A stretch of 64,000 nt of DNA, taken from positions 1 through 64,000 of the forward strand of contig NZ_BAWH01000011.1 of NCBI RefSeq assembly GCF_000586435.1, in the 5' to 3' direction. Of this stretch, positions 1-64,000 are shown piece after piece; the stretch's first letter is position 1; each line of letters opens with the position of its first letter. The translations under genes and the position numbers were made by a program. Origin of the DNA: Psychrobacter sp. JCM 18901 (GTDB lineage: Bacteria; Pseudomonadota; Gammaproteobacteria; Pseudomonadales; Moraxellaceae). The notes beneath the pieces were generated by a model that made no database searches, was not told where the DNA came from, and saw only the letters and a program-made list of their open reading frames with translations.

Positions 1-154
1 TTTGAATAGGATTTGCTCTTGCGCTGCATAAAATTGGCATGCAATTTTTGCGGTGCTCAGGTCAAGAATTCAAACTTTCCTACAAATCAGTTTGATGTGA
101 TACTATTTATTCACTTCTAGAATCTACTATTTGTCATTTATTTTGGAGCATATT

Positions 155-478
155 ATGGGCGTTTCACTCTACTATACTGCTGAACGTTCTACTCTCTTGA
201 CTCAACAGGAGCAAGAAAAGATCGCGTCAATAGTCGATGAATATAATGAAAATTTCGAGCATGCAGATGATGCAGAGACTTTCGATCTCTATGCATATGA
301 TGATAGTGAGTCAGAGGTAATACTAGCAGGAGCTACGAAGTTGCCTGCTAGTATGGATGTAGGAGATCTTATGTATACCCTAGAGCATTGGCTACAGTGT
401 CTGACCGAGATTCGCCTTACGGTAACTGATGCAGAATGGCATGTGCATCTAGATGATAACGATGCTATATGTAGATGA
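155..478 (+). CDS. Small protein of unknown function
   Basis: Encodes about 107 acidic residues. I chose the ATG at 155 over the in-frame TTG at 131 because GGAG sits six bases upstream of the ATG. The protein has no signal peptide or membrane segment and no motif I recognise; it is rich in Asp and Glu and reads as a small soluble globular protein. It is followed by a clear terminator and so is probably transcribed alone. I assign no function. Confidence 0.7.
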   Translation: MGVSLYYTAERSTLLTQQEQEKIASIVDEYNENFEHADDAETFDLYAYDDSESEVILAGATKLPASMDVGDLMYTLEHWLQCLTEIRLTVTDAEWHVHLDDNDAICR

Positions 479-566
479 TAAATGGCAGATGGAAGAATAA
501 CGCTTTATCATTATTATCTGTATAACTGCCTAGAGCAGCTTCTATAAGCTCATAAAATATTTATAC

Positions 567-607
567 AAAAAAAGCTCTCAACTGGATAACAGGCTGAGAG
601 CTTTTTT
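567..607 (+). terminator. Rho-independent terminator
   Basis: An A-rich lead is followed by inverted arms AAGCTCTCA and TGAGAGCTT around a short loop, then a six-T tail. It ends the transcript of the small gene at 155-478. Confidence 0.85.
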
Positions 608-880
608 ATGAGAAATTATTTTAGTCTACTTACTTTTTACTACTATCTATATAGACAATTCAAGTATTAGAAATATATCTGTAATATGAATATATCCTTT
701 ATAATATGCTCAAAATGATTTGACTTCTATCATTATAGCTGCTAATTTTAAACTGTATTTTTATTACAGGTGTGTAAAAAAATATATCTAAACCTTGTAG
801 ACAATTTAATCTAGGATGAATCAAATTGTCTGCTCGTAACACATTACTCCTATTCTCATAATTATCAAAAGGAATTGATA
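608..880. other. Intergenic region upstream of dctP
   Basis: The gap between the first gene and dctP runs from 479 to 880 and includes the terminator at 567-607. The rest is A/T-rich and presumably carries the dctPQM promoter, but I cannot single out a convincing -35/-10 pair. A minus-strand open frame here overlaps the dctP start and ribosome binding site and is not credible. Confidence 0.5.
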
Positions 881-1939
881 ATGAAGTTAGCTCCTCTTTT
901 TTCAATTGGTGCTTTAGCCGCTATTAGTCTTCTTGGCTGTTCTAACCAATCTGCTGATACGACTGATGGCTCATCAGCGACTTCTCAAGAAACTACCGTA
1001 CTACGGTTTTCACATTTTTGGCCAGCAACCTCATCTATCAGTAAAGAAGTCTTCGAGCCTTGGGCAAAACAGATAGAAACAGATTCTAATGGTCGTCTAA
1101 AAGTGGAGCTTTATCCATCAGCGGGTCTTGCTAAAGCAGACGTTACTTATGAATCTGCTGCTAAAGGTACGATCGATATCGGTTCACAAGCGCATGGTTA
1201 TACCAACGGTCGCTTTCCTTTGACTCAGATTACTGAACTTCCAGGTTTATCAAATTCAGCAACTCAAATGGGCTGTATGCTACAGACCTTATATGATGAC
1301 GGTACTTTAGCAGGTGAATACGAAGACTCACATTTATTATTTATGTACGGGGCTGGACCTGGAGCGCTTCATACAACTGATAAGCTAATTCGAACACCTG
1401 AAGACATGAAAGGTATGCGTATTCGCCGTCCTTCAGCTGTTGCTGGTGATATTATTGAAAGCGCTGGTGCCTCGCCAGTAGGTTTACCTGCTAATGATAT
1501 GTATACCTCGTTACAGCGCGGCGTTGTTGATGGTTTGAGTTTCCCTTGGGAGGCAGTAACAGCGTTTAAAATTGATGAGATTACCAAGTATCATACCAAT
1601 ATTCCTTTCTATAGTTCAGCGCTTATGGTCACGATGAATAAGGACAAATATGACAACTTACCTGATGATCTAAAACAAGTTTTGGATAAAAACTCAGGGA
1701 TGGCATTAGCTAATAAGGTCGGTGAAGTGTTTGATAAACATGACCAAATGGCAATTCAAGCTGCTAAAGATAAAGGTGATGAAATTATCGAAATTCCTGA
1801 TCCATTAAATGATCCAGACTGGAAAGGGCCACTTGAAAGAGGAACACAAAAATATCTAAAGGATGTTAATGCTTTGGGTTTGGATGCTGATAGTGTCTAT
1901 GAAAAAGCAAAAGCTGCCAGTGCTGCCTGTAAGGTTTAA
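881..1939 (+). CDS. dctP: TRAP transporter solute-binding lipoprotein DctP
   Basis: Periplasmic ligand-binding component of a tripartite ATP-independent transporter (DctP family, about 352 residues). The start at 881 follows AAAAGGA at a good distance. The N-terminus is a lipoprotein signal with lipobox LLGC (Cys about residue 20), so the protein is probably anchored to the outer face of a membrane. Family features include an early FSHFWPA segment, a central GMRIRRP segment and the DGLSFPWEA region. The family binds organic anions through a conserved Arg; the exact substrate cannot be read here. It is first in an operon with dctQ (17-base gap) and dctM. Confidence 0.92.
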   Translation: MKLAPLFSIGALAAISLLGCSNQSADTTDGSSATSQETTVLRFSHFWPATSSISKEVFEPWAKQIETDSNGRLKVELYPSAGLAKADVTYESAAKGTIDIGSQAHGYTNGRFPLTQITELPGLSNSATQMGCMLQTLYDDGTLAGEYEDSHLLFMYGAGPGALHTTDKLIRTPEDMKGMRIRRPSAVAGDIIESAGASPVGLPANDMYTSLQRGVVDGLSFPWEAVTAFKIDEITKYHTNIPFYSSALMVTMNKDKYDNLPDDLKQVLDKNSGMALANKVGEVFDKHDQMAIQAAKDKGDEIIEIPDPLNDPDWKGPLERGTQKYLKDVNALGLDADSVYEKAKAASAACKV

Positions 1940-1956
1940 CCTATTGGAGGTGTCAC

Positions 1957-2484
1957 ATGGCATTTTTAGTCAAGCTCAGCGTCTTAATCTCTAGATTATG
2001 CCAGTTCATTGGTGGGATCAGTCTCATTATCATCGTCCTAACCACCATGCTCGACGTCAGCGCGCGCTACATATTCAAACTCACAGGCGGTGAGTTTGGC
2101 TTTACCGTCAAAGGCAGTGTAGAGATTGTCTCCTACTTCATGCTATTTGCATTACTCGCTGCCTTTGCTGCTTTTGTCGAACGCTCACAAATCATCGTAG
2201 ATGTCTTTACCCAGAAGATGCCCCAGTCTATCAAAGGCTACATGATGGGCGTCTTTATGCTTGGCTTCTTTGCCATCGGCATCGTCTTTGCATGGGGACT
2301 CTATGAGAGCGCCATCGACGCCATGGAGTTTGGCAAAGTCACCCAAGATCTTCGAATATCTATGATGCCTATCTATATGGTTAGTGCATTCTTAAGCATC
2401 CTACTAGCCATTCGCTCATTGATCGAATCCATCAACATCTTTAAGACAGGCGAATTCTTTGACGCCGAGGAGACAGGCGCATGA
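1957..2484 (+). CDS. dctQ: TRAP transporter small permease DctQ
   Basis: Small membrane subunit (175 residues) with four hydrophobic segments, the usual DctQ topology. GGAGG lies six bases before the ATG. It pairs with DctM to form the Na+-driven permease that takes ligand from DctP. Its stop overlaps the dctM start by four bases (ATGA), indicating translational coupling. Codon use here and in early dctM is more C-ending than in dctP. Confidence 0.9.
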   Translation: MAFLVKLSVLISRLCQFIGGISLIIIVLTTMLDVSARYIFKLTGGEFGFTVKGSVEIVSYFMLFALLAAFAAFVERSQIIVDVFTQKMPQSIKGYMMGVFMLGFFAIGIVFAWGLYESAIDAMEFGKVTQDLRISMMPIYMVSAFLSILLAIRSLIESINIFKTGEFFDAEETGA

Positions 2485-3770
2485 GTCCAGAAATTATCGG
2501 TGCGATTGGCCTAGTGGTCATGATCCTGCTTGTTGTCCTACGCGTACCTGTGGCACTTGCCATGTTAGGTGTGGGTCTAGTAGGTTTTGGTGCGGTTACC
2601 GCGCCTAGTGGTGCTCTGCAAATGCTTAAAGACATCCCAGTCGATGTCTTAGCAAAGTATGACTTTAGTGCCATTCCTTTGTTTATTCTGATGGGCGTGT
2701 TTGCTACTCACTCTGGCATGGCAGGTAAACTCTTTGAAGCTACCCGAACTATATTTGGTGGGGTAAGGGGAAGTCTTGGTATTGCTGGTATCGGTTCGTC
2801 CGGTATCTTTGCCTCTATCTCAGGATCATCACTTGCTACTGCCTCCACCATGACCAAAGTGGCCTTACCGCAAATGGAGAAGTACGGCTATCAACCAGGC
2901 TTTGCCTGCGGTATCTTAGCCGCTGGCGGTACGCTTGGTATTATGATTCCGCCCAGTATTGCTCTACTGGTCTATGCCATTTTAACCCAGCAGTCAGTTG
3001 GTGACATGTTCATCGCGGGTTTCTTACCCGGTATGCTCGGTATGGTGATGTACTCACTCACGGTCATGGTGATGGTACGCTGGAAACCGCATCTAGCAAA
3101 ACGTGGTGAGAAAACCACGTGGAAAGCCAAGCTACTGTCACTGACTGGTCTGATACCGTTTAGCTTTATCTTTATTGTGATTATTGCTGGTATCTTCTTT
3201 GGGTTATTTACCCCAACAGAAGGGGCCGCAGTAGGGGCGTTTGTCTCTTGGGCTTATGCCTTTGCTAAAGGCATGCGCTTAGATGGTCTTAAGCAGTCAT
3301 TGATTGAGACACTAGCGCTCTCTGCAGTGGTGTTCTTTATGCTACTGGGTGCAGAGGCATTGGGGTATTTTATCTCAGTCTCACGCCTGTCTTATACCTT
3401 GGCATCTTGGATTGGTGGGTTGGCAGTCAGTCCAATGATTGTCCTAATCTGTATTCTATTCATGTATTTCCTATTAGGACTGTTCATGGATGCCTTAGCG
3501 ATGCTGGTAATTACCATTCCCGTGGTATATCCAATCATTCTAGCGTTAGGGTTTGATCCGGTCTGGTTTGGCATCATTGCGGTATTAACGGTGGAGCTTG
3601 GTTTGATTACGCCGCCGATGGGGATGAATATCTTCGTGATTAAGGCGATGGCGCCGCACATTAAGCTGAGTGATATGTTCCGCGGGGTGGCACCATTCAT
3701 TGTCTCTGATGTGATTCGTTTGGTTATCTTGGTGATGTTCCCTGCCATCTCTTTGGTGTTGTTGGGATAA
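2481..3770 (+). CDS. dctM: TRAP transporter large permease DctM
   Basis: Large transporter subunit of 429 residues with about a dozen hydrophobic segments; it fits the DctM family. The motif GGTLGIMIPPS, typical of these permeases, lies near residue 155, and a related ITPPMGMN segment lies near residue 375. It catalyses Na+-coupled import of the DctP ligand. It starts inside the dctQ stop codon and ends shortly before a strong terminator, closing the three-gene operon. Confidence 0.93.
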   Translation: MSPEIIGAIGLVVMILLVVLRVPVALAMLGVGLVGFGAVTAPSGALQMLKDIPVDVLAKYDFSAIPLFILMGVFATHSGMAGKLFEATRTIFGGVRGSLGIAGIGSSGIFASISGSSLATASTMTKVALPQMEKYGYQPGFACGILAAGGTLGIMIPPSIALLVYAILTQQSVGDMFIAGFLPGMLGMVMYSLTVMVMVRWKPHLAKRGEKTTWKAKLLSLTGLIPFSFIFIVIIAGIFFGLFTPTEGAAVGAFVSWAYAFAKGMRLDGLKQSLIETLALSAVVFFMLLGAEALGYFISVSRLSYTLASWIGGLAVSPMIVLICILFMYFLLGLFMDALAMLVITIPVVYPIILALGFDPVWFGIIAVLTVELGLITPPMGMNIFVIKAMAPHIKLSDMFRGVAPFIVSDVIRLVILVMFPAISLVLLG

Positions 3771-3807
3771 GCTGAATATAAACCATAGCTTATAAAGTTA
3801 TTGTATG

Positions 3808-3842
3808 AAGCCATATTGCTAATAAAGCAGTGTGGCTTTTTT
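3808..3842 (+). terminator. Rho-independent terminator of dctPQM
   Basis: Arms AAGCCATATTGC and GCAGTGTGGCTT form an imperfect hairpin followed by six T residues, 38 bases after the dctM stop. Confidence 0.8.
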
Positions 3843-4004
3843 ATTGGCTGATATTTTGACTAAGAATTAAGAGAGGGATATTTTACAAACTCACAATCCA
3901 TGACGCTGCATGGTGATAACTTTTCTTAGTGTTATAAAGGCCTGTGAATGTAGTAAACTGGTTTTCATTCATTTTCCTATATAACTTTATAAGTAGAGAT
4001 AGTC

Positions 4005-5056
4005 ATGGCTGTCGATTTTAGTAATACGCTTATCGTCGCAATTTCTGCGACGGCACTTTTTGATTTGACTGAATCGGAAAACTATTTGCTAGAGCTGCTA
4101 GAGCAACGACCTATAAGTGCTATAAAAGAGTTTAGGGAGTACATGACCGAGCGTGAAAATAACCCCTTGAATATTGGTGCAGGTTATCCGCTAATTAAAG
4201 CGTTACTAAACCTAAATAAGTATTCTGATAATAGCGATGAACAAGATTCAGACATTGAAACACCATTGGTCGAAGTCGTTATCGTCTCAAAAAGTAGTCC
4301 AGACACTGGTATTCAGGTACTTAATGCAATTTTAGAACATGGTATTAATATCTCCCGTTCTGCTTTTGTTTCAGGTAGCCCTGTTGCGCCTTATATCAAA
4401 GACTTCAACGTTGATCTGTTCTTGACCACCAATCGCGAGGATGCCCAGCAAGTTGCGGATGCCAATATCTGCGCCTGTGCCATACTAGACGCTACGCCTG
4501 TGAATACTTATGAGTTAGATACTGAGCAGCTGCGTATTGCCTTTGATGGGGATGCGGTGCTTTTTGATGATTCCGGTGAACTGCTATACAAACAAAAAGG
4601 GCTACGAGCCTTTCATGATCGTGAAGTACAAATGCGTGATTTGCCGATTGAAAAAGGCCCTTATGCTGAATTGTTGATTAAATTATCAAATCTGCAGGAG
4701 CGCCTACCTGCTGGTCTAAAATACTCACCAATAAAAATTGCGCTGGTGACCGCGCGCAATGCACCAGCTGACTTGCGTGCTATTAAGACACTACGAGAGT
4801 GGGGCGTTAATGTTGATATGGCGTTTTTTTGGGAGGACTAGAGAAAACAGCGGTACTCAGAACATTTGCGCCGCATATCTTCTTTGATGATTCAATCAAG
4901 CATATCGATGCGGCACGTCGCTTTATTCCTACGGCCTTGGTTCCGTATCATTCGACGTCATTATTGCATGGTGACAACTATCTCACTGCTGATGAGGATG
5001 CATCATTGTTATCATTCAAACCTGCTGTGCACCCACTATTTGCTGTAAACCATTAA
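4005..5056 (+). CDS. 5'-nucleotidase, frame-broken
   Basis: Resembles the cytosolic 5'-nucleotidase family (Pfam 5-nucleotidase), which dephosphorylates nucleoside monophosphates. Supporting segments are the N-terminal LIVAISATALFDL, the central VALFDD-like block (AVLFDDSGE) and the C-terminal HIFFDDS. The reading frame breaks in a T run at 4824-4830: seven T are present, whereas eight (or five) restore AFFLGGLEK and join the two parts into about 350 residues. I read this as a sequence error. The ATG at 4005 is preceded by a weak AGAGA ribosome binding site. Confidence 0.82.
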
Positions 5057-5097
5057 GTAGGTATAAAAAAATCTAGGCAATAATAATAGGATGGTAT

Positions 5098-5703
5098 ATG
5101 AATTGGCAGCAGTTGCTTAACTTGATTTTCGTACGGATAAAGCAGGTCATTGGACTGTATGCTTTTGTGCTTATACCGATGTGGGGCATGTTTTTTCTAA
5201 ATGAAGTGGCCTTATTTGGTATGTGGAATATCTTTGGTATCGTGCCGCGTGCTTTAGATGTGGGTAGTATGATAGGGGTATTTGCTTCGTGGACCATGCA
5301 TGGCAATTTGTCGCATTTGACTGGCAATACAGTGACGCTATTACAGATTTTGTTTTTGTTTGGACTGTTTGAGAAGAATGCTTATCGCACGGTAATTAAA
5401 CTGGTGGTCGCCTCAGGACTGGTTACTTGGGTTATCGGGTCGCCATCTTCCATCCATATCGGCGCATCAGGGCTTTGTTTTGCAATGTTAGGTTATATGA
5501 TAGGCGGGGCTATATTTGCGCGGCGTTGGGGTTATCTGCTTGCTTGTATTGTTATGGGAACTGGCTATTGGCTGACCATTAAGCAAGGATTGATGCCGCA
5601 ACAAGGTATCTCATTTGCGGCACATTTTGGTGGCTTGTGCGCTGGGCTACTCCTAGGAGCTAATTCAAAGCATACTTATTCAGCCGCTTCTCAACGCTAT
5701 TAA
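5098..5703 (+). CDS. Rhomboid family intramembrane serine protease
   Basis: Integral membrane protein of 201 residues with six hydrophobic segments. It carries the rhomboid hallmarks: GNLSHLTGN near residues 69-77, catalytic Ser about 124 in IGASG, and catalytic His about 176 in FAAHFGG, forming the Ser/His dyad that cleaves substrates within the membrane. It follows the 5'-nucleotidase by about 40 bases and may share its transcript. The substrate is unknown. Confidence 0.9.
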   Translation: MNWQQLLNLIFVRIKQVIGLYAFVLIPMWGMFFLNEVALFGMWNIFGIVPRALDVGSMIGVFASWTMHGNLSHLTGNTVTLLQILFLFGLFEKNAYRTVIKLVVASGLVTWVIGSPSSIHIGASGLCFAMLGYMIGGAIFARRWGYLLACIVMGTGYWLTIKQGLMPQQGISFAAHFGGLCAGLLLGANSKHTYSAASQRY

Positions 5704-5766
5704 AAGCAACTGGATGTCAGTATTTAATGAACCAGCATAATCATAACCGTACTAAGCGTTATTGGA

Positions 5767-6315
5767 TCAGACGCTTGCATCAGTACAGATTTTGATAAAT
5801 AAAGGGTCATCTGTAGTTAGCTCTCGCCATGCAGTGGTCTGTTTAACATGTTCATCCACCGTCAGCGTGCTACCTTTTTCTGGTATCACGTAGTCTGCTC
5901 GGGCAGGTGTAGTGCAATCTATTACCTGTAAAATCTTCTGCACGCTTCTGCGTCTTTCAAACAAATACAAATTAACTAAATGCATATCTGGATTGTCAGC
6001 ATGCATGCTAGCATTGCCCGTATCTGCCGCAATAAAGCGCAAGACTTGTGGTTTAACATAAGACCATGGGCGAAACCATTCCGTGCTTTCTGCTGTTTTG
6101 ACAACTTCTACGCCTTCTGGCAGATCTCGCACTTGTTGACCATACCAGCTGTATTCCTGGTTTATCTGAAATGCAAACATCCCAATAGCAGCAAATAAGG
6201 GAATCAGCCATTTAGGTGCACGTTTGCCTGCCAGTTTGCTGAGGTGAGTTATGATAAGTGCTAGTCCAGCCATACCAAATGCGGCAGCGATGGTAGCGAT
6301 AAACTCAAAAAGCAT
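5767..6315 (-). CDS. Membrane-anchored protein of unknown function
   Basis: Encodes 182 residues. Two hydrophobic segments at about residues 4-26 and 38-52 are followed by a soluble domain of about 130 residues containing paired Trp residues (STEWFRPWSY) and two Cys residues, one in DCTTPA. I do not recognise the family. It is convergent with the rhomboid gene and is probably a single-gene transcript. Confidence 0.65.
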   Translation of the reverse strand: MLFEFIATIAAAFGMAGLALIITHLSKLAGKRAPKWLIPLFAAIGMFAFQINQEYSWYGQQVRDLPEGVEVVKTAESTEWFRPWSYVKPQVLRFIAADTGNASMHADNPDMHLVNLYLFERRRSVQKILQVIDCTTPARADYVIPEKGSTLTVDEHVKQTTAWRELTTDDPLFIKICTDASV

Positions 6316-6402
6316 AAAATATTCCTTAATGCGTTAGATGTGTCTAATTGAACCTCTTAGATAAAGTAAAAATCTAAAATTTAGTTATTATAGCTATAGG
6401 AT

Positions 6403-6441
6403 AAAAAAATCACCCACAAGCAGCTACTGCCTGTGAGTGAT
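6403..6441 (-). terminator. Rho-independent terminator of the symporter operon
   Basis: Read on the minus strand, arms ATCACTCACAGGCAG and CTGCTTGTGGGTGAT fold around TAG and are followed by a T7 tail. It lies about 36 bases after the symporter stop. Confidence 0.82.
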
Positions 6442-6476
6442 ATATAGTAACAGAAGATATATCCTCAGTTGTGAGC

Positions 6477-8346
6477 TTAGTGGTCGACCGCACCGCCAGC
6501 GCCACGTGGAGAACGTACGCTCTCAACTAGCTCTTGAATATGTGCTGGTGGTGGCGCAGTAGCATAAGATACAGCGAATGCTACGATGAAGTTAAGCAAT
6601 GCACCAACTGCACCAAATGATAGTGGTGAGATACCAAATAACCAGTACTCTTCAGTATCAGGGAAGTTCGCTGTACCACTGATGAAGAACCAACCTTTGA
6701 ACATAAAGATATAGACAAGAACGACTATTAAACCAGTCAACATACCTGCAATAGCGCCAAGATTGTTGATGCGTTTAGAGAAAATACCCATCATTAACAC
6801 AGGGAACAATGAAGAGGCAGCAATACCGAAGGCCAGTGCTACGACCTGTGCGGCAAACCCTGGCGGATTCATACCTAAGTAAGTTGCTACTACAATCGCC
6901 ACACCCATAGTGATACGAGCATATTTTAGCTCTTGTTTATCAGTGATATTTGGGTTTAAGTTACGTTTGATCAAGTCATGACTGATGGCTGATGAAATTG
7001 CGAGCAGTAGGCCTGCAGCGGTTGATAGTGCTGCTGCCAAACCACCTGCAGCAATCAGACCAATAACCCATGGTGGAAGCTGTGCAATTTCTGGATTCGC
7101 TAGAACTAAGATATCAGCGTTAACATCAAGCTCGTTACCTGCCCATCCAGCGTTAGCAAAACGACCATCAAGCTCTGCATCATGTGCAATACGAGCGGTT
7201 TCTACCGCTGCAGTTGCTGCAGCAACATCGCCACCGTCAGTTTGAGCAGTATTGAGGGCGATCTGAGCAGCACCTAACCCACTATCACTGTACAACTGAA
7301 TACGACCATCATTGTTTAGATCGTTATACTTGATAAGACCTGTTTCTTCCCATGTCATCATCCAGTCTGGACGTTGATCATATTCTAGAGGCGCTTCTGC
7401 AACCCCTTGTGGGTAAACGGTGTCAATTAGGTTTAGACGAGCCATAGCACCTACTGCTGGAGCAGTAAAGTATAGTAGCGAGATAAATACCAGTGTCCAA
7501 CCTGCTGTCCAACGTGCATCAGCCACTTTAGGTACAGTGAAAAAAACGAATGATAACGTGTGGTAGACCTGCTGTACCGATCATTAGCGTCAAGGTAAAT
7601 AGCACCATGTTTAGCTTGTTAGGAACATCAGCCGTATAAGAGGCAAATCCTAAGTCAGTCACAACTTGGTTAAGCTTAGTCAAAATAGGGACACCTGACT
7701 CGACATGGTTTGAAAACAAACCAAGGCCTGGAATCGGGTTACCGGTCAACTCAAGTGAAATAAAGACAGCAGGAATAGTATAGGCAATCATCAGAACCAC
7801 ATACTGTGCAACCTGCGTATAGGTAATCCCTTTCATACCACCAAGTACGGCATAGAAGAAGACAACAATAGCCGCAATGATAAGACCAGTACTACTCTCA
7901 ACTTCTAAGAAGCGCGAGAATGCAACACCAGCACCGGTCATCTGACCGATAACGTAAGTGGTCGATGCGGTAATCAAACAGACCACAGCAATCATAGCAG
8001 CCGTTTTTGAGTAAAAACGATCGCCGATAAAATCAGGAACCGTGAACTTACCGAACTTACGTAAATAAGGCGCTAAAAGCATCGCTAGCAGAACGTAACC
8101 GCCAGTCCAACCCATCAAATAGGTAGAAGCGCCATAACCACTAGCAGCAATAAGACCTGCCATTGAGATAAATGACGCCGCACTCATCCAGTCAGCAGCT
8201 GTTGCCATACCGTTAACGACCGGATGGACACCACCACCAGCAACATAAAATTCACTGGTTGAACCAGCACGAGCCCAAATCGCGATACCGAAATAGAGAG
8301 CGAAGGATAGACCCACAAAAATAAGATTAATTACAAATTGACTCAT
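6477..8346 (-). CDS. Na+/solute symporter (ActP-like), frame-broken
   Basis: Sodium:solute symporter family member of about 620 residues, close to the acetate-permease-like group that pairs with a DUF4212 protein. It has thirteen or so hydrophobic segments, conserved ADWMSAASFISM and the extra loop with DLNNDGRIQ, an EF-hand-like calcium-type loop seen in this subgroup. The frame breaks at 7540-7546, where the minus strand reads T7; six T give RFFTVPKVADAR and restore one protein. The upstream DUF4212 gene ends four bases before this start, so they form one operon. Substrate is inferred to be a small carboxylate such as acetate. Confidence 0.88.
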
Positions 8347-8350
8347 GGGG

Positions 8351-8610
8351 CTATTCCTCGTCTACGCCATATTGTTTGTCTAACTTATTCATACGCCAAG
8401 CGTAAAAGAAAATTAGGATGATAAATATACCAATGGATCCTTGCTGAGCAAACCAAAAGCCCAGATCAGTACCACCGATTTTGATACCAGCTAACAATGG
8501 ACGAAACAAGATACCAAAGCCATATGAGCATAGCGCCCAAACAACCAAGCTGCCGAGAATGAGACGAATATTGCGCGCCAATATCCAGATGGATCGTTGT
8601 GGTTTTCCAT
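8351..8610 (-). CDS. DUF4212 symporter partner protein, frame-broken
   Basis: Small membrane protein (about 86 residues) with two hydrophobic segments and the family signature GFWFAQQGS, ending in NKLDKQYGVDEE. DUF4212 proteins are encoded next to, and thought to act with, the adjacent symporter type. The likely start is the ATG at 8610, eight bases after AAGGAG, reading MENHNDPSGYWRA; an A missing from an AAA near 8572 then shifts the frame into NIRLILG. Without that correction only a TTG start in another frame is available. Confidence 0.82.
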
Positions 8611-8790
8611 AGGACAACTCCTTTTGTCTTACCTAAAAAATATCAACCATATAAAAAGAACTGCGATTATTTCTTACCACGAAAAGTATAAAAAATAGTC
8701 AGGTACTGCTTTATATAGTGAAAACGATGATGCGTGATAGTACGTTTAATGCTCGGTAATTCTCTACTTCAAATAAAAGTAGTTAACTAT

Positions 8791-8966
8791 TTAAGCATCG
8801 TATTGACCTAAACCATCGAATGGCAAAAATAACGTTTCTTGAGGAAGACAGAAGGGTGGACTATCCAGTGTCTTTTTAACAATCTCGTCTTCCTGACAAG
8901 AGTTTAATCTTTTTAACACGCTAACCTGTTGTGCTTCTTGTACTGATTAATAGCTTCGATAACCAT
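8791..8966 (-). CDS. Probable small protein upstream of the symporter operon, frame-broken
   Basis: About 58 residues, not visible as one open frame. Starting at the ATG at 8966 the reading is MVIEAINQ; adding one G to a G near 8949 continues as VQEAQQVSVLKRLNS through to LFLPFDGLGQYDA and a stop at 8791. About fifty codons without a stop and a protein-like composition suggest a real gene broken by the same error type seen elsewhere. It has no family I recognise and no clear ribosome binding site. It lies upstream of the DUF4212-symporter pair on the same strand. Confidence 0.4.
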
Positions 8967-9360
8967 AAAACAGTATAAACGGATATAGAATTTATATTAG
9001 CACGGTTTAATAAAGATAATTGCAAACTACTACGCATAAATAATAAGTAAATTACTAAAAATTAGTTTGCTAAATATTTATTAAAGAACCTAACGTTACG
9101 GCAACCGAGTAATTTATACGATTAAATTATCACTTAATCTATTCTATATAAGATGAAACATAAGCATTATTTATTTTAAAAATAACTATATAAAGTCGAT
9201 AAGTAAACGTGATGGTCGCATGTCGCTCAATATCTATATCATGCACGTGTCTTTTTGGTATCAGGTATTTTGCACAGAGGCTTATATAGTCCATGGCAAT
9301 CAAAATATGATATCGATATGAAATTTAAGTAACGCGTATAAAGAATGAATAAGGAGCCAT
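8967..9360. other. Divergent intergenic region
   Basis: A/T-rich spacer between the minus-strand symporter genes and the plus-strand AGCS transporter. It must hold promoters for both directions. I see no further gene, terminator or clear operator; the last ten bases hold the AAGGAG ribosome binding site of the transporter. Confidence 0.5.
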
Positions 9361-10854
9361 ATGAACGAAGATAGTAGGTTGGTTTAATAACATCGTAAAT
9401 TATGGTGTCGGTATTATCTGGGGTAACAACGATTGGCTGATTGCTAGTAACCCTTGGTATGGATTACTGATGTTCTTACTAATTGGTGCGGGTCTTTACT
9501 TCACCGTCGTGACACGTTTTATTCAGTTTCGTCATTTTGGTCATATGTGGAAGTTGCTACGCGTGTCCAACCAAGGACGCAAAGATGGTGGTATTAGCTC
9601 ATTTGAAGCATTGATGACGTCGCTGGCCGCGCGTGTTGGTACTGGTAACTTGGCAGGTGTGGCAATTGCCATCTATTTGGGTGGACCAGGTGCTGTATTC
9701 TGGATGTGGATGACGGCACTGGTCGGTATGTCGACCAGCTTTATCGAGTCAACCTTAGCACAGGCATATAAAGTACCGCACAACGATAATGTGTACCGCG
9801 GTGGCCCTGCTTATTACATCGAAAAAGGTCTAGGCAAGCGCTGGCTTGCCGTGTTTTTCTCATTATGTTTGTTAGTGGCCTTTGGTTTGGCATTTAATGG
9901 CGTACAATCAATACCATCGCTCAAGCGACCAACGAAGCCTTTGGTGTGCCAACGTGGATGACAGGTTTGGTATTGGTAGTACTGGTAGCGCCAGTGGTAT
10001 TCGGTGGTTTACGCTCAGTAGCTCGTATCGCGGGTAAAATCGTACCAGTGATGGCTATCTTGTACATCTTGCTAGCGCTATTCATTATCGTGACTAACTT
10101 CAGTCAATTCCCAGCAGCGATCGCGTTGATTGTAAAATCAGCATTTGGCTTTGAGCAGGCAGCAGGCGGTGTCATCGGTTATGGTATTGCACAGGCGATG
10201 ATTAATGGTATCAAACGCGGCTTGTTCTCTAACGAAGCAGGTATGGGTTCAGCACCGAATGCTGCAGCAACGGCAAAGAGTCATCCTGATCACCCAGCAG
10301 TACAAGGTTTTATGCAGATGCTAGGTGTATTCATGGATACTCTTATCATTTGTACCGCGACGGCATCGATTATTATCTTGTCTGGCGTGGTTGATCCTAA
10401 TGTCGAGCAAGAAGGTATTCAGTTAACTCAGCTAGCCTTATCACAGTATGTTGGTGACCTAGGTGTTGTGTTTGTGGCGATTGCGATTTTCTTCTTCTCA
10501 TTTACGTCTATCATCGCCAACTACAGCTACGGTGAGTCAAATCTTGAATTTATCTCTGGTGCCAAAAATGCCAAAGTAATGATTATGGTTTTCCGCTTCC
10601 TAGTGTTAGGTATGGTATTTATCGGCTCTGTTGCTAGTTTACCTGCTATATGGAACTTCGCTGACTTGTCTATGGGTCTGATGGCCTTAGTCAACTTAGT
10701 GGCTATCTTGCTGTTGTCTCCTGTAGCGCTAAGAATACTACGTGACTATGAGCGTCAGGTAAAAGAGGGTAAAACAGGCGATCAGATAAAGTTTGATCCT
10801 GATAACTTTGTAAAACTCAGAGATGAAGCCAACCGTGATGCTTGGACAGACTAA
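9361..10854 (+). CDS. Na+/alanine (AGCS family) symporter, frame-broken
   Basis: Alanine or glycine:cation symporter family, about 497 residues with ten or more hydrophobic segments. Family motifs include FEALMTSLAARVGTGN, GGPGAVFWMWM, YRGGPAYYIEKG and NEAGMGSAPNAAA. The ATG at 9361 follows AAGGAG but leads to an early stop; a break near 9370 is needed to enter the VGWFNN frame. A second break near 9912 (AA where AAA is expected) restores GVQSNTIAQATNEAFG. The protein imports small neutral amino acids with Na+. A terminator follows. Confidence 0.88.
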
Positions 10855-10892
10855 GCAGTATTGATTGGTAAACATAGCTTGTTCTCAGCACT

Positions 10893-10935
10893 AAAAAAAA
10901 CCGCCCGACTCTTATGCAGAGAAGGGCGGTTTTTG
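10893..10935. terminator. Bidirectional terminator
   Basis: Arms AAAAACCGCCC and GGGCGGTTTTT flank a loop of about 17 bases, with A and T tails on both sides. It serves the convergent AGCS transporter and ETF-QO genes. Confidence 0.85.
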
Positions 10936-10992
10936 TTGAAGTAAAGTTTTAATGATATTAACTGTACCAGCTCAAATCAGAATTATCCTGAT

Positions 10993-12777
10993 TTACATGT
11001 TTGGGTAGTTAGGACCACCGCCACCTTCTGGCGTTACCCAAGTGATGTTCTGTGAAGGGTCTTTGATATCACAGGTCTTACAATGCACGCAGTTCTGCGC
11101 ATTGATGACAAACTTAGCACCTTCAGCGTCTTTGACCACTTCATACACACCAGCTGGGCAGTATAAACGTGCAGGCTCAGCATACAACGGTAAGTTGATT
11201 GAAATAGGTACCGTCGGATCAGTAAGTTTTAGATGCGTTGGCTGATCTTCTGCATGGTTGGTGTTAGAGATAAATACCGACGACAATTTATCAAATACCA
11301 ACTTACCATCAGGCTTAAGATAGGTTGGTTGATAAGCATGATTAGCACGCTCCAACTGATCGTAATCTGGGATATTGTCATGCAAAGTGAATGGCATTTT
11401 ACCTTTTAGCAAGTTGTGCTCGATAAAGGTGAAAGCGCCGCCCATGAACAGACCCATACGGTGAATCGCCGGTGAGAAGTTGCGCGACTCATAGTTATCT
11501 TGATACAACCATGACTCTTTGTACATTGTGCTATAAGCAACCACTTCATCATGCTGACGTTCAGCTTGCAACGCCTCAAAGATAGCTTCGGCTGCGAGCA
11601 TGCCTGACTTCATCGAGGTATGTGTGCCTTTGATTTTTGCTGGGTTTAAGAAACCAGCATCATCACCTACCAATACGCCACCTGGGAAGGTGAACTTCGG
11701 TAGTGAGTTTAGACCACCTTTGGTCAACGCACGTGCGCCGTAAGAAATACGCTTACCGCCTTCTAGAACGTTTTTGATAACAGGGTGCGTTTTCAAGCGC
11801 TGCATTTCATCGAATGGAGACACGTAAGGGTTGTGGTAAGACAAATCAGCCACAAGACCAAAGCTTACTTGGTTGTTTTCATCAAAGTATAACCACCAGC
11901 CGCCAGTAGAGCCAGTTTCAGTCAATGGCCAGCCAAGACCATGCATGACAACACCTTGCTCATGCTTTTCAGGCTCAACTTCCCATAGCTCTTTTAGACC
12001 GATACCGTAATGCTGAGGATCAGAATCTTTATCTAGATCAAAACGGCTGATTAAGCGTTTGCCTAAATGCCCACGGCTACCCTCAGCAAAAATAGTGTAT
12101 TTAGCAAGGAGCTCATAACCAGGCTCAAAACTTGGCTTGGCTTCACCATTGGCCGCCACACCCATATCACCCGTTAATACACCTCTGACCGAACCGTCGT
12201 CGTTGTATAAGATGTCATCAGCAGGGAAGCCTGGGAACATCATGACTTCAAGCTCTTCTGCCTGTACGGCTAACCAACGAACGACATTACCTAGCGAGAC
12301 AATATAGTTGCCATCGTTGTGCATCGGACCTGGAATCAAAGAGTCAGGCACTTTAGTTGAGCGTGTGGCAGAGTTTAGATAATAGAAACGATCTTCTGTC
12401 GCTGGCACGTTAAGCGGTGCGCCTTTTTCTTTCCAGTCAGGGATTAGCTCATTTAGAGCGCGTGGCTCGATGACTGCACCAGACAACGTATGGGCACCAA
12501 ACTCAGAGCCTTTTTCGACCACACAAACCATAAACTCATCATTACCAGCTTCAATAGCGAGCTGGCGCAAACGAATGGCAGCAGACAGACCTGCAGGTCC
12601 ACCACCAACGATGATGACATCGAACTCCATTGATTCGCGTTCGACTTCAGGTTCCGCGGCAACTGGCGCTACGACTGGTTCTGCTTTATCTAGCGTTGCA
12701 GTCTCTGTCGCTACTGGTGCGTCAGCATTCACAGTATTACCATCGATAACTGGCGTTTGATTGTCTTGCTCTTGCAT
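10993..12777 (-). CDS. Electron transfer flavoprotein-ubiquinone oxidoreductase
   Basis: Passes electrons from electron transfer flavoprotein, reduced by acyl-CoA dehydrogenases and others, to ubiquinone at the inner membrane. The 594-residue protein has an FAD-binding VIIVGGGPAGLSAA motif near residues 54-67 and a C-terminal 4Fe-4S cluster site with CPAGVYE and CVHCKTCDIKDP. It differs from most homologues by an Ala/Val/Pro-rich extension of about 45 residues before the FAD domain. The frame is intact. It links functionally to fadB and fadA in the same window. Confidence 0.96.
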   Translation of the reverse strand: MQEQDNQTPVIDGNTVNADAPVATETATLDKAEPVVAPVAAEPEVERESMEFDVIIVGGGPAGLSAAIRLRQLAIEAGNDEFMVCVVEKGSEFGAHTLSGAVIEPRALNELIPDWKEKGAPLNVPATEDRFYYLNSATRSTKVPDSLIPGPMHNDGNYIVSLGNVVRWLAVQAEELEVMMFPGFPADDILYNDDGSVRGVLTGDMGVAANGEAKPSFEPGYELLAKYTIFAEGSRGHLGKRLISRFDLDKDSDPQHYGIGLKELWEVEPEKHEQGVVMHGLGWPLTETGSTGGWWLYFDENNQVSFGLVADLSYHNPYVSPFDEMQRLKTHPVIKNVLEGGKRISYGARALTKGGLNSLPKFTFPGGVLVGDDAGFLNPAKIKGTHTSMKSGMLAAEAIFEALQAERQHDEVVAYSTMYKESWLYQDNYESRNFSPAIHRMGLFMGGAFTFIEHNLLKGKMPFTLHDNIPDYDQLERANHAYQPTYLKPDGKLVFDKLSSVFISNTNHAEDQPTHLKLTDPTVPISINLPLYAEPARLYCPAGVYEVVKDAEGAKFVINAQNCVHCKTCDIKDPSQNITWVTPEGGGGPNYPNM

Positions 12778-13183
12778 ACCTACTCCTAAACTTTTAGTGG
12801 CTTATCTCAGGGCATCATTAGCTTAACAACTGAATAATAGACTTGCGGCGCTAACGTCACTCAGACATATGGCTGCCCGATAAAACTGTCTTTGCGGCAT
12901 CAATTGACCCGTCATGGTTAATACCAATTTATCTAAGGATATCAACACATAACGTAAGATGTGTCGTCAATACAACACCCACTTGACCATTTCAATAAAA
13001 AAAATCGTTACTCATTATAAAAGAAAAGTCCTACAAACACGATACGCATTTATGAGTATCGATGCTAAGGTAATGTTAAGAAAATGAGGTTGTTATAACG
13101 ATAAAGTTTCATCATACCTGAAACTAAAATTTATAGTAATAATAGATAAGCCAAACTTTGAATACTAAATAAAGGGATTAATA
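12778..13183. other. Divergent intergenic region with a small hairpin
   Basis: Spacer between ETF-QO (minus) and the DUF1285 gene (plus). It contains an inverted repeat CGATAC/GTATCG at about 13041-13062 without a T tail. On the minus strand a 30-codon open frame ends shortly before ETF-QO, but it is too short to support. Promoters must lie here but none is convincing by eye. Confidence 0.45.
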
Positions 13184-13981
13184 ATGAATAACGATAATAA
13201 TAGTGTTGAAGACAGCCATGAAAAACTGACTAAAGCCCCAACCAGTAAGCCTTCTAGCCTAGATGACTTAGATAATTTGGATGTACTAAGCCAGTATATT
13301 AAGTCTGCTAAAGGGACTCGCGAAGGGCGTGCGATACCACCGCTTGAAAAATGGCATCCTGAAGATATTGCTGATATGGATTTGACTATCAAGGCAAACG
13401 GAGAGTGGTGGCATGAAGGCGGGCAAATGACCCGTGAGTCATTGGTCAGCTTGTTTGCCACAATACTATGGAAAGAAGAAAATAATGGCATTACTGAGTA
13501 CTTCCTCAAGACCCCTGTACAGAAAATCCGTATCCAAGTAGAAGATGCACCACTGCTTATCAATGATGTTGGTATTGTCCACGAAGATGATATGAGTTGG
13601 TTGGAGTTTACAACGACGACAGGAGATGTGGTTCGCTTAGACGATGAGCATCCGATCGTATTAAAGGCGTATAATTCTAATAAGAGCGATTCTAATGACA
13701 GCGACTTTAACAACAGTGACTTTAGTGAAAGCGACTTTAATAACAGTGATAAAGCGAATCAATTGAGTACCGCTGACGATGTTGCAGATTCTCAGGAATT
13801 AGCGTCTACAGAACAGGTACGCCCTTACATGATGGTTAGAAATGGCTTAACCGCGCTTATCGGTCGCAATACTTTTTATCACCTGACTGAAATTGGAGCG
13901 TTATCAGAAGAAAATGGCAAGACGATATTGACGCTACAGAGTGGTGGCCAGTCTTATTCATTATCGATGCCTACTGATTAG
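13184..13981 (+). CDS. DUF1285 domain protein with Ser/Asp/Asn-rich insert
   Basis: 265 residues. The central part (PPLEKWHPEDIADMDLTI, then NGEWWHEGGQMTRE, and YFLKTPVQKIRIQVED) matches the DUF1285 family. Function of the family is not established. Between its two halves, near residues 166-190, lies a low-complexity stretch of repeated SDF/NNSD units encoded by near-repeats at about 13680-13750, not expected in the family. The ATG at 13184 has a weak GGGA upstream. The gene stands just before murI on the same strand. Confidence 0.82.
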   Translation: MNNDNNSVEDSHEKLTKAPTSKPSSLDDLDNLDVLSQYIKSAKGTREGRAIPPLEKWHPEDIADMDLTIKANGEWWHEGGQMTRESLVSLFATILWKEENNGITEYFLKTPVQKIRIQVEDAPLLINDVGIVHEDDMSWLEFTTTTGDVVRLDDEHPIVLKAYNSNKSDSNDSDFNNSDFSESDFNNSDKANQLSTADDVADSQELASTEQVRPYMMVRNGLTALIGRNTFYHLTEIGALSEENGKTILTLQSGGQSYSLSMPTD

Positions 13982-14190
13982 GTATTATGTTTATCTCTTA
14001 ATTGCTGTATGCCGATGAGTGCTATAATTTTATAATGTCGCCTGATTCTATTGGTCTGAAAAATTCCTATCGTATAAAGGTAGTTGATAGATAGCTGACG
14101 TAGAGTAACGCCACACACGCAATATACATATAGCGCATTTAACTGGGTAATGAGATTGATGAATAATATGATAATGGCATTAGCATAAAG

Positions 14191-15182
14191 ATGGATATCA
14201 AAAACCAGACAGTCGGAAAGCTCAGACCGTGTGTCGATATATCTGTTGACCAAAGTCCCAAAGCTATTGATCTAGTAGATGTCAATAAACATGCTAGTAA
14301 CACAGTTGTAAGCGATAAAAAAAACGTAGCGCGCCCATTGGCGTGTTTGACTCTGGTGTTGGCGGTTTGTCTGTTTATTTGCATTTAGCACAGCAGCTGC
14401 CTACTGAGCGTTATGTATATTACGCCGATACGCTAAATGTACCTTATGGCAATCGTGATAGCGGAGATATTGAAACGCTAACGCTAAAGGCGGTAGAGTG
14501 GTTACATAAGCAAGGCTGTAAGCTAATAGTTATTGCTTGTAACAGCGCCTCAGCATATGCGCTAGATACTGCCCGACGCTGCTATCCACATATACCTATT
14601 GTGGGTCTTGTTCCTGCATTGAAGCCTGCGGTATTGGCGAGTAAAAGTGGTCATGTAGCGGTGCTAGCAACCAAAGCGACTTTGAATGGCACCTTATTAA
14701 ATGATGTTATTGTCAATTTTGCTAAACCTAATAATACAGTAGTCACTAAGTATTTTGATCGCAACTGGTACCTTGGGTAGAAGCAGGTATGTCAGAACAA
14801 GACGAGACAGCCGAAAGATTACGTCAACAGGTACGAATATTTGCTAATGAAGGTGTCGATCAGTTAGTGCTGGGGTGTACGCATTATCCATTTTTTTAAG
14901 ACATTCTTGTTAGATGAGATTACACAGCAGCAGTTATCAATACAAGTCATTGATTCTGGTCAAGCGATTGCTGAACGGGTTAAACAGCTATTGATTGCAA
15001 ACAACTTGTCTGCATCATTGATGAGTGAAAAACGAGAAAATCTGTCACAAAAAACCAGTAATAAAAATACCATTACTAGGCCGCCATTAACTTTTCACGC
15101 CACTAAATATAGTGATAGACTATGCGCTTTAGTTGAGCGCTTACTCGGTACAGAAATGGCATTGCAATACTACTCTTACTAG
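14191..15182 (+). CDS. murI: Glutamate racemase, frame-broken three times
   Basis: Interconverts L- and D-glutamate for peptidoglycan synthesis. Recognisable blocks are IGVFDSGVGGLSV, YYADTLNVPYGNR, the catalytic-Cys segment IACNSASA and the second-Cys segment LGCTHYPFF. The frame breaks in an A8 run at 14317-14324 (six or nine expected), near 14760 where a C is missing before GCAACTGG (restoring YFDPQLVPWVEAG), and in a T7 run at 14891-14897 (six expected). Repair gives about 330 residues, with an unusual N-terminal extension of about 45 residues if 14191 is the start. MurI is essential in most bacteria, so genuine inactivation is unlikely. Confidence 0.9.
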
Positions 15183-15353
15183 TTATTATCAAAGCTAGTG
15201 ATATCAATACACTGTATGCAACGCTGACTCAGTTAAAATAAATTGAGTGCATCTTTTCAAGCTAAGAGTATGCTAGGCTGAGCAAGACAAGATTTTTGTG
15301 TTCTATTTTACATCCTATCCTTTTTATGTCACGACCTACGCTTAGAGGTAATT

Positions 15354-16365
15354 GTGCCGAATCGTCGCTATCATATTCATATTATATGCGCTGACAATGA
15401 CCAGTTGTTGGTTCTAGACAGCTTAGCGATATTTTTTTCAGGCACGCGCATTTCTGACCTACGATGTTTCTAGTAAATTATCTAAAGCCTCTTTTTATGG
15501 GCGCCAATGTATTGACTCTTGTGATTACGCAGTTATGATCGTTGGCGACAGCTACGGAACTGTACAGAAAAACGGTGTTAGCCAGATGCATTTGAGTTAT
15601 CTAAATGCTAAAGCGAAGCTTAAGCCGCTAATTGTTCTGGTTAAAAACCACTCTCCAGACGCTGTTATCAGTCGACAACTCCAAGAGTTCATTAAATTAG
15701 TCACCAGGCAAGATAATCAGCTACATTACTATGATACGGAAGAAGATATCGAGCCATTACTAGTACAGGCTCATTATAATGCAGTCGCCAATAATAAAAT
15801 GGTAGGTGGCTGGGTCAGAGCGAATGACGAAGAGAGTACGACTAGTAAAAAGGTCGTGTATGAGAAGCCAGTCGATATATTGCCTAGTACTACCGAGGTA
15901 GAGAAAAACAGTCCTGATGACGAAGACTTTATAGCGGACAAGGTTAGTGAGCCAATTGAGTTAACGGATTTTTTTGAGATTCAATATAGTGCTCAGGCTT
16001 ATGAGGGCGGTAATCTAACGGACGTGACCCGATCACTAACCCTCTCGTGGCACGAGATACTCATGACACTCATGAGAATACCGTCTACTTTTTCGAGCTA
16101 TGGCTTGCAAAATGCCATCAATCGTTTGATTACCGCTAAAGCGGAAGTAGACATCAAAAAAGAGATGCCAAACGTTCATGCTGTCTCACGCTGCCAAATC
16201 TCTCAAGCTGATATCAATAATTTGCAACGTCAGCTAGTCGGTGCAAATTGGATACAACTGATGACTTATGGTACGCGTGTATCACAAGAGCTTTGGAAGC
16301 TTACCTTCTACGCAAAAAACCTACTGCAAAATCATACCTCAAGTACAAATAAACAAGACGAGTAA
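15354..16365 (+). CDS. DUF4062-like protein, frame-broken
   Basis: About 336 residues. From a GTG at 15354, five bases after AGAGG, the frame runs to a T7 tract at 15432-15438; six T join it to the long downstream frame, giving LAIFFQARAFLTYDVSSK. The N-terminal 140 residues resemble the DUF4062 fold: a strand, then CIDSCDYAVMIVGDSYG, GVSQMHLSYLNAKAKLKPLIVLV. That domain is common at the head of multidomain conflict or signalling proteins. The C-terminal half, after an acidic linker around residues 165-200, has no family I know. It follows murI. The role is unknown and the DUF4062 relation is by motif only. Confidence 0.6.
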
Positions 16366-16486
16366 TTATTTGCTAGCGTACTCAATAATAGCCATCTAAA
16401 ACGTCCATTTTGGCATCACGACTACGTTTTGTAATACAAAGCATACGTGCAATGCTTGTGAATATTCCTCAGACCCGTAATAATGA

Positions 16487-16537
16487 AGTCAGTCAGTCAG
16501 TCAGTCAGTCAGTCAGTCAGTCAGTCAGTCAGTCAGT
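16487..16537. repeat. Tetranucleotide tandem repeat, 12 copies of AGTC
   Basis: Twelve perfect copies of AGTC occupy 16487-16534, followed by a partial AGT. The tract lies in noncoding DNA 121 bases after the DUF4062-like gene and about 70 bases before the next start codon. Tracts of this length are prone to slipped-strand changes in copy number. Confidence 0.97.
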
Positions 16538-16606
16538 TAGCTATGCTAACAACGTTAGCTGTTTGAGAATGATAAGTATAATATTAATAATTAGGGAGAG
16601 CGTACG
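16538..16606 (+). promoter_or_regulatory. Possible promoter between repeat tract and small acidic gene
   Basis: A TATAAT hexamer is at 16577-16582 and a ribosome binding site AGGGAG is near 16593. The -35 region (TTAGCT at 16555-16560) is poor. An inverted repeat TTAGC-TAT-GCTAA lies just upstream, directly after the AGTC tract, so copy-number change would move upstream DNA relative to this promoter. Confidence 0.4.
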
Positions 16607-16907
16607 ATGAGCAATGCTAAAAATGACGAGTTAAAAAAAAGAGATTGATGGTCTAGAAAAGTCTATGCATGATGCTGATCAGTTTCATACGTTAGAAGAG
16701 CAAGTAGCAGATATGAAACGTCGCGGTATAGATCCTAGCAAGGCCTACAAAGATTTAGACAGTAAAGCCGAAGATGAAGATTGGGGCGATGCGACTTGGA
16801 AAGAGAACGGTAAGTGGGAGCCAAAAACGGCAGCCGATTTAGACGACAAAGCTCGTGAAAATTGGAATGGCGACAATGGTCAGCCTAAGCCGCCACCTAT
16901 TGTCTAG
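16607..16907 (+). CDS. Small charged protein of unknown function, frame-broken
   Basis: About 99 residues, very rich in Lys, Asp and Glu, with DADQFHTLEEQVADMKRR and a Trp/Lys-rich C-terminal half containing WGDATWKENGKWEPK. The ATG at 16607 follows AGGGAG. The frame breaks in an A8 run at 16633-16640; seven A restore DELKKEIDGLEKS. No signal peptide or membrane segment. I recognise no family. The tetranucleotide tract upstream may influence its transcription. Confidence 0.62.
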
Positions 16908-16942
16908 ACAGGTATTTTGAGTCAATTAGATAAGTTCTATTA

Positions 16943-17111
16943 GGCGTGTCTTCATTTCAAAAATGGTGGTAAAAATGAGATAAATTGCCGTCAAACAAGA
17001 AAAATAGCGCAGATAATATCGGGATATTAACCAGCTATTTGACGATGTTTGGCAAGATTTAGCCATTTTTAGCCCATTTAGATGACTATCGGGTGAATTG
17101 AAGACACGCCC
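16943..17111. mobile_element. MITE-like element, copy 1
   Basis: A 169-base segment with terminal inverted repeats: left GGCGTGTCTTCATTTCA and, read inward from the right, GGGCGTGTCTTCAATTCA. Both outer ends are flanked by TA (16941-16942 and 17112-17113), as expected for insertion at a TA target. No transposase is encoded. A related element is at 55998-56157. The left end lacks one G of GGG, which may be the same sequence error seen in genes. Confidence 0.7.
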
Positions 17112-17128
17112 TAATCACTATCTATAAA

Positions 17129-17164
17129 TAAAAAAAGCCACGCTATCGTTAGCGTGGCTTTTTT
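17129..17164. terminator. Bidirectional terminator
   Basis: Perfect arms GCCACGCTA and TAGCGTGGC around TCGT, with A and T runs on the outer sides. It closes the minus-strand lytic transglycosylase gene and can also stop plus-strand transcription. Confidence 0.9.
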
Positions 17165-17196
17165 GATGCATTTAAATAGCATCACTTATCTTACTA

Positions 17197-18657
17197 CTAT
17201 GAACCTTGGTCTATACGAACAAGCTTGATAGTGCCATCGACATCAGTAACGCGGCGATAACGTGTATTGCCAGAAGTTGAGGAGCTCACTGATGGCTGAG
17301 ATGAATAGCTATTAGGAGCAGTCGTTTGCTGCTGAATTAATTGCCCCATGCGATCGGCGGGTGCAGGATTCAGGGGTTGGCTGTTTGCAGGCTGGCCGTA
17401 TTGAGTTTGACTCGGTGCTGCATTACCAACGATGGCGCGATAGAATTTTTGACCTGCGCGTCCGTCAGCTGGGAAAATACCGCGACTAGTCTGGTATTGC
17501 TGGATAGCAGTACGAGTATTGTCTCCGATGATGCCATCTACACCGCCGATATCATAACCTGCGTTTAACAACGCTTGCTGAATGTCTTTGGCCTGCTGGC
17601 GGCTGATACCAGGATCGTCTGTCGGCCACGCAGTGATAAAGTCTGTTTTGCTGCTGTCTTCGCGAGTGATTAGATCTGATAAGTGTGCGATAGCCAGTGC
17701 GTAGTTTTCTGAGGCGTTATAAGAGTAGAAAGTATCGAAGTTTTTACCCACCAAGAAAGCAGGGCCTTCCATACCAGCGGGTAATAATAAGCCTGCACTG
17801 CTCAAGTCATACGGTAACGGACTGCCATTAGCCAATGTCAGACCTTGGTCGCGCCAGTGGCTTATTGACTTTTTGTCTTTACGATTCGAAGCGGCCCAAA
17901 ATCCATCAGGTAGTTTGACTTCATAGCCCCAAGGCTCACCAGTACGATAGCCGCGATTGTCCAAGAAGTTTGCGGTAGAAGCGAGTGCATCAGGTACGCT
18001 ATTGACCAAATCACGACGTCCATCACCATCGAAATCTACTGCCAATTCTAAGAAAGTACTCGGCATAAACTGTGTCTGTCCAAAAGCGCCTGCCCATGAT
18101 CCTGTCATATCATTTGGTGCGATATCACCGTTTTGCACGATTTTTAGCGCATTGGCGTACTCACCTTGAAAGTAGCTCTGACGACGGTCAAAACAAGATA
18201 AGGTCGCTAAAGACTCAAATAATGGTTTTTTTACCTAGTGTTTGACCAAAGTTAGATTCTACGCCCCAAACACCGAGCACGTGCTCAGCTTTTACGCCAT
18301 AACGCGATTCGATTTGACGTAGTGTAGAGCCCATTGACGCTTGGCTCGGATACCGTCCTCGACACGTTCTTTGTCTACCAATGCTGATAAATAGTCCCAG
18401 ACGTCTTTTTGAAACTCTGGTTGATAATTCAGTGACTGAATGACACTAGGATCAGGCTGGCTTGGGCGATAGTTATTAAAGGTATAGCCATCAACACCGC
18501 TAAACTTGCTAGAATTTTTTAGATTGTCCAAGCACTGCTGAAACTCACTATTGGATAAATCAGGTGCTGGCGGCTGCGCGGCTTGAGCAGTGGTAGCAAG
18601 GCTGATGCCGACAGCAACACTAAGCAGCGACAAAGTAGAAAAAGGAGTCAAACGCAT
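17197..18657 (-). CDS. Lytic murein transglycosylase (MltB-like) with peptidoglycan-binding domain, frame-broken
   Basis: Cleaves glycan strands of murein. The N-terminus is a cleavable signal peptide ending TAQA near residue 26. The catalytic domain (SLT_2 type) shows GVWGVESNFGQ with the catalytic Glu, GAFGQTQFMPSTF and DFDGDGRRDL. A peptidoglycan-binding domain follows (GGVDGIIGDNTRTAIQQYQ), then a Gln/Ser/Pro-rich tail. Two breaks interrupt the frame: a missing T near 18341 (restoring AKASMGSTLRQIESRYG) and an extra T in the T7 run at 18226-18232 (restoring LGKKPLFESLAT). The repaired length is about 485 residues. Confidence 0.88.
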
Positions 18658-18883
18658 GAAAATATCCTATAAACGTTAAAATAGTTATCGAAAGGCAAAA
18701 AATGATATTAACGTAGAGTAACCAATCTAAACAGTAAAGAAAAGCTGTCGAAGTACCAAGGTTATAAATGGTTACGATAAATTGACGCTGCCGTGAGATT
18801 AGAAGAGGATTTCATAAAGCTGAAAGTGCAAAGCGTCAGACAGTATTTCAACTCGAGGACTATCTTTAGGAGGTGGAACCTGT

Positions 18884-19597
18884 TTATTTGGCTAGCACAC
18901 TATCTAGCTCTTCTATAAAGCTATGAATACGCGCGGCATTTTTGCCCAAATCGCTCTGTCCAACTCGTGACTTACTGCGGATATCAACCCAGCGCTCGCT
19001 ATCGTTATCAATCACACGAATGATCACATCATCTTTAAAGCCAAACCAAACAGTCGTCTCTGTTGCTTCGATGATGCCTTTATCCACATCAGTATTTACA
19101 AGCTCCCATCCTAAATTTTCTATGGCTTGTTTGGCTGCTTCAACCACTTCAGACTTCGATTGAGCGTAGGTCAATGTCTGCAAATCAGGGTAGGCAGTAC
19201 GTTGTTGTTCAGCTACTTCTGCGCCTGTGTACTCTACGGGATTCGGTGCATCTGCACGTAGTGGTGCAATCGCGACAAACTCAGGCGGATTCACTAAATC
19301 GGTAGAAATATCGTGAATAGGCGGTACATTTTTGGCCGTATTCATCATGCCGAGCGGGACAGCAATTGCAGCGACAGCAAGTACGGCTGAGGCTAATGCG
19401 CTCCCAATACTGGCTGTATTGCGTTTAAATAATAGCTGTATAGCCAACAATACCAATGCTGCGATACCAGCAAATAACCCAAATTTAAACCCCGTAAATG
19501 CAGTGCCTAATTCTACAACGCCAAACTTATACAATGGGCCTGCCAGAGCGACTAGCAAAATAGCAATTACACTCATTAGACCGACTATCATTTTCAT
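18884..19597 (-). CDS. DUF1499 domain membrane protein
   Basis: 237 residues. Three hydrophobic segments lie at about residues 3-20, 36-57 and 66-87, followed by a DUF1499 domain with PPIHDISTD, NPVEYTG and a conserved VWFGFKDDVIIRV region. The family is widespread and of unknown function. The start has a purine-rich GGAGAAA upstream on the minus strand. Frame intact. Confidence 0.85.
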   Translation of the reverse strand: MKMIVGLMSVIAILLVALAGPLYKFGVVELGTAFTGFKFGLFAGIAALVLLAIQLLFKRNTASIGSALASAVLAVAAIAVPLGMMNTAKNVPPIHDISTDLVNPPEFVAIAPLRADAPNPVEYTGAEVAEQQRTAYPDLQTLTYAQSKSEVVEAAKQAIENLGWELVNTDVDKGIIEATETTVWFGFKDDVIIRVIDNDSERWVDIRSKSRVGQSDLGKNAARIHSFIEELDSVLAK

Positions 19598-19646
19598 TCA
19601 ATTTCTCCGTTGCGATTTAGCAGCTTATTGAAGGTTACATGAGTTT

Positions 19647-20341
19647 TTATTTATTGCTCAATAGCCAAACATGTTCTGTGACGGTGATATCAGGTGCAGA
19701 GCCTATAGAGGAAGGCTTATTCGCTAGCTCACAGATTTGATAGTGAGCGCTATAATACTGCTCTAGTTGGTTGGCATTAATAGAGAAGGGTGGTCCATTC
19801 TTTTTACGCTGATCGTAATTTAGCGTGAGTAAAAGCTGCGGTGTTATTTCATTGTTAGCACCATCAGCTTTACTGGTATCGCTACTAAGTTTCCGCACTT
19901 GCTCACTATATCTCACACGCATATCGGCTGGCAGGGCGATTAATGCCGCTTTATCATATACTGCATCAATAGAGCCAACATCTTCAAAAGTCAGTGCAAA
20001 AATATCAGCGACCCATAAAGTGATGGTCTGTCCCGACAACTGGCCTTGATAGTATCTAATCGCTGGATTGTCTGCCTGTTGATAGACGGTAGGTTCGATG
20101 TTTTGCTCAGCAAAAAAACTCTTGTACGGCTGTTTCGACCAACTCAACGCCCACCACGTCATAGCCTTGCGTCGCTAGCCAAACCATATCGATAGATTTG
20201 CCACAAAGCGGAACAAAAATTCGGCTACCCGCAGTTAGATTGAGGCGATTAAAGTACTCAGTCAGCAATGGATTGACCGTAGATTGATTGAATCCAATGC
20301 GACCTTCTTGCCAACGTTTTTTGCCAAAATTCAGGGTTCAT
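19647..20341 (-). CDS. tpm: Thiopurine S-methyltransferase, frame-broken
   Basis: SAM-dependent methyltransferase of the TPMT family, which in bacteria methylates thiopurines and can volatilise selenium or tellurium compounds. From the ATG at 20341 (MNPEFWQK) two breaks are needed: the T6 run at 20317-20322 should be five (restoring WQKRWQEGRIGFNQ) and the A7 run at 20112-20118 should be six (restoring AVQEFFAEQNIEP). Motifs are FVPLCGKSIDMVWLA, GVELVETAV and DAVYDKAALIALP. The repaired protein is about 230 residues, normal for the family. Confidence 0.88.
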
Positions 20342-20423
20342 GCTGTGATCCTCTATCTGCAAGTTTTTATATATAGATTTAGCATTAGTAATATTGATTG
20401 GTCATGTCAAAGGTATAAATAGT

Positions 20424-20458
20424 AAAAAGCCAAACACCTATAGTATAGGTGTTTGGCT
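20424..20458 (-). terminator. Rho-independent terminator of msrA
   Basis: Nearly perfect arms AGCCAAACACCTATA and TATAGGTGTTTGGCT; on the minus strand the stem is followed by TTTTTA. It lies about 55 bases after the msrA stop. Confidence 0.85.
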
Positions 20459-20511
20459 GGTATCTAACATTAGGCTAAGAACAATTTTGAATAAACAATG
20501 TCTTATTCAAT

Positions 20512-21033
20512 TCAGCTAACCATATATTTGCTAAATTCTTTGCGCAGTTTAGCGAGCTTTGGTGGTATTGCAAAGTTGCAGTAAGCCTGTCCTGGGTTTC
20601 TGTTGAAGAAATCTTGATGTGAGTCTTCTGCTTGATAGAATTCAACGGCAGGATGTACTTCCGTCACCACGTTGACATCCATATCACGTAATTTGTTAAT
20701 AGTACGGTCAACGGTCGGTTTTTGACTGTCTTCGGTGTAAAAGACCACGCTGCGATACTGACTACCGACGTCATTGCCTTGACGGTCCATCGTAGTGGGA
20801 TCATGCGTGGCAAAGAAGACATCGAGTATTACCTCTAACGGAACGATAGACTCATCAAATTCGACTTTGATGACTTCGACATGGCCAGTTGTACCACTAC
20901 AGACAGCTTCATAATTGGCAGAGACAGCATCGCCGCCCATGTAGCCTGAGACGACAGATTGCACACCTTTTACCGATAAAAATACAGACTCGGTGCACCA
21001 GAAGCAGCCGCCACCTAATACGATCGTTTGCAT
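20512..21033 (-). CDS. msrA: Peptide methionine sulfoxide reductase MsrA
   Basis: Reduces methionine-S-sulfoxide in proteins and free methionine. The 173-residue protein has the catalytic GGCFWCTES motif at residues 8-16 (reactive Cys about 10), GTTGHVEVIKVEFD, and FFATHDPTTMDRQGNDVGSQYRS. The single-domain length is typical. Frame intact; a terminator follows. Confidence 0.96.
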   Translation of the reverse strand: MQTIVLGGGCFWCTESVFLSVKGVQSVVSGYMGGDAVSANYEAVCSGTTGHVEVIKVEFDESIVPLEVILDVFFATHDPTTMDRQGNDVGSQYRSVVFYTEDSQKPTVDRTINKLRDMDVNVVTEVHPAVEFYQAEDSHQDFFNRNPGQAYCNFAIPPKLAKLRKEFSKYMVS

Positions 21034-21307
21034 AATTTTTTTTCCTATTATTATAAATATGGGTCAAGCGCTATATTTGGTAGTGATGCTCTCGTTTTTC
21101 AATGCTTCTTTCAAACGTCTCATTACCCTTGGCACTATTTATTCAGCTTAGCAGGCAAGCCAAAGGCGATAAGTAACAAACAGTAATGTTATAATGGGCT
21201 TTTGCTATCTTACTTCTTTATCAACTGATAATGACAAGCAAAAACTACCAAGCAAAATTCACCAAGTAATTCTTAATTTCAGTTCTATTCTAAAAACGAG
21301 TCGTCCC

Positions 21308-22094
21308 ATGAGCCAATCCCAGCCTGCTATCAAACATGACACCTTATTTGATAAACCGTTTACCACGCCACTGGATAAGGCCGCACGCTTTTCATTTGAT
21401 GAGCAAGTGGTGGCTTGTTTTCCTGACATGATTCGCCGCAGTGTACCCGGTTATGGACAGGTACTAGCGATGCTACCCATATTTGCCCGTCGTCATTGTA
21501 AGTATCGCCAGCAGAGCGATAGTGGTCAACGCGTTAGTCGTGTTTATGACTTGGGCTGTTCATTGGGTGCCGCCAGTATGACGCTAGCGGGTGAGTTCGA
21601 CCCACAAGACTTACAGATTAAAGCAATTGATATTTCGCCCGCGATGACGACCGAGGCGACCACGCTACTGAGTGAGAATTATCCTAAGCATGACATCGAA
21701 GTGATCACAGCAGATATCCGCGATATTGAGCTTGAGCCGTGCGATATGGTGATTTTGAACTTGACGTTACAATTTTTGCCAGCTGCTGATAGAGTCGCGG
21801 TATTAGAGAAGATTTATGCGGCATTAAGTGAAGGCGGCATATTGGTACTGACTGAAAAAAACCCATGCGTTTGATGAGCAATATGATGCGTGGTTGGTGG
21901 AGCGTTATTACGACTTCAAACGTGCCAATGGTTATACCGAGATGGAAATCAGTGGCAAGCGTAATGCGTTAGAAAATGTCCTCATTACTGACACGTTAGA
22001 TGAGCATCATGCACGATTAGATCAGGTTGGTTTTGCGCGTCATCTGACGTGGTTTCAGTTTTTGAATTTTGTCTCTATTGTGGCGTTTAAATAG
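21308..22094 (+). CDS. cmoA: Carboxy-S-adenosyl-L-methionine synthase, frame-broken
   Basis: Makes carboxy-SAM from SAM and prephenate for cmo5U34 formation in tRNA. The ATG at 21308 ([17 protein letters not shown]) fits the family length; a longer upstream start is unlikely. Key blocks are [33 protein letters not shown] and LNLTLQFLP. An A7 run at 21855-21861 should be six, joining [17 protein letters not shown] to the C-terminal part. Repaired length is about 262 residues. It works with CmoB at 22792-23850. Confidence 0.93.
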
Positions 22095-22125
22095 GATTTA
22101 CTTTGGGAGCGAACAAGGTGTTCAT

Positions 22126-22688
22126 ATGATTCCGTCTATAGTTGAACAAAATATTCATCAAGTGTTAATAAAAAAATGAGCGTACAATCATTTGAGCAAT
22201 GGTTATATGAAGATGATGTATTAGAGTCTAGCAACCCTGATTTGTATCTTGAACTGATTTCATTTAATTATAGTTCTGAAGATAATTTTTATTACCGTTT
22301 TTATGATAGTTTTGCGCAATACGTCCATTTTTATAAATTTGAAGCTGATCGCATAAAAGGGTATTTAAACTCAATTATTGATAGAGATGGAAATTGTAGT
22401 AATGCGATTTGGGTGATGTATGAGTTATATTGTAAGGGTTATGGTTTTCTCGGCAAGCTAGGAATTATATACGGGTTCTGCCTAGTAGACTACGAAACTT
22501 CGGAATCTAACCATAATATAGATACTATCTTAGATAAGTTGTATCCCGAGATTATTGATGATGCTAAAAATGTACGGAACTGGTTAGAAGAAGGCAAAGT
22601 TGTTTTCAAAAGTCAGGACAATGGTTATGGTGTTTTTGAATACGACGATCTTCGTAGTGAAACGGAAATTCTGCAAGGAAATGCGTAG
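22126..22688 (+). CDS. A/T-rich protein of unknown function between cmoA and cmoB
   Basis: The clear open frame is 22176-22688 (170 residues, MSVQSFEQWLYEDDVLESS). The ATG at 22176 has no ribosome binding site, whereas the ATG at 22126 follows AAGG and reads MIPSIVEQNIHQVLIK up to an A7 run at 22170-22176; a run of five or eight would join both parts. The product is acidic, rich in Tyr and Phe, with no signal or membrane segment. Codon use is much more A/T-rich than in the flanking cmo genes, suggesting acquired DNA. I recognise no family; immunity-type proteins can look like this but I have no motif for it. Confidence 0.62.
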
Positions 22689-22791
22689 TTCACGAATTTC
22701 AAAGAGTTTACATATTAAAACTTATCTTTCTTTATTTTAACCCTTTTAATTTTATTCATTTGAATATTAATCAATACGGTAACCTGCTTTT

Positions 22792-23850
22792 ATGCTCAAC
22801 GACACTATCATTAACGCCGAACGCGAACTATATCTAACCCTGCTAGAGCTGGCACAGCAGCAGCCAAGCGCTTATGAATGGCTCAAGCAATTACCAACGT
22901 GGCTAGGTGATATAAAAGACAAAGCCAACTATGCGCATGCTCCTGCCTACCAAGCGTCAGTTGCTCGTTTGCCAAACTTAGCTGTCAATCATGTCGATCT
23001 AAACAGTGACACCTTGACGATTGAGGCAGATCTAAATGAATCTCAACGCAAACAAACAACAGCACTATTAAAGCAGTTGATGCCGTGGCGTAAAGGCCCA
23101 TTTCAGATTGGCGGTCAAATCGGCGATGATGAGTCAGGTATTAAGATTGATACCGAGTGGCACAGTGATTGGAAATGGAAACGTGTTGCGCCGCATTTAA
23201 GTAGGTTAGACGGTCGCCGCGTATTGGATGTAGGCGGTGGCTCTGGTTATCACGGCTGGCGCATGGCAGGGGCTGGCGCGGATACCGTTATTATTATTGA
23301 TCCGTCATGTTTGTTTTATCATCAATTTATGGCGATTCGTCACTTTGTTGGTGCCGCAGACGCTCATACTCATGATCATTATACAGGCCGTTACCATACG
23401 CATTATATTCCTGTACCGCTTGAAGCGTTACCTGAGCACAGTCAGCTGTTTGATACCGTATTTAGCATGGGCGTACTTTATCATCGTCAGTCACCGTTTG
23501 AGCATTTACAACAGCTTAAAGGACAGTTAGTCAAAGGTGGTGAGCTGGTACTTGAGACGCTGGTGATTGAAGGTGATGCCAATACTGTACTGGTACCGCA
23601 CGACCGCTACGCGCAGATGAATAACGTCTATTTCTTACCATCGGTGGCAGCATTAATTGGCTGGTTAGAGAAAGCAGGGTTTTCAGATGTGCGCTGCGTC
23701 GATGTAGCAGTCACCTCGACTGAGGAACAACGACAAACCGAGTGGATGACCTATCATTCGTTAGCAGACTTCTTAGATCCTAATGATTCGACTAAGACCG
23801 TCGAAGGGTATCCTGCTCCCATGCGTGCGACTCTGATTGCCAAAAAGTAG
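22792..23850 (+). CDS. cmoB: tRNA U34 carboxymethyltransferase CmoB
   Basis: Transfers the carboxymethyl group of carboxy-SAM to 5-hydroxyuridine at tRNA position 34, expanding wobble decoding. The 352-residue protein has LMPWRKGPFQIGG, IDTEWHSDWKWKRVAPHL, the SAM-binding VLDVGGGSGYHGWRM, IDPSCLFYHQF, and FSMGVLYHRQSP. Frame intact. Normally adjacent to cmoA; here an unknown gene separates them. Confidence 0.97.
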   Translation: MLNDTIINAERELYLTLLELAQQQPSAYEWLKQLPTWLGDIKDKANYAHAPAYQASVARLPNLAVNHVDLNSDTLTIEADLNESQRKQTTALLKQLMPWRKGPFQIGGQIGDDESGIKIDTEWHSDWKWKRVAPHLSRLDGRRVLDVGGGSGYHGWRMAGAGADTVIIIDPSCLFYHQFMAIRHFVGAADAHTHDHYTGRYHTHYIPVPLEALPEHSQLFDTVFSMGVLYHRQSPFEHLQQLKGQLVKGGELVLETLVIEGDANTVLVPHDRYAQMNNVYFLPSVAALIGWLEKAGFSDVRCVDVAVTSTEEQRQTEWMTYHSLADFLDPNDSTKTVEGYPAPMRATLIAKK

Positions 23851-23884
23851 CATTGATGGTGGTAACTAACATAAGGAAAGCACT

Positions 23885-25019
23885 ATGAAGACATTGAAGA
23901 CATCAAAGACTTTGATTGTAGCTACTACCAGCTTGCTATCGCTACCTGCTATGGCAGGTTATGGAACTGTATCCGAAGGTTGGGGCTTTGTACAAGACGA
24001 CTGGCAAGTGGTTTGTGATAATACGCGCACTTGTCGAGCTGCTGGATACGCTAGTGAAGCACTCATAGATGAGCCTGCCTCAATATTGTTCACAGCATTG
24101 CCAAAAGTAGCTCTACCAAAAGCGCAAATTCAGTTTATATCAGAATTGCCGCTAGACGACCTTAAGCCTGCTGAGCTTTGGCTAAACAACAAAAACTATG
24201 GTGTGCTGCAACCTAATAAAGAAGACAGTCTACTATATGACCTGTCAGCCAAGCAGACTCAAGCACTGCTTGATCATGCTCGTATAGCGACCAAGATAGA
24301 AATTAGAGCGGGCGACAACCACTGGCAGATCAGCGATAAAGGCATGTCAGCCGTATTGCTTAAACTAGACGATGTGCAAGGTCGGTAGGGACGCCGATAG
24401 CATTGGTTAGTAAGAACCACCCAAATCGTCAACGTCCTAAAGCAGCTCTACCAAAACCAATCATTCAAAAAGCATTTGCGTATTCAGCAAAAGACAACAA
24501 AACACTTGCTCCATCAAAGCTAGCGTATTTTCAGAAAAATATTGATAACTGGGTCGATATTAATGCCGAGCAGCTTATAGGTCCAAGGACGCGATGGGCG
24601 ACTGTGAGCTGATTAACCCAAAAACTGAGACATATCAGCGGATGTCAGAGTATGGCTCTACGATGCTTGGTTGGGACTTTATACCGATTGATGATAGCTA
24701 TACGTTAGCCGCGCATACTTGCTGGCTAGGTGCTTACAATTCTAGTAACGGCTATTGGCTCATTGATAATGCAAAACCTAGCAAACCTACGCTTATCACG
24801 ACAGCAGGAAATGATTATTTTGATGGTGAGATTTCCGCTACTCACAAAGACCGAGGTATCGGTGACTGCTGGAATCGTACTGCATGGATATGGAATGGTG
24901 AAACGTTTGCTAAGAGCGAAGAGTCTAGTACGGGAATGTGCCGAGGTTTTGCTGGTGGAGCGTGGGACCTACCAACGTATGTGAGTCAGGTCATAGAGAA
25001 TAATGCTAAGGCTCAATAG
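23885..25019 (+). CDS. DUF1176 family exported protein, frame-broken twice
   Basis: About 378 residues. The N-terminus is a signal peptide (hydrophobic to LPAMA near residue 24). The mature part resembles DUF1176: WQVVCDNTRTCRAAGY near residue 38 and a C-terminal GDCWNRTAWIWNGETF with conserved Cys and Trp. Function of the family is unknown, but it is exported. Two breaks occur, near 24383 (one base missing, restoring QGRVGTPIALV) and near 24584 (AA for AAA, restoring GPKDAMGDCELI). It follows cmoB by 34 bases. Confidence 0.75.
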
Positions 25020-25020
25020 C

Positions 25021-25065
25021 TTATTTGATTTAGAAGACTTTGATTTAAAAGGCTTTGATTTAAAT
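25021..25065. repeat. Three imperfect 15-base tandem repeats
   Basis: Units at 25021-25035, 25036-25050 and 25051-25065 share the core TTTGATTTA. They begin immediately after the stop codon of the DUF1176 gene and contain further stops in frame, so they are not coding extensions. Confidence 0.8.
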
Positions 25066-25170
25066 GACTGACACCTTATAAAGCGCAGCAGTCATAGGCT
25101 GTATATTACGTTTTTAGTTTTGCTACTTATGTCCTAAGCGATATCAAAGAATAATGATGAAAATGGCTAA

Positions 25171-25391
25171 TTAGATTAACCATTTTTTTGAAAGCGACTT
25201 CCATGACTATCTTAAGGATAAAACCAACAGAACCTGCACCAAGTGCTAAGAATATCCAGAAAGTACCAGCGCGCCCAGCTTCAGACGTTTTAGAGATATC
25301 CCACATAATAAAAAAACAAGAAAGCGATGAATATCGGCAACAAGACATACAGTCCCCAACTGGTGACAGTACTGGCGGCAATAGCAAACAT
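25171..25391 (-). CDS. DUF2788 small membrane protein, frame-broken
   Basis: About 72 residues after repair. From the ATG at 25391 the frame reads MFAIAASTVTSWGLYVLLP, then breaks in an A7 tract (25310-25316; six expected), restoring FFIMWDISKTSEAGRAGTF. A second T7 tract at 25183-25189 should be six, giving a natural end VAFKKWLI. Two hydrophobic segments flank DISKTSEAGRAGTFW, the most family-like part of DUF2788. Function is unknown. Confidence 0.62.
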
Positions 25392-25769
25392 GGCGTAATC
25401 CTATAATAGAGTAGTAACGCGTCTTCTATATTTTAGAAGAGCCGTACAAACCATTATTATAACGTGGAAGCAGTCAGGTATAAACGACTGCCCAGTATTG
25501 AGCAACAGTAACGCTACAATTCACGTTATGAGTTATTTATCAGTTTTGCATCATTGATATTAGTCAGCCCAAATCCTGATAACGGTAAGATTTTAGTGCT
25601 AATTTTGGCGCAAATGGTGCAATAAAGCGCAAAGATTGTTATATTTACAGGTTACTTATCTTTTTACATTATTCTATCCCTGCAATGTCGGTCGCTATTA
25701 TAATAAGCAGTTATCGATTGCTCGCATTCGCACCGTTTTTGTTGTTTATTTAATTGAGTTCAAATTCCT
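25392..25769. other. Divergent intergenic region before argS
   Basis: Spacer between the DUF2788 gene (minus) and argS (plus). It holds a small hairpin TCTTCTA/TAGAAGA at about 25421-25439 and A/T-rich DNA likely to contain both promoters. No gene or clear operator seen. Confidence 0.45.
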
Positions 25770-27599
25770 ATGTCACAAGCCCAAATTGATACGCTTGCAT
25801 CCCTATTTAATGATGCAATTCAAACCCTACAAGCAGATGGTACGCTACCAAGCGATTGGCAAAACAACAGTCAAATTACCCGTACAAAAGATTTAAGTCA
25901 CGGTGATTTTGCCAGTAATATCGCACTAACGGCAGCGAAAGCAGCTAAAGCCAATCCGCGTCAACTTGCTGAAAAAATCGTCAGCGCATTGCCTGACAAT
26001 CAAGATATTCGCCAAGTAGAAATCGCAGGACCAGGGTTTATCAACGTATTCTTAAACTCGGAAGCTAAGTTTTCCGTATTGGATGATATCTTCACATTGC
26101 AAGATCGCTTTGGCTTGAGTAATCAGTTTGACGGTCAAAAAGTCCAAGTCGAATTTGTCTCTGCCAATCCAACGTCAAGTCTGCACGTTGGTCACGGTCG
26201 CGGTGCTGCATTTGGCATGAGCGTTGCTAACTTGCTAGAAGCCATCGGTTATGACGTCACACGTGAATATTATGTCAATGACGCTGGTCGTCAAATGGAC
26301 ATCTTAGCCACCAGTACATATTTGCGCTATCTACAGCTAAATGGTGAAGAGATAACTTTCCCAGTCAACGCCTATCAAGGTGATTATGTCAGTGACATCG
26401 CCCAAACGCTAAAAACACAGCATGGCGATAGCTACGTTCATAGTTTTGCAGACGTTGCCAAAAATGTGCCAGAAGATGCTCAGTTTGAGATTAATGCTGA
26501 TGGCGAAAAGACCTTAGTTTCAGGTGATAAAGAAGCGCATATTGATGGTTTGATTGCCAATAGTAAGTCTCTGTTAGGTGACAGCTATGCGCTATTTCTA
26601 AACGCAGCATTGAGCAGCATTTTGGCGGATATCAAAGACGACTTAAACGACTTTGGTGTGAGCTACGAGTGCTGGTTTAGCGAAAGATCTATCGATAGCG
26701 AGATTGAGCCTGTATTACAGATACTAGATGACAAAGGCTATCTATATGAAAAAGATGGCAACATCTGGTTTAAATCGACTGATTTCGGCGATGAAAAAGA
26801 CCGTGTGGTACGCCGTGCCAATGGTCAGTCGACGTATTTTGCCTCTGACATCGCCTATCATAAAAACAAGTTTGATCGCGGCTTTGATAAAGTCATTAAC
26901 GTTTGGGGCGCAGACCACCATGGTTATGTCCCACGCGTAAAAGCAGCGCTACTAGCTCTTGGTATCGATGCTGAACGTCTGGATGTGGTGCTTGTACAGT
27001 TTGTGGCGTTATGGCGTGGTAATGAAAAGGTACAAATGTCTTCGCGTTCTGGTCAGTTTGTGACCTTGCGTGAGCTACGTGCAGAAGTCGGTAACGATGC
27101 TGCACGATTCTACTACGTAGCGCGTAAGCCTGAAGTGCATGTTGATTTTGACTTAGAACTTGCCAAATCACAAAGTAAAGACAATCAAGTGTATTATATT
27201 CAGTACGCTCATGCGCGCGTTTGCCGCGTGTTAGAAAAACTGGCAACCTACGAGTTGACCGTAGATGATGCCGTTGGTTTGGCACATCAAGATTTGCTAA
27301 GTGCACCAAACGAAGACGAGCTGATTAAACTGTTAGCAGGCTATCCGGCGACGTTACTTCGTGCAGCGACTGGTTACGAGCCGCATGTGTTGACCAACTA
27401 CCTAAAAGAGCTGGCGGCATTGTTCCATGGTTGGTATGACACCAACCGTATCTTGCCTATGAGCCTGACGTCAGGTGAAACGCCAAGTCAAGATGAGCTA
27501 GACTTAATGCAAGCACGTTTGCGTCTGTCCAAAGCCGTTAGACAGGTACTGGCAAATGGGCTTAGCCTGCTAGGCTTGTCTGCACCGTCTAGCATGTAG
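25770..27599 (+). CDS. argS: Arginyl-tRNA synthetase
   Basis: Class I aminoacyl-tRNA synthetase charging tRNA-Arg. The 609-residue protein has the N-terminal add-1 domain, the HIGH-type motif as SSLHVGHGRGAAFG near residue 138, WGADHHGYVPR, and the KMSKS-equivalent QMSSRSGQFVTL. The C-terminal DALR anticodon domain starts near YIQYAHARVCRVL and ends LLGLSAPSSM. Frame intact across 1.8 kb, unlike many neighbours. Confidence 0.97.
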   Translation: MSQAQIDTLASLFNDAIQTLQADGTLPSDWQNNSQITRTKDLSHGDFASNIALTAAKAAKANPRQLAEKIVSALPDNQDIRQVEIAGPGFINVFLNSEAKFSVLDDIFTLQDRFGLSNQFDGQKVQVEFVSANPTSSLHVGHGRGAAFGMSVANLLEAIGYDVTREYYVNDAGRQMDILATSTYLRYLQLNGEEITFPVNAYQGDYVSDIAQTLKTQHGDSYVHSFADVAKNVPEDAQFEINADGEKTLVSGDKEAHIDGLIANSKSLLGDSYALFLNAALSSILADIKDDLNDFGVSYECWFSERSIDSEIEPVLQILDDKGYLYEKDGNIWFKSTDFGDEKDRVVRRANGQSTYFASDIAYHKNKFDRGFDKVINVWGADHHGYVPRVKAALLALGIDAERLDVVLVQFVALWRGNEKVQMSSRSGQFVTLRELRAEVGNDAARFYYVARKPEVHVDFDLELAKSQSKDNQVYYIQYAHARVCRVLEKLATYELTVDDAVGLAHQDLLSAPNEDELIKLLAGYPATLLRAATGYEPHVLTNYLKELAALFHGWYDTNRILPMSLTSGETPSQDELDLMQARLRLSKAVRQVLANGLSLLGLSAPSSM

Positions 27600-27686
27600 T
27601 ACTTTTCTAATATGTGACATGAGTATAGACAGCTGATAGCATTAATTCGATGATGATAGTTAAATCCAGTAGGGAGAACGAGATCC

Positions 27687-28494
27687 ATGCTAGCCAAAAA
27701 AACCTAAAGGCGCGACAGAAAAGCGCAAATCAAGTAGCGTATCAGGCTTATTGTGGATGTTTGTTGGGGCCGTATTGACCCTTATGATCGGAGTGTTTAT
27801 CTACCTCTCACCATTATTCAATTTCAGCCCCGCTGATGGTAGTGCTGAGAACGATTCTGATCGCCAAGTACAGCCACGTGTGGATACTGATACCGACAAT
27901 GGCGATTATGAATTCTACGATATTTTGCCAAATCAAGAGATGGCAACCATCCCTGATGAAGATATCGCTGACATTGATAATGATCAAATAGGTGATATCG
28001 GTGCGTTTGAACCAGACGTTGTTGTGACTCAACCAGAGAGCGATGCAGGCAGTACAGAAAATACAGGCAGCTTCGGTGGTTCGGAAAATGCGACTGTCGA
28101 GCCTGCTGGTGCTAATAATGCTGGGTCGAGTGAGGATATCGTTGTCGTTGAAGAAGATGCAACTTATGATGGTACGCCGCCTGCTACTAGCAACGCTACA
28201 ACCCGTAATAATAATGCAGCAGCAGGTACGGCGAGTATCCAAGCTGCCAAACCTGCAGCGACCTACATCTTGCAGATCAATAGCTTTAGTGATGCAGATG
28301 AAGCGGATCGTCGCCGTGCGCAAGTACTGATGGCAGGTGTCGATGCTCGCGTGGTCAAAAACACGACGGGCAATGGCTTGCCAATTTATCAAGTCATCTC
28401 GCGTCCTTTGAATAACCGTCAAGCAGTAACGACAGCACAGCAGCGCCTACAGAACAATGGTATAGATTCTATTATCGTTGAACAGCGTCGCTAG
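27687..28494 (+). CDS. SPOR-domain membrane protein (FtsN-like), frame-broken
   Basis: About 268 residues. The ATG at 27687 follows AGGGAG. An A7 run at 27696-27702 should be six, giving MLAKKPKGATEKRKSSS, a short basic cytoplasmic tail, then one membrane segment (WMFVGAVLTLMIGVFIYL). A long acidic, Asn/Gly-rich periplasmic linker leads to a C-terminal SPOR domain (YILQINSFSDADEADRRRA, VISRPLNNRQ) that binds denuded septal peptidoglycan. The layout resembles FtsN. It follows argS, a linkage seen in other gammaproteobacteria. Role in division is inferred. Confidence 0.82.
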
Positions 28495-28524
28495 GTTGAG
28501 TCGTTTACAGTTATTGTATTTATT

Positions 28525-28554
28525 AAAAAAAGCGTCGTAATGACGCTTTTTTTT
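28525..28554 (+). terminator. Rho-independent terminator
   Basis: Arms AAGCGTC and GACGCTT around GTAAT, preceded by A and followed by an eight-T tail, 30 bases after the SPOR gene. Confidence 0.9.
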
Positions 28555-28621
28555 ATCTCTTTATTTTATCAAAAGCTTTCTAGCTGTTTTATCCTATTAA
28601 ACGTCCATTAAGAGTATGGTT

Positions 28622-29716
28622 ATGACCGTATCTAACTCAGTAATACCGCAAGCAGGCGTCATCAAAGCGTTCTTTCAAAAATACTTTATCGATGCTTTTA
28701 CTGGTATGGCTTTAGGGCTATTTGTCACGTTGATCGCAGGTCTGATTATCTCGCAAATCGGTGTTTGGTTAGATTTGCCAGCATTGGTCGCGGTCGGAAA
28801 GCTTGCCTCGATATTAATGGGTGCTGGCATCGGTGTAGGTATCGCTTACTATCTCAAAGCGCCAACGCTAGTGATGCTCAGCTGCCTTGTGGCAGGTATG
28901 CTTGGTGCCCATTCCGAAGCACTAATGGCAGGCACGCTCTTTACGCCGCAAGTGGGTGGGCCTGCAACTTTTGTAGCGCTACCGGGCAATCCAATCGGTG
29001 CTTATCTGACTTCTGTATTTGCTTATCGTGCTGGTACTTGGGTCGCTGGTAAGACGAAGCTTGATATTTTATTGGTGCCCTTAGTAGTGTGCGGCGTCGC
29101 ACTATTAGTCTGCGCACTGCTCAATCCGCCTATCGTAGCAGGGGTCGCAGCTATCGGTCAGGGTATTCATGCCGCTACTGAATTACAGCCTCTTCTAATG
29201 GGTATCGTCATCGCCGTAGTGGTTGGTATTTTATTGACCCTACCAACGTCGAGTGCAGCCATTTGTATTGCTATTGGGCTTGGTGGCTTGGCGGGCGGGG
29301 CAGCAGTGGTGGGTTGTGCAGCGCATATGATTGGTTTTGCTGTTGCAAGTTTTAAAGACAATGGCGTTAGTGGCGTTATCTCTCAAGGCTTGGGTACCAG
29401 TATGCTGCAAATCCCTAATGTGCTCAAAAAGCCTATCGTTCTGCTACCTGCTGTCATTCCTAGCGCTATCGTTGGGCCTATCGCGACCGTTGGTTTTGGA
29501 TTAGCTTGTACCGCGACAGGGGCGGGTATGGGTACTGCTGGTTTGGTCGGTGTGTTTGGGGTTATTGAGGCATCACAAGAAATCATGAGCACCGGTCAAC
29601 TATGGACAGCGATTATTCTATTGATGTTTATATTACCTGCGGTGATTGCAGGGTTAGTGGCTTACATCATGCGCCGTATGGGCTGGTTGGTCGCTGGTGA
29701 TATGAAGCTGCCTTAA
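28622..29716 (+). CDS. Orphan PTS IIC-type membrane transporter (PTS_EIIC_2)
   Basis: About 364 residues, nearly all hydrophobic, with some nine or ten membrane segments and Gly/Ala-rich repeats such as GGPATFVALPGNPIGAYL and GLGGLAGGAAVVGCAAH. It matches the PTS_EIIC_2 type. No IIA, IIB, HPr or EI gene is near. Of two ATGs, 28622 is better placed after AAGAG than 28616. Bracketed by terminators, it is a single-gene unit. The substrate and energy source are unknown; phosphotransfer-independent transport is possible. Confidence 0.8.
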   Translation: MTVSNSVIPQAGVIKAFFQKYFIDAFTGMALGLFVTLIAGLIISQIGVWLDLPALVAVGKLASILMGAGIGVGIAYYLKAPTLVMLSCLVAGMLGAHSEALMAGTLFTPQVGGPATFVALPGNPIGAYLTSVFAYRAGTWVAGKTKLDILLVPLVVCGVALLVCALLNPPIVAGVAAIGQGIHAATELQPLLMGIVIAVVVGILLTLPTSSAAICIAIGLGGLAGGAAVVGCAAHMIGFAVASFKDNGVSGVISQGLGTSMLQIPNVLKKPIVLLPAVIPSAIVGPIATVGFGLACTATGAGMGTAGLVGVFGVIEASQEIMSTGQLWTAIILLMFILPAVIAGLVAYIMRRMGWLVAGDMKLP

Positions 29717-29793
29717 TGCTTGGAAGGTTGAACTAAAATATCATCAACAATCTTAAAACTTAGTCTTACCCTTCATCAATAATGGCAACTTTC

Positions 29794-29826
29794 AAAAAGC
29801 CAGCTACGACTATAGCTGGGCTTTTT
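29794..29826 (+). terminator. Rho-independent terminator
   Basis: Arms AAGCCAGCTA and TAGCTGGGCTT (one mismatch) around a short loop with A and T5 tails, after the PTS IIC gene. Confidence 0.85.
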
Positions 29827-29875
29827 ATATATAAATTCATCAATTTCTCATGATAGAGGGAATGTTGATAACCTA

Positions 29876-30862
29876 CTATTTAACGGTCTTTAGCTTCTTA
29901 TGACGACGTGGTTTTAGTTTGCGGGACAGTTGATGGAAGTCGTTCAGCACTTGGCTATAGTGTGATGGAAATACCCGCTGAATGGCATCAATCATCTTGG
30001 CATCGTTACCAATTAAGCAGCGCTGCTGGTTGGTCGCTGCGGCATGTAGAATAATCCAAGCCGCTTCATTGGCATCGAATTTTAAGAACTTATTAAAACT
30101 TCTGATGGCTTTGGGCCCAGTGCTCATGCCAATATCATGGATGCTCTCATTACCGCGCGCGCTGTTGGCAATATTGGTTTTGATGCCGCCCGGATGGATA
30201 CAAGTTGCTGATACCCCGCAGTTCTGAATGTTTAGCTCTTGGCGTAAGCTCTCCGTGAAGCCGCGTACGGCAAATTTGCTAGAGTTATAGGCTGACTGTG
30301 ATGGTTGAGCGGTCAAACCAAAGAGACTTGAGATATTAATAATATGTCCATGCTCGCCAAACTGGCTCTTTTTAACGCTGTTTTTGATTAACGGTAAAAA
30401 CGCCTTAGTACCGTAAACCACGCCCCAAAAATTAATGTTCATTACCCATTCAAGCTCACTAATACTACTGCCTTCGACGGTAGAGTAGAGCGCAACACCT
30501 GCATTGTTAAAGATGAAATTTACTTTGCCATGCTCTGCCATTACGCTATCAGCCCATGCTTCCACGGCTTTATTGTCTGACACATCGAGTACGGTCATAG
30601 TGACGTTGACATCATAATTTGCAAGTAACTGTTTGGTCGCTGCCAGCTGTTCAGGATTGATATCTGATAGTGCAACATGACAGCCCATTTTTGCTAAATG
30701 AATGGCCAGCTCACGCCCCATACCAGAGCCTGCGCCTGTGATAGCAGCGACATGGTTGCGATAGTAGGATGCAACATCCGAGTCATCCAATGAGGTACGG
30801 TTGGAAGAAAACGGTAAATGTTGGCGCAATGAAGTCGCCATAGCGGTCACATGGTTGAGCAT
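29876..30862 (-). CDS. Short-chain dehydrogenase/reductase
   Basis: Classical SDR of about 328 residues. The ATG at 30862 follows AAAGGA at eight bases, better than the TTG at 30871. It has the cofactor motif TGAGSGMGRE near residue 43, NNAG, and catalytic SAYNSSKFAVRG, and SSLFG with the catalytic Ser. The C-terminal 80 residues end in a basic run (RKLKPRRHKK). Long SDRs of this kind in Moraxellaceae include fatty acyl reductases; substrate here is not determined. Confidence 0.88.
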   Translation of the reverse strand: MLNHVTAMATSLRQHLPFSSNRTSLDDSDVASYYRNHVAAITGAGSGMGRELAIHLAKMGCHVALSDINPEQLAATKQLLANYDVNVTMTVLDVSDNKAVEAWADSVMAEHGKVNFIFNNAGVALYSTVEGSSISELEWVMNINFWGVVYGTKAFLPLIKNSVKKSQFGEHGHIINISSLFGLTAQPSQSAYNSSKFAVRGFTESLRQELNIQNCGVSATCIHPGGIKTNIANSARGNESIHDIGMSTGPKAIRSFNKFLKFDANEAAWIILHAAATNQQRCLIGNDAKMIDAIQRVFPSHYSQVLNDFHQLSRKLKPRRHKKLKTVK

Positions 30863-31187
30863 AATAAACAATCCTTTGTCTTATTAATCATATGGGTTGT
30901 ACAGGCTATATTTTGCGGTATATAGAAATAAAGTCTAAGGGTCAAAACAGTCTATCTACATTAGCATGGTTTGTGCTGATGCTTACTCGCGATTGATAAA
31001 CGCTACTGTCATTTCAGAGTAGACGTAATGAATGTCGCTAATTTTCAGTAGACGAATTATCTAGTAAACAAGCTATCCAACAGACAAATTGGTTAAATAA
31101 TAGGCATAAAAAAGCGCCTGAGCTAATTTAGCCAGACGCTTTTTAGTAGTCCGTTAACGATAACGGACTATTCATATCAATTAGAAC
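30863..31187. other. Intergenic region containing the clpX terminator
   Basis: Spacer between the SDR start and the clpX stop, both minus strand. It contains the terminator at 31108-31145, then an inverted repeat AGTCCGTTA/TAACGGACT near 31148-31170 that may form a second hairpin. The SDR promoter must lie in the first 150 bases. Confidence 0.5.
31108..31145 (-). terminator. Rho-independent terminator of clpX
   Basis: On the minus strand, AAAAAGCGTCTGGCTAAATT pairs with AGCTCAGGCGCTTTTTT with small mismatches and ends in a T run. It lies about 45 bases after the clpX stop. Confidence 0.75.
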
Positions 31188-32466
31188 TTAAGCAATTTTA
31201 GGTACTTTACCTTTATTGATAACGTCCGCATCAACCATTACAGTTTTAGCGTTTTCCATAGAAGGTAGCTCATACATAGTCTCAAGCAGCGCATTTTCTA
31301 CAATAGAACGTAGACCACGTGCACCAGTTTTACGCTCCATTGCTTTTTTTGGCGATGGCATCTAGGGCTTCTTGGGTAAAGCTAATCTCAGCACCTTCCA
31401 TATCGAACAAGTACTTGTACTGTTTTACCAGTGCGTTCTTAGGTTCCGTCAAGATTTGTACCAGTGCTTCTTCATCAAGCTCTTTTAGCGCTGCAAGTAC
31501 AGGTAGACGACCGATCAGCTCAGGAATCAGACCAAACTTGATCAAATCTTCTGGCTCGACTTCTTGTAGCAAGTCTGAGCTACGACGGCTGTCGTCTTTT
31601 GAGCTGACATCAGCGTTAAAGCCGATACCGCCTTTTTCGGTACGCTGCTGAATGACTTTATCAAGTCCAGCAAATGCACCACCAACGATGATTAGGATGT
31701 TGCTAGTGTCAACTTGGATCAACTCTTGCTGTGGATGCTTACGACCACCGTGCGGCGGGATAGCAGCCACCGTACCTTCGATTAGCTTTAGCAACGCTTG
31801 CTGTACGCCTTCACCTGACACATCACGCGTGATAGATGGGTTGTCACCTTTCTTACTGATTTTGTCGATTTCATCAATATAAATGATACCTTGCTCAGCT
31901 TTAGCTACATCATAATCAGAAGCTTGGAGGAGCTTTTGTACGATGTTTTCAACGTCTTCACCAACATAACCAGCTTCGGTCAATGTCGTGGCATCAGCCA
32001 TCGCAAAAGGTACATCTAACAGACGAGCCAAGGTTTGCGCAAGTAGCGTCTTACCAGAACCAGTCGGACCGATCAGCAAGATATTACTCTTAGCCAATTC
32101 TACCATTGCATCGTCAGCGCCGATCTTGGCTTTTTTTGCTGTCGTTGGCTAGCGTCTGGCTAACTTTTAGACGTTTGTAATGGTTATAGACGGCAACAGC
32201 CAATGCTTTTTTTGGCAGCGTCCTGACCGATGACATATTCATCAAGCTTGGCACGCAGCTCTTTTGGCGTTGGTAGTTTTTTTATTGACCCAAGAAGTAT
32301 CTACTTCGCTATCGTCATCACCGTGCTCTGCGCTGTCTGCGATTAAGTCAGTACATAGCTCGATACATTCATTGCAGATATTGGCATCGTCAGCAGCAAT
32401 CAGTTGCTGTACATCGCTTTTGGCTTTACCGCAAAACGAACACTGCGGGGTATTATCTTCTGCCAT
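31188..32466 (-). CDS. clpX: ClpX ATPase, specificity subunit of ClpXP, frame-broken four times
   Basis: AAA+ unfoldase that feeds substrates to ClpP. The N-terminal zinc-binding domain has [11 protein letters not shown] and CNECIELC; the Walker A is [12 protein letters not shown], Walker [10 protein letters not shown], and pore and sensor regions include AGYVGEDVE and ELIGRLP. Four separate runs of seven (T at 31344-31350, 32131-32137, 32207-32213 and 32277-32283) should each be six, restoring [33 protein letters not shown] and [13 protein letters not shown]. Repaired length is about 425 residues, ending KGKVPKIA. Four identical error types in one conserved gene point to sequence error. Confidence 0.95.
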
Positions 32467-32652
32467 AAAAGGCGCTCCTAAAATTTAAAACTGGTTAGTT
32501 TATTTGTAGTATGTCAATTATCGTATTCATTCAATGGTCATACCTTCTAATGGTCAGGTATGACATTGATAACGGTTTACTGTACGGCAAATAAACTATA
32601 AAGGGTCTTATGATTGCACTCTCAATGAAGAGGCATCACGTTAATGCTTAGA

Positions 32653-33326
32653 TTACAAAGATTCAGGCGACGCTCTAATACTTCGTCAACCAAACCATAC
32701 TCTTTGGCTTCTTGTGCATCTAACCAATAATCACGCTCAACGTCTTTTTCAATTTTCTCTACTGGCTGACCAGTACGCTCAGCTAAGATACTGTTTAGAC
32801 GTGCACGAGTTTTAAGGATTTCACGAGCATTAATTTCGATATCTGTTGCTTGACCCTGCGCGCCGCCTGAAGGCTGGTGAATCATCACGCGAGCATTGGC
32901 CAGCGAATAACGTTTGCCTTTTTGCCCTGCAGCCAATAGGAATGAACCCATACTATAAGCACCGCCCATACAGATAGTCGATACTTCAGGCTTGATAAAG
33001 TTCATGGTATCAAAAATAGCCAAGCCCGCGCTTACTGAACCACCTGGCGAGTTGATATATAAATGAATGTCTTTGTCAGGGTTTTCAGCTTCTAAGAATA
33101 GTAACTGGGCAACGATAAGGTTAGCCATGTTGTCTTCGACCTGACCGGTCAAAAAGATAACGCGCTCACGTAATAGGCGTGAAAAAATATCAAACGAGCG
33201 TTCACCGCGTGAGGACTGTTCAACCACCATAGGTACTAATGCCGCTTGTGTGGTCTGTACTTCTTTGTGCGCACTCATCAGCATATCAAAATGCGGGTTG
33301 GCAGTGATGCGATCATAATCTGTCAT
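32653..33326 (-). CDS. clpP: ClpP protease subunit, frame-broken at the C-terminus
   Basis: Serine peptidase forming the barrel of ClpXP/ClpAP. The protein has [18 protein letters not shown], catalytic Ser in [14 protein letters not shown], and catalytic His in MIHQPSGG, and the late [25 protein letters not shown]. As written the frame runs on to 32622 with a non-family tail. Adding one C near 32667 gives the usual RRPESL ending and a stop at 32653. About 224 residues. It lies upstream of clpX on the same strand. Confidence 0.95.
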
Positions 33327-33784
33327 AGAAAAGTCCTATCGATAAATGTATAAAATAAAAATGGATTGAATGTTTTATTGTCTAGTAGTTTTTGACTAAT
33401 GGGTTGTTTATAAGGGGGCTGCGCTCACTATTCAAGCCTATAAAACGGGTTTGTGCATAAAATAGGTGAAAAAGTGACCCTCCGATATGTCTAGGACTCA
33501 TTGCTTATATTAAAACTTATACTAAAAATACGTCTAGAAGTAGATAAATACTATCTTATCTATTATCAAGTCGGACGGATATTAATAGTACCTGTATCGA
33601 CAGTGTCTGTATCGATACAAATAGCGTAAATCATGTCTGACTTAACTTTTAACATAGAATACCTGATTAATAGCCCTACAATCCACCTATCTTACTGTCT
33701 AAGCCTGCAAATAATTATGCGTTTAGTATTTTTGCTTATCTAATGTCCTCAGAGGGTATTGCGCTAACAATAACGCTAAAAAAA

Positions 33785-33820
33785 TGCACTGTTATGGACA
33801 AAATGTACTGTTTTGGTGCA
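33785..33820 (+). promoter_or_regulatory. Two candidate NtrC-type operator sites
   Basis: Site B at 33804-33820 reads TGTACTGTTTTGGTGCA, close to the NtrC consensus TGCACYANNNTGGTGCA. Site A at 33785-33801 (TGCACTGTTATGGACAA) matches the left half and TGG. The two lie 19 bases apart and about 170 bases upstream of the sigma-54-like element, a plausible enhancer position. Confidence 0.45.
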
Positions 33821-33981
33821 AATATCTGCTAATTTTATAAATGACTGAAGCTCAAAAAAACGTTTAGAAAATAGCTGGAAATATAGTGTTATTTTTATCA
33901 TTTAAGTTAAATATAAAAAGCGCAGACAAATCAAAGTTTTGAGTTGCTAAGGTTTCTTATCTAGTTACCTGCTATCAAGAG

Positions 33982-33998
33982 TTGGCACAATGCTTGTA
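33982..33998 (+). promoter_or_regulatory. Candidate sigma-54 promoter for urease cluster
   Basis: TTGGCACAATGCTTGTA keeps the -24 TGGCAC block and a TTG at -12 with the right ten-base gap between GG and the -12 dinucleotide. The -12 pair is GT, not GC, so the match is near but not perfect. It lies about 200 bases before ureD. Confidence 0.45.
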
Positions 33999-34202
33999 TC
34001 AATAAAAACATTGACGCTTTTATTTATCGTGGTGCGCTAGGCACGATAAATGGTGTAGGCTGTATCCCTCCGTTATTATTCTGATATTACTGTCGCTAAT
34101 GAACTGTAGTTAACGATTGGCAATAGAATTCTTAGCGGATAGCAAATGATAGCTGTCATATAAAATACTGAAACATATTTAATTGGTAAATGAGTATATA
34201 AA

Positions 34203-35230
34203 ATGAGTTGGGCCTCTTCTTTAGCATTAAGCTTTGACACTGTTAGCAGGACAAGTACGGCCAAAGAAGGTACGGCTGATAACTCAAAAACGCGGCTTTA
34301 TCATCGTAAGCACACGGGTGCCTTGATGGTACAGCGTGCTCTGTATCCTGAGCCAAGCGTACAGCAGGGTATTTGTCACATACTGATGTTGTACCCGCCA
34401 GCCGGTATCGCAGGCGGTGATACGCTGACCATAGACCTAAACTTAGATAGTGGCAGCCACGCTGTTATCACCACACCAGGGCAGGTAAGTGGTACGGTAA
34501 GGACAGTGTTAGTCAAAAACATAAAGCTCCGTTGAGCGACAACGACACTCACCAAAGTATGGGTCAAAATGAAATAGCTGCCTATGCGAGCCAACACGTA
34601 CAAGCCAAACTCGCAGCACATACCCGATTAGAATGGCTGCCGCAAGAGAGTATCATTTATAACGAAGCCAATATGCATGCAGTGAGCCGTTTCGATTTGA
34701 CGGATTCATCTAGTCTACTGACATGGGAGATTAGCGTATTTGGGCGGCAAGCTTACGACGAGCAGTTTTTGCAAGGGTATTATCATACTGGATTGAACAT
34801 CTACCGAGATGGCAAGGTTATCGTTGCTGAGCGAGTAGCGCAGGCAGCACAAAATCGCTGGTTTACCTCAAATTTGGGATTAGCGAACCAGCATATTTAT
34901 GGATCGTTTTGGGCAGTTCCAAGCTTAAGTGACGTCCATGACAATCTTGCACTCTCTGCATCACAGACTACGCAATCGACCGAAACAGCCCAAGCAACTA
35001 TCAAGCAATCATTAACCCGCTATCTAGATAACTCCGTAGCAGCATTGCGCCAAGTCATTGCTCAAGCACAACTGCCTGTCTACTGCACGCATAATTGCCA
35101 AGCGATCAATATCCGCTACATCGGCTCAGATGTACGTAGTTGTTTTGAAGCGTTTTATCAGCTGAGAGAAGTCTTGCGAGATCATTGGTGGCAACTTGAG
35201 CCTTGTCGTCCACGTATTTGGGACACCTAA
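34203..35230 (+). CDS. ureD: Urease accessory protein UreD, frame-broken
   Basis: Chaperone that binds apo-urease with UreF and UreG during nickel insertion. Family segments are ALMVQRALYPEP, CHILMLYPPAGIAGGD and SRFDLTDSSSLLTWEI. GGG at 34479-34481 should be GGGG, restoring HAVITTPGAGKWYGKDSVSQ and one protein of about 342 residues. First gene of the cluster, which then runs ureA, ureBC, ureE, ureF, ureG, ureJ in one direction. The ATG at 34203 has only a weak ribosome binding site. Confidence 0.92.
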
Positions 35231-35348
35231 TACGGCCACTTTTAATAATGAAACTAAGATATATTGCGACTATTTTTAATCGATATTTAATGCTTTGAAA
35301 ACCTCTAATCTGCTATAAATATAATGATAAGTACAATAAGGAATTGTC

Positions 35349-35651
35349 ATGCACCTGACCCCAACAGAAAAAGACAAACTCATGCTATTTACCGCTGGTA
35401 TGGTGGCTGAGCGCCGCAAAAATCGCGGTGTTAAGCTTAACTATCCCGAAGCCATCGCTTATATCAGTATGTTGCTGATGGAAGGCGCACGAGATGGTAA
35501 AAGAGTTGCCGAGCTGATGAGTGAAGGTGCTACGTATTTGTCTGCTGATGATGTCATGGAAGGTGTCGCAGAGATGGTAGATGAAGTACAAATCGAGGCG
35601 ACTTTTCCTGATGGCACCAAACTGGTCACGGTACATAATCCCATCGTGTAA
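35349..35651 (+). CDS. ureA: Urease gamma subunit
   Basis: Structural subunit (100 residues) of the nickel enzyme that hydrolyses urea to ammonia and carbamate. It begins [14 protein letters not shown] and has [14 protein letters not shown] and [16 protein letters not shown], all family-typical. AAGGA precedes the ATG. Separate from the beta subunit, unlike in Helicobacter where gamma and beta are fused. Confidence 0.97.
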
Positions 35652-35707
35652 CGCTGTATACCATTGTTATAGCACTGACATGCTCACTATAAAATAAGGC
35701 GGCTACC

Positions 35708-37894
35708 ATGCAAGCAGGCGAATACCATATCCAAGATGGCGATATTATCTTAAACCAAGGGCGACAGGTACAGACCATCAGTGTGAGTAATACTGGTGAT
35801 AGACCTATCCAAATCGGCTCGCATTATCACTTTTATGAAGTCAATGATGCCTTGAGTTTTGACAGAGAGCAAACTCGGGGGTTTCGCCTAAATATTATCT
35901 CTGGCACCGCCGTACGTTTTGAGCCTGGCCAATCACGGGAAGTCGAATTGGTAGCATACGCTGGCAAGCAAGACGTCTATGGTTTTGCTGGGCGCGTCAT
36001 GGGCGCAGCTCATCCAGACAAAGCATCAGAGAGCACTACTGATAAGAAGGCAATCGCTACTTCGAAGAAGCGAGTCAGTCGTCGTATTTATGCTGAGCAT
36101 TTTGGTCCTACCACAGGCGATAAAGTCCGTCTTGCCGATACTGAGCTTTGGCTACAGGTTGAGGCGGATTTAACCAGTCATAAAGATACAGCTGTTGATC
36201 AAGCAGATACGTCGCAAAGTGGTGAGAGTAGTAAGCCTATTGAAATCAAAGGTGAAGAAGTCAAATTTGGTGGTGGTAAAGTCATCCGTGATGGCATGGG
36301 ACAAGGACAGTTACTAGGCGCGGAAGTTGCCGATACGGTTATTACCAATGCATTGGTCGTTGACTATACAGGCATCTATAAAGCGGATATTGGTATCAAA
36401 GATGGTCGTATCAGTGCCATTGGCAAAGCGGGCAATCCTGATATCCAGCCCGCTATTGATATTCCTATTGGCGGAGCTACCGAAATCATCTCTGGCGAAG
36501 GCAAAATCCTCACAGCAGGTGGCGTCGATAGTCATATTCATTTTATCGCGCCCCAGCAGTGTGAGACGGCGCTTATGTCAGGGGTAACTACGATGCTGGG
36601 CGGCGGCACAGGACCAGCTCAAGGTACGCTCGCTACTACTTGTACACCAGGGGCGTATCATATTGCCTCAATGCTAAAGTCTACTGATAGTATCCCTATG
36701 AATATTGGACTACTGGGTAAAGGCAATGTGAGTGTACCAGAACCCATTGCTGAACAAATCGAAGCAGGTGCCGTGGGGCTGAAGCTACATGAAGATTGGG
36801 GTACAACACCGCAAGCTATTGATAACTGCTTGAGTGTCGCTGACGACTATGATGTGCAGGTGGCCATTCATACCGATACTTTAAATGAAAGTGGCTATCT
36901 AGAGAGTACACTTGCTGCTTTTAAAAACCGCTGTATCCATACTTTTCATACTGAAGGGGCAGGTGGTGGCCATGCGCCCGATATTCTAAAGGCTATTGGC
37001 GAGTCGCATGTTTTGCCATCATCTACCAATCCCACTCGACCATATACCGTCAATACCATTGATGAGCATCTCGATATGCTGATGGTTTGTCATCACCTAA
37101 GTCCTGCTATTGCTGAAGATGTGGCCTTTGCTGAGAGCCGTATTCGTCAAGAAACCATCGCCGCAGAAGATATCTTGCATGATTTGGGTGCTATCTCGAT
37201 GATGAGTAGTGATTCACAAGCGATGGGGCGGGTGGGTGAAGTGGTCATCCGTACATGGCAAACCGCGCACAAAATGAAAGTTCAACGTGGCCATCTAGCA
37301 CCAGATACAACAGCGACCATTGAGGATGAGCAAGAGTACATCAATTTGACAGATTATGACCAAAGCGCGGATAACGACAACTTCCGTATCAAACGCTATA
37401 TCGCAAAATATACAATAAACCCTGCGATTACTCACGGTATTAGCGATATGGTCGGCTCAATCGAAGTGGGAAAATGGGCAGATATGGTGCTATGGTCGCC
37501 CAAGTTTTTTGGGGTAAAGCCTGAATGCATTATAAAAGGCGGGCTCATTGCTGCAGTACCGATGGGTGATATCAATGCCTCTATTCCCACACCCCAGCCT
37601 GTACATTATCGTCCTATGTTTGCGACATATCCAAAATCGGTTGCCCAAACCAGCATTACTTTTATGTCGCAAGCGGCGATCGACAAACAAGTGGATAAGC
37701 AGCTTGGATTGACCAAAGTCATTCAGCCAGTACACGGCATCCGTAAAATTCGTAAAGGCGATATGCGCTTTAACAGCTACTGCCCAGATATGGACATCAA
37801 TCCTGAGACCTATGAAGTACGCGCTGATGGTAAGACACTCACCTGTGAGCCAGCTGATGTACTACCCATGGCACAGCGTTACTTTTTATTTTAG
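35708..37894 (+). CDS. ureC: Urease beta-alpha subunit fusion (UreB-UreC)
   Basis: A single 728-residue frame joins a full beta subunit (residues 1-about 100, [13 protein letters not shown] to GFAGRVMG) to a full alpha subunit (from about residue 130, [21 protein letters not shown]). The linker is about 30 polar residues with no start codon usable for UreC other than the in-frame ATG at 35999. Nickel ligands and active-site residues are present: HIHF (His about 276 and 278), the carbamylated Lys about 359 in [28 protein letters not shown] and the flap CHHLSP. A second oddity is an extra loop of about 24 polar residues before GEEVKFGGG. Confidence 0.95.
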
Positions 37895-38058
37895 AGCTTA
37901 TGATGCACGTTTATAGGAGCTCTCTAAGACAGTGAGCCATAAACCATGTATGCCAATGGTCAGTTGGTTTCTTGAATGAGATCGTATCTTTATTCCCAAT
38001 ACTTTTACCATCAATACTATTGACCAATAGTTTGAGCAACAACAGCCAGAGAAGAATA

Positions 38059-38697
38059 ATGAAAATATTTAATACCCGTTTAAGTACGCTTAGCGATACC
38101 CAAAAAGCACAATTGGTAGAACAGTATCAAGCCGATGATTACCTGCTATTGGATTTTGATACTCGTCAGCATTCCCGCTTTAGAGCCATTACTGTTTCAG
38201 GTGAGGCAGTTGGTGTTGACTTGCCTCGTACAGGTGTACTAAAAGGAAATGATGTCCTTATCAATGCAGCAGGGGAGTTGATGCAAGTCATCGCCAAGCC
38301 GCAAGCGGTGACCAAAGTGACGGCTGACGATGACTTTCTACTAATGAAAGGCGCTTATCACTTGGGCAACCGTCATGTGCCATTGATGTTTGACCACAGT
38401 TTTGATCAGGGTAATGCAGGCTATGCGTTATATTTTGAAAACGATCATGTACTTGCACAAATGTTAGAAAATCTTGGTCTACATATCGAGTCTACGTCAG
38501 TGCCATTTGAGCCTGAAACGGGCGCTTATCAAACGGGCCAAGGGCATGCGCATGGCCACTCTCACTCACATTCGCATAGTGACTCTCATAGTCATAAGGA
38601 AAGTCATGACCATAGCCATGATGAAAGCCACAGCCACGGACATCAACATAGCCATAGTCATCATGATGCGTCTGTAGGTCGTTCAAATGATGGTTGA
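38059..38697 (+). CDS. ureE: Urease accessory nickel-binding protein UreE
   Basis: Nickel metallochaperone. I start at the ATG at 38059 (MKIFNTRLSTLS), which follows AGAAG, not the upstream in-frame start. The core has GVDLPRTGVLKGNDVL and AYHLGNRHVP, then a C-terminal tail of about 50 residues with roughly twenty His residues in HSHSHS and SHDHSHDE units, typical of high-capacity nickel binding. About 212 residues. The 3' end overlaps ureF. Confidence 0.95.
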   Translation: MKIFNTRLSTLSDTQKAQLVEQYQADDYLLLDFDTRQHSRFRAITVSGEAVGVDLPRTGVLKGNDVLINAAGELMQVIAKPQAVTKVTADDDFLLMKGAYHLGNRHVPLMFDHSFDQGNAGYALYFENDHVLAQMLENLGLHIESTSVPFEPETGAYQTGQGHAHGHSHSHSHSDSHSHKESHDHSHDESHSHGHQHSHSHHDASVGRSNDG

Positions 38698-39481
38698 TAC
38701 CAGTGTCCAGCCTACTCAATCTGCCCAACTTGGACAGCTACTGATGCTGGCATCGAGTAATTTGCCGATTGGTAGTTATACCTATTCGCAAGGTGTGGAG
38801 TCAGCGATTGAGTCAGGGGTTGTCTCTGATGAATCCAGTACGCTTACATTTATGCAGGACTATCTAGCGCTTGCAGTCATTGGCTATGAGTTGCCTATAT
38901 TGGGTCTGATCATGTGTGCACTAAGCCAAGGTCGTGAAGCGATAGCGGCAAATCTAGCACACGACTATCACGCTGGCCTCGAGAGTAAAGAGTTTGTTCT
39001 GGAGTCGCAGCAGTTGGCACAGGCGATGGTGTCGTGGCTCAACGAAGTATTGAGTCTTGGCATACCGGCCGAAATACCTGAAGATGGATTTTTGCCGCTA
39101 TTTGCACATATTGCTCAGCATTGGCAGCTGCCACTAGCGCAGTCAATGACTATTTATGGATTTGCTCAATTAGAGAACATGGTGCTCGCTGCTGTTAAGA
39201 CAGTGCCGTTAGGACAGATGGCGGGTCAGCGTATTCTTTGGCAATTGCAAAGCGATCTAGGTGCTCAGGTCGATGCTCTAAGCGATGATGTGCAACAGGC
39301 CTTTGGTGCCTTAGTCATGTCGACAAACACGGCCAATACTTTAGGTGATAGTGAAGAGTCGGACTGTCAGCAGCTATGCCAAGACCTCTATGAATCGCTT
39401 AATATCTCTAATAACTTGCCCAGTTTGGCTATTCTCTCAAGTATGCACGAAGAGCAATACAGTCGGTTGTTCCGCTCATAA
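38687..39481 (+). CDS. ureF: Urease accessory protein UreF
   Basis: Works with UreD and UreG in nickel delivery and GTPase gating. The 264-residue protein has LMLASSNLPIGSYTYSQGVE near the N-terminus, FVLESQQLAQAMVSW, and ends ILSSMHEEQYSRLFRS, all family-like. It starts inside the ureE coding region with an eleven-base overlap, suggesting coupled translation. Frame intact. Confidence 0.95.
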   Translation: MMVDTSVQPTQSAQLGQLLMLASSNLPIGSYTYSQGVESAIESGVVSDESSTLTFMQDYLALAVIGYELPILGLIMCALSQGREAIAANLAHDYHAGLESKEFVLESQQLAQAMVSWLNEVLSLGIPAEIPEDGFLPLFAHIAQHWQLPLAQSMTIYGFAQLENMVLAAVKTVPLGQMAGQRILWQLQSDLGAQVDALSDDVQQAFGALVMSTNTANTLGDSEESDCQQLCQDLYESLNISNNLPSLAILSSMHEEQYSRLFRS

Positions 39482-39538
39482 CTGTACCTTTATTTCTATT
39501 TATAATTATTAATATATAAACTGTTTTAGGAAATTAAT

Positions 39539-40226
39539 ATGTCTCTAACTCCGCTCAAATTAAAAAATTCTCACACTGCATCAGACGTACAGACTGATAG
39601 CGACAGCCAGAAACCATCTTCTGCCTTATCGTGCTTACGCCTTGGTATTGGTGGGCCAGTTGGTAGTGGTAAAACTGCTTTGACTTTAAGCTATGCCAAA
39701 ACCTACGCGATACGGTCAATATGGCAGTGGTGACCAATGACATCTATACCAAAGAAGATTCAGAGTTTTTAACTCGCAATGATGCCATGCCTGCTGAGCG
39801 TATCCGCGGTGTAGAGACGGGCGGCTGTCCGCATACGGCTATCCGCGAAGATGCTTCTATTAATCTGACTGCGATCGCTGAGCTACAAGCGACTTTTGAA
39901 GGTTTGGAGTTGATTATCATTGAGTCAGGTGGCGACAATTTAGCCGCGACGTTTAGTCCAGAGCTGTCTGACTTGACCTTGTATGTCATTGATGTCTCTG
40001 CAGGCGATAAGATACCTCGTAAAGGTGGCCCCGGCATTACCAAGTCTGATTTGTTGATTATTAATAAGACTGACCTTGCACCAATGGTTGGTGCTTCGCT
40101 TGAAGTGATGGAACGCGATGCCAAAAAAATGCGTGGCGACAAACCTTTTGTCTTTAGCAATATGAAAACAGGCGATGGCTAAATGAGATTATCGCCTTTA
40201 TTAAAGAACATGGCATGCTTGCCTAA
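39539..40226 (+). CDS. ureG: Urease accessory GTPase UreG, frame-broken twice
   Basis: SIMIBI-class GTPase that powers nickel insertion. Walker A is [14 protein letters not shown]; other blocks are [51 protein letters not shown] and the guanine-specificity [10 protein letters not shown] missing near 39691 restores [22 protein letters not shown] missing near 40180 restores [18 protein letters not shown] with the stop at 40224-40226. About 229 residues, including a longer than usual Ser/Asp-rich N-terminus of some 25 residues. Confidence 0.94.
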
Positions 40227-40276
40227 AGAGCAGATGAGCTTTTACCATTAAAACATAAAGAATAAGGAAAAACCGC

Positions 40277-41027
40277 ATGACACAGTGTACAAAAGGTCTT
40301 CATATCGAAAGCTCTCGCTTTTCACAAGTGCTCTCAGCTCCTCATATCGTATCTGGTTCGGCTGTGATGACGTCACTAATGCTACCGTCATTGGCGCAGG
40401 CGCATTCAGGTCATATTCACTCGACTACCGCGCAAGCGCCGTCATTTTTGGGTACGTTGCAAGCAGGACTGATGCATCCAGTCACTGGCCTTGATCATCT
40501 GTTTTTGGCAGTAGGCATGGGCATGTTGTTTTATGGGCTACAAAAGCAGCGCTTAGGCATGATGTCATTGACGGCAGGGTTATCATTAGGCGCGATATTG
40601 GGCACGGCTGGCGTGCTGATTGGCGGTATTGCATTTGTTGCATCATCTGGGCTAATTGAAGTGGCGATATCACTGTCGGTGGTCGTATTAGCTATAGTCT
40701 TGATGAGCCAAAAAAAGCAGACAAGAAGCATTCTCTGCTCAGACCCATACAGCACGCACGCCAAGTATTCAGCAGCTATCATTGTTTGGTTTTGGTGGTT
40801 TGGCCGTCTTTCATGGGTTGGCACATGCGCTGGAAGTACCAGCAAATGCTGGCGTGAGTGGTCAGCTAGGATTTTATGCAGGGATGCTAGTGACGATGCT
40901 GGCGCTATATGCCATTGGTACGTTGGTCAGTCAACAGCTACAGCAACGCCTAGGTGATAACTTATGGTTACAACGCGGGCTCGTCGTGCTCGGACTGGGT
41001 GCAGTGTTTGTTCCTGCTTTTGTTTAA
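40277..41027 (+). CDS. ureJ: HupE/UreJ family nickel transporter, frame-broken
   Basis: Membrane protein of about 249 residues with six or so hydrophobic segments. The His-rich start of the mature region (HSGHIHS) and GLMHPVTGLDHLF and FHGLAHALE are HupE/UreJ signatures; these proteins import nickel. It has an N-terminal signal-like segment ending SLAQA. An A7 run at 40710-40716 should be six, joining LMSQKSRQEAFS to the second half. Last gene of the urease cluster, followed by a terminator shared with tig. Confidence 0.9.
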
Positions 41028-41077
41028 AGTGAACTCTACGATGATTTACTAAATAAAGCGGTTATCAAGCTTCTATA

Positions 41078-41119
41078 AAAAAAATACGGCCCCGATCGAT
41101 GATCGGAGCCGTATTTTTT
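41078..41119. terminator. Bidirectional terminator between ureJ and tig
   Basis: Long stem: AAAAATACGGC and CCGATC pair with GATCGG and GCCGTATTTTT around GAT. A and T tails on either side suit the two convergent genes. Confidence 0.92.
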
Positions 41120-41183
41120 GGCGCTTAGAACAAGAGTGCGGCCTAAGTGTTATGGTTTAACACCACACAGCGCTCAGTCTAAA

Positions 41184-42528
41184 TTACATTGCTTGCTGCT
41201 GTTGTTGCTGAGCAGCTAGCAAGTCTTGGTAGCTAACTTCTTTGTCAGTTACTTTACCTTGTGCGATCAAGTAATCTACTACTTGGTCTTCTAGTACAAC
41301 AGACTCAATGTTAGCGCGCTGCTGCTTGTCATTGGTGTAGTACTCGATAACTTCTGCTGGATCTTCGTAGTTTTCAGCGGCTTCTTTGATGAAGGTTTCT
41401 ACACGCTCTTGATCTACTTCTAAGCCTTTGGTATCGATAACACGGGCAACGATGATGCCAAGACGGGCAGCACGTAGCGCTTGCTCTTCAAATAGCTCAT
41501 TTGGCAGCATGTCTTTATCGAAGCTATCAGCATTCGCACCGAACTGCTGAGAAAAACGTTGCATCATCATGTTGCGTTGACGCTCGATTTCTTGCTCTAG
41601 CATCGCGTTTGGTACATCAAACTCGTTCTTTTCTAGCAATGCGTCAAAAGTCGCTTGCTTAACTTGGCTACGCGCAGCGTTTTTGATTTCGCGTTCCATG
41701 TTTTTGCGTACGTCTTCTTTCAACTTCTCAACGCCGCCTTCTTTTACGCCGAATAGCTCAAGGAACTCTTCGTTAATTTCAGGTAGCTTAGATTTTTCAA
41801 CCAATTTTACGTTGATTTTGAACTGAGCTTCTTTACCAGCTAGGTTCTCAGCTTGATAATCTTCTGGGAAAGTGACGTCGATAGTTTTTTTCTTCGCCAG
41901 CTTTCATGCCTTTGATACCAGCTTCAAAACCTGGAATCATTTGGTTGCTACCGATAACTAGTTTAAAGTCTTCAGCAGAGCCGCCTTCGAATTTTTCGCC
42001 GTCGATAGAGCCTTCAAAGTCAAAAGTCACTTGGTTGTCTTTTGCAGCCATGCCCTTTTTCTCAACGAATTCTTCACGTTGCTTTTGTAGGTTTTCAATC
42101 ATAGTGTCAACGTCTTCTTCACTAACTTGTGCAGTGTGACGCTCAACTTCGATCTCATCGATACCTTGTACATCTACTTCTGGGAAGATTTCAACAGTGG
42201 CTTGATATACCAAGAAATCGTCTTCAAGTTTTACGTCGTCGATGTTAGGCATGCCAACAGCACGGATGTCTTCAGATTTGATCGCTTCAAACACAGTATC
42301 ACGGATCACATCGTTGATAACTTCTTGTTGAATGCCAGCACCGTACTGAGAGCGGATGTGTGACATAGGGACGTTACCTTTACGGAAACCGTCAATCTTG
42401 CAGTTTTCGCAACTTGGCGAATACGGCCTTCAACTTTGTTTTGAATTTTTTTCAACGGGTACTTTAACCGTTAGCTGGGTTTCTTTATTAGATAGCTTGT
42501 TGGTTGTGACTTGTAAATCTGTAGCCAT
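41184..42528 (-). CDS. tig: Trigger factor, frame-broken three times
   Basis: Ribosome-bound chaperone and peptidyl-prolyl isomerase. From the ATG at 42528 ([24 protein letters not shown] begins the ribosome-binding domain) breaks lie at the T7 run 42446-42452 (six expected, restoring [11 protein letters not shown]), near 42395 (one base missing, restoring [13 protein letters not shown], which holds the ribosome-binding signature) and at the T7 run 41885-41891 (six expected, restoring [15 protein letters not shown] in the FKBP-type domain). About 447 residues. Normally next to clpP-clpX, here separated from clpP by the urease cluster. Confidence 0.94.
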
Positions 42529-43062
42529 GTTAATTACACCTTTAGGATTAAGTAGTACGTTTGATTAATGAAATAGTACTTAGGGTTAAATTGTAATAGA
42601 CAGACCGCGCCTCAAATTACGGGCATGTACGACGGGCTGCCGTTGAAATAAATAGGGGATAGCGATAGCGCACAACGTCAAATTCAGTGCCAGTAGCAAT
42701 CGCCGCTGATACTAAAAGGTGAACCTGCTGAGGTTGTCCATGCTATCAAATATCGATAATAAACCGTTAATGCACCGCATAATAACGCTTTTTGGTGAAT
42801 TATACAGCCAAATAACGGATTTCAACAAAATTTTAAAAGTAGAACAGTATAATCTATCTGTTTATTAAAGTAAAAATTATCTCTTTGATGGCATGTTTCC
42901 TTATGTTGCTTGCTCTTGTATGGCTTAATTTTATATAAAGAGTTAGCCAGATTCGCGTTCAATAAATAAGATAACGGATAAAAAACAGCGATAAGGTTGT
43001 AAGCGTATTATGAGCATTATGAGCACTTACGGATAGTTATGGATAGAACAGCTATAAAGTAC
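42529..43062. other. Intergenic region upstream of tig
   Basis: About 530 bases between the tig start and the repaired rdgB end. The part nearest tig should hold its promoter. On the minus strand a 40-codon stretch near 42640-42760 looks weakly protein-like but needs a frame correction and has no ribosome binding site, so I do not annotate it. Confidence 0.45.
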
Positions 43063-43715
43063 TTATAAAGGCAGCTGCGCCAATAGCTGCTGGATTGCCT
43101 GACCACGATGCTGATGCTGTTTTTATCAGCAGCGCTTAGACTCGCCGCACTGGCTTGCAAATCAGGTAACCAAAATAATGGATCATAGCCAAAACCGCCG
43201 TCACCATGTAGCGTATCCAAGATTTCGCCATGCCATAATCCTTGGGCGACAATCGGTAGCGGATCATCAGCATGACGCACCATTGCCAGTACGCAAACGA
43301 ACATACCTTTGATCGGAGTATCTGGCTTCACTGCGCGGATAGGCTGCAAGTCAGCGATGAGCTTGACATTGTTTTTACTATCGTTGCCATGCTCACCAGC
43401 GTAGCGAGCAGAGTAGATGCCTGGCGCATTACCTAGTGCAGGCACGCACAGTCCTGAATCATCAGCAATCGCAGGCAGTCCACTGATACGGCTCGCATGA
43501 CGGGCTTTGATAATGGCGTTTTCTACAAAGCTTAGACCATCCTCGATGGCGTCTTCAATATCGAGCTGACATTGCGGGACAATCGTCACGTCCAAGTTCG
43601 CTTCGGCAAATAGCCGTTTAAATTCAGCCAATTTGCCTTTATTGTTACTGGCCAGTACCCATTGGTTGCCAGATGTCGGATGGGTAGCAGTTAACGAGGT
43701 ATCAGTAGTGCTCAT
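43063..43715 (-). CDS. rdgB: dITP/XTP pyrophosphatase (RdgB), frame-broken near the end
   Basis: Removes non-canonical purine nucleoside triphosphates such as dITP and XTP. The protein has the N-terminal WVLASNNKGKLAEF, the metal-binding IADDSGLCVPAL, SARYAGEHGND and GDGGFGYDPLFW motifs. A missing C near 43110 shifts the written frame to a non-family tail; repair gives SISHRGQAIQQLLAQLPL and a stop at 43063-43065, about 218 residues. Confidence 0.93.
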
Positions 43716-44268
43716 AGAGTTATTCCGTAATATAAAGATAATGAAGAGCTATTATTCGAGTAGGCTTTATTTATCTTCTGTAGCGCTAATCGGTAAATTG
43801 TTTGTCGATTGAAGTAGTTATACTAACAATGATAACGCATGAGTTAGAGTGAATGCGGTTACCGCTTAATAAATAACCAATCGCTATACAGATTGTACGG
43901 GCTATAACATTTGGTAACTGATATTATTGGTCACTATTGCTATAATAGATACCAAGCTACAGTGAATTATATCTTATAGCTTGTGAATATTAAGTTAATA
44001 AAAGTCTATAAAGTCAGAGACTTGGCTTTTTGACGAAGAATAATAGCAATAAGTAACCGCTAGGTTAATTTTGGATTCATAATGATACGTGATATTGTAT
44101 TGAGCAGTACCGTGTATCAAGCGATAAAGTTCATTTCAAACAATAAACTCAGCCAATTTAGTCCGCTATTTTATAGTGTTTTTTTTGCGGTGTAAAAATA
44201 GCGTAAAATTCAGTTTCTATAAGCAAGTTTTTATAAACTAACGGCTAAACAGCAAGGATAAAATAATT
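43716..44268. other. Divergent intergenic region between rdgB and sodB
   Basis: About 550 A/T-rich bases with promoters for both genes. A GATAATGA-like stretch just before rdgB is too weak to call a Fur site. No gene seen. Confidence 0.45.
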
Positions 44269-44898
44269 ATGTCAAACATTACTTTACCAGACCTACCATA
44301 TGCAAAAGACGCACTAGAGCCACATATCAGTGCCGAAACGCTAGAGTATCATCATGACAAGCATCATGCTGCTTATGTAAACAAGCTAAAAGACATGTTG
44401 CCAGGTTCTGGTCTAGAAGATAAAACATTGCCAGAAATCATCGTAGCGACTGCTAAAGATGACAGCAAGCAAGGTATGTTCAACCAAGCAGCTCAAGTAT
44501 GGAACCACACGTTCTACTGGAACTGCATGACGCCAACGAACGGCGGCGGCGAACCTACTGGCGATCTAAAAGCAAAAATCGAAGAAGATTTCGGTAGCTA
44601 CGACAAGTTCCGCGAAGAGTTCAAAAACGCAGCATTGACTCAGTTTGGTTCAGGTTGGGCATGGCTAGTTGCTGATAAAGTCGGTGGCAAATTATCAATC
44701 GCCAAAACGGCTAACGCTGACACCCCACTTGCACATGACCAAGTAGCGGTATTGACTTGTGATGTATGGGAACATGCGTACTATGTAGATTACCGTAACC
44801 GTCGTCCTGACTATGTTGATACGTTCCTAGACAAGCTAGTGAACTGGGACTACGCAAATGCAAAATATAAAGGTCAAGATGCTGGCGTTGAAGAGTAA
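44269..44898 (+). CDS. sodB: Superoxide dismutase, Fe/Mn family (probably Fe)
   Basis: Dismutates superoxide in the cytoplasm. The 209-residue protein has metal ligands in YHHDKHHAAYV, QVWNHTFYWN and DVWEHAYYVDYRNRRPDYV. FNQAAQVWNH and SGWAWLV are typical of Fe-type SODs. AAGGA precedes the ATG. Single-gene transcript ended by a strong terminator. Frame intact. Confidence 0.97.
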   Translation: MSNITLPDLPYAKDALEPHISAETLEYHHDKHHAAYVNKLKDMLPGSGLEDKTLPEIIVATAKDDSKQGMFNQAAQVWNHTFYWNCMTPTNGGGEPTGDLKAKIEEDFGSYDKFREEFKNAALTQFGSGWAWLVADKVGGKLSIAKTANADTPLAHDQVAVLTCDVWEHAYYVDYRNRRPDYVDTFLDKLVNWDYANAKYKGQDAGVEE

Positions 44899-44923
44899 TC
44901 TTTAACGACTAAGTATTTGATTG

Positions 44924-44955
44924 AAAAAAAGGACACCGCGAGGTGTCCTTTTTTA
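44924..44955 (+). terminator. Rho-independent terminator of sodB
   Basis: Perfect arms AAAGGACACC and GGTGTCCTTT around GCGA, then T residues, 26 bases after the stop. Confidence 0.92.
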
Positions 44956-45025
44956 TGTGCTAGCTTTCTATATAACTTTCTATTTCGATATCTGATCAAA
45001 ACATATTTTTGATAGAGTAGTGCTA

Positions 45026-45766
45026 TTAGGCGATACCGCCGTTTGCGCCGATATTTTGTCCAGTAACCCAAGCTGCTTCTTCACTGACCAAAAATGCCAC
45101 CACACGAGCGATATCGACTGGCTCACCGATACGATTAAACGGTGACATGCTAGCAAGTCTCTCCACCGTGTCATCCGATTTACCTTGATGAAATAGCTCA
45201 GTGTCAGTAGGGCCGGGAGATACTGCATTGACCGTGATATTGCGTTCGCCAACTTCTTTGGCAAATATACGGGTTAGCTGATCGACCGCGCCTTTGGTCG
45301 CACAGTAAGTGCCGTAACTAGGTAGCAGCATACGAGTGGTCGTACTTGAGAGGTTTACGACACGACCACCGTCATTGAGTTTAGTCGCAGCTTCACGCAA
45401 TGTATTGAACGTGCCTTTTACATTGATAGCAAATATACGGTCAAAGTCTTCATCAGTGGTCTCGGCAATGGGTTTATTAATCATTATACCTGCGCTATTA
45501 ACCAGAATGTCTGGCTTACCAAACGCGCTGATAGTGGTATCAAACATTGCTTCGACTTGCTTGGTATTGCTAACATCGGCTTGCACAGCGATAGCTTCAC
45601 CGCCTGCGGATTTAATCTGACTTACGATATCATTGGCTGCTGAGTCATCATTTGCATAATTAATGACGGTTTTAGCCCCTGATTCTGCAAGTGATAAGGC
45701 TATCTGTGCGCCGATACCTTTTGATGAACCGGTTACAATCGCGACTTTGTTTTTTAGTGTTGTCAT
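45026..45766 (-). CDS. Short-chain dehydrogenase, 3-ketoacyl-ACP-reductase-like
   Basis: NAD(P)H-dependent SDR of about 246 residues. The ATG at 45766 (MTTLKNKVAIVTG) follows GGAG; the TTG further up is less likely. It has TGSSKGIGAQIA at the cofactor site, NSAGIM, SSTTTRM with the catalytic Ser, and catalytic YCATKGAVDQL. The C-terminus VTGQNIGANGGIA is the usual end of this class. Substrate unknown. Frame intact. Confidence 0.9.
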   Translation of the reverse strand: MTTLKNKVAIVTGSSKGIGAQIALSLAESGAKTVINYANDDSAANDIVSQIKSAGGEAIAVQADVSNTKQVEAMFDTTISAFGKPDILVNSAGIMINKPIAETTDEDFDRIFAINVKGTFNTLREAATKLNDGGRVVNLSSTTTRMLLPSYGTYCATKGAVDQLTRIFAKEVGERNITVNAVSPGPTDTELFHQGKSDDTVERLASMSPFNRIGEPVDIARVVAFLVSEEAAWVTGQNIGANGGIA

Positions 45767-46057
45767 CGATACTTTCTCCAATATTATGAGTGAATATCAG
45801 TACGCTTATATGGCGTTTTGACTGATGTCTCTTGATTAGTAGGAGATAAGTTACCAGTGTGTAAAACAAATAAGTAGAGCGATTCAGTATGCTTGTTTTT
45901 AGATAAATTTATCTATTGTGTCTATGCGGATGTAAAGTGCGTAAATAAGGAAGTTTGTTGAAGACAAGTCTTGATAACTAAATATTTTTCGGTAAATGGG
46001 TAATTATGCTTATACAGTATTTATCAATAAGGCAGCGCTTCAAGCACAGCTATAATA

Positions 46058-46865
46058 CTAAGTAGAGTTATCCGCTATTAGATTTCTTATTTCAAGAATT
46101 GACAATGTCTTGTCTTTTTTTCTATGGACGACAGAGTGGCAATTCGCGCATAGAGGAATTAAATCGCTTTCGGGATCTATGTGTTTGGGTGCTTCAAATT
46201 CCGATACAGGAACTATATGATGGACATGAATAAACCCTTCAGCATATTCTCCATAAAAACTTCCAAAGTTAAATCCGCAAGCAGCACAAGAGTTACCGTG
46301 AATAGCAATCGCTTGTTTTCTGTATTTAGGATTTCTTTCATATGTAGTTACATAGCGTTTTGATTTTTTTGCCTTCACTGAAAGATTCAAGTGAATCCTG
46401 AAATTTTCCTACAGTTTCATCTGAAGTATAAGCCGTCTTTTTCTCTGAAACTTTGTTAGGAGTGACTCTAGAGATAATAAGATGGTAAGTCTCATCATCG
46501 ATAGCTCTTACTCCATCGCGCCAATAGTTAGATTTTCTCGAATCAGGAATTATCTCTAGATAATTTGAATCATCTTTTGCTAAAACTGCTTCTTCAAAGG
46601 GTATAAAGTCAGTAATGGTAGCAAAAAAGTCATTTTTATTACTTTCTTTGTCTGGGTAGGTCTTACCGATTTTAGCGATAGCGAAATAGTGAGGAGCATC
46701 AGATAGTCTATTTTTCGAGAAAGATTTATTTTTAAGACTTCCCTTGTAGTAAATAACATGAGTGCCTGGCTCTAGATATTTTAAATATCTTTTAGGAAAG
46801 TGGTAAAGGATACCAGTTTCATCAGCCCAAGCAGATTCATCGTTTTCAGTTATTATTGCGTACAC
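46058..46865 (-). CDS. HNH endonuclease with possible PUA/EVE-like N-terminal domain, frame-broken
   Basis: About 268 residues after repairing the T7 run at 46364-46370 to six, which restores SEGKKSKRYVTTYERN. The C-terminal part is an HNH nuclease: CAACGFNFGSFYG, HVHHIVPVSEF and DLIPLCANCHSVVHR supply the Zn-binding Cys pairs and catalytic His. The N-terminal 130 residues (GTHVIYYKG, HYFAIAKIGKTYPD, FFATITDFIPFEEAV) suggest a PUA-like or EVE-like DNA-base-reading fold. Such pairings occur in modification-dependent restriction enzymes. A/T-rich and solitary, it looks acquired. The HNH call is firm; the N-terminal fold and defence role are inferred. Confidence 0.75.
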
Positions 46866-46938
46866 TCTATTTCCTTATATTTTAAATTTCGCAGTATTAT
46901 GGCTTCTATATAAGTAGCTTAATTTTTAATTATATCTA

Positions 46939-47757
46939 TCACAAAACCTCAAACCCAAACTTACCCAGCGCTTCACGCAGCATCGCAATATTATAATAAG
47001 CGTGTGCATTGACGGTATTTTGAAAGAAAATATAGAGCGTATCAAAATGCTGTCGCTGGTTGGCAATCGCTTGTGCCCAGTCCTGCATCTCAGCTTCGCT
47101 ATAGCGATAATCATGGCGATCAGCCGCGCTCATCGCATCCCACCAGTTTAGATTATTGCCATGCATACGTAGGTAGCCAGTGCGTTCAGTGAATATCAAT
47201 CGTGACGGCGGTAATCCGCTAACCTTGGGATAATCGACGCTACACCAAATGAGACCTTGCTGCCGAAAGCTATCGACCACTTGCGGTGTGTGCCAGCCAT
47301 TATGACGAAACTCAATAGCGAGTGGATAGTCCTGAAACCAACTGACGAGATTGGCCAGATAGAGACGATGCTCACGAGTACGGTCAAAGCCGTGTGGGAA
47401 CTGGAGCAATAAAGGTGCCAAAGCATTTGCTTCGATAAGTGTAGATAAGGCGTTTAGAAATGCTTGTGCGTGCTCAGCAGTGCCTTTACGTGCATGAGTA
47501 AAGTCTTGATGCAGTTTGACGGCGAACTTCAACTGACTGTCGGCTTGTGCATAAGCTTTATCAACCATCCCAGCAAAGGCTTTTTGTCCTATGGGCGCAT
47601 AAAAGGTGCTGTTGATTTCGACTGCGCCATATTGTTTGGCGTATTCTCGTAAGAAATCGGTCTTTTTGGTACCGGTGGGATACAGCGTACCGAGCAAATC
47701 GGTATCGCTATAGCCACCAGTGCCAAGATAAATGCGCGGGGTAGGGGAACTATCCAT
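46939..47757 (-). CDS. DUF72 family protein (YecE-like)
   Basis: TIM-barrel protein of about 272 residues in the DUF72 family, whose function is not established. Family blocks are YLGTGGYSDTDLLGTLYP, VEINSTFYAP, FAVKLHQDFTH, LLQFPHGF, AIEFRHNGW and YLRMHGNN. I prefer the ATG at 47757 over the GTG at 47766. Frame intact. Confidence 0.9.
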   Translation of the reverse strand: MDSSPTPRIYLGTGGYSDTDLLGTLYPTGTKKTDFLREYAKQYGAVEINSTFYAPIGQKAFAGMVDKAYAQADSQLKFAVKLHQDFTHARKGTAEHAQAFLNALSTLIEANALAPLLLQFPHGFDRTREHRLYLANLVSWFQDYPLAIEFRHNGWHTPQVVDSFRQQGLIWCSVDYPKVSGLPPSRLIFTERTGYLRMHGNNLNWWDAMSAADRHDYRYSEAEMQDWAQAIANQRQHFDTLYIFFQNTVNAHAYYNIAMLREALGKFGFEVL

Positions 47758-47828
47758 GTTGACCACTCACTGCCGTTTTGAGTAATAAAATTTACTACGA
47801 TATCTGTTATCGACTGCTATTCGACAAG

Positions 47829-48914
47829 CTACTTTTTACGCGACCAGAGCCATTCAATCAATGCCAGTAGCGCATCGCTATCTGTGCCAACGGCATCTTC
47901 GTTGTCGCTAAGCTCACGACTATATAGTTCATGAGAAATAGCTGCACGTCCGTCATTAAATAGCGATTGTGCATAGCTGGTCGCGTCATCGACACCCATT
48001 AGTTTTACATAGGTAGATTTGTCTAGTTTTTCATCGCTACCTGCAGGCTTACCAAGTGTATCAGTCGTCATGGTGACGTCTAGCACATCGTCTTGGACTT
48101 GAAAGGCAAGACCAATGTATTGCGCGCACTCTTGTAGTGCCATGCGCTGTGGGGCCGTTGCACCAGCACAGACGCCGCCCATGAGCATCGCCGCTTCAAT
48201 CAATGCCCCTGTCTTATCACGGTGAATGGCTTCTAAATCATCCTGTGCAATATTGGCACTGGCTTCGGCATTGAGGTCTAGCATTTGACCTGACACCATG
48301 CGTCTGGCGCGCGGCGCAAATATTGCCATAAGCTGACTTGCGATGGCTGCATCGAATGGTGCAAAGGTTGGCATCTCCGCGGTCAATACTTCAAAGGCTA
48401 GCGTCTGCAATACATCTCCTGCTAGCAGAGCCGTCGCTTCATCAAAGGCTATATGCGCGGTCGGCTGCCCACGGCGCAGCTCATCATCGTCCATACACGG
48501 CAAATCATCATGTACCAACGAATAAGTATGCAGCAGCTCTACCGCCAATGCGGCACGGCGCGACATATCATAGTCTGAGTCGTTTTCTAGTAGCGCGTTC
48601 AGATCAGCATCGAGAGTATCGATATCATCAATGCCATCATTAGGCTCATCTGTACGTTCATTATTACTGCTATTAATACTGGCAAAAGCGCTGGCAACCA
48701 TCAGTGGGCGTACCAGTTTACCTTGACCCGTCATTACGTAACGGCAGGCATCTACCAGTGGGCTAGGGAGCTTGGCATAAGCAAACAAGACCTCGATATC
48801 TTGCGCCAATTGCTCGCGCACAGCACCATGAAACTGCTCAGTGCTTTGAAAAGAGACAAAGTTAGAAGGGATGAAGCCAGTAGAGGTAGTGCTAGAAGTA
48901 AGGGAAACAGTCAT
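47829..48914 (-). CDS. ispA: Polyprenyl synthetase (farnesyl/geranyl diphosphate synthase type) with acidic insert
   Basis: Condenses isopentenyl diphosphate with allylic diphosphates for isoprenoid synthesis. The first Asp-rich motif is HDDLPCMDDDELRRG and the second QVQDDVLDVT. The protein is 361 residues, about 60 more than usual; most of the excess is an acidic Asn/Asp-rich insert near residues 80-115, between the GKLVRP helix and the AVELLHTYSLVHDD helix. Frame intact. Chain length of the product is inferred from similarity to IspA. Confidence 0.92.
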   Translation of the reverse strand: MTVSLTSSTTSTGFIPSNFVSFQSTEQFHGAVREQLAQDIEVLFAYAKLPSPLVDACRYVMTGQGKLVRPLMVASAFASINSSNNERTDEPNDGIDDIDTLDADLNALLENDSDYDMSRRAALAVELLHTYSLVHDDLPCMDDDELRRGQPTAHIAFDEATALLAGDVLQTLAFEVLTAEMPTFAPFDAAIASQLMAIFAPRARRMVSGQMLDLNAEASANIAQDDLEAIHRDKTGALIEAAMLMGGVCAGATAPQRMALQECAQYIGLAFQVQDDVLDVTMTTDTLGKPAGSDEKLDKSTYVKLMGVDDATSYAQSLFNDGRAAISHELYSRELSDNEDAVGTDSDALLALIEWLWSRKK

Positions 48915-49737
48915 AATCCAACCATTTATCAGGGATACAGTAAAACTTATTAGGGATAAGGAAAAAACGCTATTAGTGTAGCATGATCAGTCATATCGCT
49001 TATGTGACACACGGTATCAATTGATTGTTTTTTGCATTTTTCTACCAGATTCTATTCAAAAACAGTGCAATCTTAGCTGCAATATAACGACAAGATTTCG
49101 TTACCGATGGATGATGTCACTCTCTGGTTGAATATGTTCTGATAAAAGAGCAAGCTAGGCTGGCACATTAATTTTATTACAGTAGAAAAATGGTACTGAA
49201 TAAGTAGCGCTGACAAACTGGTACTTAAGTAGTGGCATAAATGAAGTCAACAACACGAAATAAATATAAATTAACAATTCAGTATACATTTATTCACTAA
49301 AACACTTTTATCGTAAGGTAAATGCCTGTAAGTGATTTAAGAGTGACTTGCGAGTATGGTATTAGCTTGTGACAGTTAGGGGCATAATCCCCTACACTAA
49401 TTGACGTGAAAATGGTCTGATGGTGACCCTACTGGGTTTTTTCTCAGGATGTTCAATCGTCGATACCGAGTGTTAGACCAAGTCTCAGTCAATATTTTGA
49501 ACATCAGTACCTGCAACAGCAGTATATAAATGAAGCGTCATATGATGTCATGCAAGAGACGCAAAATACGTGCATCATGATGAGCGCTGGATAATAAAGA
49601 CATCTTCACTTGTGAGCTGGTTATATGTTTGTCTTTATAACATGACAAGCGCACAGTGCTATTACCCATTTTACTAACAGTAACTGGCTATTTATTTTAA
49701 TTCAAAACGTAGCTTTCGTTATATAGAAGGAGTTCAA
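48915..49737. other. Long divergent intergenic region before fadB
   Basis: About 820 bases between ispA (minus) and fadB (plus). It has a short hairpin GGGG/CCCC at about 49380-49393. A frame around 49470-49590 (SQYFEHQYLQQQYINEA) looks partly protein-like but has no start codon or ribosome binding site without corrections, so I leave it out. The fadB promoter and any fatty-acid regulator site should be here. Confidence 0.45.
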
Positions 49738-51894
49738 ATGGTATACCAAGGAAATCGCATCACGGTGACAATGCTAGAGGATGGCATCGCAACATGCAGT
49801 ACAACGCCGAAAATGAGAGCGTGAACAAATTTGATGCCGAAACCAACAAGCAGTTTGGTGAAGCAGTTAGTGCGTTAGAAAAAGCCGACAACGTAAAAGG
49901 TCTTATTGTAACCTCAGCCAAAGGCGTGTTTATCGCTGGTGCTGATATCACAGAATTCGTCGGTTCTTTCAAAAAAATCAGAAAGCGAGATCAAAGATTG
50001 GGTCGTTCATGTTAATGACGCTTTCAATCGTTTTGAAGACCTGCCATTCCCTAAAGTTGCGGCTATCAATGGCGCGGCAATGGGCGGCGGTTGTGAAATG
50101 ACTTTGGTTTGTGAATACCGTGTCATGAGTGACAAAGCCATCATCGGTTTGCCAGAAACTCAGCTAGGTATCTTCCCAGGTTTCGGCGGTACAGTTCGTA
50201 GTACGCGTATCATCGGTATCGATAACGCACTTGAGCTGATCGCCACTGGTAGCCCAAAGAAAGCACTAGCAGCATTGAAGCTAGGCTTGGTTGATGCGAC
50301 TGTACCTGCTGATGACTTGCAAGATGCAGCAATTGACCTAGTTAAAAAAATGTATCTCAGGTGAGCTTGATTGGAAAGCAAAACGTGAAGAGAAATTGGC
50401 TCCAGTTAAGCTAAACCAACTTGAGCAAGCAATGGCGTTCAACAGTGCCAAAGGTGCTATTTTTGCTAAAGCCAATCCTAAGCAATACCCAGCACCAGCG
50501 CTAGCAATCGAAGCTATTGAAAAACACGTTAACCTACCACGTGACAAAGCAATCGAAGTAGAAGCGGCTGGTTTTGCTAAAGCGGCTAAAACCCCACAAG
50601 CAGAAAGCTTAGTTGGTTTGTTCTTAAACGATCAATTAGTTAAAAAGTTAGCAAAACAGCATAGCAAACAAGCACACGACATCAACGAAGCCGCTGTACT
50701 AGGCGCTGGTATCATGGGTGGCGGTATTGCTTATCAAGCAGCCAGCAAAGGCTTGCCAATCATCATGAAAGATATCAAGTCTGAGCAATTAGACCTTGGT
50801 ATGGGCGAAGCGAGCAAACTGCTTGGCAAAATGGTAGAACGCGGCAAGATGACCCCAGCAAAAATGGGTGAAACGTTAAGCCGTATCCGTCCTACTTTGA
50901 ACTACGGCGACTTTGCTGAGACTGATATCGTAATCGAAGCGGTCGTAGAAAATCCAAACGTGAAGCGTGCGGTACTTAAAGAAGTAGAAGGTCTAGTAAA
51001 AGACGACTGTATCCTAGCGTCAAACACCTCGACTATCTCTATTACGTTCCTAGCAGAAGCGCTTGAGCGTCCAGAAACTTCGTTGGTATGCATTTCTTCA
51101 ACCCAGTACACCGTATGCCATTGGTAGAAGTTATCCGCGGTGAGAAATCATCTGAAGAAGCTATCGCGACTACCGTTGCACTCGCTTCTAAAATGGGTAA
51201 AGTGCCAGTAGTTGTGAATGACTGCCCAGGTTTCTTGGTAAACCGTGTATTGTTCCCATATTTTGGCGCGTTTGACTTGCTACTGAAGCAAGGTGCTGAT
51301 TTTGCTCATGTCGATAAAGTTATGGAAAAATTCGGCTGGCCAATGGTCCTGCTTATCTAATTGACGTGGTTGGTCTAGATACTGGTGTACATGGCGCAGC
51401 AGTGATGCTGATGGTTTCCCTGATCGCATGAAGCCTGATTATAAAGGTGCTATCCAGCATCTATATGACAATGAGCGTCTGGGTCAGAAAAACGGCATCG
51501 GTTTCTATAAATACGAAATGGACAAGCGCGGCAAGCCAAAGAAAGTTGCTGATGAAGCCACTTACGAATTGCTAAAAGCCACGACTGATAGCGAAAAGCA
51601 GACCTTTGACGATCAAGCAATCATTGATCGCACTATGATTGCCTTCTGCAACGAAACCGTTCGCTGCCTAGAAGACAACATCGTAAGCACACCAAGCGAG
51701 GCCGATATGGCGATGATTATGGGCGTAGGTTTCCCTCCATTCCGTGGTGGCCCATGCCGTTATGTTGACCAAATGGGTCTAGATAACTACTTGGCACTAT
51801 GTGAAAAATACGCACATCTTGCAAAGCTTATGAAGCGCCACAAAAGATTCGCGACATGGCAGCCGCAGGCGAGACTTTTTACGCAACAGCGTAA
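49738..51894 (+). CDS. fadB: Fatty acid oxidation complex alpha subunit FadB, frame-broken seven times
   Basis: Bifunctional enoyl-CoA hydratase and 3-hydroxyacyl-CoA dehydrogenase of beta-oxidation. Start ATG 49738 follows AAGGAG. Hydratase motifs are [12 protein letters not shown] and [11 protein letters not shown], with [16 protein letters not shown]; dehydrogenase motifs are [22 protein letters not shown] and [15 protein letters not shown]. Breaks lie near 49790 (AAA to AA), at A7 runs 49971-49977 and 50344-50350 (six expected), and near 51076, 51345, 51407 and 51821 (one base lost from short A or G runs). Repair gives about 718 residues ending [11 protein letters not shown]. All breaks restore family sequence exactly. 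Confidence 0.95.
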
Positions 51895-51922
51895 TAGTCA
51901 GTCATTACTAGGATGAAGTGCA

Positions 51923-51984
51923 GTACGTTTGCTATTTTGCATGAAAGCAATTGAGACATGAATCGTCTCCAATAGCGAACGTAC
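51923..51984. repeat. Nested inverted repeat in the fadB-fadA spacer
   Basis: Outer arms GTACGTTTGCTATT (51923-51936) and AATAGCGAACGTAC (51971-51984) match at 13 of 14 positions; an inner pair ATTGAGAC/GTCTCCAAT lies in and beside the loop. No T tail follows, so it is not a simple terminator; it could be a processing or attenuation structure. Confidence 0.7.
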
Positions 51985-52079
51985 GATTATAGTTGGTTCA
52001 GTTTAATGCTAGTACGAGTAAATCAAGCGCAAATGTACCTATTGTACTTTGAGCGAGATTAACAAGGTAATAGGCGTAA

Positions 52080-53297
<1,218 letters not shown>

Positions 53298-53353
53298 TCT
53301 TATTTATATAAACAAGATTATTTGAACACTCAATAAGTAGCTACTCGCTAACG

Positions 53354-53388
53354 AAAAACCTCTAGTCATAACGGCTGGAGGTTTTTTT
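53354..53388 (+). terminator. Rho-independent terminator of fadBA
   Basis: Imperfect arms AAAACCTCTAG and CTGGAGGTTTT around a loop, followed by T residues, about 57 bases after fadA. Confidence 0.82.
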
Positions 53389-53582
53389 ATGAGTAAAACT
53401 AATGTTTGGTAAGCTAATAAAACACGGAGTCGAAAGACACAGTATTATAGCGTTTAAAAAATATCTCCATTGACGCATTCATGAAACTATGACTAAATAA
53501 GAGAAAGATGAACCATGGCACTGTTTATGATAATTCTAAAATAGTTTTTAGTTGCAACTGTCAGCCGTACAAGGAGTGTACT

Positions 53583-54158
53583 ATGTCTACTATGATTAAT
53601 GATCGCACCTATCGAATCGCTCGTGAGAATACCCAAGCAATGATTGTTGATGTGCAAGAGCGTTTAACGCCGCATATCTATGATCACGAAAACATTGTCA
53701 AAAAAACCGTTACCTTGATTAAAGGGCTGCAAGCGCTCAATATTCCAATCATGCTCAATGAACAATATAAAAAAGGCTTGGGCGATACCTTGCCAGAGCT
53801 ACGCAACATACTCGAAGGAGACAATGCCAAGAGCTTTGAAAAGGTCACGTTTAGTGCCTGTGATAACAACGATTCATGGCACCATCTAGCCCAACAGAAT
53901 CGTAGTACTGTTCTGCTTTTTGGTGCTGAAGCTCATGTTTGTATTATGCAGACGGCACTGGATTTATTGGATAATGGTATGCAGCCTGTCATTATTGGTG
54001 ACGCGGTGGGTTCTCGTTTTCCTTATGATAAAAAGCAAGCAATTCGCCGTATTCGCCGTGCAGGTGGGGTGATTAGTACTGTCGAATCAATCTTATTTGA
54101 GCTGTGCCGTAGCAGCGAAGATCCTGCGTTTAAAACCATCATTAATTTGATTAAGTAG
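53583..54158 (+). CDS. Isochorismatase-like cysteine hydrolase
   Basis: About 191 residues. I start at the ATG at 53583 because AAGGAG lies just upstream; a longer in-frame start at 53508 lacks one. Catalytic residues of the family are visible: Asp in AMIVDVQERLTP, the Lys in FEKVTFSA, and the nucleophile Cys in GAEAHVCIMQTALDLL. The family includes YcaC-type hydrolases and nicotinamidase; the substrate is not determined. Frame intact. Confidence 0.87.
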   Translation: MSTMINDRTYRIARENTQAMIVDVQERLTPHIYDHENIVKKTVTLIKGLQALNIPIMLNEQYKKGLGDTLPELRNILEGDNAKSFEKVTFSACDNNDSWHHLAQQNRSTVLLFGAEAHVCIMQTALDLLDNGMQPVIIGDAVGSRFPYDKKQAIRRIRRAGGVISTVESILFELCRSSEDPAFKTIINLIK

Positions 54159-54236
54159 GTGGTTTAAGCCTTAGGTGCTTAAAAACTTGGATAAATAGGG
54201 ATTTAATTTAACCATTTATTTTCTAACTTAGAATAG

Positions 54237-54268
54237 ATAGCGCTTGGTAAGATAAGCGCTATTTTTTT
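54237..54268 (+). terminator. Rho-independent terminator
   Basis: Perfect arms ATAGCGCTT and AAGCGCTAT around GGTAAGAT with a T7 tail, after the isochorismatase-like gene. Confidence 0.9.
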
Positions 54269-54400
54269 GATAGCGATAATAGTCTTTTAATCATTACTAG
54301 ATATCAAACTAATTATAATACCTTGAGCAATGAAACTTGAAATCGCTAGAACTTATCAACATTAAAAACCAATAATTAGAGAAAACCAGAGAAAAAAATA

Positions 54401-55032
54401 ATGTCGCAAGCCAGCTCTATATCACTCACTTATTCCGAATCTACTTCACATATCGATATCGATGATGTCACTCATTTCTTATTGGAGTTAGATGCGCTTA
54501 AACGCGTGAATCGTCGCAGCTATGTGACACAGACTACTCGCAAAGAAAACTCTGCCGAACACTCTTGGCATTTAGCGATGGCCTGTTGGTCAATTGCTGA
54601 ATTATTTGCGCTAGACGTCAATCATGAAAAATTGCTGAAGATGGCGTTGGTTCATGATTTGGGTGAGATTGATGCGGGTGATACTTTTTTTTGTATGCTG
54701 ATACGCGTACTGATGCACACGTCGAAGAGCGTGCCGGCATTGCCAGATTGCAACGTGAGCGAGGCAATGGCATTAGTGATTTAAGCGAGGTTTGGGAAGC
54801 GCAAGAAACAGGAAGTAGCAAAGAGAGTCAGTTACTCAGAGTGGTCGACCGCTTATTGCCGTTTTTGCTCAATCTAAATACCAATGGTAAAACGTGGATT
54901 GAGCTTGGTGTCACGCGCTCGCAAGTGGCAGGTGCGCATGCATTTATCAAAGACAGCTTTCCTCCTATCCATGATTGGCTCTCACATAATATTGAATATG
55001 CAACTCAGCAAGGCTGGCTGATTGATGCATAA
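54401..55032 (+). CDS. HD-domain hydrolase (YfbR-like), frame-broken
   Basis: About 209 residues after repair. The metal-binding HD pattern is visible as ENSAEHSWHLAMACWS and MALVHDLGEIDAGDTF; this HD_3 type includes 5'-deoxynucleotidases. A T8 run at 54685-54692 breaks the frame; six T give DTFLYADTRTDAHVEERAG, and nine would also restore it. C-terminal segments include LLRVVDRLLPFLLN and FPPIHDWL. Substrate not determined. Confidence 0.8.
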
Positions 55033-55052
55033 ATCTACATAAATAACAGGCA

Positions 55053-55096
55053 TAAAAAAAGCCCAGTTAAGCATGATGATTCACGCTTAACTGGAC
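55053..55096 (-). terminator. Rho-independent terminator of psd
   Basis: On the minus strand, CCAGTTAAGC pairs perfectly with GCTTAACTGG around a loop of about 12 bases, then G, C and a T7 tail. Confidence 0.88.
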
Positions 55097-55126
55097 TAGT
55101 ATTTTCAGTACTTTTATACAGGCGTG

Positions 55127-55964
55127 TTATTGAGCATTTGCCATTCCTAGCAATTGACCCATTTGCACGATGCTATTGGCTTGCATACTATCTAGCCAAT
55201 CAGCCTTTGCTGCTTTTGGTAATACTACGATAGCCGTTGAGCCTAAATAGAAGCGTCCAAGCTCTTCGCCTGCCGCAAACTGCATGTCATGATTAGCTTC
55301 TTGTATATCGTCAGTACGAGCAATTTTGCCAGTGGCGATAGTTTCAATACCAGCGACGATCATAGCGCCAACCATTACGACAGCTGCTTTGCCATACTTG
55401 GTATCAAACATACAGACCAGACGCTCATTACGCGCAAATAAGTCTGGCACGTTAGCCGCCGTAGTATTGTTGACCGAAAACAGGGTGCCAGGCACATAGC
55501 GAGTCTTAGTCAATGTGCCAGTAAACGGCATATGCACACGGTGATAATTACTAGGTGCTAAGTAGATAGTCGCAAAACTACCATCAGCGAAATAACTGCC
55601 ATCTTCACTATCAGCAAGCAATTGACCGACATCATAGTGACGGCCTTTGGCTTGTAGTAGTTTATGGTCTTCGATTTGTCCTAGCTGAGAAATAATACCG
55701 TCCGCAGGACTTACGATACCGTTTGCAGTGGCGTCGATAGTACGAGCATCTTCTTTTAACTCGCGGGTAAAAAAAGTCATTAAAACTTTCATAAGCGTTA
55801 AGGCTTTGGCGTTCGTACTCGTCTAAGCTGATATTATAAGCTTTGGCAAAGCTACGGATAAAGGTGCGTTTGACATAAGGGTGGCGACTGGCGGCCAAAC
55901 GTCCAGCGACTTTACTGAGCTTTTGCTGCGGCACAAGCTGTTGTAAGGTGGTAAATACATTCAT
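55127..55964 (-). CDS. psd: Phosphatidylserine decarboxylase, frame-broken
   Basis: Makes phosphatidylethanolamine at the inner membrane. The start is the ATG at 55964 (MNVFTTLQQLVPQQ). An A7 run at 55769-55775 should be six, restoring SFNDFFTRELKEDAR. Further family blocks are VSPADGIISQLG, HRVHMPFTGTL and the self-cleavage site LGST, where the pyruvoyl cofactor forms. About 279 residues. A MITE-like element ends 33 bases upstream of the start and may carry or disturb its promoter. Confidence 0.94.
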
Positions 55965-55997
55965 AATAAGGCTACCAAAATAAGGTGTAATGTAATA

Positions 55998-56157
55998 GGG
56001 GCGTGTTGGAAATTCGACCATGGCACTGACAGTGGATAAAATTGCGCCATACTACGTTGTAAATCTAGATAAGGCATGAGCATTATCGTCGTTTTACGCC
56101 TTGTCTGGAACAGTTTTAGCGATCCGCAGTACCTATTTGTGAATATCAAACACGCCC
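55998..56157. mobile_element. MITE-like element, copy 2
   Basis: A 160-base element with terminal inverted repeats: left GGGGCGTGTTGGAAATTC and, read inward from the right, GGGCGTGTTTGATATTCAC. It is flanked by TA on both sides (55996-55997, 56158-56159). The termini and an internal GATAAAATTGC block resemble copy 1 at 16943-17111. No transposase. It occupies the space between divergent psd and dtd. Confidence 0.7.
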
Positions 56158-56238
56158 TAATAATAGTTAAGTTAATGACGGTATTTTATCATGGACAGCA
56201 TATTATTGTATGGCCATAATCTGTTAAGGAATTAGTAA

Positions 56239-56693
56239 ATGAAAGCACTCATACAACGGGTGAAGCACGCTAGTGTGGTCGTCGATCAACAGTGTATTGG
56301 TGAGATTGGGCATGGGGTATTGGCATATATTGGCTTGGGGCATGAAGACGATTTTGCCGCTGCCCAGCGTATGATTGACAAAATACTGACCTATCGCATT
56401 TTTGAAAATGACGATGATCCGGCCAAATTTGGTAAACTGGATAAAAACGTTCAGCAGGTTGCTGGTGGGCTATTATTAGTTTCACAATTTACCTTGATGG
56501 CAAAAACAGACAAAGGGCGCCGACCAGACTTTGGTGGTGCGATGGCACCTGCTGCTGCGCAAGCGTTATTTGAACAACTGGTCGACTATGCCAAAACTAA
56601 GCACCCGAACGTGGCAACTGGTCAGTTTGGTGCTGATATGCAAGTGTCGAGCGTCAATGATGGGCCGCTCAATTTTTTTTACTAGAAATCTGA
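56239..56693 (+). CDS. dtd: D-aminoacyl-tRNA deacylase, frame-broken at the end
   Basis: Hydrolyses D-aminoacyl-tRNAs mischarged by synthetases. The protein has MKALIQRVKHASV, LLVSQFTLMAKTDKGRRPDF (core SQFTL motif) and VNDGPLNF, where the Gly-Pro is the chirality filter counterpart. The T8 run at 56673-56680 should be six, giving the family-like ending NFLLEI and a stop at 56691-56693. About 150 residues. Confidence 0.94.
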
Positions 56694-56700
56694 TTTTAGA

Positions 56701-56723
56701 GTGTCATCAAGCTGTCATAATTA
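56701..56723 (+). promoter_or_regulatory. Pho box upstream of phoB
   Basis: GTGTCATCAAGCTGTCATAAT contains two TGTCA units starting at 56702 and 56713, exactly 11 bases apart, as in PhoB-binding Pho boxes. It lies about 83 bases before the phoB start and just after dtd, consistent with autoregulation of phoBR. Confidence 0.75.
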
Positions 56724-56805
56724 ATCCGTTTAATAGGTAGAGACTGGTGAGTATATATCGCCTTTTTACATGCTAGATTTTGTCCTCTAACACCGAGAAT
56801 GTCCT

Positions 56806-57510
56806 ATGTATAATGAGCAAATTTTGATTGTTGAAGATGAGCCTGCGATTCGTGAAATGGTTGTCATGACGCTAGAGATGGCTGGGTTTGATAGCTTGCA
56901 AGCGGCTGATGTGTCAGAGGCGCATCAGCAAGTGGTCGATCATAGACCATCACTGATACTGTTAGATTGGATGTTGCCGGGTGACAAGAGCGGTGTGGAT
57001 TTTTGTCGTATGCTCAAAAACGATGAGCTGCTCTCTGAAATACCAGTCATTATGCTAACGGCAAAAAGTGAAGAAGACAGTAAGGTGCATGGTCTTGATG
57101 CAGGTGCAGATGATTATATGACTAAGCCTTTTTCGACGCGTGAGCTGATTTCTAGAATCAAAGCCGTATTACGCCGTAGTAGCGCGATGAGTAGCGACAA
57201 ACCTATCGAAATTGGACAGTTAAGTTTAGATACCAAGAGTCAGCGCGTGACAGCTGCAGGTAAAATCGTTGATGTTGGCCCCACAGAGTATCGTCTATTA
57301 GCATTTTTTATGAGTCACCCTGAGCGCGCCTATACACGAACGCAGCTGCTCGATCAGGTATGGGGCGGCAATGTATATATCGAAGACCGAACCATCGATG
57401 TGCATATCAAACGTCTACGTAAGTTACTGCGACCTTATGACTGTGATACATTGATACAGACGGTACGTGGAACAGGCTACCGATTTTCTAGCCTGATTGA
57501 GCCAAGTTAA
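56806..57510 (+). CDS. phoB: Phosphate response regulator PhoB
   Basis: OmpR-class response regulator of 234 residues. The receiver domain has the acidic pair in VEDEPAIRE, the phospho-acceptor Asp in LILLDWMLPGDKSGVD, the Thr in IMLTAKSEE and Lys in DDYMTKPFS. A winged-helix DNA-binding domain follows (VDVGPTEYRLLAFFMSHPERAY, RTIDVHIKRLRKLL). A Pho box upstream and phoR directly downstream support the phosphate-starvation role. Frame intact. Confidence 0.95.
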   Translation: MYNEQILIVEDEPAIREMVVMTLEMAGFDSLQAADVSEAHQQVVDHRPSLILLDWMLPGDKSGVDFCRMLKNDELLSEIPVIMLTAKSEEDSKVHGLDAGADDYMTKPFSTRELISRIKAVLRRSSAMSSDKPIEIGQLSLDTKSQRVTAAGKIVDVGPTEYRLLAFFMSHPERAYTRTQLLDQVWGGNVYIEDRTIDVHIKRLRKLLRPYDCDTLIQTVRGTGYRFSSLIEPS

Positions 57511-57568
57511 TCTTGTACAAATAATGCCGCAGCAATATAAAGGCCGCGGATAGTGGTAAGGATAAAAA

Positions 57569-58659
57569 ATGGACAAGATAGCGCCAGCACAACGTGAGCA
57601 ATCAGCTCTATTAGAGCAAATATCTACTCAAAGTACAGCGGAGCAACTCAAAAAAATCGGCAGTGCACTACGAGCCTTGCGCGATGCAGTGATTTTGCTC
57701 AATAACAATGACGGTCTAGAATGGTGGAATCAGGCAGCACAAGACTTATTGCTGCTACAGCCAGAGACAAAGGTCAGAATATTTTTGACTTTATTACTGT
57801 ACCTGAGTTCCGCCAGTACTATGAAGGTACAACGATACCTAACGATGGCGTTCATATAGAATCATGGCGAGATCCTAGTCGCTACTTAAAATGTGAACTG
57901 ACCCCTTTCGGTGATGAAAAACTGCTGTTTGTATATGATGTGACCCGCCTGCGGCACTTAGAGCAAATGCGTCAGGATTTTGTCGCAAATGTCTCGCATG
58001 AGCTTAGGACACCATTAACAGTAATGATGGGCTATTTGGAAAATTTCTCCGATCAGCCAGATATGCCGCCGCAATGGCGTCGCGGTTTTGAGCTGATGAC
58101 CCAGCAAACAGCCCGTATGAACAGAATTGTGAACGATTTACTGCTACTGTCTAAGATTGAAATCGAAGAGTCACACGAGCTGCATTACATAGATATGACT
58201 AAGCTACTGACCAATATCTACGACGATGCACAGGCTTACAACCAAGCGTACAAACACATCATTCATTTGCATATAGATACGTACGATGGGCTGTACGGGT
58301 CAGAGATGTACTTGAATAGTGCGCTATCCAATTTGGTAATCAATGCAATCAAATATACGCCAAAGGGCGGTAATATCACTATCAGCTGGACAAGGACGTC
58401 TGATGGCTGCCGTTTCGCGGTCGAAGATGATGGGATCGGTATTGCGTCAGAGCATATCGCCCGTTTGACAGAGCGTTTCTATCGTATCGACAAAGGTCGC
58501 AGTCGTGCGACAGGTGGTACGGGGTTGGGATTAGCGATTGTAAAGCACGTATTACACCAGCACGAAGCACAATTGCAAATCGATTCAGTAGAAGGGGAAG
58601 GATCGACATTTAGTGTGGTATTTCCTTCAAACTACGTCAGATCCGTCACAGCCAATTAA
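57569..58659 (+). CDS. phoR: Phosphate sensor kinase PhoR, lacking membrane segments, frame-broken
   Basis: Histidine kinase of about 363 residues after repair. The ATG at 57569 follows AAGGA. A missing A near 57763 breaks the frame inside the PAS domain; repair gives LLLLQPRDKGQNIFDFITV. Blocks are the phospho-acceptor NVSHELRTPLTV, N-box LVINAIKYTPKGG, G1 EDDGIGI and G2 GGTGLGLAI. Unlike typical PhoR there is no N-terminal transmembrane region; the protein begins with a short coil-like lead into PAS. It partners PhoB. Confidence 0.92.
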
Positions 58660-58767
58660 TACAATTTTTGGTCTGTATGAACGTCAGTTTTTCGGTTTCA
58701 GTTTCTTGATTAATATAAACCTAGCATGACTTCAAATTAGGATAACGACATACTTTTTTTGTATTCG

Positions 58768-59349
58768 TTAATCCTTTTGCAAAAGCGGATAAGGGTTGAC
58801 CGCACTGCCATTAATATAGATACCATAATGTACGTGTGTCGGTGTCCCTTTTGCATTACCGCTATCGCCCACATAACCTATCACATCGCCCTGATTGACC
58901 CAGTCATTGGGAGAGATGTCAGCATAGTCTTCTAGATGAGCGTAGTAATGTCCTGCGCCACCAGGCCCTACCACCACGACCACGCGTCCACCCAATGTGT
59001 TCTCACCAACCTTGCTTACTACGCCTTGCGTGGTCGACTGCACGGGAGTATTACGCGGTGCAAAGATATCGATGCCTTCGTGAGAGCGGCCTTGACTACG
59101 TGCTGCGCCCCAAGTGTCTGTTAGGTTCCGCTCTGGTAGTGGACTGGGCAAGCTATTTTCGGTCGGTAGCTCTTGTTGCAATAGACTCAATTGCTGCCAT
59201 TTGGCAACCACAAATGATTGCGTTTGTTGACTGATACTGGGTAGTAGCTTATCGAAGATAAATAATAGTGCTAGCAATACGGTAGCCTTAATCAATAGGC
59301 TTATTAAACGACTGAAAAAAAGAAGGTCTGGGAGGCTGGTTGTTTCCAT
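58768..59349 (-). CDS. M23 family metallopeptidase, membrane-anchored
   Basis: 193 residues. One N-terminal membrane segment (about 17-33, [17 protein letters not shown]) anchors a periplasmic LytM domain with zinc-binding [10 protein letters not shown] (His, Asp) and [11 protein letters not shown] (His-x-His). Such enzymes cleave peptide cross-links in peptidoglycan or activate amidases. All metal ligands are present, so an active hydrolase is likely. Frame intact. Confidence 0.9.
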
Positions 59350-59556
59350 CTGCTAGCATTGATGTCTCATATATATTTGATGTCATTTGAAAATTTATTA
59401 TAAAAGCTTCGTCTGATAACGTATGTATCGCATTGTTATCTATCGTTTTTACCCCCATAGTTATTCTTATGGTTAAGGATATAGACAGCAAATACAGTTT
59501 TATCTACTTAACATTTCTGCTGAGCATAGACAGTTGCTACTGATGGTTAATACTTT

Positions 59557-60279
59557 ATGAATGATGCTTTTAAGCCTACTGATATTTCTGCCACGCGCGA
59601 AACAGCGCTGGTTATCGATACCGAAACAGATCAGGGCAGTGATCCCAGACCTATCCAAGTTGCTACTATCAATGTAGCAACTGGTTTTGAGTGGATGAAA
59701 TACTTTAATAGTGGTCGATCTATTTCACCTATTGTCATAAAGGTGCATGGTATTACCGATGATGATGTAGCTGGTCTTGAGCGCTTTGAGCTAGAACATT
59801 TTGAATTGCCAGAGTACTTGATTGGTCATAACGTACGTTTTGATTGGCGAGTGATTGGCAGTCCTTCTGCTAAGCTGATTTGTACGGTGAGACTTGCGCG
59901 GGCAGCCTTTCCAGAATGGCGTGCTTACGGTCAGTCTAAATGTATCGAGCAGCTGTTGGGTAAGGGTGAAGCGAGTGCAATGACGATTGCCGCTCATGAT
60001 GCACTTGGCGATGCTCGAATGTGCTATTTGCTGTATCAAGCATGTTGCGAGCGTCTAGAAATTGCGCCGACAGATTTTGCAGCGGCACATGCTATCTCTA
60101 ATAAGGCGACTCCTGTGAGCAAAATGCCGTTTGGTAAGCATAAAGGCAAGCCGATTAAAGACGTGCCTATCAGTTATGTTAAATGGATGATAGGCAATAT
60201 TCATAACATGCAGCCATCGCTGTATTCGGCACTGACTAAACGCTTAAAACTGGATGAAGCAGAAAATGTAGAAAAGTAA
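59557..60279 (+). CDS. DnaQ-like 3'-5' exonuclease with DUF3820 domain
   Basis: 240 residues. The N-terminal DEDD exonuclease shows ExoI LVIDTETDQG, ExoII IGHNVRFDWRV and ExoIII AAHDALGDARM. A C-terminal DUF3820-type segment follows (MPFGKHKGKPIKDVPISYVKWM), as seen in exonuclease-X-like proteins. It should degrade single-stranded or mismatched 3' ends; the physiological role is not known. Frame intact. Confidence 0.88.
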   Translation: MNDAFKPTDISATRETALVIDTETDQGSDPRPIQVATINVATGFEWMKYFNSGRSISPIVIKVHGITDDDVAGLERFELEHFELPEYLIGHNVRFDWRVIGSPSAKLICTVRLARAAFPEWRAYGQSKCIEQLLGKGEASAMTIAAHDALGDARMCYLLYQACCERLEIAPTDFAAAHAISNKATPVSKMPFGKHKGKPIKDVPISYVKWMIGNIHNMQPSLYSALTKRLKLDEAENVEK

Positions 60280-60325
60280 CTTGATTTGTTACGTAGCTAA
60301 TATAAGAGGCTGCATGACGATAAGC

Positions 60326-61291
60326 TTATGGTTGGTCGTGCAACCATGTCACCGCCATCTGCCATAGCTGCGGCGCTTTGATATTGGTCTTACTGCTAAA
60401 ATAGCGCATATGACCGATATGATTTAGCCCAAAATCTTCAGGGTCTAAGAATCGCTTTTCGACGGGCATTTTTTTTAAATACCCTTATCATATCGTCCAT
60501 GTTTTCACTGTTGGCGATATCGTCATCGCTAAAGCCAAGCCATAGTGCTGGCATGCTGAGCTCATCATAGAAATGCGTGTGTATGCTTTTGCCAAATGCG
60601 GTTTTGATATAGCCCGCCCCATTGCACCATTCACGCCATTGACGAGCCACGCCGCGTGGCAGTGGCTCACCCATACCGATTTTGTCTGAGGGTGTATAGC
60701 CCAGTGTTAAATTAGTGAATGGAATAAACGCATCCATAAACCCCATGGCTTTGAGCTTATATGGCATACCCATATTTTTGATACGCCCTGACGAGCAAGC
60801 GACATTGAACACTGAGCCAATCGCCTGATAATTGGGCATCAAGCCAATGAGCTGACCACCTGCGCTATGACCGATAAGATGATAAGTCGCATCAGGAAAC
60901 TCATCTTGTAAGGCATCAAGTACAGCTGGCATGTCGTGGCGACCCCAACTGATTAAGGAAGCGCTACATTTTGCCAGTTCGGTCGATAGTGACTCACCGA
61001 TTCCTTCATTATCAAAGGTCAGCACTCCAAAGCCGCTTTCTGCTAGGTAGGTCGCAAAATTATGATAAAAGTGACGCTTAATACCTGTGGCAGGTGCATC
61101 ATGACGGCTTTTTTTGTTGCATCTTTAGGGCGATAGACCGTGGCTGCCAACGCTTGGTTGCGATCGGTCATGATGCTTAATGAGTAAGTATCAATATTGC
61201 TCGCATCATTCATATTACTTTTACTAGTGAGATTGCTATTAACCACAGAGCTTGATAGCTCGGCAGTAGGAGAGGCGTTGTGATTATCCAT
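60326..61291 (-). CDS. Alpha/beta hydrolase, frame-broken twice
   Basis: About 322 residues after repair. A G missing near 61097 breaks the frame; repair restores KKAVMMAPATGIKRHFYHNF. The nucleophile elbow is GHSAGGQLIG, preceded by LTFDNEGIGES. The T8 run at 60469-60476 should be seven, restoring VFKKMPVEKRFLDPEDFGLNHIGHM, which supplies the likely catalytic His, and extending the protein to a stop at 60326-60328. Substrate unknown; an esterase or lipase is likely. Confidence 0.82.
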
Positions 61292-61594
61292 GGGTATACC
61301 TTAGTATTTTTATTAGTAGATAACGAATATCGGGCTATGATGAACAATAAATGCGCATCTTGAAAGTGTAGTCGTTGCGTAGTGATAAATCGTTGTGACT
61401 ATGTGGTAGCATTGCTTATGTTAAGATAAATGCTGGCAAGACAGTTGCTCAAATATGACTTCCAAGTTTTATATAGCTTGGTTGAGTTTGTCTTATGAAT
61501 CATGTGCATGACAATATAAATGATAGGTATCGGTATGCAGCCATCACTAATAACAAGCACTCAATAAAAACTGACAGGTAATTAAGGAAGCTAT
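61292..61594. other. Divergent intergenic region
   Basis: About 300 A/T-rich bases between the alpha/beta hydrolase (minus) and the LOG-family gene (plus). The AAGGAAG ribosome binding site of the latter is at the end. Nothing else recognised. Confidence 0.5.
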
Positions 61595-62277
61595 ATGCAA
61601 ATGAAAATCAATGATGACACTTATGATGTAATCACGAGTAAAGACATTACAAATATTGAAAAAGCAGTCGACAAGTCTGCTCTATCAATGCCGCTCGTGG
61701 CTGTGTATTGCGGTTCACGCTTGGGCAATGGTGACGTGTATGAACAGGCGGCGCGCGAGCTCGGCAGTGCTTGGCAAATAATGGCATGGGTCTAGTATAT
61801 GGTGGCGCCAGTATCGGCCTAATGGGCGCAGTTGCGGATGAAGTAATCAATGGCGGCGCGCAAGCAGTGGGCGTGATTCCAACCTTTATGCTCAAGCACG
61901 AAATCGCTCACGAGCAGCTGACTCGCTTGCATTTGACTGACACTATGCACACGCGTAAGACCGTCATGGCAGAGTATGCCGATGCCTTTATCACGCTACC
62001 AGGCGGGCTAGGAACGTTAGAAGAGATTATGGAAATCGCTACGTGGCGTCAATTGTACCAGCACGAAAAACCAATGATCATTTTGAACATCAATGGTTTT
62101 TATGACCGTATGATTGAGCATTTGAAATATACCACTGAGCAAGGCTTTATGAAGCAGGAAGATTTAGACCGTCTAGTGGTGTGCAATACCATCAGCGAAG
62201 CGATCGATATGCTACAGACAGTAGTGACCATAGATGATGCTGTGGATACGGAGAAAATGGCTGGTAGTAATAGTTAA
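61595..62277 (+). CDS. LOG family protein (lysine-decarboxylase-fold), frame-broken
   Basis: Rossmann-like protein of about 227 residues in the LOG family, whose members release cytokinin-type or purine bases from nucleotide 5'-monophosphates. Family motifs are AVYCGSRLGNGDVYEQ, GLVYGGASIGLMGAVAD, HTRKTVMAEYADAFITLPGGLGTLEE and ATWRQLYQHEKP. A T missing near 61771 breaks the frame; repair gives ELGSALANNGMGLVYGG. The first 30 residues are an unusual acidic lead before the domain. Confidence 0.9.
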
Positions 62278-62330
62278 GCCGTATAGCTATTTATACATAG
62301 CAAATGCTTAAATATTAAAAGCTATGACGA

Positions 62331-62371
62331 AAAAAGGAGCAGATAACCAAATCTCGGTTATCTGCTCCTTT
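62331..62371. terminator. Bidirectional terminator
   Basis: Perfect 16-base arms AAAGGAGCAGATAACC and GGTTATCTGCTCCTTT around AAATCTC, between convergent genes. Confidence 0.9.
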
Positions 62372-62409
62372 GTTATATGTATTAACAACCTATCAGCGAA
62401 TCATGTCTA

Positions 62410-64000
62410 TTAGGCATTAGCAGGCGTGAGATCGTCCAATGCTACTTCACGAATACTATGATTAACATGAGCCATAGCGATTGGAAATCCACGCTGCTCA
62501 GCGAGCTCACGTGCAACCTCATCGACAGCGAGGCTATCGTTATGGACAAGGTACGACCACTCGTGAGCATAGCGACTACGATTCATAGGCGTATCGTTCT
62601 CTATCAAACCTAGATCTGTCAGCTCATTAACTATTTGATCAGCGGCAATCAAGGTCGAAGATGCTTTGACGTTTTCTGCACGGGCATAGCGTATATTAGA
62701 GTACAAGCTCACGTCAGCGACTCGCAGCGTATCATCTTGTCCAGGAATCTGCTGTCCACCGTATAGCGCGTTACCAACAGTACGTGCGCTGTTAAATGTT
62801 GGTACAAACTTCGCCACATACTCAATCGCTTGCTGACTACGTGCCTGTAAGGGTACTTTATCCCAACCATCTTCAATATAATGCACGTATTGCTGTGGCA
62901 GTTTGGGCTGCGCACTGTCTTCACTTGATGCGACAAGACCATCATCAAACAAGGTAATGGCTTTACTCATACCGTGAATCTGAAAATATCCGCCAGGGTA
63001 GGGAGTAAGCTGCGCCATGCCTTCTGGTGTACCTCGTTGACCGTAGACGATAATCTCTGGTATCTGTCCACCAGCATCGCCCCAATGGGTCACATAAGAC
63101 GATTTGAACTCGACCATACGTGTGACTTCGACACCAACCATATCGTCGATGACACCCGTACGAAACCCACAAGCATTGACTAGATAATCAACTTCGATAG
63201 ACTCAGGCTGAGAGGCGTGTTCTTGACTATCGATTTGTTGATAGTCGATACGCCATTTGGTGACATGATGGTCAGCGTTGGTACAGTTCTCACAATCTAC
63301 TGGTACGACTTTTTGCACAGCAGTTTCGGTAAATACGTGCGCATTGTCGTACTCTTCAAGTGCAAGCTTGGCAGAAGCGGCTAGACGAAAAATGTTCCAA
63401 CCATATTCTTGGACAACAATTAACGGAAATTTAACTTTGTTCAAATCCAAGTATCTAGCGACTGGAATCATCCACTCATCGACCGTACTTGGTATAGCGA
63501 CTTGCTCACGTTCAGACAGCTCAATCAATTGCTCATGACTATAGAGCTGATAGTAATCTTCAGGCTCGCCCAATACCTTATTATTAGCATCTTGCTCAAT
63601 CAGTTCTTGATAAGCATCGGTCAAAATATCTAAACGCGGTAGTAAATCTTCAGGCAACCCTTCATCACGTGTCGGTACGGCAAACACCGTAGGACGAACG
63701 TCAATAGTGTGCGGATACAAACGCAAAATATCGATACATTGCTTGAGCAGTGCTACGCAATCCTCGTCCGGTATTTCACGATATAAATTACCACCTGCAT
63801 GCAAATGACACATAGGTGGTCCATCAATAAGTGATTTTTTTCTTCTCAAATAAGTAGGTCTCTAATCCTAATGCAGCAAGTCGAATCGCAATTGTCGATC
63901 CCGCAGTACCGCCGCCCAAAATGCCAACACGCTTTTTATGTTGAGTGTTTTTTGCCCCATAAGATAACACCTCAGAATGAGCGTCACGATTAAAGGATTG
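62410..64000 (-). CDS. FAD-dependent oxidoreductase, 5' end beyond the window, frame-broken
   Basis: At least 528 residues. A T7 run at 63835-63841 should be six; repair joins FEKKKSLIDGPPMCHLHAGG to an N-terminal part with the FAD-binding KRVGILGGGTAGSTIAIRLA motif. The open frame continues to the window edge, so the true start may lie outside. Further blocks are VDYLVNACGFRTG and NALYGGQQIPGQDDTLRVADVSLY. I cannot name the substrate. The convergent terminator at 62331-62371 ends it. Confidence 0.75.

Follow-up and report, generated by a model that had tools for sequence, protein, structure and literature searches.

The extra and missing bases in homopolymer runs of the Psychrobacter sp. JCM 18901 genome record are, judging from sequence comparison, almost certainly errors of the assembled consensus, whatever the sequencing platform, and neither real mutations nor a biological feature. 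They are an ordinary artefact without biological novelty, useful as a warning to those who work with this record. The window, meaning the whole stretch of DNA analysed, comprises bases 1–64,000 of the 94,917-base contig 48, in a genome of 3.15 Mb and 58 contigs. Its relatives place the genome in Psychrobacter: of the best 80 among 175 loci found in an argS scan, 75 came from Psychrobacter records and five from Moraxella or Acinetobacter. Genome completeness is 84.7%, compared with 99–100% in the relatives G003, G009, G010 and G024. These four relatives served as references and are collinear with the record at 93–95% identity over the blocks used. A run-length site was counted only if at least two relatives were comparable and all those compared agreed; other sites were dropped.

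At 58 of the 40,618 run-length sites in the window, the record differs from its agreeing relatives, with 30 runs longer and 28 shorter. A/T six-mers account for 27 of the 30 lengthened sites, 22 of them being written as seven and five as eight. When the window comparison was repeated with each relative in turn as the focal genome, 10, 3, 9 and 17 differences from the remaining three were obtained. Alignment-free counts for the window are A5 = 108, A6 = 17, A7 = 25, T5 = 105, T6 = 15 and T7 = 19, so that 213 fives are accompanied by fewer sixes (32) than sevens (44). Position 4005, treated as an onset in the preliminary description, is not a boundary, since the same pattern is also found upstream, at 471 and 776; 56 of the 58 differing sites lie at or beyond it.

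1–64000, no strand assigned: whole window, with 27 of 48 A/T six-mers longer and 28 runs shorter (24 with a true length of two to four), from alignment to relatives

A wider sample of eight blocks (204 kb; 132,052 sites; seven of the 58 contigs) consisted of the window and seven 20 kb blocks, six on other contigs and one from the remainder of contig 48. Across these blocks, 196 differences were found in the record, compared with 35, 14, 19 and 67 on the same blocks with the relatives as focal genomes; with relatives that are only 93–95% identical, some of the differences are real variation. Two further observations concern the sequences searched. The small contigs C1–C10 and C15 of the record's own genome (G000, L106–L116) have no readable runs and a GC content of 0, as if masked. 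The segment L121:11380–20000 is 99% identical to G003, against approximately 95% in the genome-wide sample, and its identity makes it a possible case of recent exchange or a mobile segment.

Lengthening in the 204 kb sample sets in abruptly between five and six bases. True A/T five-mers are unchanged in 486 of 487 cases, the single changed run amounting to 0.2%. Among 171 true A/T six-mers, 78 are unchanged, 74 are written as seven, 14 as eight and five as five, and 88 (51%) are thus lengthened; with the relatives as focal genomes, lengthened six-mers number 0/159, 0/161, 2/173 and 1/151. True seven-mers (n = 41) are mostly unchanged (33), with six at eight (15%) and two at six, while three of the six true eight-mers are unchanged and three are shorter. 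Six-mers are lengthened at similar rates in all eight blocks (chi-square p 0.90), and A runs do not differ from T runs (p 1.0). The gains are slightly clustered, with nine neighbouring pairs within 100 bp where 5.3 were expected (p 0.048). A weak effect of flanking bases on six-mer lengthening is possible, the largest of 16 positions giving a permutation p of 0.064.

Pattern counts over the whole genome, made on both strands for runs of up to nine, gave 1,747 sixes here, against 4,087 in G003, 3,920 in G009 and 3,895 in G010. The excess lies in the sevens (2,584 here; 1,113, 1,045, 1,022 and 1,023 in G003, G009, G010 and G024, respectively) and the eights (559 here; 202, 175, 183 and 176). Nines number only two here and 9, 10, 14 and 12 in the same relatives. 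The resulting seven-to-six ratio is 1.48, compared with 0.26–0.30 in nine other members of the genus with counts of both lengths. The length shift is therefore genome-wide, with runs above five pulled towards seven and hardly any written longer than eight. A mutator lineage deficient in mismatch repair, in which real replication slippage had lengthened A/T runs and shortened others, would also produce changes that are mostly single-base and located in homopolymers. Replication slippage, however, should become more frequent in longer runs, whereas here the five-mers are spared, half of the six-mers are lengthened and the seven-mers are affected far less often; nines are rarer than in the relatives, and runs in coding sequence are affected like those elsewhere. 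We consider such a lineage very improbable.

Conserved ORFs were defined with G009 as the reference, and had to be intact in two or more additional relatives and to align over their full length with this genome (n = 120). Within them, 34 of 70 six-mers are lengthened, and elsewhere, in sequence that may contain genes missed by the ORF filter, 54 of 101 (Fisher p 0.54). The same bias, which the preliminary description had proposed looking for in intergenic runs, is thus present on both sides of this division. Short-run losses (true length two to five) are similarly distributed, at 32 of 17,134 runs in conserved ORFs and 32 of 11,971 elsewhere (p 0.16). If the changes were real and under selection, the rates for coding and other sequence would be expected to differ. 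If programmed transcriptional or ribosomal slippage rescued the frames of runs that had really been lengthened, one would see A/T runs that had gained one base and reached seven or eight, as is the case here. Against this stand the equal frequency of gains outside conserved ORFs, the mere 0–2 lengthened six-mers in each relative, and a second class of change: 63 of the 196 differences, about a third, are bases lost from runs of two to four, which are not slippery. The chance that programmed slippage underlies the pattern appears vanishingly small.

Frame-shifts affect 71 of the 120 conserved ORFs in the eight blocks, with about 103 events over 108 kb of such sequence; left out were five conserved ORFs that were not fully covered here and one with an in-frame stop only. 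With G010 as the reference, 67 of 119 conserved ORFs are frame-shifted (104 events). The same measure in the relatives gives 2/108, 5/111, 1/107 and 15/122 (1–12%), the last value belonging to G024 (47 events). Of the 37 conserved ORFs in the window that passed this strict filter, 20 hold 37 frame-shifting events; the filter did not admit 22 G009 ORFs of 150 aa or more from this region. These numbers are compatible with the earlier estimate of more than 40 frame breaks in about 30 genes, the exact figures of which were not reproduced. That corrections always restore family residues was examined as run-length agreement with relatives, not residue by residue. The principal affected genes of the window are given below, with families assigned from matches of the relative's intact ORF (in parentheses). 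Each entry rests on its event count together with the family of the relative's ORF, and clpX also on four T runs that differ in length.

4005–5056, plus strand: 5′-nucleotidase, one loss (PF06189)
9361–10854, plus strand: sodium:alanine symporter, two losses, one of one base and one of two bases (PF01235)
14191–15182, plus strand: Asp/Glu racemase family, previously called murI, three events (PF01177)
21296–22094, plus strand: cmoA, one gain (TIGR00740)
31188–32466, minus strand: clpX, four single-base gains in T runs that differ from the relatives, recorded frame broken (TIGR00382)
32653–33326, minus strand: clpP, one single-base loss (TIGR00493)
34203–35230, plus strand: ureD, one loss (PF01774)
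39539–40226, plus strand: ureG, two losses (TIGR00101)
40277–41027, plus strand: ureJ/hupE, one gain (PF04955)
41184–42528, minus strand: tig (trigger factor), two gains and one loss (TIGR00115)
49738–51894, plus strand: fadB-like enoyl-CoA hydratase/3-hydroxyacyl-CoA dehydrogenase, five losses and two gains (Pfam)
55127–56021, minus strand: psd (phosphatidylserine decarboxylase), one gain (TIGR00163, a family whose name is given as archaetidylserine decarboxylase)
56239–56693, plus strand: D-Tyr-tRNA deacylase, one two-base gain (PF02580)

The cases of clpX, clpP, ureG, fadB, cmoA, psd and ureJ named previously are confirmed. For tig, the two insertions were recovered together with a deletion absent from the preliminary description, and for murI, the single-base deletion was confirmed in the racemase-family ORF as one of its three events. 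The fadB assignment comes from the Pfam domains ECH_1, 3HCDH_N and 3HCDH, which cover 647 of the 719 aa of the relative's ORF, and the fadB-like ORF adjoins an intact fadA (52125–53297). A run loss at 43110 coincides with the expected place of the relative's Ham1-family ORF (rdgB) and is outside the counted set. The tpm family was seen in the relative's ORF, and the counted set holds no tpm event. Elsewhere in the window, a single open frame of 728 aa at 35708–37894 matches both the urease beta and urease alpha families and is, by these matches, a fused UreB-UreC; its G009 counterpart, of 729 aa, is a single conserved ORF as well. Long open frames at 62410–63849 and 28616–29716 have no NCBIfam match at E 0.001.

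With 71 of 120 conserved ORFs frame-shifted, the record resembles that of a lineage losing genes by frameshift. The broken set, however, includes clpX, clpP, tig, ureD, ureG, ureJ, cmoA, psd, D-Tyr-tRNA deacylase and fadB, several of them housekeeping genes, and the genome size lies inside the 1.9–3.7 Mb range of the genus members searched. Selection was compared using private codon changes, i.e., codons that differ here alone from agreeing relatives, with nine bases around every gap excluded. The ratio of synonymous to non-synonymous changes is 577:123 in frame-shifted genes and 272:66 in the others, with one stop change in each set, and the frame-shifted set gives 869:157 in G010. Third positions hold 588 of 741 base changes in frame-shifted genes and 264 of 354 in the others. 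Constraint on the broken genes matches that on the rest, with undiminished purifying selection, which leaves gene decay with a very slight probability. The sharp length step, the genome-wide extent and the undiminished selection together favour consensus error over both decay and programmed slippage, as the preliminary description had proposed, and the cells would most likely carry intact genes.

The short-run losses have a context of their own. In the 204 kb sample, shortening affects 64 runs with a true length of two to five, and 46 of these are G/C runs. Folded onto one strand, a G precedes the C run in 32 of these 46, compared with 4,116 of all 10,527 G/C runs (Fisher p 5e-5). The context G[C-run]AT accounts for 13 shortened runs out of 628, against 46 of 10,526 overall (eight blocks pooled), and is a lead only, since many contexts were tried. 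The losses are also clustered: nine pairs of neighbouring losses lie within 100 bp of one another, where 3.2 were expected (p 0.002). The cause could be poor coverage or a context that disturbs the signal. It is doubtful, though conceivable, that the G[C-run]AT losses reflect a base modification specific to this Psychrobacter and interfering with the signal during sequencing, in which case the errors would map an undescribed methylation motif.

The reads behind the consensus error were probably long nanopore reads, both platform and software being inferred. Once a run longer than about five bases is in the pore, the signal would no longer show its length, and a model used for consensus or polishing and tuned to under-calling reads may over-compensate and write about seven. 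A sea-ice MinION paper (PMC8548342) names Psychrobacter once, in a list, and shows no link to this record. A rarer second error would drop a base from short runs, mostly G/C with a G before the C run, and the clustering of these losses resembles poorly covered patches. Several sequencing technologies confuse homopolymer lengths, and the data do not reveal the platform; an error of a non-nanopore platform, which would be a sub-case of consensus error and not exclusive of it, is nevertheless unlikely, given that a change between five and six matches what has been published on nanopore signals (PMC8486125). According to the signal data presented there, segmentation usually works well for runs of up to 5 bases, and neighbouring bases have far less influence on the current in longer ones, which would explain both why the step comes after five and why flanking bases have no clear effect (PMC8486125). 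Polishing is described as erring more often towards over-prediction of homopolymer length, a possible reason being that polishers lag behind basecallers, and over-compensation has been suggested (PMC7500977). Insertions dominate in a Flye draft of Pseudomonas aeruginosa, and the same paper puts forward over-fitting of basecallers to particular run lengths as a hypothesis (PMC8011154). Long runs tend to be under-called in nanopore reads (PMC8486125), and the Pseudomonas drafts described in PMC12007338 contain mostly false deletions. The lengthening seen here therefore needs an over-compensating step, and the direction of error depends on the pipeline.

The record would yield many false frame breaks, some thousands by extrapolation over 3.1 Mb, and false conclusions on lost clpX, tig, fadB or urease genes would follow from it. 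The artefact probably explains part of the low completeness. The seven-to-six ratio is a cheap screen for records with such errors.

Slippage with frame rescue has been reported for the poly(A) tracts of insect endosymbionts, in which frame breaks likewise fall in A/T runs of conserved genes. The present record differs from them in its additional short-run losses, its lack of a coding bias and its normal genome size. Closer parallels are the nanopore-only assemblies presented with Homopolish (PMC8011154) and Kastor (PMC12007338), which, in the cases described, also have homopolymer indels, broken frames and disagreement with relatives. Unlike those cases, the gains here concentrate on A/T runs of exactly six, and the Pseudomonas draft of the Kastor paper erred mostly in the opposite direction (PMC12007338). 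Drechmeria coniospora after long-read polishing likewise shows over-prediction of run length and frame breaks in conserved genes; the authors describe no clear pattern in that assembly (PMC7500977), whereas the errors in the Psychrobacter record follow a sharp length threshold.
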